Below are positions 1 through 55,824 of a stretch of DNA of 55,824 nucleotides, piece after piece; the stretch's first letter is position 1; every line of letters begins with the position of its first letter. Under the pieces are notes generated by a model. It was not told where the DNA came from and ran no database searches. It saw only the letters and a list, made by a program, of their open reading frames with translations. Source of the DNA: Bacteroidales bacterium (lineage in GTDB: Bacteria > Bacteroidota > Bacteroidia > Bacteroidales > Paludibacteraceae); contig JAAYQF010000029.1 of the NCBI GenBank assembly GCA_012519425.1, forward strand, positions 1 through 55,824, in the 5' to 3' direction. The position numbers and the translations under genes are program-made.

Positions 1-1
1 A

Positions 2-151
2 CCTGGAGCAGTAGCCAAGAGATTGTTGTTGGAATTTGGATTTTTAGAGAGAGAGGTGCAAGTTTCTGCTTTGACTGTTGAGTCTGAGAACAGACATCAG
101 TATTCAAACGAGTTTATTGCTTTGGTCAAGGACTTTTATCTAAAATTATAA
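2..151 (+). CDS. 3' end of an unidentified gene (partial)
   Basis: An open frame enters from the left edge and reads about 49 codons to a TAA at 149-151, ending in ...FIALVKDFYLKL. It stops 8 bases before the convergent thioredoxin gene, a spacing that suits a real gene end. The fragment is too short for me to assign a family. No hydrophobic segment or known motif is visible. Confidence 0.5.
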   Translation, partial: PGAVAKRLLLEFGFLEREVQVSALTVESENRHQYSNEFIALVKDFYLKL

Positions 152-159
152 CAGTTATA

Positions 160-474
160 TTACAACAGCGCTTTTACTTTTTCTTCTAATACAGCTTTTG
201 GAGCTGCTCCAACTTGCTTGTCAACTACTTGCCCATCTTTTATAAATAATACGGTCGGTATATTCCGAATGCCATATTCAATGGGAGTATCTACGTGATC
301 GTCAACATTCATTTTGCCGATTTGAACTTTTCCTTCATATTCTTTTGAAAGTTCTTCGATGCTGGGTCCAACCATTCGGCAGGGGCCGCACCATTCTGCC
401 CAGAAGTCAATAACTACCGGTTTTCCGGAATTAACAATACCCTTAATGTTGTCATCTGTGAATTCTAATGCCAT
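160..474 (-). CDS. trxA: Thioredoxin
   Basis: This is a cytoplasmic protein-disulfide reductase that passes electrons from thioredoxin reductase to ribonucleotide reductase, peroxiredoxins and similar clients. The 104-residue length is that of a single classical thioredoxin domain. The redox motif WCGPC is at residues 28-32 (Cys29 and Cys32), preceded by the usual V-V-I-D-F-W-A strand, and the cis-proline loop R-N-I-P-T has its proline at residue 73. There is no signal peptide, so it is not a periplasmic thioredoxin-like protein. It lies 129 bases downstream of dnaE on the same strand and has its own promoter-like box at 527-534, so it is probably transcribed independently. Confidence 0.97.
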
Positions 475-526
475 TTTTTTTATTTTAAATAGTTAATTTT
501 TTGATATCATTTAAATTTTTCATGTG

Positions 527-534
527 CAAAATTA
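527..534 (-). promoter_or_regulatory. Bacteroidota -7 element upstream of trxA
   Basis: Minus strand reads TAATTTTG, matching the Bacteroidota sigma-ABfr consensus TAnnTTTG, about 53 bases before the trxA start codon. No clear TTG -33 box is seen at the ideal spacing. Confidence 0.45.
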
Positions 535-603
535 AGAGAAAATAATCAGGATATGAAATAAAAACGAATTGATTTAGTTGATGCCGTTATTGAAATATTC
601 TAT

Positions 604-3600
604 TTAATTTAATTCCACATGAAAATCAATTTTCCCTGCTTCTTTGTTAGTCTTAAGAAATTTATAAAACTCTTTGTTTATGGTAGTTCTATGTTGGCGG
701 GCAAATAATTTCACCTTGCTTTGGGAAGATAGGTCTATGACGTTGAAGTAAACGTCTACGCTTCCTTTGTTACGGATGATCATCTCACTTAAATCTATGG
801 CTAAGGATTCATCCAACTCTTCGATAGGGAAGGAAATCGTCAAAGATTTGATCAGTTTATCTTTTAAACCGTTCATGATATCAATTTTCTGAATTTTTAC
901 TTCCGGAACAACTGGTGCGTTTGGGTCTATATCTCTGTTGTTGCCGTAGTCAGCACCTTTTCTCTGCACTGTACCCGAAATCAACAAGTATAGATCTTTA
1001 ATCATGTACTTGCTAAACTCTATATAGTTATTGCCGAACAAAGGAAACTCGAAAGCACCCTCATAATCTTCTAAAGTAAAAATTCCGTAGGGATTACCCG
1101 TTTTGGTGGTGCCGGATCGGATGGCTGTAACCATACCACCAATTTTAAATTGTTTGCCCATCAAAGGCATCAGATCTTTTAAATCTTGTGTAGTGGTGTT
1201 GCTGATGTGATTGATTTCGAATTCGTAGTCATCCAAAGGATGTGCTGAAAGATACATGCCAATGTATTCGCGCTCTTTGTTTAGTTTTTCCAAAGGCGAC
1301 CAATCGGGTGCATATGGAATTTCAGGTTTAACGATCTCAATTGCGTCAAAGTCACCAAAAAGGGAAATTTGATTGGCAGCCTGATCGGCCTGGTATTTAT
1401 TCCCATAACGCATGATGCTTTCAATAACCATTTCACCCTTGTCGTTTTCAACAAAGAATTGTTCTCTTTTGATATCTGTAAATTCGTCGAAGGCACCGGC
1501 ATAAACCAAACTTTCTATGGTTTTTTTATTGCATGATGTCAGGTTCACACGTTCAATGAAGTCGAAGAAACTTTTGAATGGGCCGTTGGCTTTTCTTTCT
1601 GTAATAATGGCTTCTACTGCTCCTTCACCAACACCTTTGATGCCCCCTAATCCGAAACGAATATTGCCATCGGGTGTAACTGTAAAATTTAAATCACTTT
1701 CATTTACGGCGGGTCCGAGCACATTCATACCCATATTGCGGCATTCGTCCATAAACTTTCTGACTTCAGCAATATCGTCTTTGTTGCGGGTTAAGTTTGC
1801 CGCTAAGAATTCAGCGGGATAATGGGCTTTCAGATAAGCCGTTTGGTAAGCGATCTGTGAATAACAGGTAGCGTGAGATTTATTGAAGGCATATTTGGCA
1901 AATTCTGACCAGTCAGCCCAGATTTGTTGAAGCTTTTCATCCGGGCCGAAACCATTCTTTTTGCAACCTTCCATGAATTTAGCTTCCATTTCAGCCATTT
2001 CATCAGCTTTTTTCTTACCCATGGCTTTGCGAAGTGCGTCAGACTCTCCCCGGGTAAATCCGGCTAAATCACGACTGAGCAACATCACCTGTTCTTGGTA
2101 AACAGTGATGCCATAAGTGTCTTTCAGTCTTTTCTCCATAATAGGGAAAAGATATTCAATTTGTTCACGACCATGTTTACGGTTGATAAAACGCGGGATG
2201 TACTGCATTGGACCCGGTCTGTACAGCGCATTCATGGCTATTAAATCTTCAAATTGAGTAGGCTGAAGTTCTTTGAGGTATTTCTGCATACCGCTTGATT
2301 CAAACTGAAAGGTACCTATCGTATTTCCTTTGCTGAAAAGTTCAAAAGTTTTTTTGTCATCGATTGGAATGGCATCAATATCAATATCAATATTGTGTGT
2401 TTTTTTAATATTGGATAAAGTTTCCCTGATAATGGATAAGGTCTTTAATCCTAAGAAATCCATTTTAATCAAACCGATTTGTTCAATGACTGAACCCTCG
2501 TACTGGGTAACCAGGATTTCTTCATTGGTTTCTTTGTCGATGGCGGTGCTTAGCGGAACGAGATTGATCAGATCGTCGGCACCGATAATAACGCCACAAG
2601 CATGAACGCCCGTCTGTCTCACAGTTCCTTCGAGCATTTCCGCATATTTCAGTGTGTCTGACAAATTTGAATCGGAAGAATTTCGTGCAATCTGTAATTC
2701 AGGAACGAATTTGACACTGTTGGCAATATTCACTTTCATACCTTTGCTGGTTGTATCGTCCGGGAACCTGTCAGGAATCAATTTGGTCAGGCGTTCCGCT
2801 TCCGGTAAAGGCAGTTTTTGTACACGTGCCACGTCTTTGATGGCAGATTTTGTTGCCATCGTTCCGAAGGTAATGATATGAGCCACTCTTTCTCTTCCGT
2901 ATTTTTCTTTGACATACCGTAGGACCTGTCCGCGACCGTCGTCATCGAAATCAATGTCAATATCCGGCATAGAGATACGATCAGGATTTAGGAAGCGCTC
3001 AAACAGCAAATCGTATTTCAAAGGGTCAATATCCGTAATTCTCAAGCAATAAGCAACCACTGATCCCGCAGCTGAACCACGTCCCGGTCCGACTGACACA
3101 CCCATTTTACGGGCTTCATTGATAAAATCCTGGACGATCAGAAAGTATCCCGGATAACCCATGTCTTTGACTACGTTCAACTCAAAATCTATACGTTCTA
3201 AAATTTCTTCACTTAAATCTTCTCCGTAGCGTTTTACAGCACCGTCAAGGGTAATCTTGCGAAGATAATCTGCATCTAATTTCACCCGAATAATTTCTTC
3301 ATAACCACCAAGTCTGTCAAAATTTTCAGCAAATTCTTTACGTAGTATCTCTTCGCTATATTTTTGCTGATATTCCTCTTCAGTTGCAAAATCTTCAGGT
3401 ATAGGAAAAATCGGCATCATCGGGTCGGAATCTATACTGTAAAACTCTACTTTATCGGCGATTTCAAGGGAGTTTTCAAGTGCTTCCGGAATATCTCCGA
3501 AGATGGCCCACATTTGTTCGGGAGATTTCAGGTATTCCTGTTTGCTATAACGCATGCGGGTGGGATCGTCCAAATCCTTGCCGGTACTCAGGCAAATTAA

Positions 3601-4416
3601 TCTTTCGTGACCTTCACCGTGTTCTTCTTCAATAAAGTGCACATCATTGGTTGCCAATAGTTTCGTGTTGGTCTTTCGGGCTAATTGGATGAGTATTTCA
3701 TTCTGTCGTTTTTGCTTTTCATAGACTTCTGTATCCGCATTTGGCTTATCCGTCTGATGCAATTGCAATTCCAGGTAAAAATCATCACCAAAAACTTTTT
3801 TGTACCAATAAATGGCTTTCTCGGCCTCTTCTAAATCTCCGGTTTCGATCTTACTATGTATTTCTCCGCCTAAGCAGGCCGAAGAAGCAATGATACCTTC
3901 GCTATATTGTTCTAATAATGCATGGTCAATGCGTGGACGATAATAAAACCCTTCCAGGTGTCCCAATGACACTAATTTACATAGGTTCTTATAGCCTTTT
4001 ATATTTTTTGCCAACAGCACCAAATGGTAGCCACTGCGATCTTCTGTGGTTTCCTTGAGAAAACGACTGCGTTTTGCCACATAAGCTTCACAGCCTAAAA
4101 TGGGCTTGAAACGTTTTTTTTCTAAGGTAGAAATTTGAGCTTGGATGTTTTCTTTTTCTTCGTCGGTAAGCTCGTTTTTTACCAGTTGCTTTTGTAAGGT
4201 GTCAATCTCATTGTTGATCGGTTGGTTTTTTTCGCTGGCGTAATTGTAAAACTCTTTGATACCGAACATATTTCCATGATCGGTAAGAGCAATGGCGTTT
4301 ACGCCTTGTTCAATGGACTTTTCAATCAAACCGGGTATGGTTGACATGCCATCAAGGATTGAATAATGTGAGTGCACATGTAGATGGACGAAAGATTTTG
4401 ATTGATTATGCTCCAT
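604..4416 (-). CDS. dnaE: DNA polymerase III subunit alpha
   Basis: This is the replicative polymerase of the C family. At 1270 residues it is slightly longer than the E. coli protein. An N-terminal PHP domain begins at H-L-H-V-H-S-H-Y-S (about residues 12-20). The palm carries M-P-D-I-D-I-D-F, with Asp485 and Asp487 matching the catalytic aspartates D401/D403 of E. coli, and K-M-D-F-L-G-L-K with Asp653 matching D555. The motif G-P-G-R-G-S-A-A-G-S lies just before the palm. A helix-hairpin-helix region and an OB fold (around F-K-I-G-G-M-V-T-A-I) follow toward the C terminus. The charged stretch near residues 65-100 (N-E-L-T-D-E-E-K-E) is an insertion in the PHP domain. No second dnaE is in the window. 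Confidence 0.97.
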   Translation of the reverse strand: MEHNQSKSFVHLHVHSHYSILDGMSTIPGLIEKSIEQGVNAIALTDHGNMFGIKEFYNYASEKNQPINNEIDTLQKQLVKNELTDEEKENIQAQISTLEKKRFKPILGCEAYVAKRSRFLKETTEDRSGYHLVLLAKNIKGYKNLCKLVSLGHLEGFYYRPRIDHALLEQYSEGIIASSACLGGEIHSKIETGDLEEAEKAIYWYKKVFGDDFYLELQLHQTDKPNADTEVYEKQKRQNEILIQLARKTNTKLLATNDVHFIEEEHGEGHERLICLSTGKDLDDPTRMRYSKQEYLKSPEQMWAIFGDIPEALENSLEIADKVEFYSIDSDPMMPIFPIPEDFATEEEYQQKYSEEILRKEFAENFDRLGGYEEIIRVKLDADYLRKITLDGAVKRYGEDLSEEILERIDFELNVVKDMGYPGYFLIVQDFINEARKMGVSVGPGRGSAAGSVVAYCLRITDIDPLKYDLLFERFLNPDRISMPDIDIDFDDDGRGQVLRYVKEKYGRERVAHIITFGTMATKSAIKDVARVQKLPLPEAERLTKLIPDRFPDDTTSKGMKVNIANSVKFVPELQIARNSSDSNLSDTLKYAEMLEGTVRQTGVHACGVIIGADDLINLVPLSTAIDKETNEEILVTQYEGSVIEQIGLIKMDFLGLKTLSIIRETLSNIKKTHNIDIDIDAIPIDDKKTFELFSKGNTIGTFQFESSGMQKYLKELQPTQFEDLIAMNALYRPGPMQYIPRFINRKHGREQIEYLFPIMEKRLKDTYGITVYQEQVMLLSRDLAGFTRGESDALRKAMGKKKADEMAEMEAKFMEGCKKNGFGPDEKLQQIWADWSEFAKYAFNKSHATCYSQIAYQTAYLKAHYPAEFLAANLTRNKDDIAEVRKFMDECRNMGMNVLGPAVNESDLNFTVTPDGNIRFGLGGIKGVGEGAVEAIITERKANGPFKSFFDFIERVNLTSCNKKTIESLVYAGAFDEFTDIKREQFFVENDKGEMVIESIMRYGNKYQADQAANQISLFGDFDAIEIVKPEIPYAPDWSPLEKLNKEREYIGMYLSAHPLDDYEFEINHISNTTTQDLKDLMPLMGKQFKIGGMVTAIRSGTTKTGNPYGIFTLEDYEGAFEFPLFGNNYIEFSKYMIKDLYLLISGTVQRKGADYGNNRDIDPNAPVVPEVKIQKIDIMNGLKDKLIKSLTISFPIEELDESLAIDLSEMIIRNKGSVDVYFNVIDLSSQSKVKLFARQHRTTINKEFYKFLKTNKEAGKIDFHVELN

Positions 4417-4579
4417 TTTATTGATATATAGGAAACCTTTTTCCGGAAGGATTGGTATAATCAGATGGATTAAAGAAGATTAAACACCCGTGCAAAAGGT
4501 AAAATTTGACGGATAAAGATAAGGACTTTTGCCCAAAATAGAGGGAGATAATCAGAAAAAAGTTATTAACAAGACAGGT

Positions 4580-5086
4580 TTAAAAATTGAATTGGATCAG
4601 TTGGTTTTCGATTTCTTTGTCATTTCCTTCGATAATGTGTTTTGCCTGATGATAGTAAGGCTCCCGATGTTTCAGACCGTCTTTGATGAATTGTAATAAT
4701 TCATCTCCTGATTTATTCTGAAGGATGGGTCTGACTCCTGTTTTGGTCGTTGCCAGTCTGGCAGCCAAATGCTCCGCAGTGAGTTTGAGATAAATAGTGT
4801 CTCCGCTGCGGTTCATAAACCCCATATTATCAAAAAAACAAGGTGTTCCACCCCCTGTCCCAATCACCATGTTTTCAAAATCACCCACTTCATGCAAACA
4901 CTTTCTTTCCATCTTACGAAATTCCGTTTCTCCTTTTTGCTCAAATATCCGGGCGATCGTCAGTTTGTATTTGTTTTCAATATAAGCATCCAAATCGATA
5001 AACTCCAGGCCAAGATGATTTGCCAGCATCCTGCCCATGGCAGTCTTGCCCGAACCCATATAACCAATTAAGAAAATGCGTTTCAT
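4580..5086 (-). CDS. aroK: Shikimate kinase
   Basis: It phosphorylates shikimate with ATP at the fifth step of the chorismate pathway. Length is 168 residues, normal for AroK. The Walker A loop is G-Y-M-G-S-G-K-T (Lys14), the shikimate-binding F-I-D-L-D ends at Asp33, Arg57 lies in the F-R-K motif, and the G-T-G-G-G-T-P loop is at residues 76-82. The lid sequence T-G-V-R-P-I-L is present. It starts 18 bases after the stop of the TonB receptor upstream on the same strand, so the two are probably cotranscribed, an unusual partnership for a housekeeping gene. A second shikimate-pathway gene, aroE, lies 17 kb away. Confidence 0.95.
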   Translation of the reverse strand: MKRIFLIGYMGSGKTAMGRMLANHLGLEFIDLDAYIENKYKLTIARIFEQKGETEFRKMERKCLHEVGDFENMVIGTGGGTPCFFDNMGFMNRSGDTIYLKLTAEHLAARLATTKTGVRPILQNKSGDELLQFIKDGLKHREPYYHQAKHIIEGNDKEIENQLIQFNF

Positions 5087-5104
5087 GTTTGAATAGTTTG
5101 CATT

Positions 5105-6916
5105 TTATAGGTTGAAATTGAGTCCGCCGTGGAAGTTAATGCCGGGCATGGGGTATCCATAGTTAATTTCATATTGCTGGTTGAGAATATTGTGTGCGGA
5201 AGCAAACAATTCCAATTGTTTCAGTAGTTTAGCTGAAATTCGCATGTTTAGAAGGGTGTAGTTTTGAGTTTTTTCAGGATTCACAGACACATGTAATTTG
5301 TGAATGTGCCGTAAATTCGCATTTACATTCAAGAATTTATACTGGTAGTTCAAGTTGAAATTGACCTGATGACGAGGCGCAGCCAAAATTGGTTTTTTTA
5401 CGTCGAGAAAAGTATAGTTAGCTGAAGCTTGCCATTGTTTGTTTATGTTGTAACTCGTGGAGAATTCGATTCCTTTGTTTCTGAACTTTCCTGTATTTCG
5501 TCGTATGGGAGGCATGGTATTCCTATCAACTTCTATCATATTTTTACCGTCCACCAGGAACAAAGTCAATTCTGTGCGCAGCTTGTGATTCAGGTACGAT
5601 TGCATCCAACCAAGTTCGTAATTCATCATGCTTTCCGGTTTCAAATCAGGGTTGGGAGCGTAAAGATAGAGCTCCATGACGGTCGGACTACGGAATCCTT
5701 TGGATACGGATGTTTTGAAATTGGTAGTCGGGCTTGCCTGAACAGATGCACCTGCCATAGGTACCCACTCGTTACCATAAACAGAATGGTGTTCAAAACG
5801 TAACCCACCGTTTAAATCAACAATTTTAAAGATTTTTTGATAAGCTAAAACGTAGCCCGCCAGTTCAGTCACTAAATTGAGTTTGTTTGCTGCCATCCCT
5901 GAATTGGCTGTTCCGCCGAACATTTTAGCATCCATTCCGGCAGTAATTTTTGTATCATCACTTATCATATAAGTCTGATACAGCATCAAACCTGAGTTTT
6001 GATCTGTTGATTGAAAACCGTCCGACAATATGTGCTTTCCAAAATTATGGTAGAATTTAAAAGAACCGTTCAGTTTCCCGTAACGATTGTCAACCGACAA
6101 AGCAGCTTTCCCACGTAAAATATCCACATCAAAATGTGCGGGATTGTGCACAGGTCCACTATCATTGGCAAAGAACTTAGCTATATTAGCATCCGCCGTT
6201 ATGGACCAATGCGGATTGAATCGGTATCCGGCTTTGATGTATCCATTGCTGATTTTAAAATCTGTACCGGGACGAATACCATCGGTGCGGTCGTGATTGC
6301 CTGAAGCGAAAATGCTGAAATTATTTTTGTTATATCCGATAGTACCGGCATATTTTTGTGTATTGTATGAACCGTAGGCTGCTTGTGCTGATACAGAAAG
6401 TCCTTCTTTACGTTGTTTCTTTGTGATGAAATTGATGGCTCCGGCCATGGCATTAGAACCATATAAAACAGAAGCCGGTCCTCGGATGACTTCAATTTTT
6501 TCTACATCCGAAGCCACGTAAGCATCCGGTAGCGGATGAGCAAATATTCCTTGATATTGCGGGTGGCCGTCAATTAATACCAATACCTGTGTGTTTGGTG
6601 AATTGCCTACTCCTCGCATATTGATGATGCCTGAACCCCCGGTTGAAACACCAAAGCCTAAAATATTACGTTCAGTAATAAACACACCGGGGACATATGT
6701 GCCGACGATTGATAGTGCATTATAATGCCCACTTCTCTTGATCTCAGTTTCATTGATTTGTGAGACGGATAGAGGAACTAATTCTCTCGAAGTTTCGAAT
6801 TTGGTTCCGGTAACGACAATTTCTTTCAATTGAACAGAATCTTCTGAAATCTCGTATGCCCAGAGAGTTTGGGAAAAAATCAAGCAAGCCAGGAGTGCTT
6901 TTAAGTGTGATTGCAT
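5105..6916 (-). CDS. TonB-dependent outer-membrane receptor
   Basis: This is an outer-membrane 22-stranded receptor that should import a scarce ligand using TonB energy. A signal peptide (M-Q-S-H-L-K-A-L-L-A-C-L-I-F) is followed by a TonB-box-like segment L-K-E-I-V-V-T-G-T, a plug domain at about residues 35-165 (I-E-V-I-R-G-P-A-S-V-L-Y-G-S-N-A) and a beta barrel. It lacks the N-terminal carboxypeptidase-like domain of SusC proteins. Its 603-residue size suits BtuB- or siderophore-type receptors. No cobalamin riboswitch, heme-binding partner or SusD neighbour is visible, so the ligand stays unknown. It is followed after 18 bases by aroK and is divergent from the DnaJ-like gene. Confidence 0.9.
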   Translation of the reverse strand: MQSHLKALLACLIFSQTLWAYEISEDSVQLKEIVVTGTKFETSRELVPLSVSQINETEIKRSGHYNALSIVGTYVPGVFITERNILGFGVSTGGSGIINMRGVGNSPNTQVLVLIDGHPQYQGIFAHPLPDAYVASDVEKIEVIRGPASVLYGSNAMAGAINFITKKQRKEGLSVSAQAAYGSYNTQKYAGTIGYNKNNFSIFASGNHDRTDGIRPGTDFKISNGYIKAGYRFNPHWSITADANIAKFFANDSGPVHNPAHFDVDILRGKAALSVDNRYGKLNGSFKFYHNFGKHILSDGFQSTDQNSGLMLYQTYMISDDTKITAGMDAKMFGGTANSGMAANKLNLVTELAGYVLAYQKIFKIVDLNGGLRFEHHSVYGNEWVPMAGASVQASPTTNFKTSVSKGFRSPTVMELYLYAPNPDLKPESMMNYELGWMQSYLNHKLRTELTLFLVDGKNMIEVDRNTMPPIRRNTGKFRNKGIEFSTSYNINKQWQASANYTFLDVKKPILAAPRHQVNFNLNYQYKFLNVNANLRHIHKLHVSVNPEKTQNYTLLNMRISAKLLKQLELFASAHNILNQQYEINYGYPMPGINFHGGLNFNL

Positions 6917-6957
6917 ATTGATTATTTTTTTAAGTTTCTAAAATAAATCACAGATGA

Positions 6958-6965
6958 CAAAGTTA
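6958..6965 (-). promoter_or_regulatory. Bacteroidota -7 element for the TonB receptor
   Basis: The minus strand reads TAACTTTG, fitting TAnnTTTG, 42 bases upstream of the receptor start. The same octamer sits upstream of the second TonB receptor (19199-19206) and of the LolD-like gene (11215-11222). No clear -33 box was found. Confidence 0.45.
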
Positions 6966-7007
6966 AGTAATAAAATGAAAAGATAGAAATTAGGTTGTTT
7001 TTTAGTT

Positions 7008-7015
7008 TATCTTTG
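7008..7015 (+). promoter_or_regulatory. Bacteroidota -7 element for the DnaJ-like operon
   Basis: TATCTTTG fits TAnnTTTG and lies 37 bases before the ATG at 7052. It faces away from the receptor's element at 6958-6965, forming a compact divergent promoter region. Confidence 0.45.
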
Positions 7016-7051
7016 TGAGTCTAAGTTTTATTGTTGAAATAACCAGTTGAT

Positions 7052-7777
7052 ATGAGTAACTTTCTGAAATGGATAGGCGGGGGCATAGGTTGGGCGTTGG
7101 GTGGCCCCATAGGAGCTATTCTTGGTTTTGCCCTGGGTTCCGCTATCGGAGGCAGCTCTACCAAAAAAAAGCAAATTTATACACGCACCACAGAGCAAGA
7201 CTTTAAAGCGAGTTTGTTGGTGATGATGGCCTGTGTCATGAAAGCGGACGGCAAGGTACAACGCTCCGAATTGAATGTTGTCAAACGTTTTTTAGTTGCC
7301 AATTTTGGAGAAGAAGGCGCATTAGAGGCGCTTCAGATGTTGAAGAAAATTTTAGATCAACCAATCAATGAGATGGAGGTTGCTCAGCAAATCAACCGCT
7401 ATATGAATCATTCAGCTAAGCTGCAATTGGTGCGTTTTCTGTTTGATGTTGCTTATGCCGATGGTCATGTGAATGAAGCTGAATTATTGGTCATTCGGAG
7501 GATTTCCGCCATTTTTAATATTAGTAATGCCGAATTTGAGTCGTTGAAAGCGCCTTACATGAAGCATGTAGATGTAAATTGGGCATACAAGGCTTTGGAA
7601 ATTGAACCTTCAGCATCCAACGACGATATTAAAAAGGCATATCGCAGGATGGCTATGAAATTTCATCCTGATAAAGTGGCCAATCTGGGAGAAGACATTA
7701 AAAAGTCAGCTACTGAAAAATTCAGGGCAGTGAATGAAGCTTATGAGCATTTGAAAAAAATACGAAATTTCGTATAA
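7052..7777 (+). CDS. DnaJ-domain co-chaperone with TerB-like domain (DjlA-like)
   Basis: Three parts are visible. Residues 8-36 form a glycine-rich hydrophobic stretch (G-G-G-I-G-W-A-L-G-G-P-I-G-A-I-L-G-F) that may insert in a membrane. Residues about 45-165 form a TerB-like helical domain with the acidic motif A-D-G-K-V and A-Y-A-D-G-H-V-N. The last 65 residues are a J domain with the diagnostic HPD at 205-207, so it should stimulate the ATPase of DnaK. The order matches the DjlA/TerB-DnaJ family. It is first in a tight operon with the DUF2007 protein (28-base gap) and the flippase. Its client is not evident. Confidence 0.88.
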   Translation: MSNFLKWIGGGIGWALGGPIGAILGFALGSAIGGSSTKKKQIYTRTTEQDFKASLLVMMACVMKADGKVQRSELNVVKRFLVANFGEEGALEALQMLKKILDQPINEMEVAQQINRYMNHSAKLQLVRFLFDVAYADGHVNEAELLVIRRISAIFNISNAEFESLKAPYMKHVDVNWAYKALEIEPSASNDDIKKAYRRMAMKFHPDKVANLGEDIKKSATEKFRAVNEAYEHLKKIRNFV

Positions 7778-7805
7778 AGCATAAACAAAATGAATAAAAA
7801 CAATC

Positions 7806-8096
7806 ATGAGTAAATTAGTAACCATTAGAACTTTCCATAGTAATTCAGAGCTTGAGCTTGTTAAAATGTATCTTGAGTCACTCGACATAGCTTGTTTTAC
7901 ACAAGATGAGATATTCAATCGTTTGTATGTACCCAGTGCCATAGGTGGTGCAAAATTAAAAGTCAGAGAGGAGGATGTTGAGCAAGCTGTTGCGTATTTA
8001 ATGGAAGGAGGATATCTTTCTCCGGAAGATTTAGAACCTTCTGCAGGGATTAAATTTGTGGATAAGTTCCTGGATAAATTTAGAAAAAAGAGCTAA
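7806..8096 (+). CDS. DUF2007-family small protein
   Basis: This is a 96-residue cytoplasmic protein. The N-terminal pattern (V-T-I-R-T-F-H-S-N-S-E-L-E-L-V-K-M-Y-L-E-S) followed by A-I-G-G-A-K-L-K-V-R-E-E-D matches DUF2007, a ferredoxin-like fold annotated as a putative signal-transducing protein. Pfam-level function is unknown. It sits between the DnaJ-like gene and the flippase with 28- and 11-base gaps, so the three are cotranscribed. There is no signal peptide or membrane segment. Confidence 0.82.
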   Translation: MSKLVTIRTFHSNSELELVKMYLESLDIACFTQDEIFNRLYVPSAIGGAKLKVREEDVEQAVAYLMEGGYLSPEDLEPSAGIKFVDKFLDKFRKKS

Positions 8097-8107
8097 TCTT
8101 TTCTGGC

Positions 8108-9610
8108 ATGGCAAGAAATCAAATGCAAAACTTAGCGAAGGAAACGGCAATTTATGGCGTTAGCAGTATTTTGGGCAAATTCCTGAATTGGTTGCTGGTA
8201 CCACTATATACTTATGTGTTGACGGGTTCTGCCGATTATGGTGTGGTTGCCAATTTATATGCATGGACTGCCCTTTTGTTGGTGATACTGACCTACGGCA
8301 TGGAGACCGGTTTTTTCCGTTTTGCCAATAAGCACAATGAGATTGCAGATAAAGTATATGGAAATACTTTAATCTCTGTCGGTACAACTTCCTTGATTTT
8401 TGCCATACTGTGCGTAATCTTTGCGCAACCCATTGCCAATGTGTTGGGTTATGCTAATCATCCTGAATACATTGCCATGTTAGGTGTTGTGGTTGCGATG
8501 GATGCTTTCGGTTCCATCCCATTTGCTTATCTGCGCTTTAGTTCCCGCCCCATCAAATTTGCAGCTTTAAAGCTATTGATGATTTTTACCAACATCGCCT
8601 TTAACATATTCTTTCTAGTACTTTGCCCCATAATTCATGAAAAAGCCCCGGCATCCATCGCATGGTTTTATAATCCGAACTACGGTGTTGGCTATGTGTT
8701 TGTTGCCAATGTAATTCAGACTGTTGTAGTAACACTTGCATTGTTGCCGGAAGTTTTCAAAGCCAGATTCGAATTTGATTTCCCTTTGCTGAAACAGATT
8801 TTACGTTATTCTTTGCCTTTATTGATACTTGGCATTGCAGGCATCATGAATCAAACCCTGGATAAGATTATTTTTCCGTTTTTAATTGAAGATCCGGTTT
8901 TAGCCAAATCCGAATTAGGCATTTATTCGGCCTGTTTCAAAATATCCATGGTGATGATGATGTTTACACAGGCTTTCCGTTATGCTTATGAGCCCTTTAT
9001 TTTTGCGCAATACAAAGATAAAAACAGCAAAGCAGCTTATGCGGATGCCATGAAGTTTTTCATCATCTTTTCCTTGTTGATATTTTTAGGAATGATGTTT
9101 TACCTGGATATTTTCAAATATATCCTACACAGTGATTATTGGGCAGGTTTGCGCATCATCCCCATTATACTTTTTTCCTATATTTTCCAGGGCGTGTTTT
9201 TCAATCTTTCGCTGTGGTATAAGCTGATAGATAAAACTATGTATGGTGCCTGGTTTGCCTTAGCCGGCGCTGTCATCACCATTACCGGCAATATTATTTT
9301 TGTTCCCATATTCAGTTATATGGCATCCGCCTGGGTTTCCTTTGCCTGTTACTTTGTGATGATGCTTTTATCTTATTTTTACGGGCAAAAATACATGCCC
9401 ATTCAGTACGATTTAAAATCTATCGCGTCATATACAGCATTAGCTTTGACCTTGTATGCCGTTAGTCTTTTTGTAAAAACACCATTCGTGGCGTTAAATC
9501 TGGCGATTAAAACGCTCTTATTGGCAATATTCGTAATTTATCTTGTAAAAAAAGATTTGCCGTTGAGCAGTATTCCCGTGGTGAGAAAGTTTATGAAGAA
9601 AAAAGAATGA
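8108..9610 (+). CDS. Polysaccharide/lipid-linked oligosaccharide flippase (Wzx/MATE-like)
   Basis: This is a 500-residue polytopic inner-membrane protein of about 14 hydrophobic segments that should flip an undecaprenyl-linked oligosaccharide across the membrane. The start (K-E-T-A-I-Y-G-V-S-S-I-L-G-K-F-L) and the following P-L-Y-T-Y-V-L motif are typical of the MOP-superfamily polysaccharide_synt branch. It ends with a basic tail (K-F-M-K-K-K-E). It follows DUF2007 by 11 bases. The surface-polysaccharide genes in this window lie 40 kb away, so its partner pathway is not shown by local context. Confidence 0.88.
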   Translation: MARNQMQNLAKETAIYGVSSILGKFLNWLLVPLYTYVLTGSADYGVVANLYAWTALLLVILTYGMETGFFRFANKHNEIADKVYGNTLISVGTTSLIFAILCVIFAQPIANVLGYANHPEYIAMLGVVVAMDAFGSIPFAYLRFSSRPIKFAALKLLMIFTNIAFNIFFLVLCPIIHEKAPASIAWFYNPNYGVGYVFVANVIQTVVVTLALLPEVFKARFEFDFPLLKQILRYSLPLLILGIAGIMNQTLDKIIFPFLIEDPVLAKSELGIYSACFKISMVMMMFTQAFRYAYEPFIFAQYKDKNSKAAYADAMKFFIIFSLLIFLGMMFYLDIFKYILHSDYWAGLRIIPIILFSYIFQGVFFNLSLWYKLIDKTMYGAWFALAGAVITITGNIIFVPIFSYMASAWVSFACYFVMMLLSYFYGQKYMPIQYDLKSIASYTALALTLYAVSLFVKTPFVALNLAIKTLLLAIFVIYLVKKDLPLSSIPVVRKFMKKKE

Positions 9611-9690
9611 GGGAGTATGATCTTTCATGGGATAAACTGCAGGCATATAGATCTAATGAACAGATATTTAGGTGTGGTTTTCAAATTCAA

Positions 9691-9774
9691 TGTCCGTAGG
9701 ACAAAATGTGATTAACCGCAGGCGTAAGCCTGTGGTGTTGCAGTGAAACATGTACCTACTGCCCGTAGGGCAGT
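9691..9774. repeat. Cluster of three REP-like palindromes with GTA/GTAA loops
   Basis: Three short hairpins follow the flippase within 84 bases. They are TGTCC-gta-GGACA at 9691-9703, CCGCAGGC-gtaa-GCCTGTGG at 9716-9735 (one G-U pair) and ACTGCCC-gta-GGGCAGT at 9758-9774. All carry the same GTA loop core although their stems differ, which looks like a family of REP-like units, not chance. It lies between the convergent flippase and rnhA and could also act in transcript 3'-end protection. No U tract follows, so it is not a classical terminator. Confidence 0.6.
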
Positions 9775-9788
9775 ACTTTCTCTATCTG

Positions 9789-10427
9789 TCATTTTCTTCC
9801 AAAATCCGCCGGTATCTCGCCCCAGGCTTCTGTATGCCATTTCAATACCTTGTTAGGGTAGTCGTTTTCGGCTAACCACTGCTCGGCACGGGCAATTAGT
9901 TCAAACAGTTTGGCATTGAGAGGGGTGGGTTGTAGTTGTGATTTGGTTTTTTTATTACGTAGCCAGGCAAGAGCTGTTCGACTGTCAGAATAGACGGGTG
10001 TAGCTAAATTCTTTTGTTTAAGTAATGCCAAAGCGTGTACGATTGCTAAAAATTCACCGATATTATTGGTGCCGTCTTCATAAGGTCCCTGACGGAATAT
10101 CAATTGTCCGGTACGGGTATCTACACCCTGATATTCCATAACACCAGGATTGCCGCTGCAAGCTGCATCAACGGAAATGCTTTCTAAATCAGGCTTGCCG
10201 TATTCCGCAATCAATGCTTCGCTGGGTACTACTTTTTTTGCATTCTTACCCACGTAATCCCAATAGGATGAATTAAAAGCTTCCCGGGCCTCAGCTTCGG
10301 TCACAAATCCTTTGTACTTGGCTTCGGGACAACCATGCACCTGTTCCTTGCATGTTTCCCATGAAGTATAAATGCCCGGTTGCTTGCCTTCCCAGACTAC
10401 GAAGTATTTATTTTTGGATTTTGCCAT
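9789..10427 (-). CDS. rnhA: Ribonuclease HI with N-terminal hybrid-binding domain
   Basis: It degrades the RNA strand of RNA:DNA hybrids. The N-terminal 50 residues (K-Y-F-V-V-W-E-G-K-Q-P-G-I-Y-T-S-W) are the caulimovirus-type hybrid-binding domain. The catalytic domain follows with Asp87 (S-V-D-A-A), Glu125 (N-N-I-G-E-F), Asp148 (Y-S-D-S-R) and Asp208 (P-A-D-F-G-R-K), the complete DEDD set. The frame can be extended upstream to 10490, but that would run into the tRNA-Arg gene on the other strand and adds a non-conserved stretch, so I choose the ATG at 10427, giving 212 residues. Confidence 0.93.
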   Translation of the reverse strand: MAKSKNKYFVVWEGKQPGIYTSWETCKEQVHGCPEAKYKGFVTEAEAREAFNSSYWDYVGKNAKKVVPSEALIAEYGKPDLESISVDAACSGNPGVMEYQGVDTRTGQLIFRQGPYEDGTNNIGEFLAIVHALALLKQKNLATPVYSDSRTALAWLRNKKTKSQLQPTPLNAKLFELIARAEQWLAENDYPNKVLKWHTEAWGEIPADFGRK

Positions 10428-10443
10428 ATTTATTGTACTTTTG
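10413..10443 (+). promoter_or_regulatory. Promoter of tRNA-Arg, partly inside rnhA
   Basis: TTTG (10413-10416), 19 bases, then TACTTTTG (10436-10443) matches the full Bacteroidota promoter consensus. It lies 33 bases before the tRNA. The -33 box overlaps the first codons of the divergent rnhA gene, so the two may interfere. Confidence 0.7.
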
Positions 10444-10475
10444 CAACGCTTTATTATTAAGTAATAAGAGGAGGA

Positions 10476-10547
10476 GGCCCTGTAGTTCAATGGATAGAAT
10501 GGAAGTTTCCTAAACTTTAGATTCGGGTTCGATTCCCGGCGGGGCTA
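10476..10547 (+). tRNA. tRNA-Arg (anticodon CCT)
   Basis: All four arms fold. The acceptor GGCCCTG pairs with CGGGGCT with one G-U at each of positions 1 and 6, the D stem is GTTC/GAAT, the anticodon stem GAAGT/ACTTT carries loop TTCCTAA with anticodon CCT, and the T arm contains GGGTTCGATTCCC. CCA is not encoded. It decodes AGG. Its last three bases are also the stop codon of the convergent ABC ATPase gene. Confidence 0.95.
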
Positions 10548-11195
10548 CAAAATCACACCATCCTTCATTTCAATTTTCCTGTCAGACAGAGTAGCCAACG
10601 CTTCATCGTGTGTAACTATGATGATTGTTAAACCGAATTGAGCGCGTAAATCAAACAGCAATTGATGCAATTCTTTTTTGTTTTTGGTGTCTAAACTTCC
10701 TGATGGTTCGTCAGCCAAAATGATTTTCGGATTGTTGACTAATGCCCGTGCAACCGCAACTCTTTGTTTTTCTCCACCAGATAGTTCGGATGGCTTATGC
10801 TCTAATCTGTCACTTAATTGTAGGTGCTCTAAAAGTTCTTTTGCCTTTTGAGCGGCACTTTTTGAGTCTTTCCCGGCTATTAATGCCGGTATCATCACAT
10901 TCTCAAGTGCCGTAAATTCCGGAAGTAGTTGGTGAAACTGAAAGATAAAGCCTAAATGGAGATTTCTGAATGTTGATTGTTGCTTTTCGTTTAAATGACT
11001 GACATCTTGTCCGTCAATCAGAACTAATCCTTGATCGGGATTGTCTATGGTACCAAGAATTTGCAATAGGGTTGTTTTTCCGGCTCCGCTGGGACCGACA
11101 ACAGCTACTATTTCTCCTTGTTCAACTTTGAGATTGACACCTTTTAGCACATGCAACTCATCGAAACTTTTGTGAATGTTGATTGCTTCAATCAT
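10545..11195 (-). CDS. lolD: ABC transporter ATP-binding protein, LolD-like
   Basis: This is a cytoplasmic ATPase subunit of a MacB/LolD-type exporter, probably driving release of lipoproteins from the inner membrane. Walker A is G-P-S-G-A-G-K-T-T at 34-42, the signature L-S-G-G-E-K-Q starts at 138, Walker B I-L-A-D-E-P with S-G-S-L-D is at 159-169, and the H loop is T-H-D-E. The 216-residue length equals that of LolD. The permease (LolC/E-like) is not adjacent, which is common in Bacteroidota. The TAG stop lies on the last three bases of the tRNA-Arg gene. The LolD name is by family resemblance; another MacB-class role is possible. Confidence 0.85.
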
Positions 11196-11214
11196 ATCTG
11201 AAAATATTTGTCAG

Positions 11215-11222
11215 CAAAGTTA
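11215..11222 (-). promoter_or_regulatory. Bacteroidota -7 element for the lolD-like gene
   Basis: The minus strand reads TAACTTTG (TAnnTTTG), 20 bases before the start codon. It is back to back with the plus-strand element at 11256-11263. Confidence 0.45.
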
Positions 11223-11255
11223 AGCATAAATGTCGTTATTCGTTGATAAATGTGC

Positions 11256-11263
11256 TACTTTTG
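11256..11263 (+). promoter_or_regulatory. Bacteroidota -7 element for the YgjP-like gene
   Basis: TACTTTTG fits TAnnTTTG. An alternative upstream start at 11230 would lie before this box, so the element supports the ATG at 11281. Confidence 0.5.
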
Positions 11264-11280
11264 CTACAAATTTGTTTTGT

Positions 11281-11979
11281 ATGCAGGAGTTGAAAGACTT
11301 CGGAAAGATTGAATTTGTTCGCAATAAGAGGGCTAAACGTGTTTCGGTTAAAATTAAATCGGACGGCCTGAAAGTTAGCATGCCGCATCATGTTAGCAAA
11401 TCTTATGTGATAGATTTTATTCTTTCAAAGAAGAACGAAATCTTCAGGAAGCAGCAAAAAATTCAGAAAAAGAAATTAAAACTACAAATCACTCCTGATA
11501 ATAACATTCAGACGCTTACCTTTTCTGTTAAAGTTGTACCTGCAAACCGACAAGATTTGTTCTTTTCTCTTCAAGATAAAGTATTGAGCATTGAAGTGCC
11601 TCGGGACGTAGACATGTTGTCAGATGAAGTTCAGGAAGCATGCTGGGAAGGAGTCAATCATTTTTTAAAAAAGGAAGCCAAAAGGGTGTTGACGCAACGT
11701 GTTTTTGAGTTGGCTAAACAGTATAATTTCAAGGTGTTGGATGTAAAAATACAATCCAGTAAGACGAGATGGGGGAGTTGTTCACAAAAACGGAATATTA
11801 ATTTGTCGTTTTACTTGATGTTATTGCCCATGCATTTGATAGATTACGTGATTTTACACGAGTTGTGCCATACCCGTGAAATGAATCATGGAGTTGCTTT
11901 CTGGAAGTTAATGGACCAAGTAACTAATAATCAAAGCAACGCGCTCAAGAAAGAATTGAAAAAATACGAGATACCATAA
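11281..11979 (+). CDS. YgjP-like zinc metallopeptidase domain protein (DUF45)
   Basis: This is a 232-residue soluble protein with the zincin-like site H-E-L-C-H at residues 193-197 followed by R-E-M-N-H-G-V-A-F-W, the signature of the YgjP/WLM-type family (DUF45). The conserved S-S-K-T-R-W-G-S-C segment lies ahead of it. It is presumably a cytoplasmic zinc-dependent hydrolase; the physiological substrate of this family is unknown. The frame opens at 11230, but the start at 11281 lies just after a promoter box and gives the family's usual N terminus. It is divergent from the lolD-like gene. Confidence 0.87.
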   Translation: MQELKDFGKIEFVRNKRAKRVSVKIKSDGLKVSMPHHVSKSYVIDFILSKKNEIFRKQQKIQKKKLKLQITPDNNIQTLTFSVKVVPANRQDLFFSLQDKVLSIEVPRDVDMLSDEVQEACWEGVNHFLKKEAKRVLTQRVFELAKQYNFKVLDVKIQSSKTRWGSCSQKRNINLSFYLMLLPMHLIDYVILHELCHTREMNHGVAFWKLMDQVTNNQSNALKKELKKYEIP

Positions 11980-12080
11980 AAAAAGAAGCAAAATTAGGGG
12001 CTGTTTCAAAAGTAAATATTCATCAAGCCTACTCTTAAATTTGAATTTATTTAATGAACATTTCTTTATAAAAACAAGAT

Positions 12081-12111
12081 GGGTTGTCTCACGACAACCC
12101 AATCCTTTTTT
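12081..12111 (+). terminator. Stem-loop and T tract after the YgjP-like gene
   Basis: GGGTTGTC-tcac-GACAACCC is an 8-bp perfect stem with a 4-base loop, then AATCC and six Ts. It can end the transcript from 11281-11979. It may instead be the attenuator-like part of a leader (see the following region). Confidence 0.7.
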
Positions 12112-12405
12112 GTTAACCTTAAATCTAATACTATGAAAAAATCACGGCATAAATATACGGTGATTCAATCTTATTCGCAAATGTTTTAGCCAAAAAGCCT
12201 CAATAATTAGAAATTTTTAATGTTTTTCTGAAGATATATCCCCTAAGCATGGTAGCATAATGCAAGATATTTAGACAACTTTAACCAATGAGTATTTAGT
12301 GTTTTGTTTGTATGAACGGGTATGAAACTTCATCACATGAAATATAAATACATATTTCAATTTGAATTAACCATGCCTTTAGAAGCTGTTTAACTGAATT
12401 TTTTG
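12112..12405 (+). other. Non-coding gap with a leader-like 18-codon ORF
   Basis: The 459-base gap between the metallopeptidase and metG contains the stem-loop above, then an 18-codon ORF at 12133-12189 (M-K-K-S-R-H-K-Y-T-V-I-Q-S-Y-S-Q-M-F) preceded by a run resembling Bacteroidota 5' leaders. No gene continues from it, and metG has its own promoter box. Nothing else recognisable is seen between 12190 and 12405. The small ORF is not claimed as a translated gene. Confidence 0.3.
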
Positions 12406-12413
12406 TATTTTTG
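12406..12413 (+). promoter_or_regulatory. Bacteroidota -7 element for metG
   Basis: TATTTTTG fits TAnnTTTG and overlaps an alternative upstream ATG at 12403, so transcripts from it cannot use that start. This supports translation from 12439. Confidence 0.5.
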
Positions 12414-12438
12414 TCGTTTGTTAAAAGCACATAATCAT

Positions 12439-14478
12439 ATGAAGAATTTTAAGCGTACTACCGTTACAACTGCTCTTCCTTATGCCAATGGTCCCATTCA
12501 CATAGGGCATTTGGCAGGTGTTTATGTTCCGGCCGATATTTACGTGCGTTACCTTCGTTTGAAAGGTGAGGATGTTTTATTTATCGGAGGATCGGACGAA
12601 CATGGGGTTCCTATTACGTTAACGGCGAGGAAAGAAGGGGTTACTCCGCAAGATATTGTCGATCGGTATCATGATATGATAAAGAAATCTTTTGAAACTT
12701 TTGGAATTTCTTTTGACATATACTCTCGCACAACCTCTTCCACTCACCGGGTACTGGCTTCGGAAATATTTAAAACTATTTATGACAAAGGCGGTTTCAT
12801 TGAAAAAAGTTCAGAACAGTACTATGATGAAAAGGCGCAACAGTTTTTGGCCGATCGCTATATCACCGGCAAATGCCCACATTGCGGCAATGAGCATGCT
12901 TATGGCGATCAGTGCGAATCTTGCGGTACATCATTGAGTCCGGATGATTTGATCAACCCACAATCGACCATCAGTGGCAGTGTGCCGGTAAAGCGTGAAA
13001 CCAAACATTGGTACTTGCCTTTGGATCAACATGAAGCATGGCTACGTCAATGGATTTTGGAAGAACATAAGGAGTGGAAACCCAATGTGTACGGACAGTG
13101 CAAAAGTTGGTTAGATATGGGTTTACAACCACGTGCCGTCAGTCGCGATTTGGATTGGGGTATCCCCGTTCCTGTGGAAGGTGCTGAGGGTAAGGTGCTT
13201 TATGTTTGGTTTGATGCGCCAATTGGTTATATCTCCAACACGAAAGAATTGTTACCCGACGATTGGGAAAAATGGTGGAAAGATGAGGACACGCGTTTGC
13301 TTCACTTTATCGGAAAAGACAATATTGTGTTTCATTGTATTGTTTTTCCGGCAATGCTGAAGGCTGAGGGGAGTTATATCTTGCCGGATAATGTGCCTGC
13401 CAATGAGTTTATGAATTTAGAGGGCGATAAGATATCGACTTCCCGTAATTGGGCGGTGTGGTTGCATGAATATTTGCAAGAATTCTCCGATAAACAGGAT
13501 GTATTGCGTTATGTGCTGACTGCCAATGCGCCGGAAACCAAGGATAATGATTTCACCTGGAAAGATTTTCAGGCAAGAAACAATAACGAATTGGTAGCTA
13601 TTTACGGGAATTTTATCAACCGGGCTTTGGTGTTGACACATAAATACTTCGAAGGCAGAGTACCTAAAATAAGCGCATTGACCGATTATGACAAGCAAAC
13701 CTTGGATGAGTTTAAAAATGTAAAAGCTAAAGTTGAAAATTTGCTCGATCATTTTAAATTCCGGGAAGCTCAGAAAGAGGCCATGAATTTGGCACGTATA
13801 GGTAATAAATATTTAGCTGATACCGAGCCCTGGAAGTTGGCAAAAACCGATATGAACAGGGTAGGAACTATCCTCAATTTAAGTTTGCAGATAGCAGCAA
13901 ATTTGGCCATTGCTTTTGAGCCTTTCTTACCGTTCTCATCGAAAAAGTTACGTGATTTACTCAATTTAGAATCATTTGACTGGGATGAATTAGGTCGGAT
14001 TGACTTATTGGAAGAAGGTTTACAATTGAAAAAGCCGGAGCTTCTATTTGAAAAAATTGAAGATGAAGTTATTGAAGCGCAAATTCAAAAACTATTGGAT
14101 ACAAAAAAGTCCAATGAATTGGCTACTTGGAAGCCCGAAGACATTAAGGAAAATGTTAGTTTTGATGAATTTATGAAAATGGATATTCGGGTAGGTACGG
14201 TGCTGGATTGTCAAAAAGTACCGAAAGCCGATAAATTGTTGCAGTTCCGCATTGATGATGGTTTGAAGGGGCGTACCATCCTTTCCGGTATTGCTGAGTA
14301 TTATCCTAATCCGGCTGATCTTATTGGCAAACAAGTACTTTTCATAGCCAACTTTCCGCCCAGAAAGCTGCGGGGAATAGACAGTGAAGGGATGATTTTA
14401 TCGGCTGAGAATCCGGATGGTAGTTTGACTGTTATACAACCTGGAGTGCTGCTAAGCAATGGTTCAAAAGTGGTATGA
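12439..14478 (+). CDS. metG: Methionyl-tRNA synthetase
   Basis: It charges tRNA-Met with methionine, a class I synthetase with 679 residues from the ATG at 12439. The HIGH motif is intact at 21-24, the zinc knuckle has Cys146, Cys149, Cys159 and Cys162, and the KMSKS loop appears as D-K-I-S-T-S-R. The C-terminal 100 residues ([11 protein letters not shown] and K-A-D-K-L-L-Q-F) form the OB-fold tRNA-binding domain that allows dimerisation. The longer frame from 12403 adds twelve non-conserved residues and begins inside the promoter box. It is a single-gene transcription unit. Confidence 0.97.
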
Positions 14479-14701
14479 GAATAATTCATGGTCATTATGC
14501 AGCAGGAAGATGGTTTTTAACCCTAGAGCTTCATTATTTTATGTATTTGGTTTTGAAAAAATCCGGCTTGCTTTTATAAAATTATTTGACATATTGTAAC
14601 ACTCTCTTGATGTTTTGCATCTTCTGTACAATTGAAAATTTTTAGAATTTGATATTTAATATTTTTTACCCGATTTTATTCACCAAATTAATTAAATCAG
14701 T

Positions 14702-15970
14702 ATGAAAAGGAAATCGTTATTTTTGTTCTTGGGTCTAACAGCAATGTTGGCCTTTAATGCTTGCGAACCTAAACCAGATTTGGATTTAGATAAAAAGCTT
14801 GAATTTTCCCCTCTTCCCGTTGAACAACAAAAACAAAAAATTGAAGGCAATGCTCTTGAGTTTGTTGAGCATATGGAAGATTTGTTAGAAACACCTGCCG
14901 TAAATGCTATCGAAAATTTTGCGGTAGCCTTTGAAGGTGGTCCAAATGGACGAATGTATGCACCTCTACGTGCTATTGCCACAGATATACGAAATGGAAA
15001 ATCCAATGTCCTTGCCGGATTGGAAAGACAAATGAAAGTCATTCAAGATGATTACGATGAAGGTGAAGGTATCGTGTTCGGTGAATATGTTTATAACTTT
15101 GACACTAAAGAATTTGATTTAAAACAGGAGTTAGAAAATAAGGCCATTTTCCGATTGCCGGCATCACCGGAAGCAATGGAAAATAAAGATAACAATGGTC
15201 TTATCTCTTTCGAATTCACTGAATCTAAAATATTAATACCTGATAGTGATGATGATGATGAGGGAGTATATTATCCTGCAAGTGCTAAATTATCTATTAA
15301 GGTTGATGGTAAAACTGTTTTGAAGGCTTCATTTACAGGAAAATATTTTGATGATGGTATGCCTAAGGAGGTGAAGCAAAAACTTGAAATTGATGATTTT
15401 AGCTGGGAAGCAAAAGCTAGTAATGATAAGAAAGAAATGTCTGCGGAATATGCGTTCAAAAAAGGCACAAAATCTCTGATAAAACTAGCTGCTGAAACGA
15501 CCGGTAAATTTAGTTTTGAAGATATTGATGATTCTGATGACCCGGATGATGTTGTCGATAAAATTGCTATAAATTGCCAGGTAATGAATATCGCTATTAA
15601 AGCCGGTATAGCTGATGTGAAGGGATTCGCAGAGGCAATGGATGATATAGATTGGGAATCGTTATCAGAAGAAGTTGTTGCAGGACAAGAAGTTGCCATC
15701 ATGAATCAATACATCGTGGGATATGGTTACTTTACAGATGACGATGTGAAATTTGCCGGTGTGGATTTTTATGTAGAAGAGATAGAATATGAATATCCGG
15801 TATGGGATTATCAAGGAGATATATATTACGAAACATACATATACTATGAGGTAATGCCTCGTTTCGTATTAAGCGATGGTTCAAAAATGAGACTTGAGGA
15901 GTATGTGAATTCCGGATTTGAGGAATTGTTTGAAAAAATCGAGGAAATAGTGGAAAACTACTTCGATTGA
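14702..15970 (+). CDS. Acidic lipoprotein of unknown function
   Basis: This is a 422-residue predicted lipoprotein: a hydrophobic leader ends in F-N-A-C with Cys21 as the lipidation site. The mature protein is strongly acidic, with Asp/Glu clusters such as D-S-D-D-D-D-E-G and D-D-S-D-D-P-D-D, and has alternating charged/hydrophobic patterns suggesting mostly beta structure in the second half. I recognise no catalytic motif or family. The acidic clusters could bind calcium, which is conjecture. It is monocistronic, 223 bases after metG, and ends in a clear terminator. Confidence 0.8.
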   Translation: MKRKSLFLFLGLTAMLAFNACEPKPDLDLDKKLEFSPLPVEQQKQKIEGNALEFVEHMEDLLETPAVNAIENFAVAFEGGPNGRMYAPLRAIATDIRNGKSNVLAGLERQMKVIQDDYDEGEGIVFGEYVYNFDTKEFDLKQELENKAIFRLPASPEAMENKDNNGLISFEFTESKILIPDSDDDDEGVYYPASAKLSIKVDGKTVLKASFTGKYFDDGMPKEVKQKLEIDDFSWEAKASNDKKEMSAEYAFKKGTKSLIKLAAETTGKFSFEDIDDSDDPDDVVDKIAINCQVMNIAIKAGIADVKGFAEAMDDIDWESLSEEVVAGQEVAIMNQYIVGYGYFTDDDVKFAGVDFYVEEIEYEYPVWDYQGDIYYETYIYYEVMPRFVLSDGSKMRLEEYVNSGFEELFEKIEEIVENYFD

Positions 15971-15998
15971 TAAGCCAAATATTAACTTCAGTAAAAGG

Positions 15999-16025
15999 AG
16001 GGAGCAGTATTTGCTCCCTTTTTTT
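15999..16025 (+). terminator. Rho-independent terminator of the acidic lipoprotein gene
   Basis: AGGGAGCA-gtatt-TGCTCCCT is an 8-bp perfect stem followed by a run of seven Ts, 28 bases after the stop codon. Confidence 0.9.
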
Positions 16026-16031
16026 GTAAAA

Positions 16032-16165
16032 AAACCATCCCTCCTTTCGGATCGACCTTGCCTGGTGAGCCAAAAAACAATTGAGCGCAAGTTTTTTGAG
16101 CAAGGCAGGCACAGTCTTGATTTTTTGGTACTTTTTTATCAAGAAAAAAGTACAGGGGGAAAAGT
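16032..16165. repeat. Probable dispersed intergenic repeat with stem-loop
   Basis: Between the convergent genes lies a stretch unlike its surroundings, including GTACTTTTTT-atcaag-AAAAAAGTAC (16128-16153, 10-bp stem). The style resembles short intergenic repeats that recur in Bacteroidota genomes, but only one copy is in this window, so the repeat status is an inference. Neither side of the stem has a proper U tract. Confidence 0.35.
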
Positions 16166-16179
16166 GAAGTTGATAATCC

Positions 16180-17067
16180 TTATTGAATAATAATTCTTTT
16201 CGTTTGCACAGCACACCCATACCAAATCCCAAAACCGGGCTCAGTAATATTAGAACTTAAAGGTTTGATCTCGTTGATGGAAATATTACCTGCTATAATG
16301 GAAAACATGGTCAGGTCTTTAAAAAACCGGGTTGTAGTGCTATCGATTGCTATTACTTTTATGTCAACAGCATCTCCTACGGCAAAATACTTTCCTTCTG
16401 TAAAAGACGAGTCGTTTTTATTAGGAAGCGGACTCAGTGTGAATTTTTGCAAACCATCCAAGCTAAGATCACTGTTAAAAACTATTGGGGTTTCAATATA
16501 ACGTTTATCTTTACTTTTCCTGGTGTAAATACGATAGGCATTCTTTCGGTCCTTGTCGATATTGATCGCCACTGATAGCGTGCGTAAGCTGTCAACAGAG
16601 GCAGGTTCAATATAGACTGAGTCTATTTGAAAATCCAGAGGGATGGTGGTCTGTGATTTTATGGCATGTTCTCCTCTGTATTCCTCACCATATTCCACTT
16701 TTAAATAATAGGTTTTTCCTGTTTGTCCCTTTATTTCTGTTCCAAAATAAACATACGGAGGGAAACGCTCCACATCCCATTTTGAAGTGAGTATTTCCTC
16801 CACATTTCCGTCACTGACGGTCACTTTGGCATGCCGAATTACTTTATCTCTGATGGTCGTGCTGTCAACTGATTCTGACAAGGGTACATTCAAGGACAGA
16901 TAAACTTGCGGATATTTACCGGATTCAATTTTACCTTCCACGATTATTTTCTCCGTGTAACCCTTTGACGTATAATCTATATCAGGATAACATCCTGCAA
17001 GTAAAATCAACACCCCAAACAACAGGATGTATGGATTGTGTATGTTTATTTTAAATGAAAAGTCCAT
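16180..17067 (-). CDS. DUF4249-family outer-membrane lipoprotein
   Basis: This is a 295-residue predicted lipoprotein; the leader ends in L-L-A-G-C with Cys26 as lipidation site. The segment Y-T-E-K-I-I-V-E-G-K-I-E followed by a Y-P-Q-V-Y-L-S-L motif is typical of DUF4249, a beta-sandwich family that is nearly always encoded beside a TonB receptor in Bacteroidota. Its start overlaps the receptor's end by 22 bases, so the two are translationally coupled. It probably sits on the barrel and helps capture a ligand, as SusD does for SusC; that role is inference. Confidence 0.88.
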   Translation of the reverse strand: MDFSFKINIHNPYILLFGVLILLAGCYPDIDYTSKGYTEKIIVEGKIESGKYPQVYLSLNVPLSESVDSTTIRDKVIRHAKVTVSDGNVEEILTSKWDVERFPPYVYFGTEIKGQTGKTYYLKVEYGEEYRGEHAIKSQTTIPLDFQIDSVYIEPASVDSLRTLSVAINIDKDRKNAYRIYTRKSKDKRYIETPIVFNSDLSLDGLQKFTLSPLPNKNDSSFTEGKYFAVGDAVDIKVIAIDSTTTRFFKDLTMFSIIAGNISINEIKPLSSNITEPGFGIWYGCAVQTKRIIIQ

Positions 17068-19181
17068 GAGATAGAGGGTAATATAGGTGTAAGATAAGTC
17101 ATAGCGATTTTATAATTATAGTTGTTTTCTTCTGTTTTGGTACTGTAGTGTACTTCAAAGGGGTTAGCCCTGTTGTACAAATTATAAATGGACAGATTCA
17201 ATTCGGAATCTATGTTTTGCCACCGGGGTAATTTGTAGGTTAAAGATACGTCCAATCGGTGATAATCCGGCATTTTAAATGCGTTATAACCGCTGAATTC
17301 CAGCACTACTTTGTCATCTATGATGTACCAACTTCTGGGCAGATTTAATCTGTTCCCGGTGGCATATACAAAAGTAGCACTTACATTCCACTGAGGGGTG
17401 ATGTTATACATGACTATTGTAGATAGATCATGTCTCCTGTCATTGCTTGCCAAATAGCGTTTTCCATCGTTGATATCATCGAATTGTCTGTAGTTCCAAC
17501 CCAAGGTATAATTGATCCAACCGGCTATTTTTCCGAAATTTTTGCGCAGCATAAGTTCGGTGCCATAAGCGTGACCCTTTCCGGCATACATCAGTTGCTC
17601 AATAGCTGTTACAGAAAACAGATCGCTCAAGGTTCCTCCGTATTCCAATAAGTTGGAAAAAGATTTATAATATGCTTCTGCACTAACTTCCCAATGGTTG
17701 CTATACAGGCTTCTGAAGTATCCCCCGGAGAAATGCCAGAGCGAGGAGGGTCGAGTGACAGATGAAGCTGCTACAAAAATTTCAATGGGTAAACCGAAAT
17801 TAATCAGCTGAACTCTGTTGTTGTATTGATAGTGCTTGCCGGCAGAAAGTTTAATAGAAGATTTATCATCTAACATCAAACGGCCCGATAACCGAGGTTC
17901 TAATCCAAAGTAAGATTTTGCCTTATCAATCGCACTTGGTTCAGAATCTTCCGATGAAGTATAAGTTTGAAGTTTATGGTATAAAGAGGTTCGGACACCC
18001 GCATTCAAGAGCAAGGGACCCATTTCCCATTCATCACGTAAATAAACGGCACCGGAAAAGAATCGATTATATCGAAAATTTGTTTGTAAACCATCATTGC
18101 TTTCGGTCCTGATGGTAATGGGCAGTTGTTTTTCGAAAGATGCCTCCAGGCCTGTTTTGACATTATGTTTTCCGGCCAAATAAATAAAGTCAGTTTTGTA
18201 ATTATAAGATTTTTTATCAGTATTGATGCGATAATCATTGGCCAGCCAATTCATTGTAGAGTTTAAATCGAAACCTGAAAAATTCAGATAATGCAACATA
18301 CTAAATTGATTGGAGAACACATGGCTTAATTGCATCCCCAGCACGTGGTTACCCCATCGGCTAGAATTGCCTTCAAAAGAGAATTGAGATAATTCTGCTA
18401 TTTGAATCATGTCTTGTCCTCTGTAATAATGTGCGGATAATTTAGTGCCTGCACCAAAATAATAGTTAAAACCAGCATTAACATCGTAATATTCAAAACT
18501 ATTTTGTGTCAATTGGGGGTCAACGCCCAATTTCAATAACAGGGGCATAACGACATATTGGATATAACTGGCGCGTGCAGCGGCGTAATACGAAAGTTGG
18601 TTGCCAATATGGGATTTAAGAGATAAACGGGATGCAATGAGCCCGATATTTCCACTTAATTCAGTGTTAAGTGGGGGATTAACAAAATTTTTGACATCAA
18701 TTACAGAGGATAGTCGACCACCATATTCAGCAGGAATACCTGCTTTAAGATATTGCATTTGATCGATTAAATCGGGATTAAACACTGAAAATAAACCAAG
18801 AATATGGGTGGGGTTTTCAACTGGAGATCCATTCAACAAAATTAAATTCTGATCATTCTCTCCCCCTCTTACGTGAATATTGGCGCTGGCATCACTTGCT
18901 TGCGAGATACCGCCCATGTATTGCAAAGCTTTAAACGGATCTGAATCTCCCAGGATAGAAGGCAGCTTCTTTAATTTAGGGACATCGATAAAAACACCGC
19001 CTGAACTAGATTTGATGTTGGATAATGGATTTTTGGAACTGACTTCAATTTCGGGTATTTCCTGTACTTTATGCACGATGGAATTGCTGTCCGTTGTATC
19101 TTTCAGCACCTGGTACCTTGCCTGTGCAAATCCTATTGCACAAAAAAGAAACATTGAAAATGTAAGAAAACACCTTATCAT
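17046..19181 (-). CDS. TonB-dependent receptor paired with DUF4249
   Basis: This is a 711-residue outer-membrane receptor. After a signal peptide (M-I-R-C-F-L-T-F-S-M-F-L-F) and a short linker comes a plug domain at about residues 45-165, with A-N-I-H-V-R-G-G-E-N-D-Q-N-L-I-L-L-N-G and A-E-Y-G-G-R-L-S-S-V-I-D-V. The remainder is a beta barrel. It lacks the usual N-terminal carboxypeptidase-like domain, which many DUF4249 partners carry, so it is a short version. It is transcribed with the downstream DUF4249 gene. The ligand cannot be told from sequence; the pair has no metal or vitamin genes around it. Confidence 0.9.
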   Translation of the reverse strand: MIRCFLTFSMFLFCAIGFAQARYQVLKDTTDSNSIVHKVQEIPEIEVSSKNPLSNIKSSSGGVFIDVPKLKKLPSILGDSDPFKALQYMGGISQASDASANIHVRGGENDQNLILLNGSPVENPTHILGLFSVFNPDLIDQMQYLKAGIPAEYGGRLSSVIDVKNFVNPPLNTELSGNIGLIASRLSLKSHIGNQLSYYAAARASYIQYVVMPLLLKLGVDPQLTQNSFEYYDVNAGFNYYFGAGTKLSAHYYRGQDMIQIAELSQFSFEGNSSRWGNHVLGMQLSHVFSNQFSMLHYLNFSGFDLNSTMNWLANDYRINTDKKSYNYKTDFIYLAGKHNVKTGLEASFEKQLPITIRTESNDGLQTNFRYNRFFSGAVYLRDEWEMGPLLLNAGVRTSLYHKLQTYTSSEDSEPSAIDKAKSYFGLEPRLSGRLMLDDKSSIKLSAGKHYQYNNRVQLINFGLPIEIFVAASSVTRPSSLWHFSGGYFRSLYSNHWEVSAEAYYKSFSNLLEYGGTLSDLFSVTAIEQLMYAGKGHAYGTELMLRKNFGKIAGWINYTLGWNYRQFDDINDGKRYLASNDRRHDLSTIVMYNITPQWNVSATFVYATGNRLNLPRSWYIIDDKVVLEFSGYNAFKMPDYHRLDVSLTYKLPRWQNIDSELNLSIYNLYNRANPFEVHYSTKTEENNYNYKIAMTYLTPILPSISWTFHLK

Positions 19182-19198
19182 ATTCTTTAAAAGATGTG

Positions 19199-19206
19199 CA
19201 AAGTTA
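19199..19206 (-). promoter_or_regulatory. Bacteroidota -7 element for the TonB/DUF4249 operon
   Basis: The minus strand reads TAACTTTG, 18 bases before the start codon, identical to the box in front of the first TonB receptor. Confidence 0.45.
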
Positions 19207-19227
19207 AGTAAAAACGGCGAAATTAAT

Positions 19228-19366
19228 GTAGTTAGTAGTTGGTAGTTAGTGGTTTTTAGAAGTTAATGAAGTTTTTTTAGTAGTTAGTAGATAGTAGTTA
19301 GTAGTTGTATGGAAGTTATGGAAGTTATGGAAGTTAGGGAAGTTACGAGTTCCGGGGTGCGGGGTC
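19228..19366. repeat. Left arm of degenerate inverted low-complexity repeat
   Basis: The arm is built from iterated words GTAGTTA, AGTAGTT and GGAAGTTAT (three consecutive GGAAGTTA units near 19311-19338) and ends in a G-rich block (GGGGTGCGGGG). The reverse complement of the segment at 20961-21020 carries the same words in the same order, with an 18-base exact match starting at 19228. It fills much of the 380-base gap before the TPR gene; the rest of the gap (19367-19540) is AT-rich with CAACxATTCAAC-like words and a second stretch (19460-19493) mirrored at 20918-20956. Confidence 0.7.
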
Positions 19367-19540
19367 TGGTTTGTTCATCGTTCTCCGTTCAACAATTCAA
19401 CGATTCAACATTCACATTCAATATTAAACAGTCAAACAGTTGAACAGTTCATCAACTCGTTCTTCGTTAATTTGTCTTTGTTCTTTGCTCTTGTTAATAA
19501 CTTTTTAGCTAAGTTTTTTATTTAATAGTAATTAATACCG

Positions 19541-19548
19541 TATTTTTG
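19541..19548 (+). promoter_or_regulatory. Bacteroidota -7 element for the TPR gene
   Basis: TATTTTTG fits TAnnTTTG, only 13 bases before the ATG, giving a very short 5' leader. Confidence 0.45.
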
Positions 19549-19561
19549 CAAAAAAATCTTT

Positions 19562-20938
19562 ATGAGACGTATCTTTTCTGCTCCTGAAGATGATTTCAAC
19601 GAATCGGTAAAGCGTTATGAAGCATTTCTTTCCAATCATGACGGCACGTCAGGATATTTTGATGTGGAAGAGCTTGAAGATATCGTTGATTATTATTTGA
19701 GAAGCGGACGAACTAAAGACAGCTCGGGAGCCTTAGAATTTGGATTGAAATTGCATCCCAATAATTTTGCTTTGAGGATCAAAAGGGCCAAAATTTATTT
19801 GGCCACCGGTGATACTCACAAGGCATATAGCATCCTCGAATCATTGGGAGTGCAAGATGATTACGAGTTGAATTTGCTGAAAATTGAAGCGCTTCGGAAG
19901 CTTGAAAGGAGGGAAGAAGCCCACAGACTTTGTGAACACTTGATAGAGAAAGAAGGTGAGGATGTGGATCAGGTTTGTTTGGATATTGCTTATATTTTCC
20001 TTACTGATTATGACATTAATTCGGCTTTTCAATACTTAAAGCGTGGTGTGGCTCACAATCCTGATAATGAAGAGTTGTTGTTTGAGTTAGCTTTTTGTTA
20101 TGAACATCTTAATGAACATGCAAAGGCCATTCGTACTTACAATCACATTCTCACCAAAGATCCCTATGCCGGTGAAGCGTGGTTTAATCTCGGGCAAATC
20201 TATTTTACCCACCAAAAGTTTCAACATGCGCTTGATGCTTTTGAGTATGCCAGGGTGATTAATCCGGACGATTCACTGACTTGCCTGCAAAAGGCTCACA
20301 CACACTTTCAAATGCAGCAATACGACGATGCTTTGGATGAGTTTTTTGCTTTTGAAGAACTGACGGGAGATAGTGGCCAAACCTATCCTTATATCGGTGA
20401 ATGTTATGAAAGATTGGAAAGGTATCAGGACGCCATCACTTTTTACCAAAAGGCTTTGGATAAAGACAAGGATAATTATGATGCTTTGATTGGGATTACT
20501 GTCTGCTTGATGGAGCAAGATCTTTTTCAGGAAAGCTTACACTATATTCAGCAAGCTATTCAAGTTAAAAATGATGATGCTGATGCTTGGGTGTATTTTG
20601 CTGAAGGGCTGATGGGCCTGGATGATACTGCAGCGGCTTTGCTTGCTTATATGAAATCTATAGAGCTCAATCCCGCTCAACCAGACACATTGATGGCCAT
20701 CGCCAATATTTTTATGGAACAAGAAGCATTTGGCTTGGCAATCGAGTATTATCAACAAGCGTTAAAGTATGATGAGTATCACGAGTTGGAAAATATTCAT
20801 CTCTTTATGGCAGTTGCATATCATCTTGCAGAAAATGAAGATGCAGCACAACTTTCATTGGCAAAGGCGATGGAAGAAAATTTGGATGCGCAAAAAATAT
20901 ATAATGAGATATGTGGGGAAACGAAGAACAAAGAATAA
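19562..20938 (+). CDS. Tetratricopeptide repeat protein
   Basis: This is a 458-residue soluble protein consisting almost entirely of 34-residue TPR units from about residue 35 to 450, for example A-W-F-N-L-G-Q-I-Y-F and Y-P-Y-I-G-E-C-Y-E-R-L. Such scaffolds bind protein partners. There is no signal peptide or membrane segment, so it is cytoplasmic. The last residues (T-K-N-K-E) are encoded by the edge of the low-complexity inverted repeat, suggesting that the repeat has altered the C terminus. It is upstream of DedA and aroE but separated from them by that repeat. Partner and role are unknown. Confidence 0.88.
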   Translation: MRRIFSAPEDDFNESVKRYEAFLSNHDGTSGYFDVEELEDIVDYYLRSGRTKDSSGALEFGLKLHPNNFALRIKRAKIYLATGDTHKAYSILESLGVQDDYELNLLKIEALRKLERREEAHRLCEHLIEKEGEDVDQVCLDIAYIFLTDYDINSAFQYLKRGVAHNPDNEELLFELAFCYEHLNEHAKAIRTYNHILTKDPYAGEAWFNLGQIYFTHQKFQHALDAFEYARVINPDDSLTCLQKAHTHFQMQQYDDALDEFFAFEELTGDSGQTYPYIGECYERLERYQDAITFYQKALDKDKDNYDALIGITVCLMEQDLFQESLHYIQQAIQVKNDDADAWVYFAEGLMGLDDTAAALLAYMKSIELNPAQPDTLMAIANIFMEQEAFGLAIEYYQQALKYDEYHELENIHLFMAVAYHLAENEDAAQLSLAKAMEENLDAQKIYNEICGETKNKE

Positions 20939-21020
20939 AGACAAAAGAGCAAAGACAGTACCCCGCAACTTTCCATAACTTCCTAACTACTAGCTACCAA
21001 CTACTAACTACTTAACTTCC
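20918..21020. repeat. Right arm of degenerate inverted low-complexity repeat
   Basis: Its outer part (20961-21020) is the approximate reverse complement of 19228-19366: CCCCGCAAC, CTTCC/TAACTTCC words, then TAACTACT/CCAACTACTAACTAC. Its inner part (20918-20956) has CAAAGAA/AAAGAC/GAGCAAAG words mirrored at 19460-19493 and includes the last codons of the TPR gene. The arm ends two bases before the DedA start. Confidence 0.7.
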
Positions 21021-21022
21021 AT

Positions 21023-21748
21023 ATGAATAAAAAAACCGTCATCCTTTCTCTTTTTTTTATTTTTAGTGTAAGCAGTTTTACCTATGCTGAAAGTTCTTCT
21101 GATACCGTTGTTGCCAAGCCGTCCATTGTTCAGCGAGTAGCAAACTGGTATGAGGATCATATGAATTATTACACCATCACTTTGCTGATGGCCGTTGAAA
21201 GTTCATTTATTCCTTTTCCGTCTGAGGTGGTAATTCCGCCGGCAGCTTTTATAGCCAGTAAAGAGGATAGTCATTTGAATATCTATTTGGTGGTGCTGTT
21301 TGGTACTATAGGAGCATTGATTGGGGCATATGTCAACTACTTTTTGGCATTGTGGTTGGGCCGCCCTTTGTTGTATAAATTAGCTGACACCAAGGTGGGT
21401 AAGATGCTGTTACTCAGCTCTGCTAAGATTAAAAAGGCAGAGGCTTATTTTCAAAAACACGGTAATATTTCTACTTTTATAGGGCGTTTGATCACGGTTA
21501 TCCGACAGCTGATTTCCATTCCGGCGGGTTTGGCGAGGATGAATTTGCTTGCTTTTAGTTTTTATACTTTTTTAGGTGCCGGTATTTGGAATGTTATTTT
21601 GGCTATACTGGGCGTCGTATTGCACCAGCAAAAGGACATCATTATTAAATATTCACATTTGATTGGTTACGGAATGTTAGCGATAACAGTTGTGGTCGGA
21701 TCTATTTATCTTTATCGGTATTTTCGCAAAAAAAGAAATAAAATATGA
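21023..21748 (+). CDS. DedA/VTT-family membrane protein
   Basis: This is an inner-membrane protein of 241 residues. It has an N-terminal hydrophobic leader, then the DedA core: E-S-S-F-I-P-F-P-S-E-V-V-I-P-P at about residues 58-72, G-A-Y-V-N-Y-F-L-A, and F-I-G-R-L-I-T-V-I-R-Q-L-I-S-I-P-A-G, the re-entrant motif region with its conserved arginines. Family members act as lipid scramblases/flippases for undecaprenyl phosphate or phosphatidylethanolamine and affect membrane homeostasis. Its stop overlaps the aroE start by 4 bases (ATGA), so they are coupled, although no shared function is obvious. Confidence 0.9.
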   Translation: MNKKTVILSLFFIFSVSSFTYAESSSDTVVAKPSIVQRVANWYEDHMNYYTITLLMAVESSFIPFPSEVVIPPAAFIASKEDSHLNIYLVVLFGTIGALIGAYVNYFLALWLGRPLLYKLADTKVGKMLLLSSAKIKKAEAYFQKHGNISTFIGRLITVIRQLISIPAGLARMNLLAFSFYTFLGAGIWNVILAILGVVLHQQKDIIIKYSHLIGYGMLAITVVVGSIYLYRYFRKKRNKI

Positions 21749-22494
21749 GGTATTTTGGTATTATAGGTTTTCCACTTCAGGTGTCTTTTTCCCGGGATTA
21801 TTTTACAGATTACTTCCGGCATGAGGAGTTGACTGCACAGTATGATTTGTATCCTTTGAATGATATAAGTGAGTTCCCGGCTCTGGTTCAAGCGCGTCAA
21901 CTGAGTGGTTTGAATGTAACCATTCCCTACAAACAGCAGGTGATTCAGTACTTAGATGAGTTAGATGATACTGCTGCTGCTATTGGAGCGGTGAATGTGA
22001 TTAAGTTCATGAGAGAAAAAAGGGGAAAAAGTGGAAGTGTCAAGCTCAAAGGTTATAATTCCGATGTCATAGGTTTTTCGGATTCTATACGTTCTCATTT
22101 ACAAACACATCATACAAAAGCACTGATATTGGGAACGGGAGGAGCTTCTAAAGCTGTGGATTACGGCTTGCGACAATTAGGGCTGCAAACACATTTTGTG
22201 TCCCGACAACCTACAGAAACAATTTATGGTTATGCAGATTTGACCGGTGAAATCATGCAAAACCATCTGGTAATAGTCAACACTACCCCCTTGGGTATGA
22301 GTCCAAATGTAGAAGCATGCCCGGATATCCCTTATGAATTCCTGACAGACCGACATCTTCTGTATGATGTGATTTATATACCTGAAGAGACTTTGTTCCT
22401 CAAAAAAGGGAAAGAGCGGGGATGTGTTGTGGTGAATGGTTTGGAGATGCTTTACGGACAGGCAAGGGCAGCCTGGGAAATCTGGAATGATTAA
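21745..22494 (+). CDS. aroE: Shikimate dehydrogenase
   Basis: It reduces 3-dehydroshikimate with NADPH. Length is 249 residues. Shikimate-binding serines lie in S-F-S (14 and 16), the N-V-T-I-P-Y-K loop carries the catalytic Lys63, Asp107 is in N-S-D, and the Rossmann loop G-T-G-G-A-S is at 130-135. The C terminus contains N-G-L-E-M-L-Y-G-Q-A. It is coupled to dedA by a 4-base overlap. A short charged insertion (R-E-K-R-G-K-S-G-S) follows the first domain. With aroK, it shows that at least part of the aromatic pathway is intact here. Confidence 0.95.
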   Translation: MRYFGIIGFPLQVSFSRDYFTDYFRHEELTAQYDLYPLNDISEFPALVQARQLSGLNVTIPYKQQVIQYLDELDDTAAAIGAVNVIKFMREKRGKSGSVKLKGYNSDVIGFSDSIRSHLQTHHTKALILGTGGASKAVDYGLRQLGLQTHFVSRQPTETIYGYADLTGEIMQNHLVIVNTTPLGMSPNVEACPDIPYEFLTDRHLLYDVIYIPEETLFLKKGKERGCVVVNGLEMLYGQARAAWEIWND

Positions 22495-22519
22495 GTTATA
22501 GCAATAATAAATTCATGGT

Positions 22520-23689
22520 ATGCAAAACACCAAAACACCATATACATTTGACAGGGTTGTCAGATTGCTAATTGGGCTGACGATCATAATTATCCTCATA
22601 CTTTTATTCCGAAGATTAAGCGCAGTCCTCACTCCTTTTTTTGTAGGATGGTTATTAGCATATTTGCTGCATCCAACGGTAAAGTTTTTTCAATATAAGC
22701 TCAAATTTAAAAGTAGGATCCTGTCTGTTATTACCACTTTGGTACTATTTCTCGGAAGTTTCACAGGAATCATACTATTGATTGCTCCTAAAATTACCAG
22801 AGAAATCAGCAGGGTGTCCGTTTTGATACAGAATTTTACGCAAAATCTTGATATCATCGGTGTTTTTCCGTTAAGTTGGCAACACGCCCTGGTTGATTTT
22901 TTCTCCAACATTAATTTTAATGAATTGATCAATAACCCAAACATCATAGAGATGCTCAAAAAGATAGCACCTCAATTGTGGGGATTTTTAAACAGCTCGC
23001 TCAGTTTTATATTGAGTATGGTGGTGATTGTCATAGTGTTGCTGTATCTGGTTTTTATCCTGATGGATTATGAAAAGATCACCGGCGGTTTCCCGAAGAT
23101 CATACCACCTAAATACAGGACATTGGTAACCGGTATCTTAAGTGACATTGAAGTTGGGATGAACCGTTATTTTAGGGGACAAGCCCTGGTTGCCTTGATT
23201 GTAGGTGTTTTGTTTGCGATCGGATTCGTCATCATCGACTTGCCCATGGCAATCATTTTTGGAATATTTGTAGGGATACTCAATTTAGTGCCTTATTTAC
23301 AGACTGTTGCGATAGTTCCAGGCATATTTTTAGTCATTTTAAAAGCTTCTGAACCCGGACAAAGTTTTGGTGGGGTTGTGTTGGCTGTGGTGATTGTTTT
23401 TGTTGTGGTGCAGCTGTTTCAAGATTTGTTTCTCGTGCCTAAAATTATGGGTAAAGTTACCGGTTTGAAACCCGCCGTCATTTTATTATCTTTGTCAGTC
23501 TGGGGTTCCCTGATGGGCATCATTGGGATGATTATCGCTTTGCCGTTGACTACCCTGATAGTTTCTTATTATAAAAGATGGGTGTTGGGTGATGAAAATA
23601 TGTTGACCAGTCAAAAGCAACCCGTACCGGAAGCGGTAGTAGACAAGGACATTCCTGAGGTAATTGTTCCAAAAGAGGATAAACTGTGA
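22520..23689 (+). CDS. AI-2E (YdiK/PerM) family membrane transporter
   Basis: This is a 389-residue inner-membrane protein with about eight hydrophobic helices. The pair of helices after residue 20 (L-I-G-L-T-I-I-I-I-L), the amphipathic cytosolic stretch around 80-160, and the C-terminal block G-I-L-N-L-V-P-Y-L-Q-T and K-V-T-G-L-K-P are typical of the AI-2E transporter family (PF01594). Members have been linked to autoinducer or Na+/H+ export, but the substrate is not settled. It follows aroE by 25 bases and precedes the phosphatase gene, likely within one operon. Confidence 0.9.
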   Translation: MQNTKTPYTFDRVVRLLIGLTIIIILILLFRRLSAVLTPFFVGWLLAYLLHPTVKFFQYKLKFKSRILSVITTLVLFLGSFTGIILLIAPKITREISRVSVLIQNFTQNLDIIGVFPLSWQHALVDFFSNINFNELINNPNIIEMLKKIAPQLWGFLNSSLSFILSMVVIVIVLLYLVFILMDYEKITGGFPKIIPPKYRTLVTGILSDIEVGMNRYFRGQALVALIVGVLFAIGFVIIDLPMAIIFGIFVGILNLVPYLQTVAIVPGIFLVILKASEPGQSFGGVVLAVVIVFVVVQLFQDLFLVPKIMGKVTGLKPAVILLSLSVWGSLMGIIGMIIALPLTTLIVSYYKRWVLGDENMLTSQKQPVPEAVVDKDIPEVIVPKEDKL

Positions 23690-23713
23690 GTTTTTAAAAG
23701 AAGGGAAATATAA

Positions 23714-24190
23714 ATGTCTGTAAAATCAATTTTATTTGTATGTCTGGGTAATATCTGCCGTTCGCCAATGGCAGAAGGAGTGTTTAATCGTTTGTTGAAA
23801 GAAAAGGGCTTACAAGACAAATTTGAGGTTGATTCAGCCGGTTTACATGGATATCATGAGGGCGAACTGCCGGATAGTCGCATGCGTGCTCATGCCTCAA
23901 AAAGAGGATATGATTTGACGCATCGTTGCCGTCCGGTTTTCCAAACTGATTTCGACCAGTTTGATATGCTTATCGGTATGGATGAACAAAATATAAGGGG
24001 ATTGAAAAATTTAGCTCCTACTGCAGAACACCGGGTCAAGATATACCGAATGACAGATTTCCTCACCAAGATAGAAGCTGATGAAGTACCTGATCCTTAT
24101 TACGGAGGACCTGCAGGCTTTGAGTATGTCATCGACTTATTGGAAGATGCCTGTTCCGGATTACTCGATACCCTAATCACCAATCACTAA
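23714..24190 (+). CDS. Low-molecular-weight protein tyrosine phosphatase
   Basis: The P loop C-L-G-N-I-C-R at residues 10-16 has the nucleophile Cys10 and Arg16, and the general acid Asp127 lies in D-P-Y-Y-G-G. The 158-residue length fits the family. It probably dephosphorylates tyrosine-phosphorylated proteins or small phosphates in the cytoplasm. In this position, among mixed housekeeping genes, there is no sign of a partner BY-kinase. The spacer after it (24191-24207) is an A/C-rich low-complexity stretch. Confidence 0.94.
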   Translation: MSVKSILFVCLGNICRSPMAEGVFNRLLKEKGLQDKFEVDSAGLHGYHEGELPDSRMRAHASKRGYDLTHRCRPVFQTDFDQFDMLIGMDEQNIRGLKNLAPTAEHRVKIYRMTDFLTKIEADEVPDPYYGGPAGFEYVIDLLEDACSGLLDTLITNH

Positions 24191-24207
24191 ACACTAATTA
24201 CCAAAAT

Positions 24208-25116
24208 ATGAACAGAGAATTGCTTGTAACATTAATTCGTAAAAACATTGATGAACTTATCATGCTGACGGAAGGATTCATGGAAATGGAAACTTATCCT
24301 GCTGCCATCATCAATTTAGCTAAAAATAAAACGGATGATATTTGGTCTTATATCAATCAGCTTGAAAAAGTAAAAGCATCCGGGCCTGCTGATATTTCTA
24401 CTGAAGAAGAATTGCAAATGCCTGAAAAAGAGGAAGAGTTAGTTTCTGCTTCGGTGGACTTTGAAGGTTCTGGGGAGGAGCCAAAAGAAATTCCTCAAGA
24501 TCCTCCTGTTGGAGAAAATGTGGTTGAAGAACTTGTTGAGGAAAATGTAACGGAAGAGGTTGTAGAGGAAGGTGTGGTTGAGGAGACAGTCCATGTAGAA
24601 GAAATGGAAGAGGAAGAAAACCTTGAAGAAATCATCGATGAAGAGGATAAAATACTTGTTGAGGAAATCCAAGACGAAGAGGAGGATAAAGATGAAGGTG
24701 ACTTGGAAGATGAGGCAGAAACTATTGAAATAGAAAAAGATAATGAAGTAGATGATAATGGACGTGAGTCTCAAACTGTTGAAGAAAAGAAAGTCACACT
24801 TGCAGAAAAAATTTCTGCGTCCTCTTTTTCTTCACGCAATGACAGTCTTGGGAATAGTGACAATGAGGGTTTGAACACTGCTATAGGTAATAAAAAAATA
24901 GATGATATTCGTCAGGCAATTAGTTTGGGAGATCGCTTCAGATTTCAACGGGAATTATTCAATAACAATGGAGAGGAAATGAATAAAACGCTGAGTTACA
25001 TCAATATGTTGGCTACCTATGAAGAAGTGATTAGCTTTCTCCAATCGAAATACGCCTGGGAGGAAGACAATCCGACAGCTGGAGATTTTTATCAGCTTGT
25101 CAAACGTAAGTTTTAA
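24208..25116 (+). CDS. Bacteroidota protein with Glu-rich linker, unknown function
   Basis: Residues 1-60 form a helical N-terminal domain (N-R-E-L-L-V-T-L-I-R-K-N-I-D-E-L). Residues about 65-200 are extremely rich in Glu/Asp/Val in imperfect V-E-E-x-V repeats and are likely disordered. Residues about 210-302 form a second helical domain, with A-I-S-L-G-D-R-F-R-F-Q-R-E-L and a closing F-Y-Q-L-V-K-R-K-F. I do not recognise a named domain. It precedes rsmI by 2 bases and is probably cotranscribed with it. There is no signal peptide. The two end domains separated by an acidic tether suggest a protein- or RNA-associated adaptor; that is inference. Confidence 0.78.
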   Translation: MNRELLVTLIRKNIDELIMLTEGFMEMETYPAAIINLAKNKTDDIWSYINQLEKVKASGPADISTEEELQMPEKEEELVSASVDFEGSGEEPKEIPQDPPVGENVVEELVEENVTEEVVEEGVVEETVHVEEMEEEENLEEIIDEEDKILVEEIQDEEEDKDEGDLEDEAETIEIEKDNEVDDNGRESQTVEEKKVTLAEKISASSFSSRNDSLGNSDNEGLNTAIGNKKIDDIRQAISLGDRFRFQRELFNNNGEEMNKTLSYINMLATYEEVISFLQSKYAWEEDNPTAGDFYQLVKRKF

Positions 25117-25118
25117 AG

Positions 25119-25784
25119 ATGAAGCTATATGTAGTACCAACTCCTATTGGGAATCTGGAAGACATGACCTTGCGGGCTGTCAGGGTATTAAAAGAGGTTG
25201 ATTTGATATTGGCTGAAGACACGCGTACCAGTGGCTTTCTACTCAAACATTTTGAGATAGACACTCCCGTCATATCCCATCATAAATTCAATGAACATAA
25301 GACAGTACAGGGGATAATTGATCGGTTAAAATCCGGTCAGACCATCGCTTTGATTTCTGATGCCGGTACGCCTGCTATATCCGATCCGGGTTTTTTGTTG
25401 GTGAGGGCGTGTGTTGAAAATGAAATTACCGTAGAATGTTTACCCGGTGCCACTGCCTTTGTCCCTGCTTTGGTAGTTTCCGGTTTACCCAACGACAGAT
25501 TTTGCTTTGAAGGCTTCCTTCCCCACAAAAAAGGGCGGCAGACCAAGTTGCAGTCGCTTGCAGGCGAAACCAAAACCATGGTCTTTTATGAATCTCCTTT
25601 TAGATTGGTCAAAACCCTGACGCAGTTGGCAGAAGTATTGGGCAGCGAACGCCAGGCTTCTGTTTCACGCGAGATTTCTAAGTTTTATGAAGAAACCAAA
25701 CGCGGTAGCTTGAGTGAATTAGCAGAACACTTCTCGCAGCATCCCCCTAAGGGAGAAATTGTGTTGGTGGTAGCGGGGGAATGA
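25119..25784 (+). CDS. rsmI: 16S rRNA (cytidine-1402-2'-O)-methyltransferase
   Basis: It methylates the ribose of C1402 in the 16S rRNA decoding centre. The 221-residue SAM-dependent tetrapyrrole-methylase fold is recognised by V-P-T-P-I-G-N-L-E-D at the start, A-E-D-T-R-T-S near residue 30, and S-D-A-G-T-P-A-I-S-D-P-G with G-A-T-A beyond. It follows the Glu-rich gene by two bases. Some RsmI proteins are longer at the C terminus; this one is a compact version ending in the I-V-L-V-V-A-G strand. Confidence 0.95.
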   Translation: MKLYVVPTPIGNLEDMTLRAVRVLKEVDLILAEDTRTSGFLLKHFEIDTPVISHHKFNEHKTVQGIIDRLKSGQTIALISDAGTPAISDPGFLLVRACVENEITVECLPGATAFVPALVVSGLPNDRFCFEGFLPHKKGRQTKLQSLAGETKTMVFYESPFRLVKTLTQLAEVLGSERQASVSREISKFYEETKRGSLSELAEHFSQHPPKGEIVLVVAGE

Positions 25785-25787
25785 AAT

Positions 25788-25982
25788 CTATTTAATAAAT
25801 ATCCAGTCCTTAATACGGTAATGTTCGGTTTTATAATTGCCGGTTCTTTTCACTTTACCCCTGCCCTTCTCTACTGAAAGATTAATCAGATTGAACTGGT
25901 TTTGCTCGTAATTATACGAAACTCCGTCATCTTCCACTCTACCTTCCCATTCTTTACGCTCTGTATAGCAACTCATTAACAT
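25788..25982 (-). CDS. Possible small protein (64 residues)
   Basis: An ATG-started frame of 64 codons occupies the gap between rsmI and the sigma factor, on the opposite strand and without overlap with either gene. The composition is protein-like (E-W-E-G-R-V-E-D-D-G-V-S-Y-N-Y) and suggests a beta-rich fold. I recognise no family, and no -7 box is seen before it. It could be real or fortuitous. Confidence 0.35.
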   Translation of the reverse strand: MLMSCYTERKEWEGRVEDDGVSYNYEQNQFNLINLSVEKGRGKVKRTGNYKTEHYRIKDWIFIK

Positions 25983-26000
25983 CCATTTAATTCAAAGATG

Positions 26001-26031
26001 TTGGAGCAAACAAAAAGAAACAATATCTTTG
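26001..26031 (+). promoter_or_regulatory. Promoter of the ECF sigma gene
   Basis: TTG (26001-26003), 20 bases, TATCTTTG (26024-26031). The match to the housekeeping consensus suggests basal expression by the main sigma factor. It supports translation from 26095 instead of 26029. Confidence 0.7.
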
Positions 26032-26094
26032 ATGTCAATTTTTATATTTATTTTAGATCTATTAAAGTTTAGAAAAAGCAATATTATCAATGCA

Positions 26095-26694
26095 ATGACA
26101 ATATCAGAAAAAGAGTTGATACGTCAGTTAAAACACGGTGAGGACAAAGCATACCGCTACCTGTACGATGTCTATTACGAAATGTTGTGTCGTGTTGCCT
26201 ATGAATACCTGAAAGATGATTTTTTAGCTGAAACCATTGTTGGTGATACAATATTTAATTTCTATGAAAAAAGACTGACAATTGAAATTCAATCCTCACT
26301 CAGAGCATATTTTGTTCGTGCTGTACGTAATCGCTGTATCAGCTATCTACGACTCAGCCATGTTTCAAAAGAAACAAAACTTCAGCCGTCCGATGATTTA
26401 CTAGAATCGGAAGCGATTCTTGCCATTGCAGAAAATCATCCACTCGACACTTTACTCGAAAAAGAACTCAAATCACAAATATCTATGAGTATCGAACAAT
26501 TGCCTGACAAATGTCGCACAGTTTTCAAAATGAATCGCCTCGAAAATCTGAATTACCAAGAAATATCAGAAAAACTAGACATCTCGGTTAATACTGTAAA
26601 ATATCACATGAAAAATGCTTTATCGAGACTTCATTCCGATCTAAAAAAATACTTGATAACCTGGTTATTACTTTTTTTATCCAATATTCTATAA
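26095..26694 (+). CDS. ECF-type RNA polymerase sigma factor
   Basis: This is a 199-residue sigma-70 family regulator. Region 2 lies at about residues 5-90 (E-L-I-R-Q-L-K-H-G-E-D-K-A-Y-R-Y-L-Y), and region 4 at about 125-185 (L-P-D-K-C-R-T-V-F-K-M and a helix-turn-helix Y-Q-E-I-S-E-K-L-D-I-S-V-N-T-V). It should be held by the FecR-family protein encoded next and released when the STN-domain receptor binds ligand, then turn on the SusC/D operon. The frame could start at 26029, but the promoter box there argues for ATG at 26095. A short hydrophobic tail (T-W-L-L-L-F-L-S-N-I-L) is unusual. Confidence 0.93.
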   Translation: MTISEKELIRQLKHGEDKAYRYLYDVYYEMLCRVAYEYLKDDFLAETIVGDTIFNFYEKRLTIEIQSSLRAYFVRAVRNRCISYLRLSHVSKETKLQPSDDLLESEAILAIAENHPLDTLLEKELKSQISMSIEQLPDKCRTVFKMNRLENLNYQEISEKLDISVNTVKYHMKNALSRLHSDLKKYLITWLLLFLSNIL

Positions 26695-26705
26695 CAACAA
26701 ACACC

Positions 26706-26729
26706 TGAATCAGGTCTTGAATCAGATCT
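26706..26729. repeat. Tandem 12-bp direct repeat between sigma and anti-sigma genes
   Basis: TGAATCAGGTCT is followed immediately by TGAATCAGATCT, one mismatch. A T-rich run follows (26729-26747), so a weak terminator or a binding site is possible. Confidence 0.4.
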
Positions 26730-26785
26730 CTTTTTATTTTTTTTCAATTCTCACTACCCCAATCAAATTTTAAAACGTCATCATA

Positions 26786-27832
26786 ATGAATAGGAAAATA
26801 ATAATGAAAAATATTAATACAAATATTGATATTGATGAATTAATTGCCGGATATTGTTCTAATGAACTCAGTGTAAATGAAATCGGCCATTTACGTGACT
26901 GGTTGAATTTATCACCCGATAACAAAAAATATTTTCAGCAACGATTACAAATCTGGTTTTTCGCTACTGTGACAAACGACAAAGTCCGCTTTGACAAAGA
27001 AAAAGCATTCGAGCTTTTCCTAACCCGCAAGGCAGCATCACTTCAAAAACAAGTTTTTACAGAAAAACGCTTACCTCTTATTGTTTTTCGACGTATTGTC
27101 GCAGCTATTGCCATATTGCTCATTTTCGCGGGTGCCGGATACTGGTTGGGTGCCGGACGTGTCAAGGACTTAATTGCGGAAGATGTAGTAATGGAAGTGC
27201 CTTTCGGTTCCCGTTCAAAAATGTATCTCCCCGACGGCACCCTGGTCTGGCTGAATGCCGGTTCTACCCTTTCTTATGCGCAGAATTTTGGAGTTAACAA
27301 TCGTACTGTTAATCTCAAAGGCGAAGGATATTTTGAAGTGGTACATCAAAAGAAAAAACCTTTTTATGTGATTAGCGATGACCTCAAAATACATGTACTC
27401 GGCACAAAATTCAATTTACGCAATTATTTAGAAGAAGATGAAGCTCGGATAACGCTGTTGGAAGGAAGTGTTAAAGTAAATTGCAACTCAGTATCACAGC
27501 AGGAATTTTATTTAAAGCCTCATGAACAAATTATATATGACCGAGAAACAGCGATTGCCCGAACAACACTAACAAATGCTTTAAATTCACTGGAGTGGAC
27601 AAATGGTTATTTGTTTTTCGACAAGGAAAAACTACCTAACATTGCTCGTGAGTTAGAAAGATCTTACAACGTAAAAATCAAAATTGCAGACGAATCGTTG
27701 AAAACATTCAGATTTTACGGTGATTTCTCAAGAACGGAGCAAACCATACAAGAAGTGCTAGAAGTACTTGCATCAACTAAAAGGTTAAGTTATGAAATAA
27801 ATGGGAAAGAAATTATACTTAAAAAAAAGTAA
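26786..27832 (+). CDS. FecR-family anti-sigma factor
   Basis: This is an inner-membrane anti-sigma protein of 348 residues. The N-terminal cytoplasmic part (I-D-E-L-I-A-G-Y-C-S-N-E-L-S) should bind the sigma factor, a single transmembrane helix lies at 103-122, and the periplasmic FecR domain runs from about 138 to 245 (V-P-F-G-S-R-S-K-M-Y-L-P-D-G-T-L-V-W-L-N). A DUF4974 domain ends the protein (L-E-R-S-Y-N-V-K-I). It contacts the STN domain of the SusC receptor across the periplasm. An alternative ATG at 26804 exists. It lies 91 bases after the sigma gene. Confidence 0.93.
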   Translation: MNRKIIMKNINTNIDIDELIAGYCSNELSVNEIGHLRDWLNLSPDNKKYFQQRLQIWFFATVTNDKVRFDKEKAFELFLTRKAASLQKQVFTEKRLPLIVFRRIVAAIAILLIFAGAGYWLGAGRVKDLIAEDVVMEVPFGSRSKMYLPDGTLVWLNAGSTLSYAQNFGVNNRTVNLKGEGYFEVVHQKKKPFYVISDDLKIHVLGTKFNLRNYLEEDEARITLLEGSVKVNCNSVSQQEFYLKPHEQIIYDRETAIARTTLTNALNSLEWTNGYLFFDKEKLPNIARELERSYNVKIKIADESLKTFRFYGDFSRTEQTIQEVLEVLASTKRLSYEINGKEIILKKK

Positions 27833-27985
27833 AACTAAAAATATAGAATACCATGCAATTGACAATACATCGACATTAGAAGATTAGATTTTTTATCGGA
27901 TAGCAATGCTGTGATATTAAGGATTGCACAATCGTGCATATCATTATTTGTAATAAAATCTTAATATATATTTAATCAAAACATA

Positions 27986-28016
27986 TTGGAGTAGGCATAT
28001 AGAAAACATAACTTTG
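27986..28016 (+). promoter_or_regulatory. Promoter upstream of susC
   Basis: TTG (27986-27988), 20 bases, TAACTTTG (28009-28016), 29 bases before the start codon. It looks like the housekeeping consensus; whether the ECF sigma uses it or another site in this 212-base leader is not visible. Confidence 0.55.
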
Positions 28017-28044
28017 AACACCAAATTTTTTAAAACAATCATTT

Positions 28045-30843
28045 ATGAAAGAAAAATTGAAATTCATTTTAATGGTCTTGTCTCTTTACTGTTTCTCGTT
28101 TTCGACATTCTCTCAATCTGTAACACTGAATGTCAGAAACGTAACAGTAAAAGAAGCCATTGAACAGTTAAAACAAAACAGTGGTTACTCGTTTGTCTTC
28201 GAGGCTAGAGACTTGAATACCGGAAAACTTGTTTCTGTTCAGGCAAATCAAAGACCGGTAGAAGAAGTCGTTGAACAGATCCTGAAAGATCAAAACGTAT
28301 CTTACGAGATTAAAGACAGGAATATTGTCGTAACCCATGCAAAAGCTGATCAAAAAATTAATAAAAAATTAATAACCGGTGTGGTAACTGACAATTATCA
28401 CGAACCGATTATCGGAGCAACTGTTATTGATTTATCCACAAAAAACGGAACCATTACCGACGTGGATGGTAAATTTACATTAGAGGTTACAGATCAGTCA
28501 ACCCTGCAGGTCAGTTATGTAGGCTTTGCTCCCTCTGAAGTGGCTGTAGGCAACCAACAAGATCTGATTGTACAATTAAATGAAGATGCAAAAATGCTCG
28601 ATGAGCTGGTTGTAATCGGTTATGGTGTTGTGCGTAAAAGCGACTTAACCGGTTCTATTGCGAGTATCAAAATTGACGAATTGAATAAATCCACCGCCAA
28701 TCTTGAACAATCATTAATTGGACATACTCCCGGTGTACAAATTAAACAAACATCCGGAGCGCCCGGAGCAGGAACCAGTATTCGTATTCGTGGCATCAAT
28801 TCCGTCTACACAAGTGTAGAACCTTTATTTGTGGTTGACGGATTTCCCGCATCAAAAGACATATATATCAATCCCGCAGATGTGGCATCCATCGAAGTTT
28901 TGAAAGATGCTGCTTCCTCTGCCATTTACGGATCACGTGCAGCCGGTGGTGTGGTACTTATAACGACCAAAAGAGGTGAAAAAGATAAAACCAGGGTTGA
29001 ACTCGACTATCAGTTCTCCATGCAGGAATTATCAAGAAAAATCGACATGATGAACGCTGATGAATTACGTGAATTGCACCTCGATGGTTATAACAACACT
29101 TATTTCGATTTTTTGCGCATCAATAATATTTACGGTAGTGATGAGGAAAGATGGACACACAGCCGTGAAGATGACAACGACACAAGAGTTGCCCATGGTG
29201 CATCCAATCTGATGTTGATTGCACCTGATTTTCTTGCTACAAAATATGATACCGACTGGCAGGATGCTTTGTTCAGCAAGGCACCCATGCATCGCACCGG
29301 TGTAAGCATCTCCGGAGGAAGGGCAGGTCATAAATACATGTTCAGTTTGGGATACCTGAATCAGGATGGTATTGTTGCTCCTTCCAATCACAACAGAATA
29401 ACTTCCCGCTTGAACATGGACATTGATGTGTCAGATCGTTTTTCGATAGGAGTAAATTCAAACATGTTCTATGTGACGGAGCGAACTGTCAGAACCGATG
29501 GGCTGGCTTTTAATGACGGTCTTATCCTCAATACCTTGGGAATGCCTCCTCAATATCCTGTCTATGAAGAAGATGGCAGCTATGCTACCGGCTGGACTTA
29601 TCGCAACTTTGCATATCAGACTTTTGCCGGAGAGAATCCGGTTGCATTGAAAGATCTGATAGAACAGTATTACACAAGGACAAGATACAGTATCAATACA
29701 GATGCTCGCTATAAATTCTTTGATGGTCTGTATGCAAAAGTAAATGCGGGCTTACAAATTTCGGATCAAATTTATCGTTATTATCGTCCTGCAGGAGAAA
29801 TAGGACAATCAAACGGTTTTCCGGGAAGTTTTGACCTGCATGCCCGCGCCAGCAATGACCGCGACTTCAACACTGACTGGTTGCTCGAGACTACTCTAAA
29901 TTACGACAAAATATTCGGAAAACATTCCTTTAATGGTCTTGCAGGTTATTCCATGCAGAAGAAAAATTACGATAATATTGATGCTCGTGGTCAAGGATTC
30001 AAAAACGACCGCATTCCGGATCTAAGTGCTTCAGGTCCAACTGCTACGGACGAAAACGGAACCTCTGCTGTAACTTCTCGTGCTGCATGGTCTATTATGT
30101 CGTTTTTCGGTCGCGTGATTTATAATTACGACAGCCGCTATGTAATCAACGCGGCTCTGCGTGGTGATGGCAGTTCACGTTTCGGACCTGCAAAACGCTG
30201 GGGATATTTCCCTTCTGTTTCTGCCGGCTGGAATATATCCAATGAAGAGTTTTTTGATCCGTTGACTGACTTCATGACCATGCGACTCAGAGCAAGTTGG
30301 GGAATCAGCGGTAACTACAACATTAGCAATTACCGGCATATTCCAAATATGACTCAGGGAACTTACAACTTAGGACAAGGAACCGTATTTACCTACTATC
30401 CCTCAGCCTTCGTAGATCAGAAAATCGGTTGGGAAAAAACAAATCAGACAAACATCGGGGCTGACTTCACTTTCCTGAATGGGCGTTTGAATCTGATTGC
30501 AAACTATTATCATAGTGTTACCAACGACTTGTTGTACAATACAACTGTTTCGGCTGTAACAGGTTACACCGGTTCCTGGACCAATCTTGCCGAAGGTAAA
30601 GTATATAATGAAGGGTTTGACTTACAAATTGACGGAAGCATCATTGCAACCCAAGATGTAAAGTGGAATGCAGGATTTAACATCTCAGTTAACCGCAATA
30701 AGGTGATGGGACTTAGTGATGAAATCATAACCAAAGCACAACGTGGACAGATCACGCACATAACCCGCAACGGGCTACCGATTGGTTCCTTTTACGGCAT
30801 GGTTAGTCAAGGTATCATCAATGCCGATACGCCAATATTCTGA
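28045..30843 (+). CDS. SusC/RagA TonB-linked receptor, N-terminal portion (frameshifted)
   Basis: This reading frame gives 932 residues and then stops at TGA 30841. After a 24-residue signal peptide comes an STN domain (about 25-95, signal transduction to FecR), a carboxypeptidase-like beta sandwich (about 108-193, G-V-V-T-D-N-Y-H-E-P-I-I-G-A-T-V), a plug with V-V-V-I-G-Y-G-type TonB box and the R-I-R-G-I-N-S motif, and most of the beta barrel. The barrel continues in another frame at 30837-31502. A 1-base loss between about 30829 and 30840 would explain the break; restoring it gives about 1154 residues, the usual size. As written, the protein would lack its last barrel strands and should not insert properly. 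Confidence 0.9.
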   Translation: MKEKLKFILMVLSLYCFSFSTFSQSVTLNVRNVTVKEAIEQLKQNSGYSFVFEARDLNTGKLVSVQANQRPVEEVVEQILKDQNVSYEIKDRNIVVTHAKADQKINKKLITGVVTDNYHEPIIGATVIDLSTKNGTITDVDGKFTLEVTDQSTLQVSYVGFAPSEVAVGNQQDLIVQLNEDAKMLDELVVIGYGVVRKSDLTGSIASIKIDELNKSTANLEQSLIGHTPGVQIKQTSGAPGAGTSIRIRGINSVYTSVEPLFVVDGFPASKDIYINPADVASIEVLKDAASSAIYGSRAAGGVVLITTKRGEKDKTRVELDYQFSMQELSRKIDMMNADELRELHLDGYNNTYFDFLRINNIYGSDEERWTHSREDDNDTRVAHGASNLMLIAPDFLATKYDTDWQDALFSKAPMHRTGVSISGGRAGHKYMFSLGYLNQDGIVAPSNHNRITSRLNMDIDVSDRFSIGVNSNMFYVTERTVRTDGLAFNDGLILNTLGMPPQYPVYEEDGSYATGWTYRNFAYQTFAGENPVALKDLIEQYYTRTRYSINTDARYKFFDGLYAKVNAGLQISDQIYRYYRPAGEIGQSNGFPGSFDLHARASNDRDFNTDWLLETTLNYDKIFGKHSFNGLAGYSMQKKNYDNIDARGQGFKNDRIPDLSASGPTATDENGTSAVTSRAAWSIMSFFGRVIYNYDSRYVINAALRGDGSSRFGPAKRWGYFPSVSAGWNISNEEFFDPLTDFMTMRLRASWGISGNYNISNYRHIPNMTQGTYNLGQGTVFTYYPSAFVDQKIGWEKTNQTNIGADFTFLNGRLNLIANYYHSVTNDLLYNTTVSAVTGYTGSWTNLAEGKVYNEGFDLQIDGSIIATQDVKWNAGFNISVNRNKVMGLSDEIITKAQRGQITHITRNGLPIGSFYGMVSQGIINADTPIF

Positions 30844-31502
30844 TAGACAAAGCCAACCAAAATACACCAGACTACGTACTGACAGGACCTCCTGTGGCTG
30901 ATTATGACAATGTGTACATAGGTGACGTAAAATGGAAAGATGTAGATGGTAATGGTAAAATCACAGAAGATGACAGGGAAGTTATTGGAAACAATTATCC
31001 TGATTTTACTTTCGGATTCAATACCAGCTTTAATTGGAAAGGACTAAGTTTTTCAACGACTTTTGACGGACAGTACGGAGCGGAAGTTATCAACTTCTCA
31101 CGTTACTATATAGCAAACCAGGAAGGTGGAGTAAACACCATGAAGTCGGGTGTTGACCGTTACCGCGACGAAACAAATCCTGGAAATGGTATGATATATC
31201 GTGCTAACCGCGCAGCTAAAAACCTGAACACCAAGTTTTCAACGTATTTTGTTGAAGACGCTTCATTCCTGCGCTGTACAAACATCACATTAGGATACAA
31301 TCTATCAAATCAGTTCCTCAACAGACTTACCATCAACAATGTATATGTGTACGGAACAGTTGATAACGCTTTAATGCTTACTGACTACTTAGGTTATAAT
31401 CCTGATGTTGATTACAACTCCGGAAACTTGGCTCCGGGTATCGACTTTGGTACTTATCCGATAGCTCGTACTTATAGTTTAGGTGTAAAATTATCCTTCT
31501 AA
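30837..31502 (+). pseudogene. C-terminal part of the same SusC, out of frame
   Basis: Continuous coding from I-L-I-D-K-A-N-Q through the SusC-typical D-V-D-G-N-G-K-I-T-E-D-D-R-E-V-I-G motif to the terminal beta strand (S-L-G-V-K-L-S-F). It has no plausible independent start and no signal peptide, so it is the remainder of the upstream gene, not a separate one. No homopolymer lies at the break, which makes a polymerase-slippage explanation less likely but leaves assembly error or a true 1-base deletion. SusD follows after 17 bases. Confidence 0.85.
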
Positions 31503-31519
31503 CAACTAAAATTTACATT

Positions 31520-33007
31520 ATGAAAAAATATTTTAAATATCTATTAATTATATTGATTCCTGCTTTACTAAACAGCTGTGATTCGGAATTTCTGAATTTA
31601 AAAGACCCGAATGCATTCGATGTGTATAAGTTTTATCAAAGTGAGCAGGACATGGATGATGCCTTGTTGGCAGCTTATCAGGCTACACGGTCTTTCTACA
31701 ACTGGATGTTCTTTGTTACCGAAATGAAATCAGATAATGCTACTACTTTTGATTCAGGAACTTCAAGTGGATTGTACTATACCTTTGTTTCCCATCAGGT
31801 AACCTCGAACAATACCATAGTGGCAAACATCTGGAATGGATTGTACAATACCATTTATAAAGCCAACCTGGTACTCAAACACATTGACAAGGTAAAAATG
31901 AGCGATGAGAGTCGGGAAAGAATAATAGCTGAAGCAAAATTTCTACGGGGGCTGTCTCACTTCTACTTAGTGCGCTTATATGGACCTGTTCCGGTTGTCG
32001 ATAAGGTAGTCGAAACCATTACTGAGGCAAACGCCATGACCCGTCAACCAATATCTGATGCATACACCCTCATCATCAGCGACCTGGAAGCATTGGCAAA
32101 TTCAACTGTAGTGCCTGCATTCTATGATGCTAATAACGCAAACTTCGGTCGTGCAACAAGTACGGCAGGTGCAGCTTTACTTGGAAGGGTTTATCTCCAC
32201 ATGGCTGCCACACAGGGTAAAGATGAATATTATACCAATGCCATTACCTACCTGCAGAAAGCCATTACACTGAAAGGATATGATGACTTCCCTGCGGGAT
32301 CAACTTATCCCCGTGTTTTTGGAACATCCAACGAAGGTAATGAGGAAATCATTTTCCAGTGCATGTACCTGAGCACTTCAAGTGAATCATCTCCATTTGC
32401 ACAATACTTCCAGCCATTAGGATTGAAAGGTTTGACTTCTCAAATCGACGGGCGTGGGTTTAATGCCGGTCAGGAAAACCTGTTTTTGGAATATGAAACC
32501 GGTGACCGCCGTACTCCTATAGCCATCATGAAAGCGCCAAACAATCATTATTATACGAAAAAATACGTTGACTTATCGAATTCAACCGGTTACCATGGTA
32601 ACAACTGGATTGAAATTCGTTTTGCCGACGTATTTCTGATGCTGGCTGAAGCTTACGAAAAGAAAGGCATGACAAACGAAGCCAAGAGTTACTTAGACAA
32701 AGTACGTGTGCGCGCCAGTCTGCCTAAATACGATGCTTCAAACGCTGCTTATCACACCAAATATCCAACACTCCGGGATGCAATCTTCCACGAAAGAAGA
32801 GTTGAGTTATCGTTCGAAAACCAACGCTGGTTTGATCTGAGAAGAATGTATCCGGATGACAACGACTTTGTAACATTCATGCAAAGTGTGGAGGAACCTA
32901 ATGTTGGGAACAAATACACCGGCTTTAAAGCTTATGAAATTTTATTGCCACTACCTTATGATGAAGTGTTCCTGAATAAAAACCTGAATCAGAATGATGG
33001 ATATTAA
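31520..33007 (+). CDS. SusD/RagB outer-membrane lipoprotein
   Basis: This is a surface lipoprotein that captures the ligand over the SusC barrel. The leader ends L-L-N-S-C with Cys20; the mature N terminus S-E-F-L-N-L-K-D-P is typical. TPR-like helices run through the first half (A-K-F-L-R-G-L-S-H-F-Y-L-V-R), and the C-terminal R-V-E-L-S-F-E-N-Q-R-W-F-D-L-R-R motif is diagnostic for RagB/SusD. Length is 495 residues. It is intact even though its SusC partner is frameshifted. It starts 17 bases after susC and is followed by a long hairpin. Confidence 0.95.
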   Translation: MKKYFKYLLIILIPALLNSCDSEFLNLKDPNAFDVYKFYQSEQDMDDALLAAYQATRSFYNWMFFVTEMKSDNATTFDSGTSSGLYYTFVSHQVTSNNTIVANIWNGLYNTIYKANLVLKHIDKVKMSDESRERIIAEAKFLRGLSHFYLVRLYGPVPVVDKVVETITEANAMTRQPISDAYTLIISDLEALANSTVVPAFYDANNANFGRATSTAGAALLGRVYLHMAATQGKDEYYTNAITYLQKAITLKGYDDFPAGSTYPRVFGTSNEGNEEIIFQCMYLSTSSESSPFAQYFQPLGLKGLTSQIDGRGFNAGQENLFLEYETGDRRTPIAIMKAPNNHYYTKKYVDLSNSTGYHGNNWIEIRFADVFLMLAEAYEKKGMTNEAKSYLDKVRVRASLPKYDASNAAYHTKYPTLRDAIFHERRVELSFENQRWFDLRRMYPDDNDFVTFMQSVEEPNVGNKYTGFKAYEILLPLPYDEVFLNKNLNQNDGY

Positions 33008-33027
33008 ATAATAAAATAACAATATTC

Positions 33028-33069
33028 TTTTGCTTCTGTCTTCCGTTTTTTCGGAAGACAGAAGCAAAA
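33028..33069 (+). terminator. 18-bp perfect hairpin after susD
   Basis: An 18-bp perfect stem (arms 33028-33045 and 33052-33069) with a six-T loop. The stem closes with A:T pairs and is followed by A's, not T's, so it may act as an mRNA 3'-end stabiliser or partial terminator that separates high susC/D expression from the downstream genes. On the minus strand it would be followed by a short AT-rich stretch as well. Confidence 0.65.
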
Positions 33070-33104
33070 AAAGAAATAAATAAACAATTTTAGATTAAAA
33101 AAAT

Positions 33105-34889
33105 ATGAAAAAAATTACTTTATTAATGCTTTTTGCATTTACACTGTCCAACATGTATTCTGTGGATATTTCTTTGACAGAAGCATACAGCAATGTTGTC
33201 CAAACTAAGTCTGCACCATCCGATACAAAATGGAATGGTGATTATTTCGAATGGACAGTTTATAAAATCAGAAGAGGAACCAATGATAAATTTTCAGACA
33301 CACAAACACAAGCAAATTGGTTTGCTGCAGAAGGATATCTCTATTCTTCAGCAGCAGTAGAAGGAGGTATAAAGAATTTGTCAATAGATTGGTCACAATT
33401 TGGTGCAGAGTCAGGCATAACATTACGATTGATAATCACTATTGATGATGTCACAGTTGACTCAATCATTCGTGACGGCAATCTTGGCAAATGTGGAAAA
33501 CAAGTCTATACTAACACTGCCATAAACTCTAAGAAAAATGGTGTTCTCCGTTTAAACAACACCTCTTATACAACTGCAACCGGAGAGTTAGCTGCCAATG
33601 GTCGTTTTTTGATTGGTGATATTACCTGGACTCCATACCTTTGGTATCAGACAAAATCAGTAGCCATAGATGCAGGATCCAAATACACCAATACAAGTTT
33701 GATTAACAACTTAGATACAGACATGGATGTGCCCACTTATACAAGCAGTCATCCTCAATTTGCTACAGTTAATTCGGTAACAGGTGAGGTAACAGGTATT
33801 GCAGAAGGTACAACTACTATTACAGCTACCTCCGGTGATATTTCCGTAACTTACACGCTCTCTGTTAATCCCGACCTATTAGTTCCATCTTTTAATTATG
33901 AAAATAATTTCATCTATAAACTTTTAACGGATGTGCCTTTCACAAACACATTGACAAATAATTCGGATGGAACTGTTGCATATAGCAGTTCAAATACAGA
34001 TTGTGCAACAGTAAATACAAGTACGGGAGAAGTAACAATTCTTGCTGAAGGAACTACTACAATAACTGCATCAGTTCCTGAAACAGACAATTATCAGGCA
34101 GCAAGCGCTTCATATACCTTAGTAGTTAAACCCGCAAACTGGAAAATGGAAACATTTGACAATGAAACTACAACGGCATATTATACTTCCTCACCGGAAA
34201 CAGTTGTCGGCTCCCAGGCTAACTGGACAACTTATCTGGGAGGCATTCAGAAAAACACAAGTGCATTTCCCGGAACTAACGAAGGAGTTGCCATATTTAA
34301 AGCAAAATATCAGGATGCGGCTGAATACGCCTATTTGAAAAGCAGCACTATCTCAGGAGGAATTGACAGCCTTTGCTTTGCCTGGAATTCAAATGGAGTC
34401 GAAGGAACAGTAACCTGGGACATCCGCATACTTATCAACGACACTGAAGTTTACCAGTTTACTCAAGCAGGTAATGCAGCAATTCTTGAAGTTGCAGACA
34501 CAATAAAAGTTGGTAATCTTAAAATTGAAGGAAACTTTAACTTTAAGTTTATTAACATGTCAACAACCACAGATACATATACAAGTGGCAACAAAGGACG
34601 TTTTGCAATTAACGATTTACAATGGATTGGCTACAACGATCCAACAACCGTAAATGCACAAACTACTCACAAGTCATATATTTATCCTACACAGGTTAGT
34701 GACGTATTAAACATACAATCAACTTCAAAAGACTTTTTAGTAAAAATTTATAACCAGGTGGGAAGTCTGATTGCTGAATATGAAAATACAAATACAATCC
34801 CTTTCAGCAATTTTGCTGCGGGAATGTATATCGTCAGAATACAATCGGAAGACAAGGTGGATACTATTCAAAAGGTGTTAAAAAAATAG
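33105..34889 (+). CDS. Secreted T9SS-sorted protein with duplicated domain and Ig-like repeats
   Basis: This 594-residue protein has a signal peptide (M-K-K-I-T-L-L-M-L-F-A-F-T) and a T9SS type A sorting domain over the last 75 residues (I-Y-P-T-Q-V-S-D-V-L-N-I ... A-A-G-M-Y-I-V-R-I). Between them are an N-terminal domain (about 30-175), two bacterial Ig-like (BIG2) repeats at about 185-345 with V-T-G-E-V-T-G-I-A-E-G-T-T-T-I-T-A-T, and a second copy of the first domain at about 350-515; both copies close with G-R-F-x-I-x-D-x-x-W. No catalytic motif is seen, so it may be a substrate-binding surface protein. Confidence 0.82.
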   Translation: MKKITLLMLFAFTLSNMYSVDISLTEAYSNVVQTKSAPSDTKWNGDYFEWTVYKIRRGTNDKFSDTQTQANWFAAEGYLYSSAAVEGGIKNLSIDWSQFGAESGITLRLIITIDDVTVDSIIRDGNLGKCGKQVYTNTAINSKKNGVLRLNNTSYTTATGELAANGRFLIGDITWTPYLWYQTKSVAIDAGSKYTNTSLINNLDTDMDVPTYTSSHPQFATVNSVTGEVTGIAEGTTTITATSGDISVTYTLSVNPDLLVPSFNYENNFIYKLLTDVPFTNTLTNNSDGTVAYSSSNTDCATVNTSTGEVTILAEGTTTITASVPETDNYQAASASYTLVVKPANWKMETFDNETTTAYYTSSPETVVGSQANWTTYLGGIQKNTSAFPGTNEGVAIFKAKYQDAAEYAYLKSSTISGGIDSLCFAWNSNGVEGTVTWDIRILINDTEVYQFTQAGNAAILEVADTIKVGNLKIEGNFNFKFINMSTTTDTYTSGNKGRFAINDLQWIGYNDPTTVNAQTTHKSYIYPTQVSDVLNIQSTSKDFLVKIYNQVGSLIAEYENTNTIPFSNFAAGMYIVRIQSEDKVDTIQKVLKK

Positions 34890-34952
34890 TTTAGATCAAC
34901 AAGTAGAAAGGTTTTATTAAAGGAGCTGTGTCTCACAACTAGAAAACAGCAA

Positions 34953-35106
34953 GGTGTTTTAGAAATGTCTAAATGCAAGGTGCTGAGATTGAGGTCAGTA
35001 GGGCAGACCTGCGTGTCTGCTTTCGGTGTATGAGGCTGAATATCGAAAGTAACGTGGTTACTGAGCAAAGTCGAAGTGCAGCAGTTGAACAATATGAGAC
35101 AACGCC
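34953..35106 (+). mobile_element. MITE-like repeat, copy A
   Basis: The right half contains a 50-base block (35038-35087) identical to the reverse complement of 38521-38570. The left 35 bases (from GGTGTTTTAGAAATGTCTAA) match the other copy closely. The middle differs and holds a separate palindrome (GCAGAC/GTCTGC). Ends are degenerate inverted repeats. The copy lies inside the upstream extension of the next gene's frame, which is therefore not a real coding start. No transposase is nearby. Confidence 0.75.
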
Positions 35107-35119
35107 AAAAGTAAAGAAA

Positions 35120-36268
35120 ATGAGCTATAAATATCATTACGTACTTTCATTCATATTATTTTTATTGCTAATAAGTGTAAGCAGCGTTCTTTTAGGACAG
35201 GGTTCCGACACCTTACGCATTGCAACTTACAATATTCGCTACGCCAACTCAAGTGATACAGGCAACAGAAATTGGTCGGTAAGAAAGACATTTGTAGGTA
35301 ATATCATCAAATCGAATCGTTTCGACATTTTCGGAGTACAAGAAATTGGTTCCGCAACGCAACAAAGTGACCTGATGACTCAACTGCCCGGATACAGCAT
35401 TTTTTGGAAGGGTAGAGGCAACAACGAAGGCACATCAGGAGAAAGAGTTGCAATTATTTACAGAACAAACCGCTTCCAAATGCTTGGGAGCGGATGGTTC
35501 TTTCTTTCTGAAACCCCTGATACTTACAGTGTCGGTTGGGATGCTCAATTAGCAAGAATTTGTATCTGGGCAAAAATGTATGATACCGTAACAGAAAAAG
35601 ATTTCTACTTTTTCAACACCCATTTTGATCATGTCGGTGCAGTAGCACGAGCTGAGTCTGCTAAGCTGGTTATCTCACGAATTAATAGTATTACAGCAAA
35701 TGATTCAGACTTGCCGGTATTTCTTACCGGAGATTTTAATTTTTCAACCGAGAACGGAACAACAGCCTATGTTGCCTTGCTTGAAGGTGGATTAAGTGAT
35801 AGTAGAAAAATAGTACCAAGAAGACAAATTACCGGTCCTGTAGGGACGGCCAACAGTTGGAATCTGACACCATCAGATATTACCGAGTCAAGAAGAATTG
35901 ATTTTATTTATTTAAATCAAAAATCAGAAGTGTTGTCATATACCACCATCGACACAAAGTACGTCAATGATGCTTATCCTTCAGATCATTTCCCGGTACT
36001 GATTACAGCAAGAGTAAAAAAAGCATCATCAGGACTAAGTAATAACTTAGCAGATGCAGGCTTGAAAATAAGCCATACTAATAACGGAATACGCATTTCA
36101 GGAGAAACACCTTTTACTTGCGAAATATACAACAGCATCGGTGTTCTAAAAGGAACCTCAAAGGGAAAAACAAATGACATCGCTTTTAAAGGTCTGGATA
36201 AAGGTATTTATATCATCAAAATAACTAACGGGCAGGCGACAGTCAGCTCTAAAATTATTACAAATTAA
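35120..36268 (+). CDS. Endonuclease/exonuclease/phosphatase-family enzyme with T9SS domain
   Basis: This is a secreted phosphoesterase of the EEP (DNase I/sphingomyelinase/inositol phosphatase) superfamily. From ATG 35120 it has 382 residues with a hydrophobic leader. Active-site residues are all present: Asn38 (T-Y-N-I-R), Glu75 (V-Q-E-I-G), His168 (N-T-H-F-D-H), Asp205 and Asn207 (G-D-F-N), Asp289 and His290 (P-S-D-H). The last 70 residues form a T9SS sorting domain (G-L-K-I-S-H-T-N-N-G-I-R-I-S), so it is delivered to the cell surface. The frame opens at 34973, but that region is the MITE-like repeat. Substrate could be a phosphodiester of a lipid, nucleic acid or glycan. Confidence 0.9.
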   Translation: MSYKYHYVLSFILFLLLISVSSVLLGQGSDTLRIATYNIRYANSSDTGNRNWSVRKTFVGNIIKSNRFDIFGVQEIGSATQQSDLMTQLPGYSIFWKGRGNNEGTSGERVAIIYRTNRFQMLGSGWFFLSETPDTYSVGWDAQLARICIWAKMYDTVTEKDFYFFNTHFDHVGAVARAESAKLVISRINSITANDSDLPVFLTGDFNFSTENGTTAYVALLEGGLSDSRKIVPRRQITGPVGTANSWNLTPSDITESRRIDFIYLNQKSEVLSYTTIDTKYVNDAYPSDHFPVLITARVKKASSGLSNNLADAGLKISHTNNGIRISGETPFTCEIYNSIGVLKGTSKGKTNDIAFKGLDKGIYIIKITNGQATVSSKIITN

Positions 36269-36306
36269 AATAAATCAATTATTACTAACTTCAAAATTAT
36301 AACGTT

Positions 36307-38490
36307 ATGAAAAAAAAATTCTCTTTTTTATTAATCGCATCATTTACATTGATCCTGCATACCAACGCACAAGTTATGGAATGGTACACTTACTGGGGTA
36401 GCAATGTGGCAGGCAATCAAATTCAACCGATACGCATGGTAGTTGATGATGCCGGTGCTATCTACACAGCTGCCCGTTTTGGTGGCAATAGTGTTCAGAT
36501 TCTTGGTCAAACAGTTTCAAGTCAATCGGGTGTTGACTTGGGCGATGCTATCATTGTCAAAATGACACCGGACAAAGTAGCTGTATGGAGCCGTAAATTG
36601 GTTAACTCAGGCGAAGCAGCTATCAGCGACATGGTTATTGACAACGAAGGAAACCTCGTGGTTACAGGAACTTTCAAAGGAACACTCCAGGCTGATGAGA
36701 ATAATTCAATGACCATGGAAGATCCTTCCGGTTATGTTGCCCTTTCTATCTTTGTAATTCGTTATGATGCAAATGGAAACATGCTTAAAATGTGGCAATT
36801 ACCAGCTGAAGAAGCTACTGTGGAAAGTGTAACTGTAGATGGTTCCGGCAACATCATCATCTCAGGTACTTTTGGTAGTGAAATGTCCTTTGACCCCGCT
36901 AACCTGACCAGCTTTGTAGGAAGTACTCAGCATTGGAATCAGATGTATGTAGCTAAGTATTCCAAGGATGGTGCCTTAATCTGGGCAAAACATCAGCAAG
37001 CGGCTGACGCCAGCTTTGTAAATGCATTCTCTAAAGCAGATGCTGAAGGTAATGTTTTTGTCACTGGTACATTCTCAGGATCGACTACACTAGCCGGAAC
37101 CAATCTTGCAACTCAAACGGCTATCAACGACTTATTTTTACTGAAGTACACTTCCTCGGGAGTAGAAAGCTGGGTACGACACATCAAAGGTTCACGTAAC
37201 GATAAAGCGGCAGGAGTTGAAATCAGTCCAATCGGTAACGTGGCTGTATTAAGCAGCTATTATTCGGAAGACATTACAATCGACCAAAGTACCGACACCC
37301 TGCAAAACGGATTTGCAACAAAAGAAGGCGATGCCAATCAAACTCACATCGGTGTGTTCGCATTTGACAAAAACAATGGAGATTACTGCTGGTGGTATTC
37401 ATTTGGACAGGGCTCTACTGTTGGTGGGGGCGGAGCTATCGCCAGCAACATTCGTGTAACCAATGAAGGTGTATGGTATATCGTTGGTAGTATGTCATCC
37501 CGCTTTGGGGATTTGTACACACATTCAAACTTTGGTGGAAACGCGAGATCCGGTATCAGAACCGTTGACGGTATATGGATGCAACACAATACAAATGGTG
37601 GGGGTGATGGACTTTATTTTGTACTCACACGTGATGGTAAACTGGCTTCCGTTGCCCGTCCCGGTGGAACCCAAACTGAAGTGATCACAGACATTGCTTT
37701 AAGTCCGGATAAAAACCACGTGTATATGCTTTTAGAAGTCAGAGCAAGGGCTAACGTAATTTACACTTGTCCCGACAATATGTTCGATAGTTTTACTGAC
37801 CTTTATACCAACTTCCCAGAACGTAAAGATATGTACACCCTTTTGCCGGCATATTGCCCTGAAGACCCGGTTGACAATAAATATACTTCTACCTATGTAG
37901 GATTTACTTCAACTATATTGGGCAAATATAAATTACCAGAAATAGTTCCGAATCAATTGCCCGAATTTACAGTGGGAATAGAATATAACCAGCTATTGTC
38001 CATTGCGTCTCCTGCCGGGGAGCAAAAATTTTATCAATTGGCAATTCCCGAAGAACTTAACTTCTACAACAACACATTGACTGGAACGATCTCAAAGGCT
38101 GAAAACCTGTGCTTTGGTGTGATTGCAACCGATAGCACTGCCAATCCGGGACCTATTACATACTACGCTCAGGATCCAAATCAAGAATCTATCCGCGGAA
38201 GGAGTCGTAACGTACGTTACATGCCTCTGAATGCAAAAGATGAATCTTCGGTGAAAAATCCATTGGCTGCAAATGCAGCATTCTATCCCACTATTACTTC
38301 TGATGTGCTGAATATTCAAACTTCAGAAACAAATTATGTGGTTAATCTCTATAACCAGGTTGGTCAGTTAATCGGAAGATACAGCAACCCAATCAGTATT
38401 GACGTAAAGAATTTACCCGCCGGGTTATATCATGCACAACTCAAATCAATAACCGGAGCTGTCAAAACAGCTAAATTTATCATTGAATAA
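36307..38490 (+). CDS. SBBP-type beta-propeller protein with T9SS domain
   Basis: This is a 727-residue secreted protein. After the signal peptide, repeated blades contain the pattern V-D-x-x-G-N-I-x-V-T-G-T-F-x-G (for example near residues 110-125, 175-190 and 250-265), typical of seven-bladed SBBP propellers. A putative Ig-like segment (about 555-620) and a T9SS sorting domain (last 75 residues, I-T-S-D-V-L-N-I-Q-T ... A-G-L-Y-H-A-Q-L) follow. Its sorting domain shares the Y-N-Q-V-G motif with the 33105-34889 protein. It likely binds substrate or partner at the surface. Confidence 0.82.
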   Translation: MKKKFSFLLIASFTLILHTNAQVMEWYTYWGSNVAGNQIQPIRMVVDDAGAIYTAARFGGNSVQILGQTVSSQSGVDLGDAIIVKMTPDKVAVWSRKLVNSGEAAISDMVIDNEGNLVVTGTFKGTLQADENNSMTMEDPSGYVALSIFVIRYDANGNMLKMWQLPAEEATVESVTVDGSGNIIISGTFGSEMSFDPANLTSFVGSTQHWNQMYVAKYSKDGALIWAKHQQAADASFVNAFSKADAEGNVFVTGTFSGSTTLAGTNLATQTAINDLFLLKYTSSGVESWVRHIKGSRNDKAAGVEISPIGNVAVLSSYYSEDITIDQSTDTLQNGFATKEGDANQTHIGVFAFDKNNGDYCWWYSFGQGSTVGGGGAIASNIRVTNEGVWYIVGSMSSRFGDLYTHSNFGGNARSGIRTVDGIWMQHNTNGGGDGLYFVLTRDGKLASVARPGGTQTEVITDIALSPDKNHVYMLLEVRARANVIYTCPDNMFDSFTDLYTNFPERKDMYTLLPAYCPEDPVDNKYTSTYVGFTSTILGKYKLPEIVPNQLPEFTVGIEYNQLLSIASPAGEQKFYQLAIPEELNFYNNTLTGTISKAENLCFGVIATDSTANPGPITYYAQDPNQESIRGRSRNVRYMPLNAKDESSVKNPLAANAAFYPTITSDVLNIQTSETNYVVNLYNQVGQLIGRYSNPISIDVKNLPAGLYHAQLKSITGAVKTAKFIIE

Positions 38491-38503
38491 ATAAATTTCT
38501 GAC

Positions 38504-38647
38504 GGTGTCTTAGAAGTGTCCAACTGCTGCACTTCGACTTTGCTCAGTAACCACGTTACTTTCGATATTCGGGCTCAGTCACATACTTCAAGTATGCTCC
38601 TTTTCCCTTAATCTCAGCGCCTTGCATTTGGACACTTCTAAGGCATC
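38504..38647 (-). mobile_element. MITE-like repeat, copy B
   Basis: A 144-base element with strong terminal inverted repeats: CTTAGAAGTGTCCAA at the left and its exact complement at the right (15 of 15), extending to 18 of 20 with the outer bases. The centre contains a palindrome CATACTT-caAGTATG-like segment. It is in opposite orientation to copy A at 34953-35106 and brackets the two genes between. It is non-coding. Confidence 0.8.
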
Positions 38648-38719
38648 TTATTGTTTTTAGTTTAATATTTGTTTTGAGACAACTCCATTTTTTTTATCTG
38701 GTATTAGCAAAAAAGACAC

Positions 38720-41203
38720 ATGAAAAAAATATTCTATTTTCTTCTTATTAGTTTTATTAGTTTTTTTGTGTTTACAACTCATGCATCCACCACGGAAGTT
38801 GACAGCATTACAGGTTTTGCCAAAACAAACACAGGAGATCCTATTCCCAATGCTGTTGTCAGCGACGGGTACGCCGTTGTTAAGACAGGATCCGATGGTT
38901 ATTATTCCTTTCCTCGTCACGACCGCACTGAATTTGTTTTTATCTCTGTCCCTGAAGCATACGAAATCCCTATGGGAAACGATGGGGCGCCTCAAATTTA
39001 TGCCCGGGTTTCAACATCGGGTAATTTTTCTCACAATTTTACCTTGGTTCCTTTTGCTGATGGTGGTGCAGCTGACTTTAACCATGTTATGATTGGTATT
39101 TCAGATCCTCAGGTCAGAAGGGACTATGAAACATGGCGCTTCAGGAATGAAACAATCAAAGACATTAAAGAATTAAAAGCATCCTACCCTGCCGGAACCC
39201 CATTTTACGGCGTGGTTGTAGGCGACTTGGTTTGGGACGATTACAAACGCCTGGAAGAACACAAAGCTTCTGTGGCAGGTACCGGTTTCCCCGTTTTCAA
39301 TGTAATAGGTAATCATGATCATGATATGACTAAATGTGGTGACATCGAGTCTGACCACTACTTTAAAGCCGCGTTTGGTCCTACTTATTACTCTTTCAAC
39401 AGAGGAAATATCCATTATGTAATGATGGACAATATCGATTACATTGGTTGCAATACAAAAAATTACACATGTAATATTACACAAAATCAGATTGATTGGT
39501 TGATTAAAGACCTTGCAGAAGTACCCATTGAAAAGACCATCGTACTCTCGGTACATGCACCCATGCATGGGTCGGGTGTGGCAAACAGACAGACAGTATA
39601 TAACCTGATGGGAGGCCGCAGAAACATACAACACATCATTGCCGGTCATCACCATTGTTTAACAAATAATGAAATAAGCACCAGACTTTTTGAACACGTA
39701 ATCGGTTCGGCAAATGGAGCACAATGGTCAGGTGACTATTGCGCCGATGGAGCTCCAAACGGTTATGGAGTATTTGAAGCAGGAGACAGAGGATTCAATA
39801 ACTGGTACTACAAAGCAACCGGGAAAAGTAAAGATTATCAATTTGAGGCTTATCCTACCGGAAGTTTCGGCGAAAGCAACGGCAAAGGCGATTATATTAT
39901 AGCCAATGTATGGAATTATGACAGCCGATGGAGCGTCAATATCTATGAAAATGGTGTAAAAAAAGTAATGCAACAGTTTACCGGTGTTGATCCCCGTATG
40001 TTTGACTTCCTTGGCAAAGAAGGAGATACACGCCCCAACTACCCCGGAAGTGATGGAGGAACTACAGCTTCTCAAAACCCGGGACCTTCTGCTACTCCTC
40101 ACATGTTCTCGTACAAACCAACAGATCCCGATGCTGAATTTATAGTTGAAGTTACCGATAGGTCCGGAAATGTGTATACAAAAAAACTGTTGCGTAATAT
40201 CATGGTCGCTTCTTTTGATAAAGAAGAGGATGAATATGTTTACCGTCAGAATTTCAACACACTACCCTTTTACCCTAATCACCTGTTGAAGGACAGAACG
40301 GCTAAAGGAACCTTTGTCCCCGGACATAGTCCTGAGGGTTGGTATATTACCACTTCCGGTAATATCCGTCCTTCAGGAAATATCATTCCAGACTGGTCAA
40401 CATTCAACTATTACCGCATCAACAACGGAGACCAAAATTCGGGTTGGATATATTCATACGGCGCAGGAAATCCAGCAGTTCCTAATGAACATTCAACAGA
40501 ACGTGCCCTGGGTTCTCTCATTTCCTCGACCCACCGTAACATCCATTTCGGAGTGATGATCGAGAATAACACCGGTGAAATTTTAAGCGAACTGGAAATT
40601 AATTACACCGGAGAAATGTGGCGTGCCGGATCTAATCCTGCAGATCAACAGACACTCACTTTCTCCTATGCTGTTAATCCTGACGCCAAAGCCATCCGTG
40701 AGAGAAGATTGTGGATTTCGGAGGTTGAAACTACAACCGTAGATTCTTTGTCGTTCGTTTCTCCGGTTAACAATACGGCGGCACAATCGGGATTGACCGA
40801 TGTTGCTATCGATGGGAATAATGCAGTCAACCGTGTTCGCATCAAAGGTAAAATTGACGCGCCAATTGCTCCGGGACAAGTGGTTTTACTCCGCTGGGAA
40901 GACATTGACGATTCCGGAAACGATCATGGACTTGCTATCGACAACCTTATTGTTAAAGCCATTCCAAAGAAAGCGAGCGGTATTGATGAATGGACTGAAA
41001 ATCTCAGTATGTTTTACAATATTGGAAAAAAAATATTCTTCACCGGAAACCAACATGAAAATAAATTAACAATTTATGACCTGACCGGTAAAATCATATT
41101 TCAAAAAACTACTCACGCCAACATATTGGATCTGACTGGCATAATCGATAACGGAGTTTTCATTGTGCGTGTTGGCAGCATAGCTAAAAAACTAGTGTTT
41201 TAA
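38720..41203 (+). CDS. Calcineurin-like metallophosphoesterase with T9SS domain
   Basis: This is an 827-residue secreted enzyme. Residues about 27-115 form a MetallophosN-like beta sandwich; the catalytic domain follows with Asp129 (S-D-P-Q), Asp169 (G-D-L-V), Asn198-His199-Asp200 (G-N-H-D), His279 (V-H-A-P-M-H-G) and His310-312 (G-H-H-H), the full set of dinuclear metal ligands. A MetallophosC-like domain and a further beta domain (about 505-745) precede a T9SS sorting domain (I-Y-D-L-T-G-K-I-I-F). Families with this layout act as phosphatases or phosphodiesterases. Next to the EEP enzymes and an organophosphate carrier it suggests release of phosphate or a phospho-moiety outside the cell. 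Confidence 0.9.
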   Translation: MKKIFYFLLISFISFFVFTTHASTTEVDSITGFAKTNTGDPIPNAVVSDGYAVVKTGSDGYYSFPRHDRTEFVFISVPEAYEIPMGNDGAPQIYARVSTSGNFSHNFTLVPFADGGAADFNHVMIGISDPQVRRDYETWRFRNETIKDIKELKASYPAGTPFYGVVVGDLVWDDYKRLEEHKASVAGTGFPVFNVIGNHDHDMTKCGDIESDHYFKAAFGPTYYSFNRGNIHYVMMDNIDYIGCNTKNYTCNITQNQIDWLIKDLAEVPIEKTIVLSVHAPMHGSGVANRQTVYNLMGGRRNIQHIIAGHHHCLTNNEISTRLFEHVIGSANGAQWSGDYCADGAPNGYGVFEAGDRGFNNWYYKATGKSKDYQFEAYPTGSFGESNGKGDYIIANVWNYDSRWSVNIYENGVKKVMQQFTGVDPRMFDFLGKEGDTRPNYPGSDGGTTASQNPGPSATPHMFSYKPTDPDAEFIVEVTDRSGNVYTKKLLRNIMVASFDKEEDEYVYRQNFNTLPFYPNHLLKDRTAKGTFVPGHSPEGWYITTSGNIRPSGNIIPDWSTFNYYRINNGDQNSGWIYSYGAGNPAVPNEHSTERALGSLISSTHRNIHFGVMIENNTGEILSELEINYTGEMWRAGSNPADQQTLTFSYAVNPDAKAIRERRLWISEVETTTVDSLSFVSPVNNTAAQSGLTDVAIDGNNAVNRVRIKGKIDAPIAPGQVVLLRWEDIDDSGNDHGLAIDNLIVKAIPKKASGIDEWTENLSMFYNIGKKIFFTGNQHENKLTIYDLTGKIIFQKTTHANILDLTGIIDNGVFIVRVGSIAKKLVF

Positions 41204-41220
41204 ACTAAAAGAGAAAGTAG

Positions 41221-42510
41221 ATGGAAAAAGATGTAAAAAGTCTGAGAAGAACAGGTGTATTCTGGGCTGTAACAATTGGTTACGGACTATTCTATGTAAC
41301 CCGTTTAAGTTTAAATGTTTTAAAAAAGTCAATTGTTGATGAAAGCATTCTAACTGAATCTCAGCTTGGGATGGTAGGCTCTGCCTTGTTCTTCACTTAC
41401 GCAATTGGTAAATTGTTGAATGGATTTCTTGCCGACCGGGTGAATATTCGTTACTTCATGGCAATATCTCTTTTAATTTGTTCAGTTGTCAATATTCTAC
41501 TTGGATTTCAAACTGCATTCTGGTTTTTCCTGATATTGTGGACACTTAACGGATGGTTCCAATCCACAGGAGCAGTCAGTAGTATCATTGCCCTTAAAAG
41601 GTGGTATCCACCTCACAGGATAGGTACGGTTTACGGCTTCTGGAGTGCCAGCCATAACATCGGAGAAGCCATTACATTTACCTTCACTGCATTTGTTGTA
41701 GGAGCCCTGGGATGGCAATGGGGATTTTGGAGTGCTGGTTTTTTAGGCTTGCTGGGGGTTTTACTGATTTTCTTTTTCTTGATCCCAAGACCATCAGCTT
41801 CCAAAGATGCATTTCAAGAGCAACTCGTGCTTAAACAGCAAAACATTGGTCTGAAACAATTAGAGGTACTTAAAAACCCAATGATCTGGGTATTGGCACT
41901 CAGTAGCGCTTTTATGTATATTGCTCGTTATGCTGTAAATAGCTGGGGGATATTCTATTTCGAAACAGAAAAGGGATATACGGTACTGGAAGCCAGTTCG
42001 CTCATATCAATCAGTTCTATTTTCGGAATATTTGGGACTATCTTCTCCGGACTATTTTCTGATAAATTATTCAAAGGAGACCGAACCATTCCTGCAATAC
42101 TCATGTCAGCACTGAATTTATTTGCATTATTGCTATTCCTGTTGGTTCCTGCCGGATATTACTACATCGACATTATCAGCATGGTATTGTTCGGAATTTC
42201 CATCGGAGTACTGATTTGCTTCCTTGGTGGTTTGATGGCTGTTGACATCGCTCCGAAAGAAGCTGTAGGTGCTGCTGCAGGTGTAATCGGAATTGCCAGC
42301 TATATTGCTGCAGGTGTACAGGATGTCCTCAGTGGTTTCCTCATCGAAGGTAAAAAAACAATTGTTGATGGTATCACTACATATAACTTTAATAACATCC
42401 GCTATTTCTGGCTGACGGCTGCAGCATTATCTCTTACCTTATTGATTGTCATTGCGGGGAGACATCAGAAAGCCCAAAAACAATCACAGGAAAATTATAC
42501 AAAAGTTTAG
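41221..42510 (+). CDS. MFS transporter, organophosphate:phosphate antiporter type (GlpT/UhpT-like)
   Basis: This is a 429-residue inner-membrane carrier with 12 predicted helices. The start has the OPA-family pattern G-Y-G-L-F-Y-V-T-R-L with Arg28, and helix 7 has M-Y-I-A-R-Y-A-V-N-S-W-G with Arg236; these correspond to the two phosphate-binding arginines of GlpT (Arg45 and Arg269). Other marks are F-F-T-Y-A-I-G-K-L-L-N-G-F-L-A-D-R. It should exchange a phosphorylated sugar or glycerol-3-phosphate for inorganic phosphate. It starts 18 bases after the phosphoesterase and 21 before the next EEP gene, so it belongs to this operon. A membrane-bound sensor role, as in UhpC, is the main alternative. 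Confidence 0.9.
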   Translation: MEKDVKSLRRTGVFWAVTIGYGLFYVTRLSLNVLKKSIVDESILTESQLGMVGSALFFTYAIGKLLNGFLADRVNIRYFMAISLLICSVVNILLGFQTAFWFFLILWTLNGWFQSTGAVSSIIALKRWYPPHRIGTVYGFWSASHNIGEAITFTFTAFVVGALGWQWGFWSAGFLGLLGVLLIFFFLIPRPSASKDAFQEQLVLKQQNIGLKQLEVLKNPMIWVLALSSAFMYIARYAVNSWGIFYFETEKGYTVLEASSLISISSIFGIFGTIFSGLFSDKLFKGDRTIPAILMSALNLFALLLFLLVPAGYYYIDIISMVLFGISIGVLICFLGGLMAVDIAPKEAVGAAAGVIGIASYIAAGVQDVLSGFLIEGKKTIVDGITTYNFNNIRYFWLTAAALSLTLLIVIAGRHQKAQKQSQENYTKV

Positions 42511-42530
42511 TATTTAAAAATAAAATATAA

Positions 42531-43382
42531 ATGAAAACACATATAAAAAAATTGACACTGTTATCTGTATGCATCAGCACATTGAGTTTGATGTCGTTTG
42601 GATGTAAACCCACTGATCATAAATTACCCAAAGATAATATCCGCCTGGCAGTATATAACATTCGTGGGGAAGATCCGAATGATGGGGTAAATCTTTGGAA
42701 GTTCAGAAAAGACTCGTTAATTAAGATTGTTCTGAAGAACAACATGGAAATTGTGGGGCTTCAAGAAGCTGTTCAATTTCAATTAGAAGATATTGTGGCC
42801 GGAACTTCGTATAAGTTCGTAGGAAAAGAAGGTTTGTTTAATCCAGTTATTTATGACGGAAAACGTTTCGAGGCCATTGAATGGGACATGTTCTGGCTAA
42901 ATGAAAACAACGAGCCGGAGGTAAAAGGTTGGGACGGAAAATATGCCCGCTACTGTACCTGGGTAAAATTTAAAGACAAAAAGACCCAAAAAGAATTTTA
43001 TTTCTTTAATACCCATTTTGATCATCGGGGGCTGATGGCTAAGACCAACAGTGCTACACTCATCAGTAAAGAAGCAAAAAAGATTGCAGGCAATACTCCT
43101 TTCTTAATCGGAGGTGATCTGAATAGTAAATCAAATACAGAAGCTTATCGGATTCTGTCGGAGAATTTTACAGACGCAAGAAAAGCAGCGCCACAGGAAA
43201 GAGTGTATGGTCCGGTTGGAACCGCTCATAACTTTGGTGGCGTACATCCGGTGCAAATTGATTACATCTTCGTCGCACCTAAAATTAAAATACACACCTA
43301 TCGGGCAATTGATGAGGCGTATGAAAACGACTTGTTTCCTTCCGACCACTATCCGGTATATGTGGATTTAACCATTAAGTAG
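42531..43382 (+). CDS. EEP-family phosphoesterase, predicted lipoprotein (second copy)
   Basis: This 283-residue enzyme has a lipobox M-S-F-G-C with Cys25. Catalytic residues are intact: Asn43, Glu79 (L-Q-E-A), His162 (N-T-H-F-D-H-R-G), Asp196 and Asn198 (G-D-L-N), Asp272 and His273 (P-S-D-H). It lacks a sorting domain, so it should be anchored to a membrane, inner face of the outer membrane or surface, in contrast to the T9SS-sorted copy at 35120. It shares the F-N-T-H-F-D-H core with the next gene and follows the carrier gene by 20 bases. Confidence 0.92.
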   Translation: MKTHIKKLTLLSVCISTLSLMSFGCKPTDHKLPKDNIRLAVYNIRGEDPNDGVNLWKFRKDSLIKIVLKNNMEIVGLQEAVQFQLEDIVAGTSYKFVGKEGLFNPVIYDGKRFEAIEWDMFWLNENNEPEVKGWDGKYARYCTWVKFKDKKTQKEFYFFNTHFDHRGLMAKTNSATLISKEAKKIAGNTPFLIGGDLNSKSNTEAYRILSENFTDARKAAPQERVYGPVGTAHNFGGVHPVQIDYIFVAPKIKIHTYRAIDEAYENDLFPSDHYPVYVDLTIK

Positions 43383-43447
43383 GTTATTACCCCAACTTTG
43401 ACGAACAATTATTAAATCAACATTTCAAACAATAAAACAATATTATC

Positions 43448-44281
43448 ATGAGAAAATTATTTATAGTAATCATAACCATTCCGTTTCTATTTAGTTGTGT
43501 CAAAAAAACAGAAAACAAAACGACTCTCCGCGTTATGTCATTTAATATCCGTTACGACGAACCTAAGGATGGTGAGAATAACTGGAAATTCCGCCGTCAG
43601 GCTTGTGTGGATATGATCAACGATCAACAACCCGATGTTTTTGGTATTCAGGAAGGACTCATACATCAGGTTAACTTCCTGGATTCAGCATTGGCTGATT
43701 TTGCTTTTGTTGGTGAGGGACGCGATAGTTCAGTAAAAAACAATGAATACACGGCATTGTTTTACAATACCGGTAAATTTGACTTGTTAAGTTCGGGAAC
43801 AAACTGGTTAAGTGAAACACCTGAAGTTTCTTCAAGAGGCTGGGATGCCAAATACAATCGCATAGTGACCTGGGCACATCTTAAAAATAAGAGTAACAAC
43901 AAAAAATTTATCGTCCTGAACACCCATTTTGACCATCGCGGAGTTCAGGCACGTATTGAGTCAGCAAAATTCATAGTTCAAAAAGCGGCTGAATTATCCG
44001 GAGACACACTTATGACCTTTGTTATAGGAGACTTTAATACCCTGCCTAATGATTCATTACTTGACCCTATCTATCAATATCTCGAATCATCCCAGTCAAC
44101 TGCTGCGATAACAGATTCATTAGGTACCACAAATGAATTTAAAGTTACACAGGAAGGCAAAATCATTGATTACATCTTTTATCGTTTTGCTGCGCCAATC
44201 CAGTACCAAACCATCGTAAAGGATTACGGAGTTCCCTATATTTCAGATCACTACCCGATTATGACAATTTTTGAGTATTAA
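43448..44281 (+). CDS. EEP-family phosphoesterase, predicted lipoprotein (third copy)
   Basis: This 277-residue protein has a short leader with lipobox L-F-S-C (Cys17). The active site is complete: Asn33 (F-N-I-R-Y-D), Glu69 (I-Q-E-G), His160 (N-T-H-F-D-H-R-G), Asp195 and Asn197 (G-D-F-N), Asp267 and His268 (S-D-H). It carries the motif E-P-K-D-G-E-N-N-W-K-F-R-R, common in Bacteroidota EEP enzymes that occur in glycan loci. It is 65 bases after its neighbour. Three EEP enzymes in one locus with different anchoring suggest successive steps on the same substrate. Confidence 0.92.
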   Translation: MRKLFIVIITIPFLFSCVKKTENKTTLRVMSFNIRYDEPKDGENNWKFRRQACVDMINDQQPDVFGIQEGLIHQVNFLDSALADFAFVGEGRDSSVKNNEYTALFYNTGKFDLLSSGTNWLSETPEVSSRGWDAKYNRIVTWAHLKNKSNNKKFIVLNTHFDHRGVQARIESAKFIVQKAAELSGDTLMTFVIGDFNTLPNDSLLDPIYQYLESSQSTAAITDSLGTTNEFKVTQEGKIIDYIFYRFAAPIQYQTIVKDYGVPYISDHYPIMTIFEY

Positions 44282-44341
44282 AGACATTTTAGACACAAAA
44301 ACACAATTACTTATTTGCAAATCATCTAAATATACAGCTTT

Positions 44342-47300
44342 ATGAAAACACGAAAATTCATTTTGTTTTTATGTATTTTACAGATACAAGCTGTTATTGT
44401 TGCACAAAATAATTGGTATGTCAAAGCAACAGGTACGTCTTCAGAAAACAGCGGTGTAAACTGGGAAAGTGCGATTTCACTCAATGACGCGCTGGCCCGT
44501 TCATCGGAGGGTGATTCTATTCATATTGCAGCGGGAACATACATACCACAAATTTTATTAACCAATGGTAGGGTTGAGAGGGAAAAATGTTTTGAAATTA
44601 AAAATAACATTGCTCTTATTGGAGGTTATCCTGCCGATGCCTCTGGCCATGTTCAATCAGAACCTACTATGCATCATACAATATTAAGCGGTCAGTTAAA
44701 CTCTGAACTGAATGCTTACCACGTATTGGTAATAACTGCCGCACCGAAAAGAGACAAGTCTGTGAAATTATCGGGTCTGATTGTTCGTGATGGAATAGCC
44801 GATAATACACGTAGGACAACTATTGATAATATTGTTTATCAGCAGGGTGTTGGAGGTGGACTTATCACTGAAAGGGGAAATGTAGATATCTCCGATTGTG
44901 TTTTCACAAATAATAAAGCCTTTGACGGTGCCGGATGCTGGATTCAGAACGCAACACTGAATGTCCGGAATTCGAAAATCATCGGCAATTCCACTTCCAG
45001 GGGGAAAGCAGGAGGAATTTACCTGAACCGGGTTTCATTTAATATGGAACAGGTAATCGTTTCAGACAATTTTGCAGAAACCGATGGAGGGGGCATTTAC
45101 CTGGTTGGTTCCAATGGTTATGTCAATCAGGGACTCATTGTCGGAAATACGGTTAACAATAGTGCGGGTGGTGTTTTAGCAGCTGCTTCATCTACCGTTT
45201 ATTTGCACAATGTTACGATAGGACATAACGAAGCAAAAACAAACGGAGGAATCTTGCTTGAAAACACCTTTATGTCAATGGCTAATAGCACAATTGCAGA
45301 AAATACTGCCTTTGAGAGTGGAGGTGCAGGTGGTATTAGTGACAACTCTCGAATTGAGGCAACAAGTTCAACCATTACCCGAAATAGTGCTCACAACAGT
45401 GCCGGTGGATTTATAATGGGAGGAAACGGTGTTCTAAACTGTTATAATTCAATTTTATCCGGAAATGGTGTCGAAATCGAAGTTGTGACCGGAACAATAT
45501 CGACGTCCAAGTTTTACCAATCGATTTTTGACACACAATATTACAACGTCAATGGAAAACCCGATAGCCAAATATCTTTTGATGCGGATATCATGTTGGA
45601 CTCTCTTAGAGACAACGGGGGTTTTACCCCAACATGTAAAATACTTCATCCCGAAACGAATCCTGTCAATACCGAAGGATTGACACTTTCCGAAATGACC
45701 CTGTTGGCAAGCCGATACGGGTTGCCTGGTTTTGTATTTCTTAAAGATCAACGAGGAAAGGACAGATTAACCAGCAACATTGCCATTGGTGCATATCAAG
45801 ATTCAGTTTTTACACGACCCATTCATCCTGATTTCTGGCACTTCATCATCTATGGACAAAGTTTGGCTGAGGGATATCAATCATATCCCTCAATAACATC
45901 GGAGCCGGTTCCCAACAACTATATGATAGGGAGCAATGTCTGTATTAACAATGGGAATAGAAACTTCAATCAAATTGCTCCTTTATTTTCATCTCCCACT
46001 CCGGATGATGTAGAACGGAACTTCACAAGATCGTGGACCGACGCATCAAAATGTGAAAACTCCGTTGTTGGTGCTGCCAATCATATACAAAACAAACTTA
46101 CCCAACCGATTTCAATTTTAGCTACCTCCTGTGCCACCGGAGGTAAAACAATAGAAGAACTCTCAAAGCACAGCCAACGATCACCCTATTATTATCATCG
46201 TGATTTTATAAAAAGCATCAGTAGCGCAGCTTCTTTCATTAAAAGAAACAATTATAACATTGAATGTCCGGCTATTTTTTGGATACAGGGAGAACAAAAT
46301 TACTCACGAAATCAACCTGGTTTAATAACCCTTAATGGTAGTACAACAGATAAGTCGGAATACAAAAATCTGATGTTAACACTAAAGAATGATATGCAAT
46401 CGGATATCATGAGCTTATACGGTCAACAGGAAAAACCTCTGTTTATTACTTATCAGGTTGGAGGGAAGTACATCAAGGGATTTGAACAAAACATAGCGAT
46501 GGCACAACTCGAAGCCTCTAATCAGGAAGCAGATATCATATGTGCCGGACCTGTATATTTGATGACCGATCGGGATGCAGGTCATTTAGATCCAAATGGT
46601 TATCGATGGTTCGGAGAAATGTTGGCCAAGGTTTTTTATAAAACCTATATTGAAAAAGAAACATTTACGCCCTTGCAACCTTCAAAAATTACCAAAGAGA
46701 ATAATCATACATTGCGGATTGATTATCTGGTACCCTGCAAACCACTTGTTTTAGACACCCTGTTGGTTGCTTTTGAGAAAGATTTCGGTTTCGCTATAAA
46801 AAATAATGGTTCATTGGTAAACATAAACTCCGTCACTTTACACGAAAATGGCGAAAGTGTTTTAATTTCTTGTTTTGACGAACTTAACGGAGATATTGAA
46901 ATTGCCTATGCCGGACAGGACGTATTGGGACATGGAAATCTTCGCGATAGTGACCCCTATCAATCTATCTATACCTACGTCGATTTGGATGGTAAAGACG
47001 AAAATGGTGAATATATTTTTGAGCATGATGCCAACAACACGTCATTACATCCACGATATGAACCTCGCGATGAGAACGGAGTTATTTATGGAAAACCATA
47101 TCCTTTGTTTAATTTCAGCACACATTTTTATTATAAGTTACCGGCGGGAGCAACGGAATTAATTCCACCAAGCTTATTAGATAACACAGATATTCCGGCT
47201 GTAAAAGAGAATTCATCTGCTGTAAAGTTAATTCATCATGATTATTGTCAAATACAGATATCAGGAGACTGGAGGCATGCACATTTTTATGATGTATCCG

Positions 47301-47428
47301 GAAAATTATGTCAGGAAACAACAAATAACACAGGTATTATCAATACTGGCTCATTGGTTACCGGAATTTATATCATACAAGTTTTTGAGAATAACAATAT
47401 ATATAATTTAAAATATCTACGTTTATAA
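44342..47428 (+). CDS. Beta-helix protein fused to a SASA-type esterase, with T9SS domain
   Basis: This is a 1028-residue secreted protein. Residues about 22-485 form a right-handed parallel beta-helix (repeated G-G-G/A-G-G-I patterns, pectin-lyase-like fold). Residues about 495-780 form an SGNH/SASA (sialate O-acetylesterase-like) esterase with Ser507 (Y-G-Q-S-L-A-E-G), the G-E-Q-N block, and D-A-G-H-L-D-P-N-G-Y carrying His748. The last 65 residues are a T9SS sorting domain (T-G-I-Y-I-I-Q-V-F). The esterase should remove acyl groups from a glycan or related substrate; the helix probably binds or cleaves it, but no lyase residues can be assigned. Confidence 0.85.
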   Translation: MKTRKFILFLCILQIQAVIVAQNNWYVKATGTSSENSGVNWESAISLNDALARSSEGDSIHIAAGTYIPQILLTNGRVEREKCFEIKNNIALIGGYPADASGHVQSEPTMHHTILSGQLNSELNAYHVLVITAAPKRDKSVKLSGLIVRDGIADNTRRTTIDNIVYQQGVGGGLITERGNVDISDCVFTNNKAFDGAGCWIQNATLNVRNSKIIGNSTSRGKAGGIYLNRVSFNMEQVIVSDNFAETDGGGIYLVGSNGYVNQGLIVGNTVNNSAGGVLAAASSTVYLHNVTIGHNEAKTNGGILLENTFMSMANSTIAENTAFESGGAGGISDNSRIEATSSTITRNSAHNSAGGFIMGGNGVLNCYNSILSGNGVEIEVVTGTISTSKFYQSIFDTQYYNVNGKPDSQISFDADIMLDSLRDNGGFTPTCKILHPETNPVNTEGLTLSEMTLLASRYGLPGFVFLKDQRGKDRLTSNIAIGAYQDSVFTRPIHPDFWHFIIYGQSLAEGYQSYPSITSEPVPNNYMIGSNVCINNGNRNFNQIAPLFSSPTPDDVERNFTRSWTDASKCENSVVGAANHIQNKLTQPISILATSCATGGKTIEELSKHSQRSPYYYHRDFIKSISSAASFIKRNNYNIECPAIFWIQGEQNYSRNQPGLITLNGSTTDKSEYKNLMLTLKNDMQSDIMSLYGQQEKPLFITYQVGGKYIKGFEQNIAMAQLEASNQEADIICAGPVYLMTDRDAGHLDPNGYRWFGEMLAKVFYKTYIEKETFTPLQPSKITKENNHTLRIDYLVPCKPLVLDTLLVAFEKDFGFAIKNNGSLVNINSVTLHENGESVLISCFDELNGDIEIAYAGQDVLGHGNLRDSDPYQSIYTYVDLDGKDENGEYIFEHDANNTSLHPRYEPRDENGVIYGKPYPLFNFSTHFYYKLPAGATELIPPSLLDNTDIPAVKENSSAVKLIHHDYCQIQISGDWRHAHFYDVSGKLCQETTNNTGIINTGSLVTGIYIIQVFENNNIYNLKYLRL

Positions 47429-47472
47429 ATCAGAAACATTCAATTTCAAACAATTTAAAATTCAAACACATC

Positions 47473-48231
47473 ATGAAAAAGAAATTTACACTTATCTTTT
47501 TGGTCATTTTCACTTGCTTATATGGTCAAAATACTGAATTTATAAGTATCACTCTTGATTCGGATCAATACAAACAACTTGAACAGCACTTTGCGGAAAA
47601 AGAAAAAGCAAAAATGCGATCAACTGATTGGGCGCGTTTCTATCGATACGAAGCTATGAACGATTCGATGCAGAAACCCGCCAAGGTGGTTTTTCTGGGA
47701 AATTCAATTACTGAAGGGTGGTATAGACAACATCCGGAATTTTTTATTGAAAATGGGTTTACCGCTCGTGGAATCGGTGGACAAACAACCAGTCATATGC
47801 TCGCTCGTTTTCAGGCGGATGTCATTGATCTGAAACCCAAGATGGTTGTTATCATGGCCGGAACCAACGACATTGCCCGTAATAACGGCATTATCAGCCA
47901 TAAGCATATCATGCAAAACATCAAATCGATGTGTGAGTTGGCTCAGTTTCACAAAATAAAACCGGTATTGTGCTCCATATTGCCTGCCCATGAATTCAGG
48001 TGGAACAAGGAACTAAACCCGGCTGCCGACATTAAATTGCTGAATGATATGATCAAGGCATATGCCGATGCCAATAAGATTCCTTTTGTCGATTACTATT
48101 CGGCCTTAGTAGATGAACGTGGAGGATTACCGGTTGAAATTGCTGCTGATGGCGTACATCCCAACATGGAAGGTTACGCAATCATGGAACCGATTGTGTT
48201 GAAGACTATCCGGAAATATGTAAAAAAATAG
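47473..48231 (+). CDS. SGNH/GDSL-family hydrolase, secreted
   Basis: This 252-residue protein has a signal peptide (M-K-K-K-F-T-L-I-F-L-V-I-F). All four block residues are present: Ser78 (L-G-N-S-I-T-E-G-W), Gly102/103 (G-I-G-G-Q-T-T), Asn132 (M-A-G-T-N-D) and Asp226/His229 (D-G-V-H-P-N). The family includes carbohydrate acetylesterases, platelet-activating-factor acetylhydrolases and lysophospholipases, any of which would suit an acylated phosphoester substrate. It closes the locus, 44 bases after the esterase fusion, and faces argC. Confidence 0.93.
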   Translation: MKKKFTLIFLVIFTCLYGQNTEFISITLDSDQYKQLEQHFAEKEKAKMRSTDWARFYRYEAMNDSMQKPAKVVFLGNSITEGWYRQHPEFFIENGFTARGIGGQTTSHMLARFQADVIDLKPKMVVIMAGTNDIARNNGIISHKHIMQNIKSMCELAQFHKIKPVLCSILPAHEFRWNKELNPAADIKLLNDMIKAYADANKIPFVDYYSALVDERGGLPVEIAADGVHPNMEGYAIMEPIVLKTIRKYVKK

Positions 48232-48299
48232 CTGGTTTGTTGGGCTAATTCCGAGTATTCCTCCTGAATTAGTCTGCCATGTGTCCTGCTTAAGGACAG

Positions 48300-49274
48300 T
48301 TAAAAACCCGTTGCCTTCAGATTTAATCCCGTTTTTTCATTCAGACCGAACATCAGGTTCATATTCTGAACGGCTTGTCCGGATGCTCCTTTTAATAAAT
48401 TGTCTATGATTGAAACAATCAGTAATTTATCTCCGTGCTTTTCTAAATAAAGAATGGCTTTATTGGTGTTGACTACTTGTTTTAAGTCAGGATTGATGTC
48501 CGTCACAAAAGTAAATGCTGCCTCTTTATAATACGATCGATAGAGCGCATAAGCTTCATCCAATGATAAATCACAGCTTGTATAAGCAGTTACGTAGATG
48601 CCGCGTGTAAAGTCACCCCTGACAGGAATCAGGTTTAATGATTGATTGAAGTCAGGTTGCAGCTCCTTAATGGATTGCTTGATTTCTTTCAGGTGACGAT
48701 GTGTAAAGGCATTGTACATAGAAATGTTACTTTCTCTCCAACTGAAGTGTACGGTCGGAGATGGCTTTACGCCGGCACCGGTAGAGCCGGTAATGGCGTG
48801 GATATGGACTTCGTCTTTCAGCAAAGCTTTGGATGCTAATGGGAGTAAAGCGATTTCAATGCCGGTAGCAAAACATCCGGGATTGGCTAAGTGTTGAGCT
48901 TGCTTGATTTCTTTTTTATATAGTTCCGGTAAACCATACACAAAATCATGACTCTTGTCTTTTGCACGGTAGTCAGTCGACAAGTCGATAATTTTTACCT
49001 TTTGCGGTATTTTATTCGTTTCAATAAATTTCTTGCTATCGCCGTGAGCAGAACATAAAAACAGCATATCTATCGCATGTAAAGCCAGTTCAGAGGTAAA
49101 GAATAAATCTGTTTCACCTGTTAATCCGCTGTGAACCTCAGAGATATGGTTGTCTGCATTGCTGCTGCTGTGCACAAATACAATCTCTGCATTCGGATGA
49201 TTCAACAAAATTCTCAGCAATTCGCCTGCAGTATAGCCGGCACCACCAATCACACCAATTTTTATCTTTTGCAT
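48300..49274 (-). CDS. argC: N-acetyl-gamma-glutamyl-phosphate reductase
   Basis: It makes N-acetylglutamate semialdehyde (or the N-succinyl analogue used in Bacteroides) in arginine synthesis. Length is 324 residues. The Rossmann start is G-V-I-G-G-A-G-Y-T-A-G-E, and the catalytic Cys134 is in A-N-P-G-C-F-A-T-G. The later G-S-T-G-A-G-V-K-P and H-R-H motifs are present. It stands alone here; other arg genes are outside the window. Whether the substrate is acetyl or succinyl cannot be decided from this gene alone. Confidence 0.94.
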   Translation of the reverse strand: MQKIKIGVIGGAGYTAGELLRILLNHPNAEIVFVHSSSNADNHISEVHSGLTGETDLFFTSELALHAIDMLFLCSAHGDSKKFIETNKIPQKVKIIDLSTDYRAKDKSHDFVYGLPELYKKEIKQAQHLANPGCFATGIEIALLPLASKALLKDEVHIHAITGSTGAGVKPSPTVHFSWRESNISMYNAFTHRHLKEIKQSIKELQPDFNQSLNLIPVRGDFTRGIYVTAYTSCDLSLDEAYALYRSYYKEAAFTFVTDINPDLKQVVNTNKAILYLEKHGDKLLIVSIIDNLLKGASGQAVQNMNLMFGLNEKTGLNLKATGF

Positions 49275-49524
49275 ATTGTTGTTTTTATAATTTAAATACG
49301 ATTTTACTATGAATTTTCAGTGAAGCTCATTTGAAGAACATTGCGGACAGTATGAACAAAACCTGAGAATTTTTTTCTTCAACAGACATCTCTATGTTTC
49401 AGTTCACAAATATATAAAATACGGCTCAAATATCACATATATTAAGTTTTGTTTTTTATGCTGAGTCATAATGGGAATACAGCGTTGAGATATTGTAGAA
49501 TCAGAAAGAATTTTTTACAAAAAA

Positions 49525-49556
49525 TTTGTAATGTAGAAAAAAACGGCTTATATTTG
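49525..49556 (+). promoter_or_regulatory. Promoter of tRNA-Phe
   Basis: TTTG (49525-49528), 20 bases, TATATTTG (49549-49556), 16 bases before the tRNA; a full match to the Bacteroidota consensus. The rest of the 297-base gap after argC (49275-49524) is AT-rich with nothing recognisable. Confidence 0.75.
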
Positions 49557-49571
49557 CAGCCGCTTAGCGAA

Positions 49572-49644
49572 GGTGCCATAGCTCAGTTGGTAGAGCAAAG
49601 GACTGAAAATCCTTGTGTCCCTCGTTCGATTCGTGGTGGCACCA
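49572..49644 (+). tRNA. tRNA-Phe (anticodon GAA)
   Basis: Acceptor GGTGCCA pairs with TGGCACC, D arm GCTC..GAGC, anticodon arm AGGAC-TGAAAAT-like loop with GAA, T arm with GTTCGATTC. CCA is not encoded. A promoter box precedes it and a terminator follows, so it is its own unit. Confidence 0.96.
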
Positions 49645-49646
49645 CA

Positions 49647-49684
49647 AAAAAGCACTTCAAACAGAAACGGTTTGAAGTGCTTTT
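49647..49684 (+). terminator. Terminator of tRNA-Phe
   Basis: GCACTTCAAAC-agaaacg-GTTTGAAGTGC with extra A:T pairs gives a 15-bp stem and a T run. It may also work from the other side for the epimerase transcript. Confidence 0.9.
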
Positions 49685-49718
49685 CTTATGTAACAGAATA
49701 AATGAACATGTTTCTTAT

Positions 49719-50807
49719 CTACAAACAGTTGTATTCTTTATACCATTTAACAAATTCTCTCAATCCATCGGTTAATTTTGTACTTGGACGGTAATCAAAT
49801 TTCCTTTCGAGGTCAGATACATCAGAAAAAGTATGTTGCACATCGCCGGCTTGCATGGGCAAAAATGTCTTAATAGCTTCTTTGCCAAAAGCGTCTTCCA
49901 AAGCTTTTACATAGTCTGTTAGTTGAACAGGAGAAGAATTTCCGATATTGTAGATGCGATAGGGTGCAGATGAACAGGCGGGGTCGGGGGAGTTTGAATC
50001 CCATGTAGCACCCTTATTTGCAGGTCGATTGATAATCCGCACAACGCCTTCAATTACATCATCGATATAGGTGAAGTCACGAGCCATATCACCATGGTTG
50101 AAAATTTTTATTGGTTTATTTTGCACGATAGCATCGGCGAAAATCATGGGTGACATGTCTGGCCGGCCCCAAGGACCGTAAACGGTAAAAAAGCGTAATC
50201 CTGTAGTAGGTAAATCGTATAAATAACTATATACATGAGCCATCAATTCATTGCTTTTTTTTGTGGCTGCATATAAACTGACGGGATGATTGGTTCCTTC
50301 ATGGGTTGAAAAGGGCAGTTTCGTGTTTAGACCATATACACTGCTGGAGCTGGCATAAACTAAATGCTTGACATCGTGATTTTTAGCACACTCCAAAATA
50401 TTGGTAAACCCCACGATATTACTGTTGATATAGGCCATCGGACACTCTAGAGAATACCTCACTCCAGCCTGTGCAGCGAGATGACAAATGTGGTCGAATT
50501 GGTATGTGTCAAACAACTGTTGTATGCCGACTTCATCTTCAAGGTTCATCAGGATGAAAGAGAATTTATCATATAATGAGCTTACAACCGACGTGTTGCA
50601 CTGAATGTCGTTTCTTTCTATTCCCAACTCTTTCAAGCGTGCATATTTCAGATTGACATCATAATAATTATTGATATTATCCAAGCCAACTACCTGCCAG
50701 TCTTCGTGCAACAATCTTTTTGCCAGATGAAAGCCGATGAAACCGGCAACACCTGTTACTAAAATAAGAGATTTGCTGTTTGGTGAGGGATAGATGGAAG
50801 TAGCCAT
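49719..50807 (-). CDS. NAD-dependent epimerase, UDP-glucuronate 4-epimerase-like
   Basis: This extended short-chain dehydrogenase of 362 residues should convert UDP-glucuronate to UDP-galacturonate. The dinucleotide loop T-G-V-A-G-F-I-G is at 18-25, the catalytic triad includes the Ser cluster at 153-155, Tyr179 and Lys183 (Y-A-A-T-K-K), and the substrate motif R-F-F-T-V-Y-G-P-W-G-R-P-D is characteristic of the GAE/WcaG branch. It follows the UDP-glucose dehydrogenase by 24 bases, which supplies UDP-glucuronate, so the assignment is supported by context. Confidence 0.88.
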   Translation of the reverse strand: MATSIYPSPNSKSLILVTGVAGFIGFHLAKRLLHEDWQVVGLDNINNYYDVNLKYARLKELGIERNDIQCNTSVVSSLYDKFSFILMNLEDEVGIQQLFDTYQFDHICHLAAQAGVRYSLECPMAYINSNIVGFTNILECAKNHDVKHLVYASSSSVYGLNTKLPFSTHEGTNHPVSLYAATKKSNELMAHVYSYLYDLPTTGLRFFTVYGPWGRPDMSPMIFADAIVQNKPIKIFNHGDMARDFTYIDDVIEGVVRIINRPANKGATWDSNSPDPACSSAPYRIYNIGNSSPVQLTDYVKALEDAFGKEAIKTFLPMQAGDVQHTFSDVSDLERKFDYRPSTKLTDGLREFVKWYKEYNCL

Positions 50808-50831
50808 TAATTTAGATTAATAGGTTTATAA

Positions 50832-52172
50832 TCATTTCACGCCAATCCCCGAATAGTCGAACCCTAACTCCCTCAATTCGTTTGGGTCATATATATTGCG
50901 ACCGTCGATTACAAAGGCTTTGTTCATTGATTTTTTAATAACACGCCAACTGGGCATACGAAATTCCTTCCATTCCGTTACCAACAACAGGGCATCGGCA
51001 TTTAATGCAGCGTCATATACATCTGTTGCATAGTAGATGTTTTCAATGGGTAAATGTGATAGTCTGTGTTTTACAGTTTCTTGGGCGGTTTTTATGGCAA
51101 CCGGATCGAATACCCGTATAAGGGCACCGGCTTCCAGTAAAAGTTCTATCAGGACCAAAGAAGTGGCTTCACGTACATCATCGGTGTTGGGTTTAAAGGA
51201 CAAGCCCCAGAGTGCTATCGTTTTACCCTGTAACTTACCTTGGTAATAATGGTGTAACTTTTCAAACAGCACAGTTTTTTGGTAGGTATTGACCGCCTCC
51301 ACAGCCTTGAGGACCTGTAGATCATAACCGACTTCATCAGCGGTTTGAATCAAGGCTTTTACATCTTTCGGGAAACAAGAACCGCCATAGCCACAACCCG
51401 GATATAAAAACTTATTGCCAATACGTGAGTCTGTACCGATTCCTTTTCGTACCATATTCACGTTAGCATCTAACAGTTCACACAAGTTGGCAATATCGTT
51501 CATAAAACTGACACGGGTAGCCAACATGGCGTTGGCAGCATATTTTGTCATCTCCGCAGAACGGATATCCATAAAAATTACGCGGAAATTATTAAGCATT
51601 AAGGGGCGGTATAAACGAGACAATAAATCTTTTGCTTTTTCACTTTCGGTGCCAATAACCACACGATCAGGACGCATGAAATCGTTGATGGCATCGCCTT
51701 CTTTTAGAAACTCCGGATTGGCAGCTACATCAAAAGGTATGTCAATCCCCCGGGTTCTCAGTTCTCCTTGTAAAATTTCTTTTACCAAATCAGCTGTTCC
51801 CACGGGTACTGTGCTTTTGGTAACCAGTAGTATGTATTGTTTCATGTGTTGCCCGATGGTGCGGGCAACTTCCACTACATGTTTCAAATCGGCACTGCCA
51901 TCTTCATCGGGTGGGGTACCTACGGCACTGAAAACAATTTCGACGTCATCCAACACTTCTCTCAGCTCGGTAGTGAATTCCAGTCTTCCTGCTTGCACAT
52001 TGCGCAACACAAGTTCTTCCAATCCTGGTTCATAAATCGGAATAACACCTTGTTTCAAATTTTCAATTTTTTGCTTATCTATATCTATGCATACTACGTT
52101 TGCTCCCATTTCTGCCATGCAAGCTCCGGAAACTAGTCCAACATATCCTGTTCCTACAATAGCGATTTTCAT
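50832..52172 (-). CDS. ugd: UDP-glucose 6-dehydrogenase
   Basis: It oxidises UDP-glucose to UDP-glucuronate with two NAD+. From the ATG at 52172 it has 446 residues, starting M-K-I-A-I-V-G-T-G-Y-V-G-L-V, the Rossmann loop. The catalytic cysteine is Cys266 in G-G-S-C-F-P-K-D-V. The frame extends to 52202, but the added ten residues precede the conserved Rossmann strand and no family member needs them. It is upstream of the epimerase in one operon. No promoter box with TAnnTTTG was found in the 239-base gap before it. Confidence 0.95.
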   Translation of the reverse strand: MKIAIVGTGYVGLVSGACMAEMGANVVCIDIDKQKIENLKQGVIPIYEPGLEELVLRNVQAGRLEFTTELREVLDDVEIVFSAVGTPPDEDGSADLKHVVEVARTIGQHMKQYILLVTKSTVPVGTADLVKEILQGELRTRGIDIPFDVAANPEFLKEGDAINDFMRPDRVVIGTESEKAKDLLSRLYRPLMLNNFRVIFMDIRSAEMTKYAANAMLATRVSFMNDIANLCELLDANVNMVRKGIGTDSRIGNKFLYPGCGYGGSCFPKDVKALIQTADEVGYDLQVLKAVEAVNTYQKTVLFEKLHHYYQGKLQGKTIALWGLSFKPNTDDVREATSLVLIELLLEAGALIRVFDPVAIKTAQETVKHRLSHLPIENIYYATDVYDAALNADALLLVTEWKEFRMPSWRVIKKSMNKAFVIDGRNIYDPNELRELGFDYSGIGVK

Positions 52173-52411
52173 ACGGTTATAATTTGTTTTAATTTGTTTC
52201 AAGTTGTTTGTATGGAGCTCACGATGAACTAATTAATCATTCGCATGAGTGAAATAATAGATTAAATTAGCTCATGTTCGTTTCATACGGTGATGTTTTT
52301 ATTAACAGATAAAATTAAATCAGAAAAATTTATTGGTCAGTTTGCAAAACTCATGAAGTAAAAAAATAACACCTTGGTTTGTAAATTCAAGGCAGGCAGT
52401 AGCTAGAGAAG

Positions 52412-53134
52412 TTAAGAGCTTAGACACTCCTTCAATTCGTTTATCGTTGATTTATTGTTATTAAACACTTCCGGTTTGGGAGGCAGATCTTTGAATGCCT
52501 TGTACACCAAATCATCCCATTTGGGGTTGATCAATACACAGGCAGTAATAAAAATGATCAGAATATCAGTTTTGAAAGAGATATTATCCTGGTACCACAG
52601 TTCGACAGAACCTTTATAAGGAGAGATATGTTCACGGTAAAATGCGTGCTTGTCGCCTTTAGCACTAGATATCCATTTTTCTTCATTACGGAAAATGATA
52701 GATCCTATACCCGTAATACCGGGATGCGTGTCATAGATGCGTTTTTGTACTTCAGGCGGATATTTGTAAAAGTCCACCAGCATTTGAGGGCGTGCTCCAA
52801 CAATTGACATGCTGCCCTGTAAAATATTCAAGAGCTGGGGCAATTCATCAATTTTGGTTTTTCTGAGAAAACGGCGAAAGGGAATGACACGGGCGTCATC
52901 ATCGGTAGAAAGACTATTTTTTCCCCCTCCATCGGAATTTCTGTACATGGTGTTTAATTTGATAATTTTAAACATCTTGTTTTTATAACCTACCCGTTCT
53001 TGGATAAAAAACAACGGATATTTTCCAATAAAGAGAAGGGGAACCAGTATTACAAGTAAAAGTGGAGATAAAATTAACAACGCTGTTACAGATAGCACAA
53101 CATCAAAGACGCGCTTAAAATATTTTTTGTACAT
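52412..53134 (-). CDS. Initiating sugar-phosphate transferase (WbaP/WecP-like)
   Basis: It transfers a sugar-1-phosphate to undecaprenyl phosphate, the first step of a surface polysaccharide repeat. From the ATG at 53134 it has 240 residues. An N-terminal membrane hairpin (V-V-L-S-V-T-A-L-L-I-L-S-P-L-L-L) precedes the catalytic part with K-I-D-E-L-P-Q-L-L-N, G-A-R-P-Q and T-H-P-G-I-T-G-I-G-S. The frame opens at 53188, but the promoter box at 53167-53174 excludes that start. The family's usual Q-V motif after P-G-I-T-G is replaced by S-I-I-F-R. Confidence 0.9.
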   Translation of the reverse strand: MYKKYFKRVFDVVLSVTALLILSPLLLVILVPLLFIGKYPLFFIQERVGYKNKMFKIIKLNTMYRNSDGGGKNSLSTDDDARVIPFRRFLRKTKIDELPQLLNILQGSMSIVGARPQMLVDFYKYPPEVQKRIYDTHPGITGIGSIIFRNEEKWISSAKGDKHAFYREHISPYKGSVELWYQDNISFKTDILIIFITACVLINPKWDDLVYKAFKDLPPKPEVFNNNKSTINELKECLSS

Positions 53135-53166
53135 AATTATTTTCAGGCTTACACTTAAATGCACAG

Positions 53167-53174
53167 CAAAAGTA
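53167..53174 (-). promoter_or_regulatory. Bacteroidota -7 element for the sugar transferase
   Basis: The minus strand reads TACTTTTG, fitting TAnnTTTG, and lies between two possible starts, favouring the downstream ATG at 53134. Confidence 0.5.
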
Positions 53175-53367
53175 GTATATTTTTTCATAAAACATACTAT
53201 TTTCCGGAATTTTTTAATGGAGTGTTTATAAATACAATATAAAACATCTCTTTCACAAACTATTTCTCTTTGGTTGTCATCAATCCTTCATAGTTCCCAA
53301 AGTGTCCCTCAGCCATCAAATTCATTGTTTGGTTGTTGTCTTAAAATATTTTTTCATCAATTTTAAC

Positions 53368-53375
53368 TACCTTTG
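53368..53375 (+). promoter_or_regulatory. Bacteroidota -7 element for the glycosyltransferase
   Basis: TACCTTTG fits TAnnTTTG, 51 bases before the TTG start. No -33 box at correct spacing was certain. Confidence 0.45.
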
Positions 53376-53426
53376 CTCCCTCATAAAATATTCACACTAA
53401 CCGTATAACAATTAATCATCAACGAT

Positions 53427-54245
53427 TTGTACAAAGCTTCAGTCATCATATCAGTGTACAAGAATACTTCTTTTCTAAAAGCGGTATTGGATTCATTAAA
53501 ACTGCAAACAGAGCGGAATTTTGAGATTATTATATCCGAGGATGGTTGTCATGAGACTATGAAAAATTTTGTTGCAGCTTATGCTTTTGAGCATGATTAT
53601 CAGCATACGACGCAGGAAGATTTAGGGTGGAGGAAAAACAAGGCACTCAACAATGCCGTACGCCATGCTCGCTCCGAATGGCTGATTTTTGTCGATGGAG
53701 ATTGCGTGTTACATCCGCGTTTTGTAGAAATGCACTTGCGTTATGCCGAAGAAAATACCATATTGTCCGGAAGACGCGTGAAATTAGATGAGTCTACATC
53801 TGCTTACTTAATGAATAACACGCCGCAATCTGTTCTGAAAATGCCGGCTGTTTTATGGAAGAAACTTTTGTTTGGGAAGGGTGCTATCATAAATATAGAA
53901 GAGAGTTTTTACTTTAATCCTCGAAGTATTCTGGGATTTATACGCGCTTTACGTACCACTAAATACCTGCGCGGATGCAATATGTCCTTTTCAAAAAAAG
54001 CAATTTATGCCATCAACGGTTTTGATGAAAGCTTTGTTTTACCTGCTGAAGGAGAAGATACTGATTTGTTGTGGAGGTTTTTAGCTGCCGGCTTTAGATT
54101 AAAATCTGTAAGAAGTGTGGCTATTCAATATCATTTGTTCCATGTCCCAACGTGGAACGACAATGATGAGAATAAAAAGAAAGTGCAGGCTAAAATGGAA
54201 AGGAATGAGTACTTTTGCAAGCAGGGGTTGATTGCTCAAGAGTGA
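53427..54245 (+). CDS. Family 2 glycosyltransferase
   Basis: This 272-residue GT-A enzyme probably adds a sugar to a lipid-linked oligosaccharide. The nucleotide-binding start S-V-I-I-S-V-Y-K-N and E-D-G are followed by V-D-G-D-C-V-L (DxD-like) near residue 90 and a galactosyltransferase-like C-terminal segment with F-D-E-S-F and G-E-D-T-D. No ATG exists in frame upstream before a stop; the codon at 53427 is TTG, so a TTG start is assigned. It is divergent from the sugar transferase. Confidence 0.85.
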   Translation: MYKASVIISVYKNTSFLKAVLDSLKLQTERNFEIIISEDGCHETMKNFVAAYAFEHDYQHTTQEDLGWRKNKALNNAVRHARSEWLIFVDGDCVLHPRFVEMHLRYAEENTILSGRRVKLDESTSAYLMNNTPQSVLKMPAVLWKKLLFGKGAIINIEESFYFNPRSILGFIRALRTTKYLRGCNMSFSKKAIYAINGFDESFVLPAEGEDTDLLWRFLAAGFRLKSVRSVAIQYHLFHVPTWNDNDENKKKVQAKMERNEYFCKQGLIAQE

Positions 54246-54317
54246 TACGTGTTCCGAGGTCCGTGATAGCGGGGTCGTGGGTTCAATAAATAGTAAATCG
54301 TCTAAAATAGATTATTT

Positions 54318-55824
54318 ATGTGGAATTTAAAAAAACAATCTGTCTGTTTTCTAATGCTAATTATTGGGATACCTTTGTTAGCGCAGGAAAAAATCATGTC
54401 GGACATGGAGTCTTATTATGATTTTTTGGCTTTGGATGGTTTTACGGAGCGGGCGTATTTGAATTATCGCACTTTATCTGATTCAAAATGGACCGTCAAT
54501 CAACAGGCAGGTGATATGTGGAAACAACAAATTGATTTTCAAAAAGTATCTAGGTCTAAAGCTTTGAAAATATACGGTCCGGAATGTTTGGTTTCGTATA
54601 ACAGTACTGCTCCTTATGGGCAAAACGACGGGTTACTTTGGCAAGGGAAAGGTTTAAATACTTATTTGTCAGCTGGATTACGTTTTGAAAAATATGGGTT
54701 TGAGTTGACCTTGAAACCGGAAATAGCTTATTCGATGAATCAAAATTTTGAGTTTGTGCCTCCGGCTTATTCCGGGAGTTTGTATGAAGAGAAAGCAGCG
54801 GTTTACGGTTATTATGGAACTCGATACGTTGATGCGCCTCAGCGTTTTGGTAACAAAGCCTTTGTAAATTACGGATGGGGTGATTCGGAGATACGTTATT
54901 CGTATAAAGCTTTTACTGTGGGATTTGGCTCTCAATATGTCTGGGTGGGTCCATCCCGGATCAATCCTATTCTGCATAGCAACCATGCACCTTCTTATCC
55001 TAAGGTTGATATTGGTATACGCAAGGCCGGTCTTCGTTTTGGGAAAGTCAACATAGGAGAAATAGAAGCCCGTCTTTGGCTGGGTCAGTTGCGCGAATCC
55101 GATTATTTTGACAATGACGAAAGTAATAACAATACGCTTTACACGGCTTTGTCGGTAGGGTATGCGCCTTCTTTTCTGAAAGGATTGGTTCTGACGGCAA
55201 ATCGAAATTATTTATCTCCATGGAAGTCGGAGTCTTTAAAAGCTGTGCTCGATTTGTTTTATATTCCCTGGAAATTGAGTGGTGCACGTGATGTGTGGGA
55301 TCAGCGCGCATCCATCGGTTTGAATTATTTGCTGCCTGCATCTGGTTTTGAGGTCTATACAGAAATCGGTTTGAATGACTACAGTCCGAGCGTATATGGT
55401 TATATCCGCTATCCCTTCCACAGCATGGTTTATACGTCAGGTATGAGAAAATCAGTGCCCATGCATTTGTTATCTCAAAGCATGAGGGGTGAGTTGATGC
55501 TGGAAGTAAGTAATTTAGAAATGTCGCAAGATTTTCAGTTCCAGTGGGCTGGAACCTTTTATGCGCACCATCAGATGAAACAAGGCTATACCAACCGTGG
55601 GCAATGGTTGGGAGCAGGTAACGGAACCGGAGGAAATAGTCAGTATATAGGTTTCAAGGTATATCACCAGAAAGGGTATGTAAATGTTTTTGCACATCGT
55701 ACAAATCCGGACAATGATTATATATATCAGTATTCTGTTGGAACAATAAATACAGATTCAGTTTACACAGCAAATATGGGCAAAATAAAAACAAAAGATC
55801 AGATAAACAACTTTAAGGCAGTTG
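54318..55824 (+). CDS. Wzi-like capsule assembly outer-membrane protein (3' end beyond window)
   Basis: The frame runs open from ATG 54318 to the window end, at least 502 codons, with no stop. A signal peptide (N-L-K-K-Q-S-V-C-F-L-M-L-I-I-G) precedes a beta-barrel-like sequence with repeated aromatic strands; the block F-T-V-G-F-G-S-Q-Y-V-W-V-G-P and the I-L-H-S-N-H-A-P motif are those of the Cap_assem_Wzi family in Bacteroidota. It should help attach or assemble surface polysaccharide. The 72-base spacer before it holds low-complexity words (GGTCCGTGA, GGGGTCGTGGG). Confidence 0.82.
   Translation, partial: MWNLKKQSVCFLMLIIGIPLLAQEKIMSDMESYYDFLALDGFTERAYLNYRTLSDSKWTVNQQAGDMWKQQIDFQKVSRSKALKIYGPECLVSYNSTAPYGQNDGLLWQGKGLNTYLSAGLRFEKYGFELTLKPEIAYSMNQNFEFVPPAYSGSLYEEKAAVYGYYGTRYVDAPQRFGNKAFVNYGWGDSEIRYSYKAFTVGFGSQYVWVGPSRINPILHSNHAPSYPKVDIGIRKAGLRFGKVNIGEIEARLWLGQLRESDYFDNDESNNNTLYTALSVGYAPSFLKGLVLTANRNYLSPWKSESLKAVLDLFYIPWKLSGARDVWDQRASIGLNYLLPASGFEVYTEIGLNDYSPSVYGYIRYPFHSMVYTSGMRKSVPMHLLSQSMRGELMLEVSNLEMSQDFQFQWAGTFYAHHQMKQGYTNRGQWLGAGNGTGGNSQYIGFKVYHQKGYVNVFAHRTNPDNDYIYQYSVGTINTDSVYTANMGKIKTKDQINNFKAV

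Follow-up and report, generated by a model that had tools for sequence, protein, structure and literature searches.

A phosphoesterase-rich SusCD locus with an organophosphate-type carrier in a Bacteroidales bacterium: a candidate system for phosphorylated glycans

Layout of the locus

The window is a 55,824-nucleotide stretch of Bacteroidales DNA, and all named parts of the locus lie on its + strand between 26095, the ATG of the sigma gene, and 48231 (Table 1). HMM matches bear out the gene content given in the original prediction: an ECF sigma factor, FecR, SusC/D, three EEP enzymes, a calcineurin-type phosphoesterase, an OPA-type carrier and two esterases, all on one strand. SusC is present, but comprises two ORFs in different frames, a break that the original prediction missed. 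Two secreted proteins in the gene row had been overlooked, the Big_2 protein (33105–34889) and the SBBP protein (36307–38490). Profile searches found no known catalytic domain in the former; the tail of the latter scores 22.2 bits against TIGR04183, slightly below the cut-off of 23. The sigma ORF is open from 26029, with the first ATG of the domain at 26095. For EEP1, a start at 35120 is more likely than the ORF opening at 34973, as judged by eye from the signal peptide.

Table 1. Parts of the locus, with their positions in the window and the matches that identify them.
Feature	Position	Strand	Evidence
ECF sigma factor, Bacteroidota type	26095..26694	+	TIGR02985 156.5 bits, cut-off 126.4
FecR-type anti-sigma factor	26786..27832	+	PF04773 and PF16344 above cut-off
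SusC first part, N-terminal 932 aa	28045..30843	+	TIGR04056 700.5 bits, model 3–782
SusC second part, other frame, C-terminal 202 aa	30894..31502	+	TIGR04056 153.3 bits, model 794–981
SusD-type surface lipoprotein	31520..33007	+	PF07980, PF14322
Secreted Big_2 protein, T9SS tail	33105..34889	+	PF02368; TIGR04183 31.2 bits, cut-off 23
EEP1 (endonuclease/exonuclease/phosphatase fold), T9SS tail	35120..36268	+	PF03372; TIGR04183 32.8 bits, cut-off 23
SBBP beta-propeller protein, T9SS-like tail	36307..38490	+	NF047494 73.3 bits, cut-off 400
Calcineurin-type phosphoesterase, N- and C-terminal accessory domains	38720..41203	+	PF16371-PF00149-PF16370 above cut-off
OPA/UhpC-type MFS carrier	41221..42510	+	MFS_1 169.8 bits; TIGR00881 245.1 bits, below cut-off 407.75
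EEP2 phosphoesterase, probably periplasmic or lipoprotein	42531..43382	+	PF03372
EEP3 phosphoesterase, probably periplasmic or lipoprotein	43448..44281	+	PF03372
SASA-type SGNH acetylesterase, long N-terminal region	44342..47428	+	PF03629 36.7 bits
GDSL/SGNH acylhydrolase	47473..48231	+	PF13472 99.5 bits

As predicted, no glycoside hydrolase is recognised: of the features by which SusCD loci are identified, adjacent susC and susD are present, and associated glycoside hydrolases or lyases are absent (Pfam, E ≤ 0.001, 14 ORFs). Two familiar types of locus were considered and rejected. A typical yeast-mannan PUL finds no mannan-degrading glycoside hydrolase such as GH92 in the locus (Pfam), and for a sialic-acid (NanOU) locus, SusD scores 50.5 bits against the NanU model NF033072, far below its cut-off of 425, with no sialidase or lyase in the Pfam search of the locus. 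SASA is an esterase family, and the SASA protein carries GQSLAEG at 505, QGEQN at 649 and DAGHLDP at 745, which we take to be active-site blocks. The GDSL protein has GNSIT at 76, GTND at 130 and DGVHP at 226, and a solved relative in 3p94 (E 5e-70).

Synteny, selection and the break in SusC

The gene-order search suggested with the original prediction returned synteny with relatives rather than unrelated genes. The order SusC–SusD–SBBP–calcineurin–OPA–EEP recurs in two Bacteroidales MAGs (L037 and L040), where SusD is 54% identical in amino acids and the SBBP protein, 40% identical, occupies the same place. A near copy, about 87–89% identical in DNA and 93% in SusD amino acids, is found in G143, whose host belongs to another family of the same order; the argument for transfer uses one housekeeping gene only. 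In a survey of 393 genomes from the order that scored no more than two candidates in each, a close SBBP protein was found in the window and in G143 only. The Big protein is missing from G143, L037 and L040, and the G143 copy is also without sigma, FecR, EEP1 and the carrier, so that the carrier is not indispensable to the module. Upstream of this copy lies a PTS EIIBC of GlcNAc type (TIGR01998 563.8 bits, cut-off 553.2), with 4.5 kb holding an M20 peptidase and a GH31 between it and SusC; GH141, GH2 and an alpha-galacturonidase lie in the vicinity.

Across nine stretches compared between the window and G143, dN/dS ranges from 0.06 to 0.22, which shows purifying selection. Because of these values, and because gene order is kept in L037 and L040, the row of genes is, as far as sequence comparison can tell, more than a chance assembly. 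SusC is a single ORF in four of the relatives (L037, L040, L041 and G143) and, as in the window, appears as two ORFs in L031 and L049. Compared with the one-ORF SusC of G143, the first part is 88.9% identical in amino acids with a dN/dS of 0.12. As the second part gives 0.09 in the same comparison, the break is either recent or an assembly error.

Phosphoesterases and the carrier

EEP1–3 are nearest in sequence, and the EEP2 model also in fold, to the group of 4c1r (BT3783, the mannosyl-6-phosphatase of Bacteroides thetaiotaomicron), and the active-site residues are kept. The best solved relatives are 3mpr and 4c1r for EEP1 (4c1r, E 6.1e-43), and 3g6s (E 1.2e-43) and 4c1r (2.3e-37) for EEP3. 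The AF2 model of EEP2 (pLDDT 90.5) returns 3g6s, 3mpr, 4c1r and 3l1w at the top of a Foldseek search. These four are the closest solved structures to EEP1–3 and have invariant residues in common with them, at only about 30% identity to EEP2. Sequence and model together suggest that EEP1–3 belong with the BT3783-like sugar phosphatases. Beyond seven EEP chains, the next structural neighbours of EEP2 are nocturnin and TDP2, so that the EEP fold cannot distinguish a mono- from a diesterase. EEP2 is 49%, 54% and 45% identical to its relatives in L038, L041 and L042, respectively. In L037 and L040, the proteins related to EEP3 are GDSL fusions.

Salvage of nucleic acids, with the EEPs acting as extracellular nucleases, is extremely unlikely. 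NCBIfam does return matches to MnuA and exonuclease III, but these are weak and all well under cut-off, and Lapebie et al. suggest nucleic acids as the target of some of the SusCD loci with phosphodiesterases (PMC6499787). The nearest solved EEP relatives, however, form a Bacteroides group with a sugar phosphatase and not nucleases, and such a pathway would leave the two esterases and the OPA-type carrier without a role. A nuclease function of the EEPs was rejected on the basis of the solved relatives and the EEP2 fold search.

The calcineurin-type protein carries the motif residues D129-x-Q131, D169, N198-H199-D200, H279, H310 and H312, of which D-x-Q may be an ADPRibase-Mn-like metal motif. 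No structure in the PDB is related to it in sequence at E ≤ 0.001, its T9SS tail scores 21.2 bits, below cut-off, and its structure model (pLDDT 50) was kept out of the fold searches.

Among solved structures, the carrier is closest to GlpT (1pw4, E 4e-34) and SLC37A4, and TIGR00881 is its best OPA model. Both arginines named in the original prediction were recovered: R28 and R236, together with H145, align to residues of GlpT 1pw4 that we take to bind phosphate. R28 is invariant in six of six aligned carriers; the second arginine is conserved in five and replaced by lysine in L035.

The carrier clade and its neighbours

Neighbour counts were made over 79 fetched loci, from the best 80 of at least 544 confirmed carrier relatives; Fisher tests on them take related loci as independent. 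A 52-locus comparison drops 28 of the 80 (those not over 15 kb, plus L095, a duplicate of L094), and the tree omits L029 (identical to L043), L084 (identical to L033) and L095. As controls, 38 stretches of 20 kb from 19 genomes were hand-picked at round positions on known contigs, with a 457-base stretch dropped. The NagB-like gene and the kinase were each represented by one reference, from the locus of first sighting. NanE was counted without an overlap rule, and an over-long PGM reference overlies NanE in L046–L048; single-linkage clustering of neighbours mixes GDPD with SGNH hydrolases (L046, L047).

SusD accompanies the carrier subfamily in 42 of the 79 fetched loci (best 80 of at least 544 relatives), and SusCD-like PUS clusters with inner-membrane organophosphate transporters are described in a published study (PMC8115612), so the claim that a carrier of this kind inside a SusCD locus is unusual is not supported. 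GDPD lies near the carrier in 50 of the same 79 loci. On the tree, the window carrier falls in a separate ten-row clade (support 100/100, one change). GDPD occurs in none of the nine other loci of this clade, versus 50 of the remaining 70 (again from the best 80 of at least 544). At E ≤ 1e-150 the carrier is found in five of 393 genomes of the order, the window's included, and nine genomes of the family of G144 yielded no clade carriers beyond the two known.

A locus for glycerophosphodiesters, phospholipids or teichoic acids, importing glycerol-3-phosphate, would suit this wider subfamily, of which L031 is an example: a SusCD locus holding GDPD, GDSL, EEP and carrier. GDPD(DUF4996)-OPA SusCD loci share the carrier subfamily and its position on the 3′ side of the SusCD row; they carry GDPD and a PQQ/PKD surface protein where the window has EEP, the calcineurin-type enzyme and SBBP. 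For the window itself such a function is very unlikely, as GDPD is absent from its locus (Pfam) and from the nine clade relatives, and a phospholipid or glycerophosphodiester target was rejected for the clade on that count (0/9; best 80 of at least 544 relatives).

What the clade carries instead, in seven of nine relatives, is a ManNAc-6-phosphate epimerase (NanE) and a hexose-phosphate mutase (PGM) beside the carrier, and in one (L037) a NagB-like gene; among the 70 loci outside the clade neither NanE/PGM nor the NagB-like gene was found (best 80 of at least 544 relatives). NanE is inherited within one clade (two changes on the tree), and the seven occurrences are therefore not seven independent events. 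Curated models confirm NanE in L041 (243.4 bits) and L047 (232.8 bits; cut-off 189) and the NagB-like protein of L037 (974.6 bits, cut-off 384), and no single equivalog is above its cut-off for the clade PGM. L041, from Bacteroides salyersiae DSM 18765, shows the row OPA-EEP-EEP-NanE-PGM followed by a terminal AXE1 acetylesterase. The kinase of L040 matches PF01636 only and could act on anything.

The EEP relatives and the GH92-bearing loci raise a further candidate, a locus for phosphomannan or another mannose-6-phosphate glycan from which the carrier imports mannose-6-phosphate. EEP1–3 match the mannosyl-6-phosphatase 4c1r, L043 (G017, of the same genus) combines GH130-EEP-OPA with GH92, and L064 has GH92 near the carrier. 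In the window locus, however, Pfam recognises neither GH92 nor GH130 nor any other enzyme for mannan, the GH92 loci lie outside its carrier clade, and the substrate of NanE is, by family name, N-acetylmannosamine-6-phosphate and not mannose-6-phosphate. This candidate is distinctly unlikely. The gene of 4c1r, presumably part of a mannan PUL, is in none of the listed OPA loci.

Proposed function and significance

The best explanation, which we hold tentatively and at a little under even confidence, is that the locus encodes a SusCD system which takes up an O-acylated glycan bearing phosphate and imports N-acetylhexosamine phosphate. By analogy with its relatives, this would be preferred to a phospholipid or glycerophosphodiester locus. 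The original reading of a phosphoesterase-based SusCD locus with an organophosphate-type carrier and esterases thus stands, with a list of targets that was too wide: a phosphorylated glycan is favoured because the EEP relatives include a mannosyl-6-phosphatase and the clade neighbours handle hexosamine phosphates, whereas glycerophosphodiesters and like polymers suit the GDPD sister loci.

We infer the reactions, their locations, the direction of transport and the identity of the sugar as follows. Surface proteins exported by the T9SS (Big, EEP1 and SBBP; probably also the calcineurin-type and SASA proteins) would bind and trim the glycan, and SusCD would carry the pieces into the periplasm. 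SASA and GDSL would remove acyl groups, and EEP2, EEP3 and the calcineurin-type enzyme would cut phosphoester bonds. The carrier would move the released sugar phosphate, most likely GlcNAc-6-P, ManNAc-6-P or the 1-phosphate, into the cytoplasm, probably in exchange for phosphate. Degradation would proceed through NagA and NagB, with no kinase needed because the sugar enters already as a phosphate.

Consistent with N-acetylhexosamine phosphate are the clade's NanE, PGM and NagB-like genes, the L041 row with its AXE1, the EEP-GDSL fusions and the EEP matches to 4c1r. The GlcNAc-type PTS of the carrier-less G143 copy would also fit, as would the window genome, which has NagA (306.6 bits, above cut-off), four PF01182 (NagB-like) proteins above cut-off (best 231.3 bits) and no PTS EIIC. 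Several observations point the other way. Hexosamine genes are missing from the window's own locus. The window genome, at 94.7% completeness, also yields no NanE above cut-off (best 19.8 bits, cut-off 27), a cut-off passed in one of 36 genus genomes and there only partly. The L037 NagB-like gene and the G143 PTS may serve other systems, 4c1r would by analogy indicate mannose and not hexosamine, and carrier and EEP stand beside GH130 and GH92 in G017 (L043), which lies outside the clade.

Phosphoesterase SusCD loci appear in two earlier publications (PMC8115612, PMC6499787), in the first of them also with inner-membrane organophosphate transporters. In the PUS (PusCD) clusters of Flavobacterium, as outlined by Lidbury et al. 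2020, SusCD is joined by phosphomono- or diesterases and such transporters, with sigma and FecR in one case, PUSIII (PMC8115612). The window locus likewise co-locates SusCD with phosphoesterases, and could be a phosphate-scavenging PUS, in which the cell is after phosphate, the enzymes have wide specificity and phosphate starvation induces the locus. We regard this as unlikely, since the esterases and the sugar-phosphate enzymes adjoining the carrier in the nearest clade suggest carbon use. Three sugar-phosphatase-group EEPs, a MetallophosN/C enzyme, SASA and GDSL, and hexosamine-phosphate enzymes in its relatives, also set the window locus apart from the PUS as outlined there. In the portion of Lapebie et al. 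2019 that deals with CAZyme-free SusCD loci, 576 of 14,713 have phosphodiesterases (PMC6499787). These share SusCD, a PF00149 phosphoesterase and the lack of glycoside hydrolases with the window; that portion counts PF00149 and PF01663, proposes nucleic acids and makes no link to a carrier or amino sugars. Our literature search of open-licence papers found no earlier description of the window module.

CAZyme-free SusCD loci number in the thousands (14,713 in that survey) and most lack an assigned substrate (PMC6499787). For a phosphoesterase SusCD locus, the carrier-clade neighbours supply a testable named intermediate, N-acetylhexosamine phosphate, and G143, a near copy with the carrier lost and a GlcNAc-type PTS nearby, constitutes a natural experiment. 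If the proposed function is correct, Bacteroidota would use phosphate-linked glycans for carbon, beyond phosphorus alone.

Poly-ManNAc-1-phosphate and poly-GlcNAc-1-phosphate are polymer types in some bacterial capsules. It is conceivable, if somewhat unlikely, that the clade is a dedicated system for eating O-acetylated N-acetylhexosamine-phosphate polymers, in which phosphodiesters would be cut to sugar 1-phosphates that the carrier imports whole and that the mutase and NanE convert to GlcNAc-6-phosphate. In that case Bacteroidota would feed on other bacteria's phosphate-linked coats, and the GDPD-carrying sister loci would do likewise for glycerol-phosphate polymers.

Layout and conservation of the locus

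The gene content originally predicted for the locus holds: the named parts all lie on the forward strand, in the order listed in the table. Intergenic gaps measure 17-229 bases, and the G+C content is 39.4% in the locus and 39.1-39.2% outside it. The host genome (2.39 Mb, 142 contigs, 94.7% complete), in which the window is contig C70, contains 11 EEP domains (PF03372) altogether; two of the proteins concerned, large ORFs of 768 and 663 aa, lie near each other on contig C142 (loci L004 and L005).

Features of the window and their positions
Feature	Position	Strand	Remarks
SusCD locus	26095-48231	+	Genes in order: sigma, FecR, SusC, SusD, Big_2 protein (Big), EEP1, beta-propeller protein (SBBP), calcineurin-type phosphoesterase, MFS carrier (OPA), EEP2, EEP3, SASA, GDSL
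SusC, first frame	28045-30843	+	
SusC, second frame	30894-31502	+	
FopS	12068-12145	-	Bacteroidetes sRNA family; Rfam match, 70.8 bits
NAD-dependent epimerase, UDP-glucose dehydrogenase, sugar transferase and glycosyltransferase genes	49719-54245		May form one end of an exopolysaccharide cluster

When the gene order was searched in other genomes, the row SusC-SusD-SBBP-calcineurin-OPA-EEP was recovered in L037, from an uncultured member of the Bacteroidales, and in L040, from the Paludibacteraceae; the proteins of both are 39-66% identical to those of the window, the EEP part apart. The latter matches window EEP3 (40-41% identity) and is fused to a GDSL domain, a comparable GDSL being a separate downstream gene in the window. 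The row in Bacteroides salyersiae (L041) reads FecR-SusC-SusD-two SBBP-like-OPA-EEP-EEP. In one further row (L146, G041:C43), SusC-SusD stand together with an OPA-like carrier that is distantly related (28% identity) and with two relatives of calcineurin type at 32-34% identity.

The carrier clade and its hexosamine-phosphate neighbours

Carrier residues R28, H145 and R236 align with GlpT; R28 is invariant in all six aligned relatives, of which five have R and one has K at the second arginine position. Scanning named genomes, we took the best 80 of 544 confirmed carrier relatives, giving 79 loci after removal of a duplicate. A carrier within a SusCD locus had been considered unusual and is instead common, as SusD occurs in 42 of these 79 loci, GDPD (the glycerophosphodiester phosphodiesterase family) in 50 and EEP in 23. 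Comparison of the 52 loci longer than 15 kb from the same best 80 of 544 with 38 hand-picked 20-kb control stretches from 19 genomes gave 29 versus 11 for SusC, 31 versus 6 for SusD, 17 versus 0 for EEP and 33 versus 0 for GDPD. Lidbury et al. 2020 (PMC8115612) describe SusCD-like phosphate utilisation system (PUS) clusters in which phosphatases are accompanied by organophosphate transporters of the inner membrane, the PusCD idea being restated by Lidbury et al. 2022 (PMC8812569), and Lapebie et al. 2019 (PMC6499787) report phosphodiesterases in 576 of 14,713 CAZyme-free SusC/D loci.

A common arrangement among the best 80 of 544, SusC-SusD-(PQQ/PKD protein)-GDPD(DUF4996)-OPA (L044-L099 and others), is widespread in Bacteroidota and some other phyla, and has the look of a locus for using glycerophosphodiesters or teichoic-type polymers. 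Paludibacter sp. SZUA-536 (L029/L030, L043) carries GH130-EEP-OPA, GH92 and SusCD with two further EEPs; this may be a phosphomannan locus in what is probably the genus of the window.

A tree of 82 carriers groups the window with nine loci (L037-L042, L046-L048) in a single clade supported at 100/100. GDPD is found in none of these nine relatives, as against 50 of the 70 remaining loci (best 80 of 544). The ManNAc-6-phosphate epimerase NanE and a hexose-phosphate mutase adjoin the carrier in seven of the nine; in L037, alone among them, a NagB-like gene starts 10 bases past the EEP-GDSL gene, and the ninth relative, L040, has a PF01636 kinase at that position. Neither NanE nor NagB occurs in the 70 loci outside the clade (best 80 of 544). 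Curated cut-offs are passed by NanE of L041 and L047 and by the NagB-like protein; the clade's mutase falls under them. L041 also has an AXE1 acetylesterase. The distribution of NanE requires just two changes on the carrier tree, so that its count represents few events, and the NanE-carrier association spans Bacteroides, Alistipes, Barnesiella and rumen lineages.

The original prediction of an acylated phosphoester target is retained in its phosphoester chemistry, but the range of targets was too wide, given the NanE and mutase genes beside the carrier in the clade and the clade's lack of GDPD. The best reading, which we put forward tentatively because its support comes from relatives and not from the window itself, is that the locus may serve an N-acetylhexosamine-phosphate glycan. 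A review of capsular phosphoglycans (PMC12348895) describes an alpha-ManNAc-1-phosphate-6 polymer with O-acetyl groups, the chemical type that the boldest form of this reading, a HexNAc-phosphate polymer, would call for. Nothing that bears on the locus came from a study of B. fragilis PhoB (PMC3547664), and searches of open-licence papers brought up no description of a SusCD locus that pairs an OPA carrier with enzymes for hexosamine phosphates.

Enzymes and a possible cytoplasmic route

Among proteins of solved structure, EEP1, EEP2 and EEP3 come closest to four Bacteroides/Enterococcus EEP proteins, one named mannosyl-6-phosphatase BT3783. Past the EEP group, the next structural neighbours of the EEP2 model (pLDDT 90.5) are nocturnin and TDP2 (15-18% identity), and the fold is therefore no guide to mono- versus diesterase activity. 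The calcineurin-type protein has a D-x-Q motif, with Q invariant across its alignments, where D-x-H is the usual form; a sequence search of the PDB gave no relative of this protein at E<=0.001. Big and EEP1 carry type IX secretion tails that score over the cut-off, and the tails of SBBP, the calcineurin-type protein and SASA score slightly below it.

NagA is encoded in the window's genome and passes its cut-off with 306.6 bits, as do four PF01182 proteins theirs, one adjoining NagA and the best (231.3 bits) on a different contig; no NanE exceeds the cut-off of 27 in this 94.7% complete genome (best 19.8 bits). Judged by this gene complement, the cell could use GlcNAc-6-phosphate, and could not use ManNAc-6-phosphate by the NanE route, barring a NanE gene in the 5% of the genome that is missing.

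The copy in a second family and its neighbouring PTS

A genome of another family in the same order (G143) holds a copy comprising SusC, SusD, SBBP, calcineurin, EEP2, EEP3, SASA and GDSL, with DNA pieces 86.9-88.7% identical to the window. The row proteins are 85-93% identical, as compared with just 70% for housekeeping RsmI, which, with this one control gene, suggests that the locus moved between families. Missing from the copy are sigma, FecR, Big and EEP1, and also the carrier, which in the window separates calcineurin from EEP2; the sole carrier relative elsewhere in G143 is 27% identical; loss of the carrier there is the simpler story, since L037 and L040 hold it at the same place.

SusC, in two frames in the window, is a single ORF in G143, L037, L040 and L041, and likewise two ORFs in L031 and L049. 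Relative to G143 SusC, dN/dS is 0.12 for the first part and 0.09 for the second, which argues for a recent break or an assembly fault; if the break is real, the strain's uptake may be lost.

Upstream of SusC in G143 lie PTS genes for EIIA, EI and EIIBC, the last passing an N-acetylglucosamine-specific model (563.8, cut-off 553.2); no PTS EIIC was found in the window's genome. The PTS may belong to another system, because an M20 peptidase and GH31 intervene and GH141, GH2 and alpha-galacturonidase genes are near (L144, L145; G143:C12:44000-83999). If the PTS link is real, one lineage would import the phosphorylated sugar and the other would import the sugar, phosphorylating it on entry, and both would reach GlcNAc-6-phosphate.
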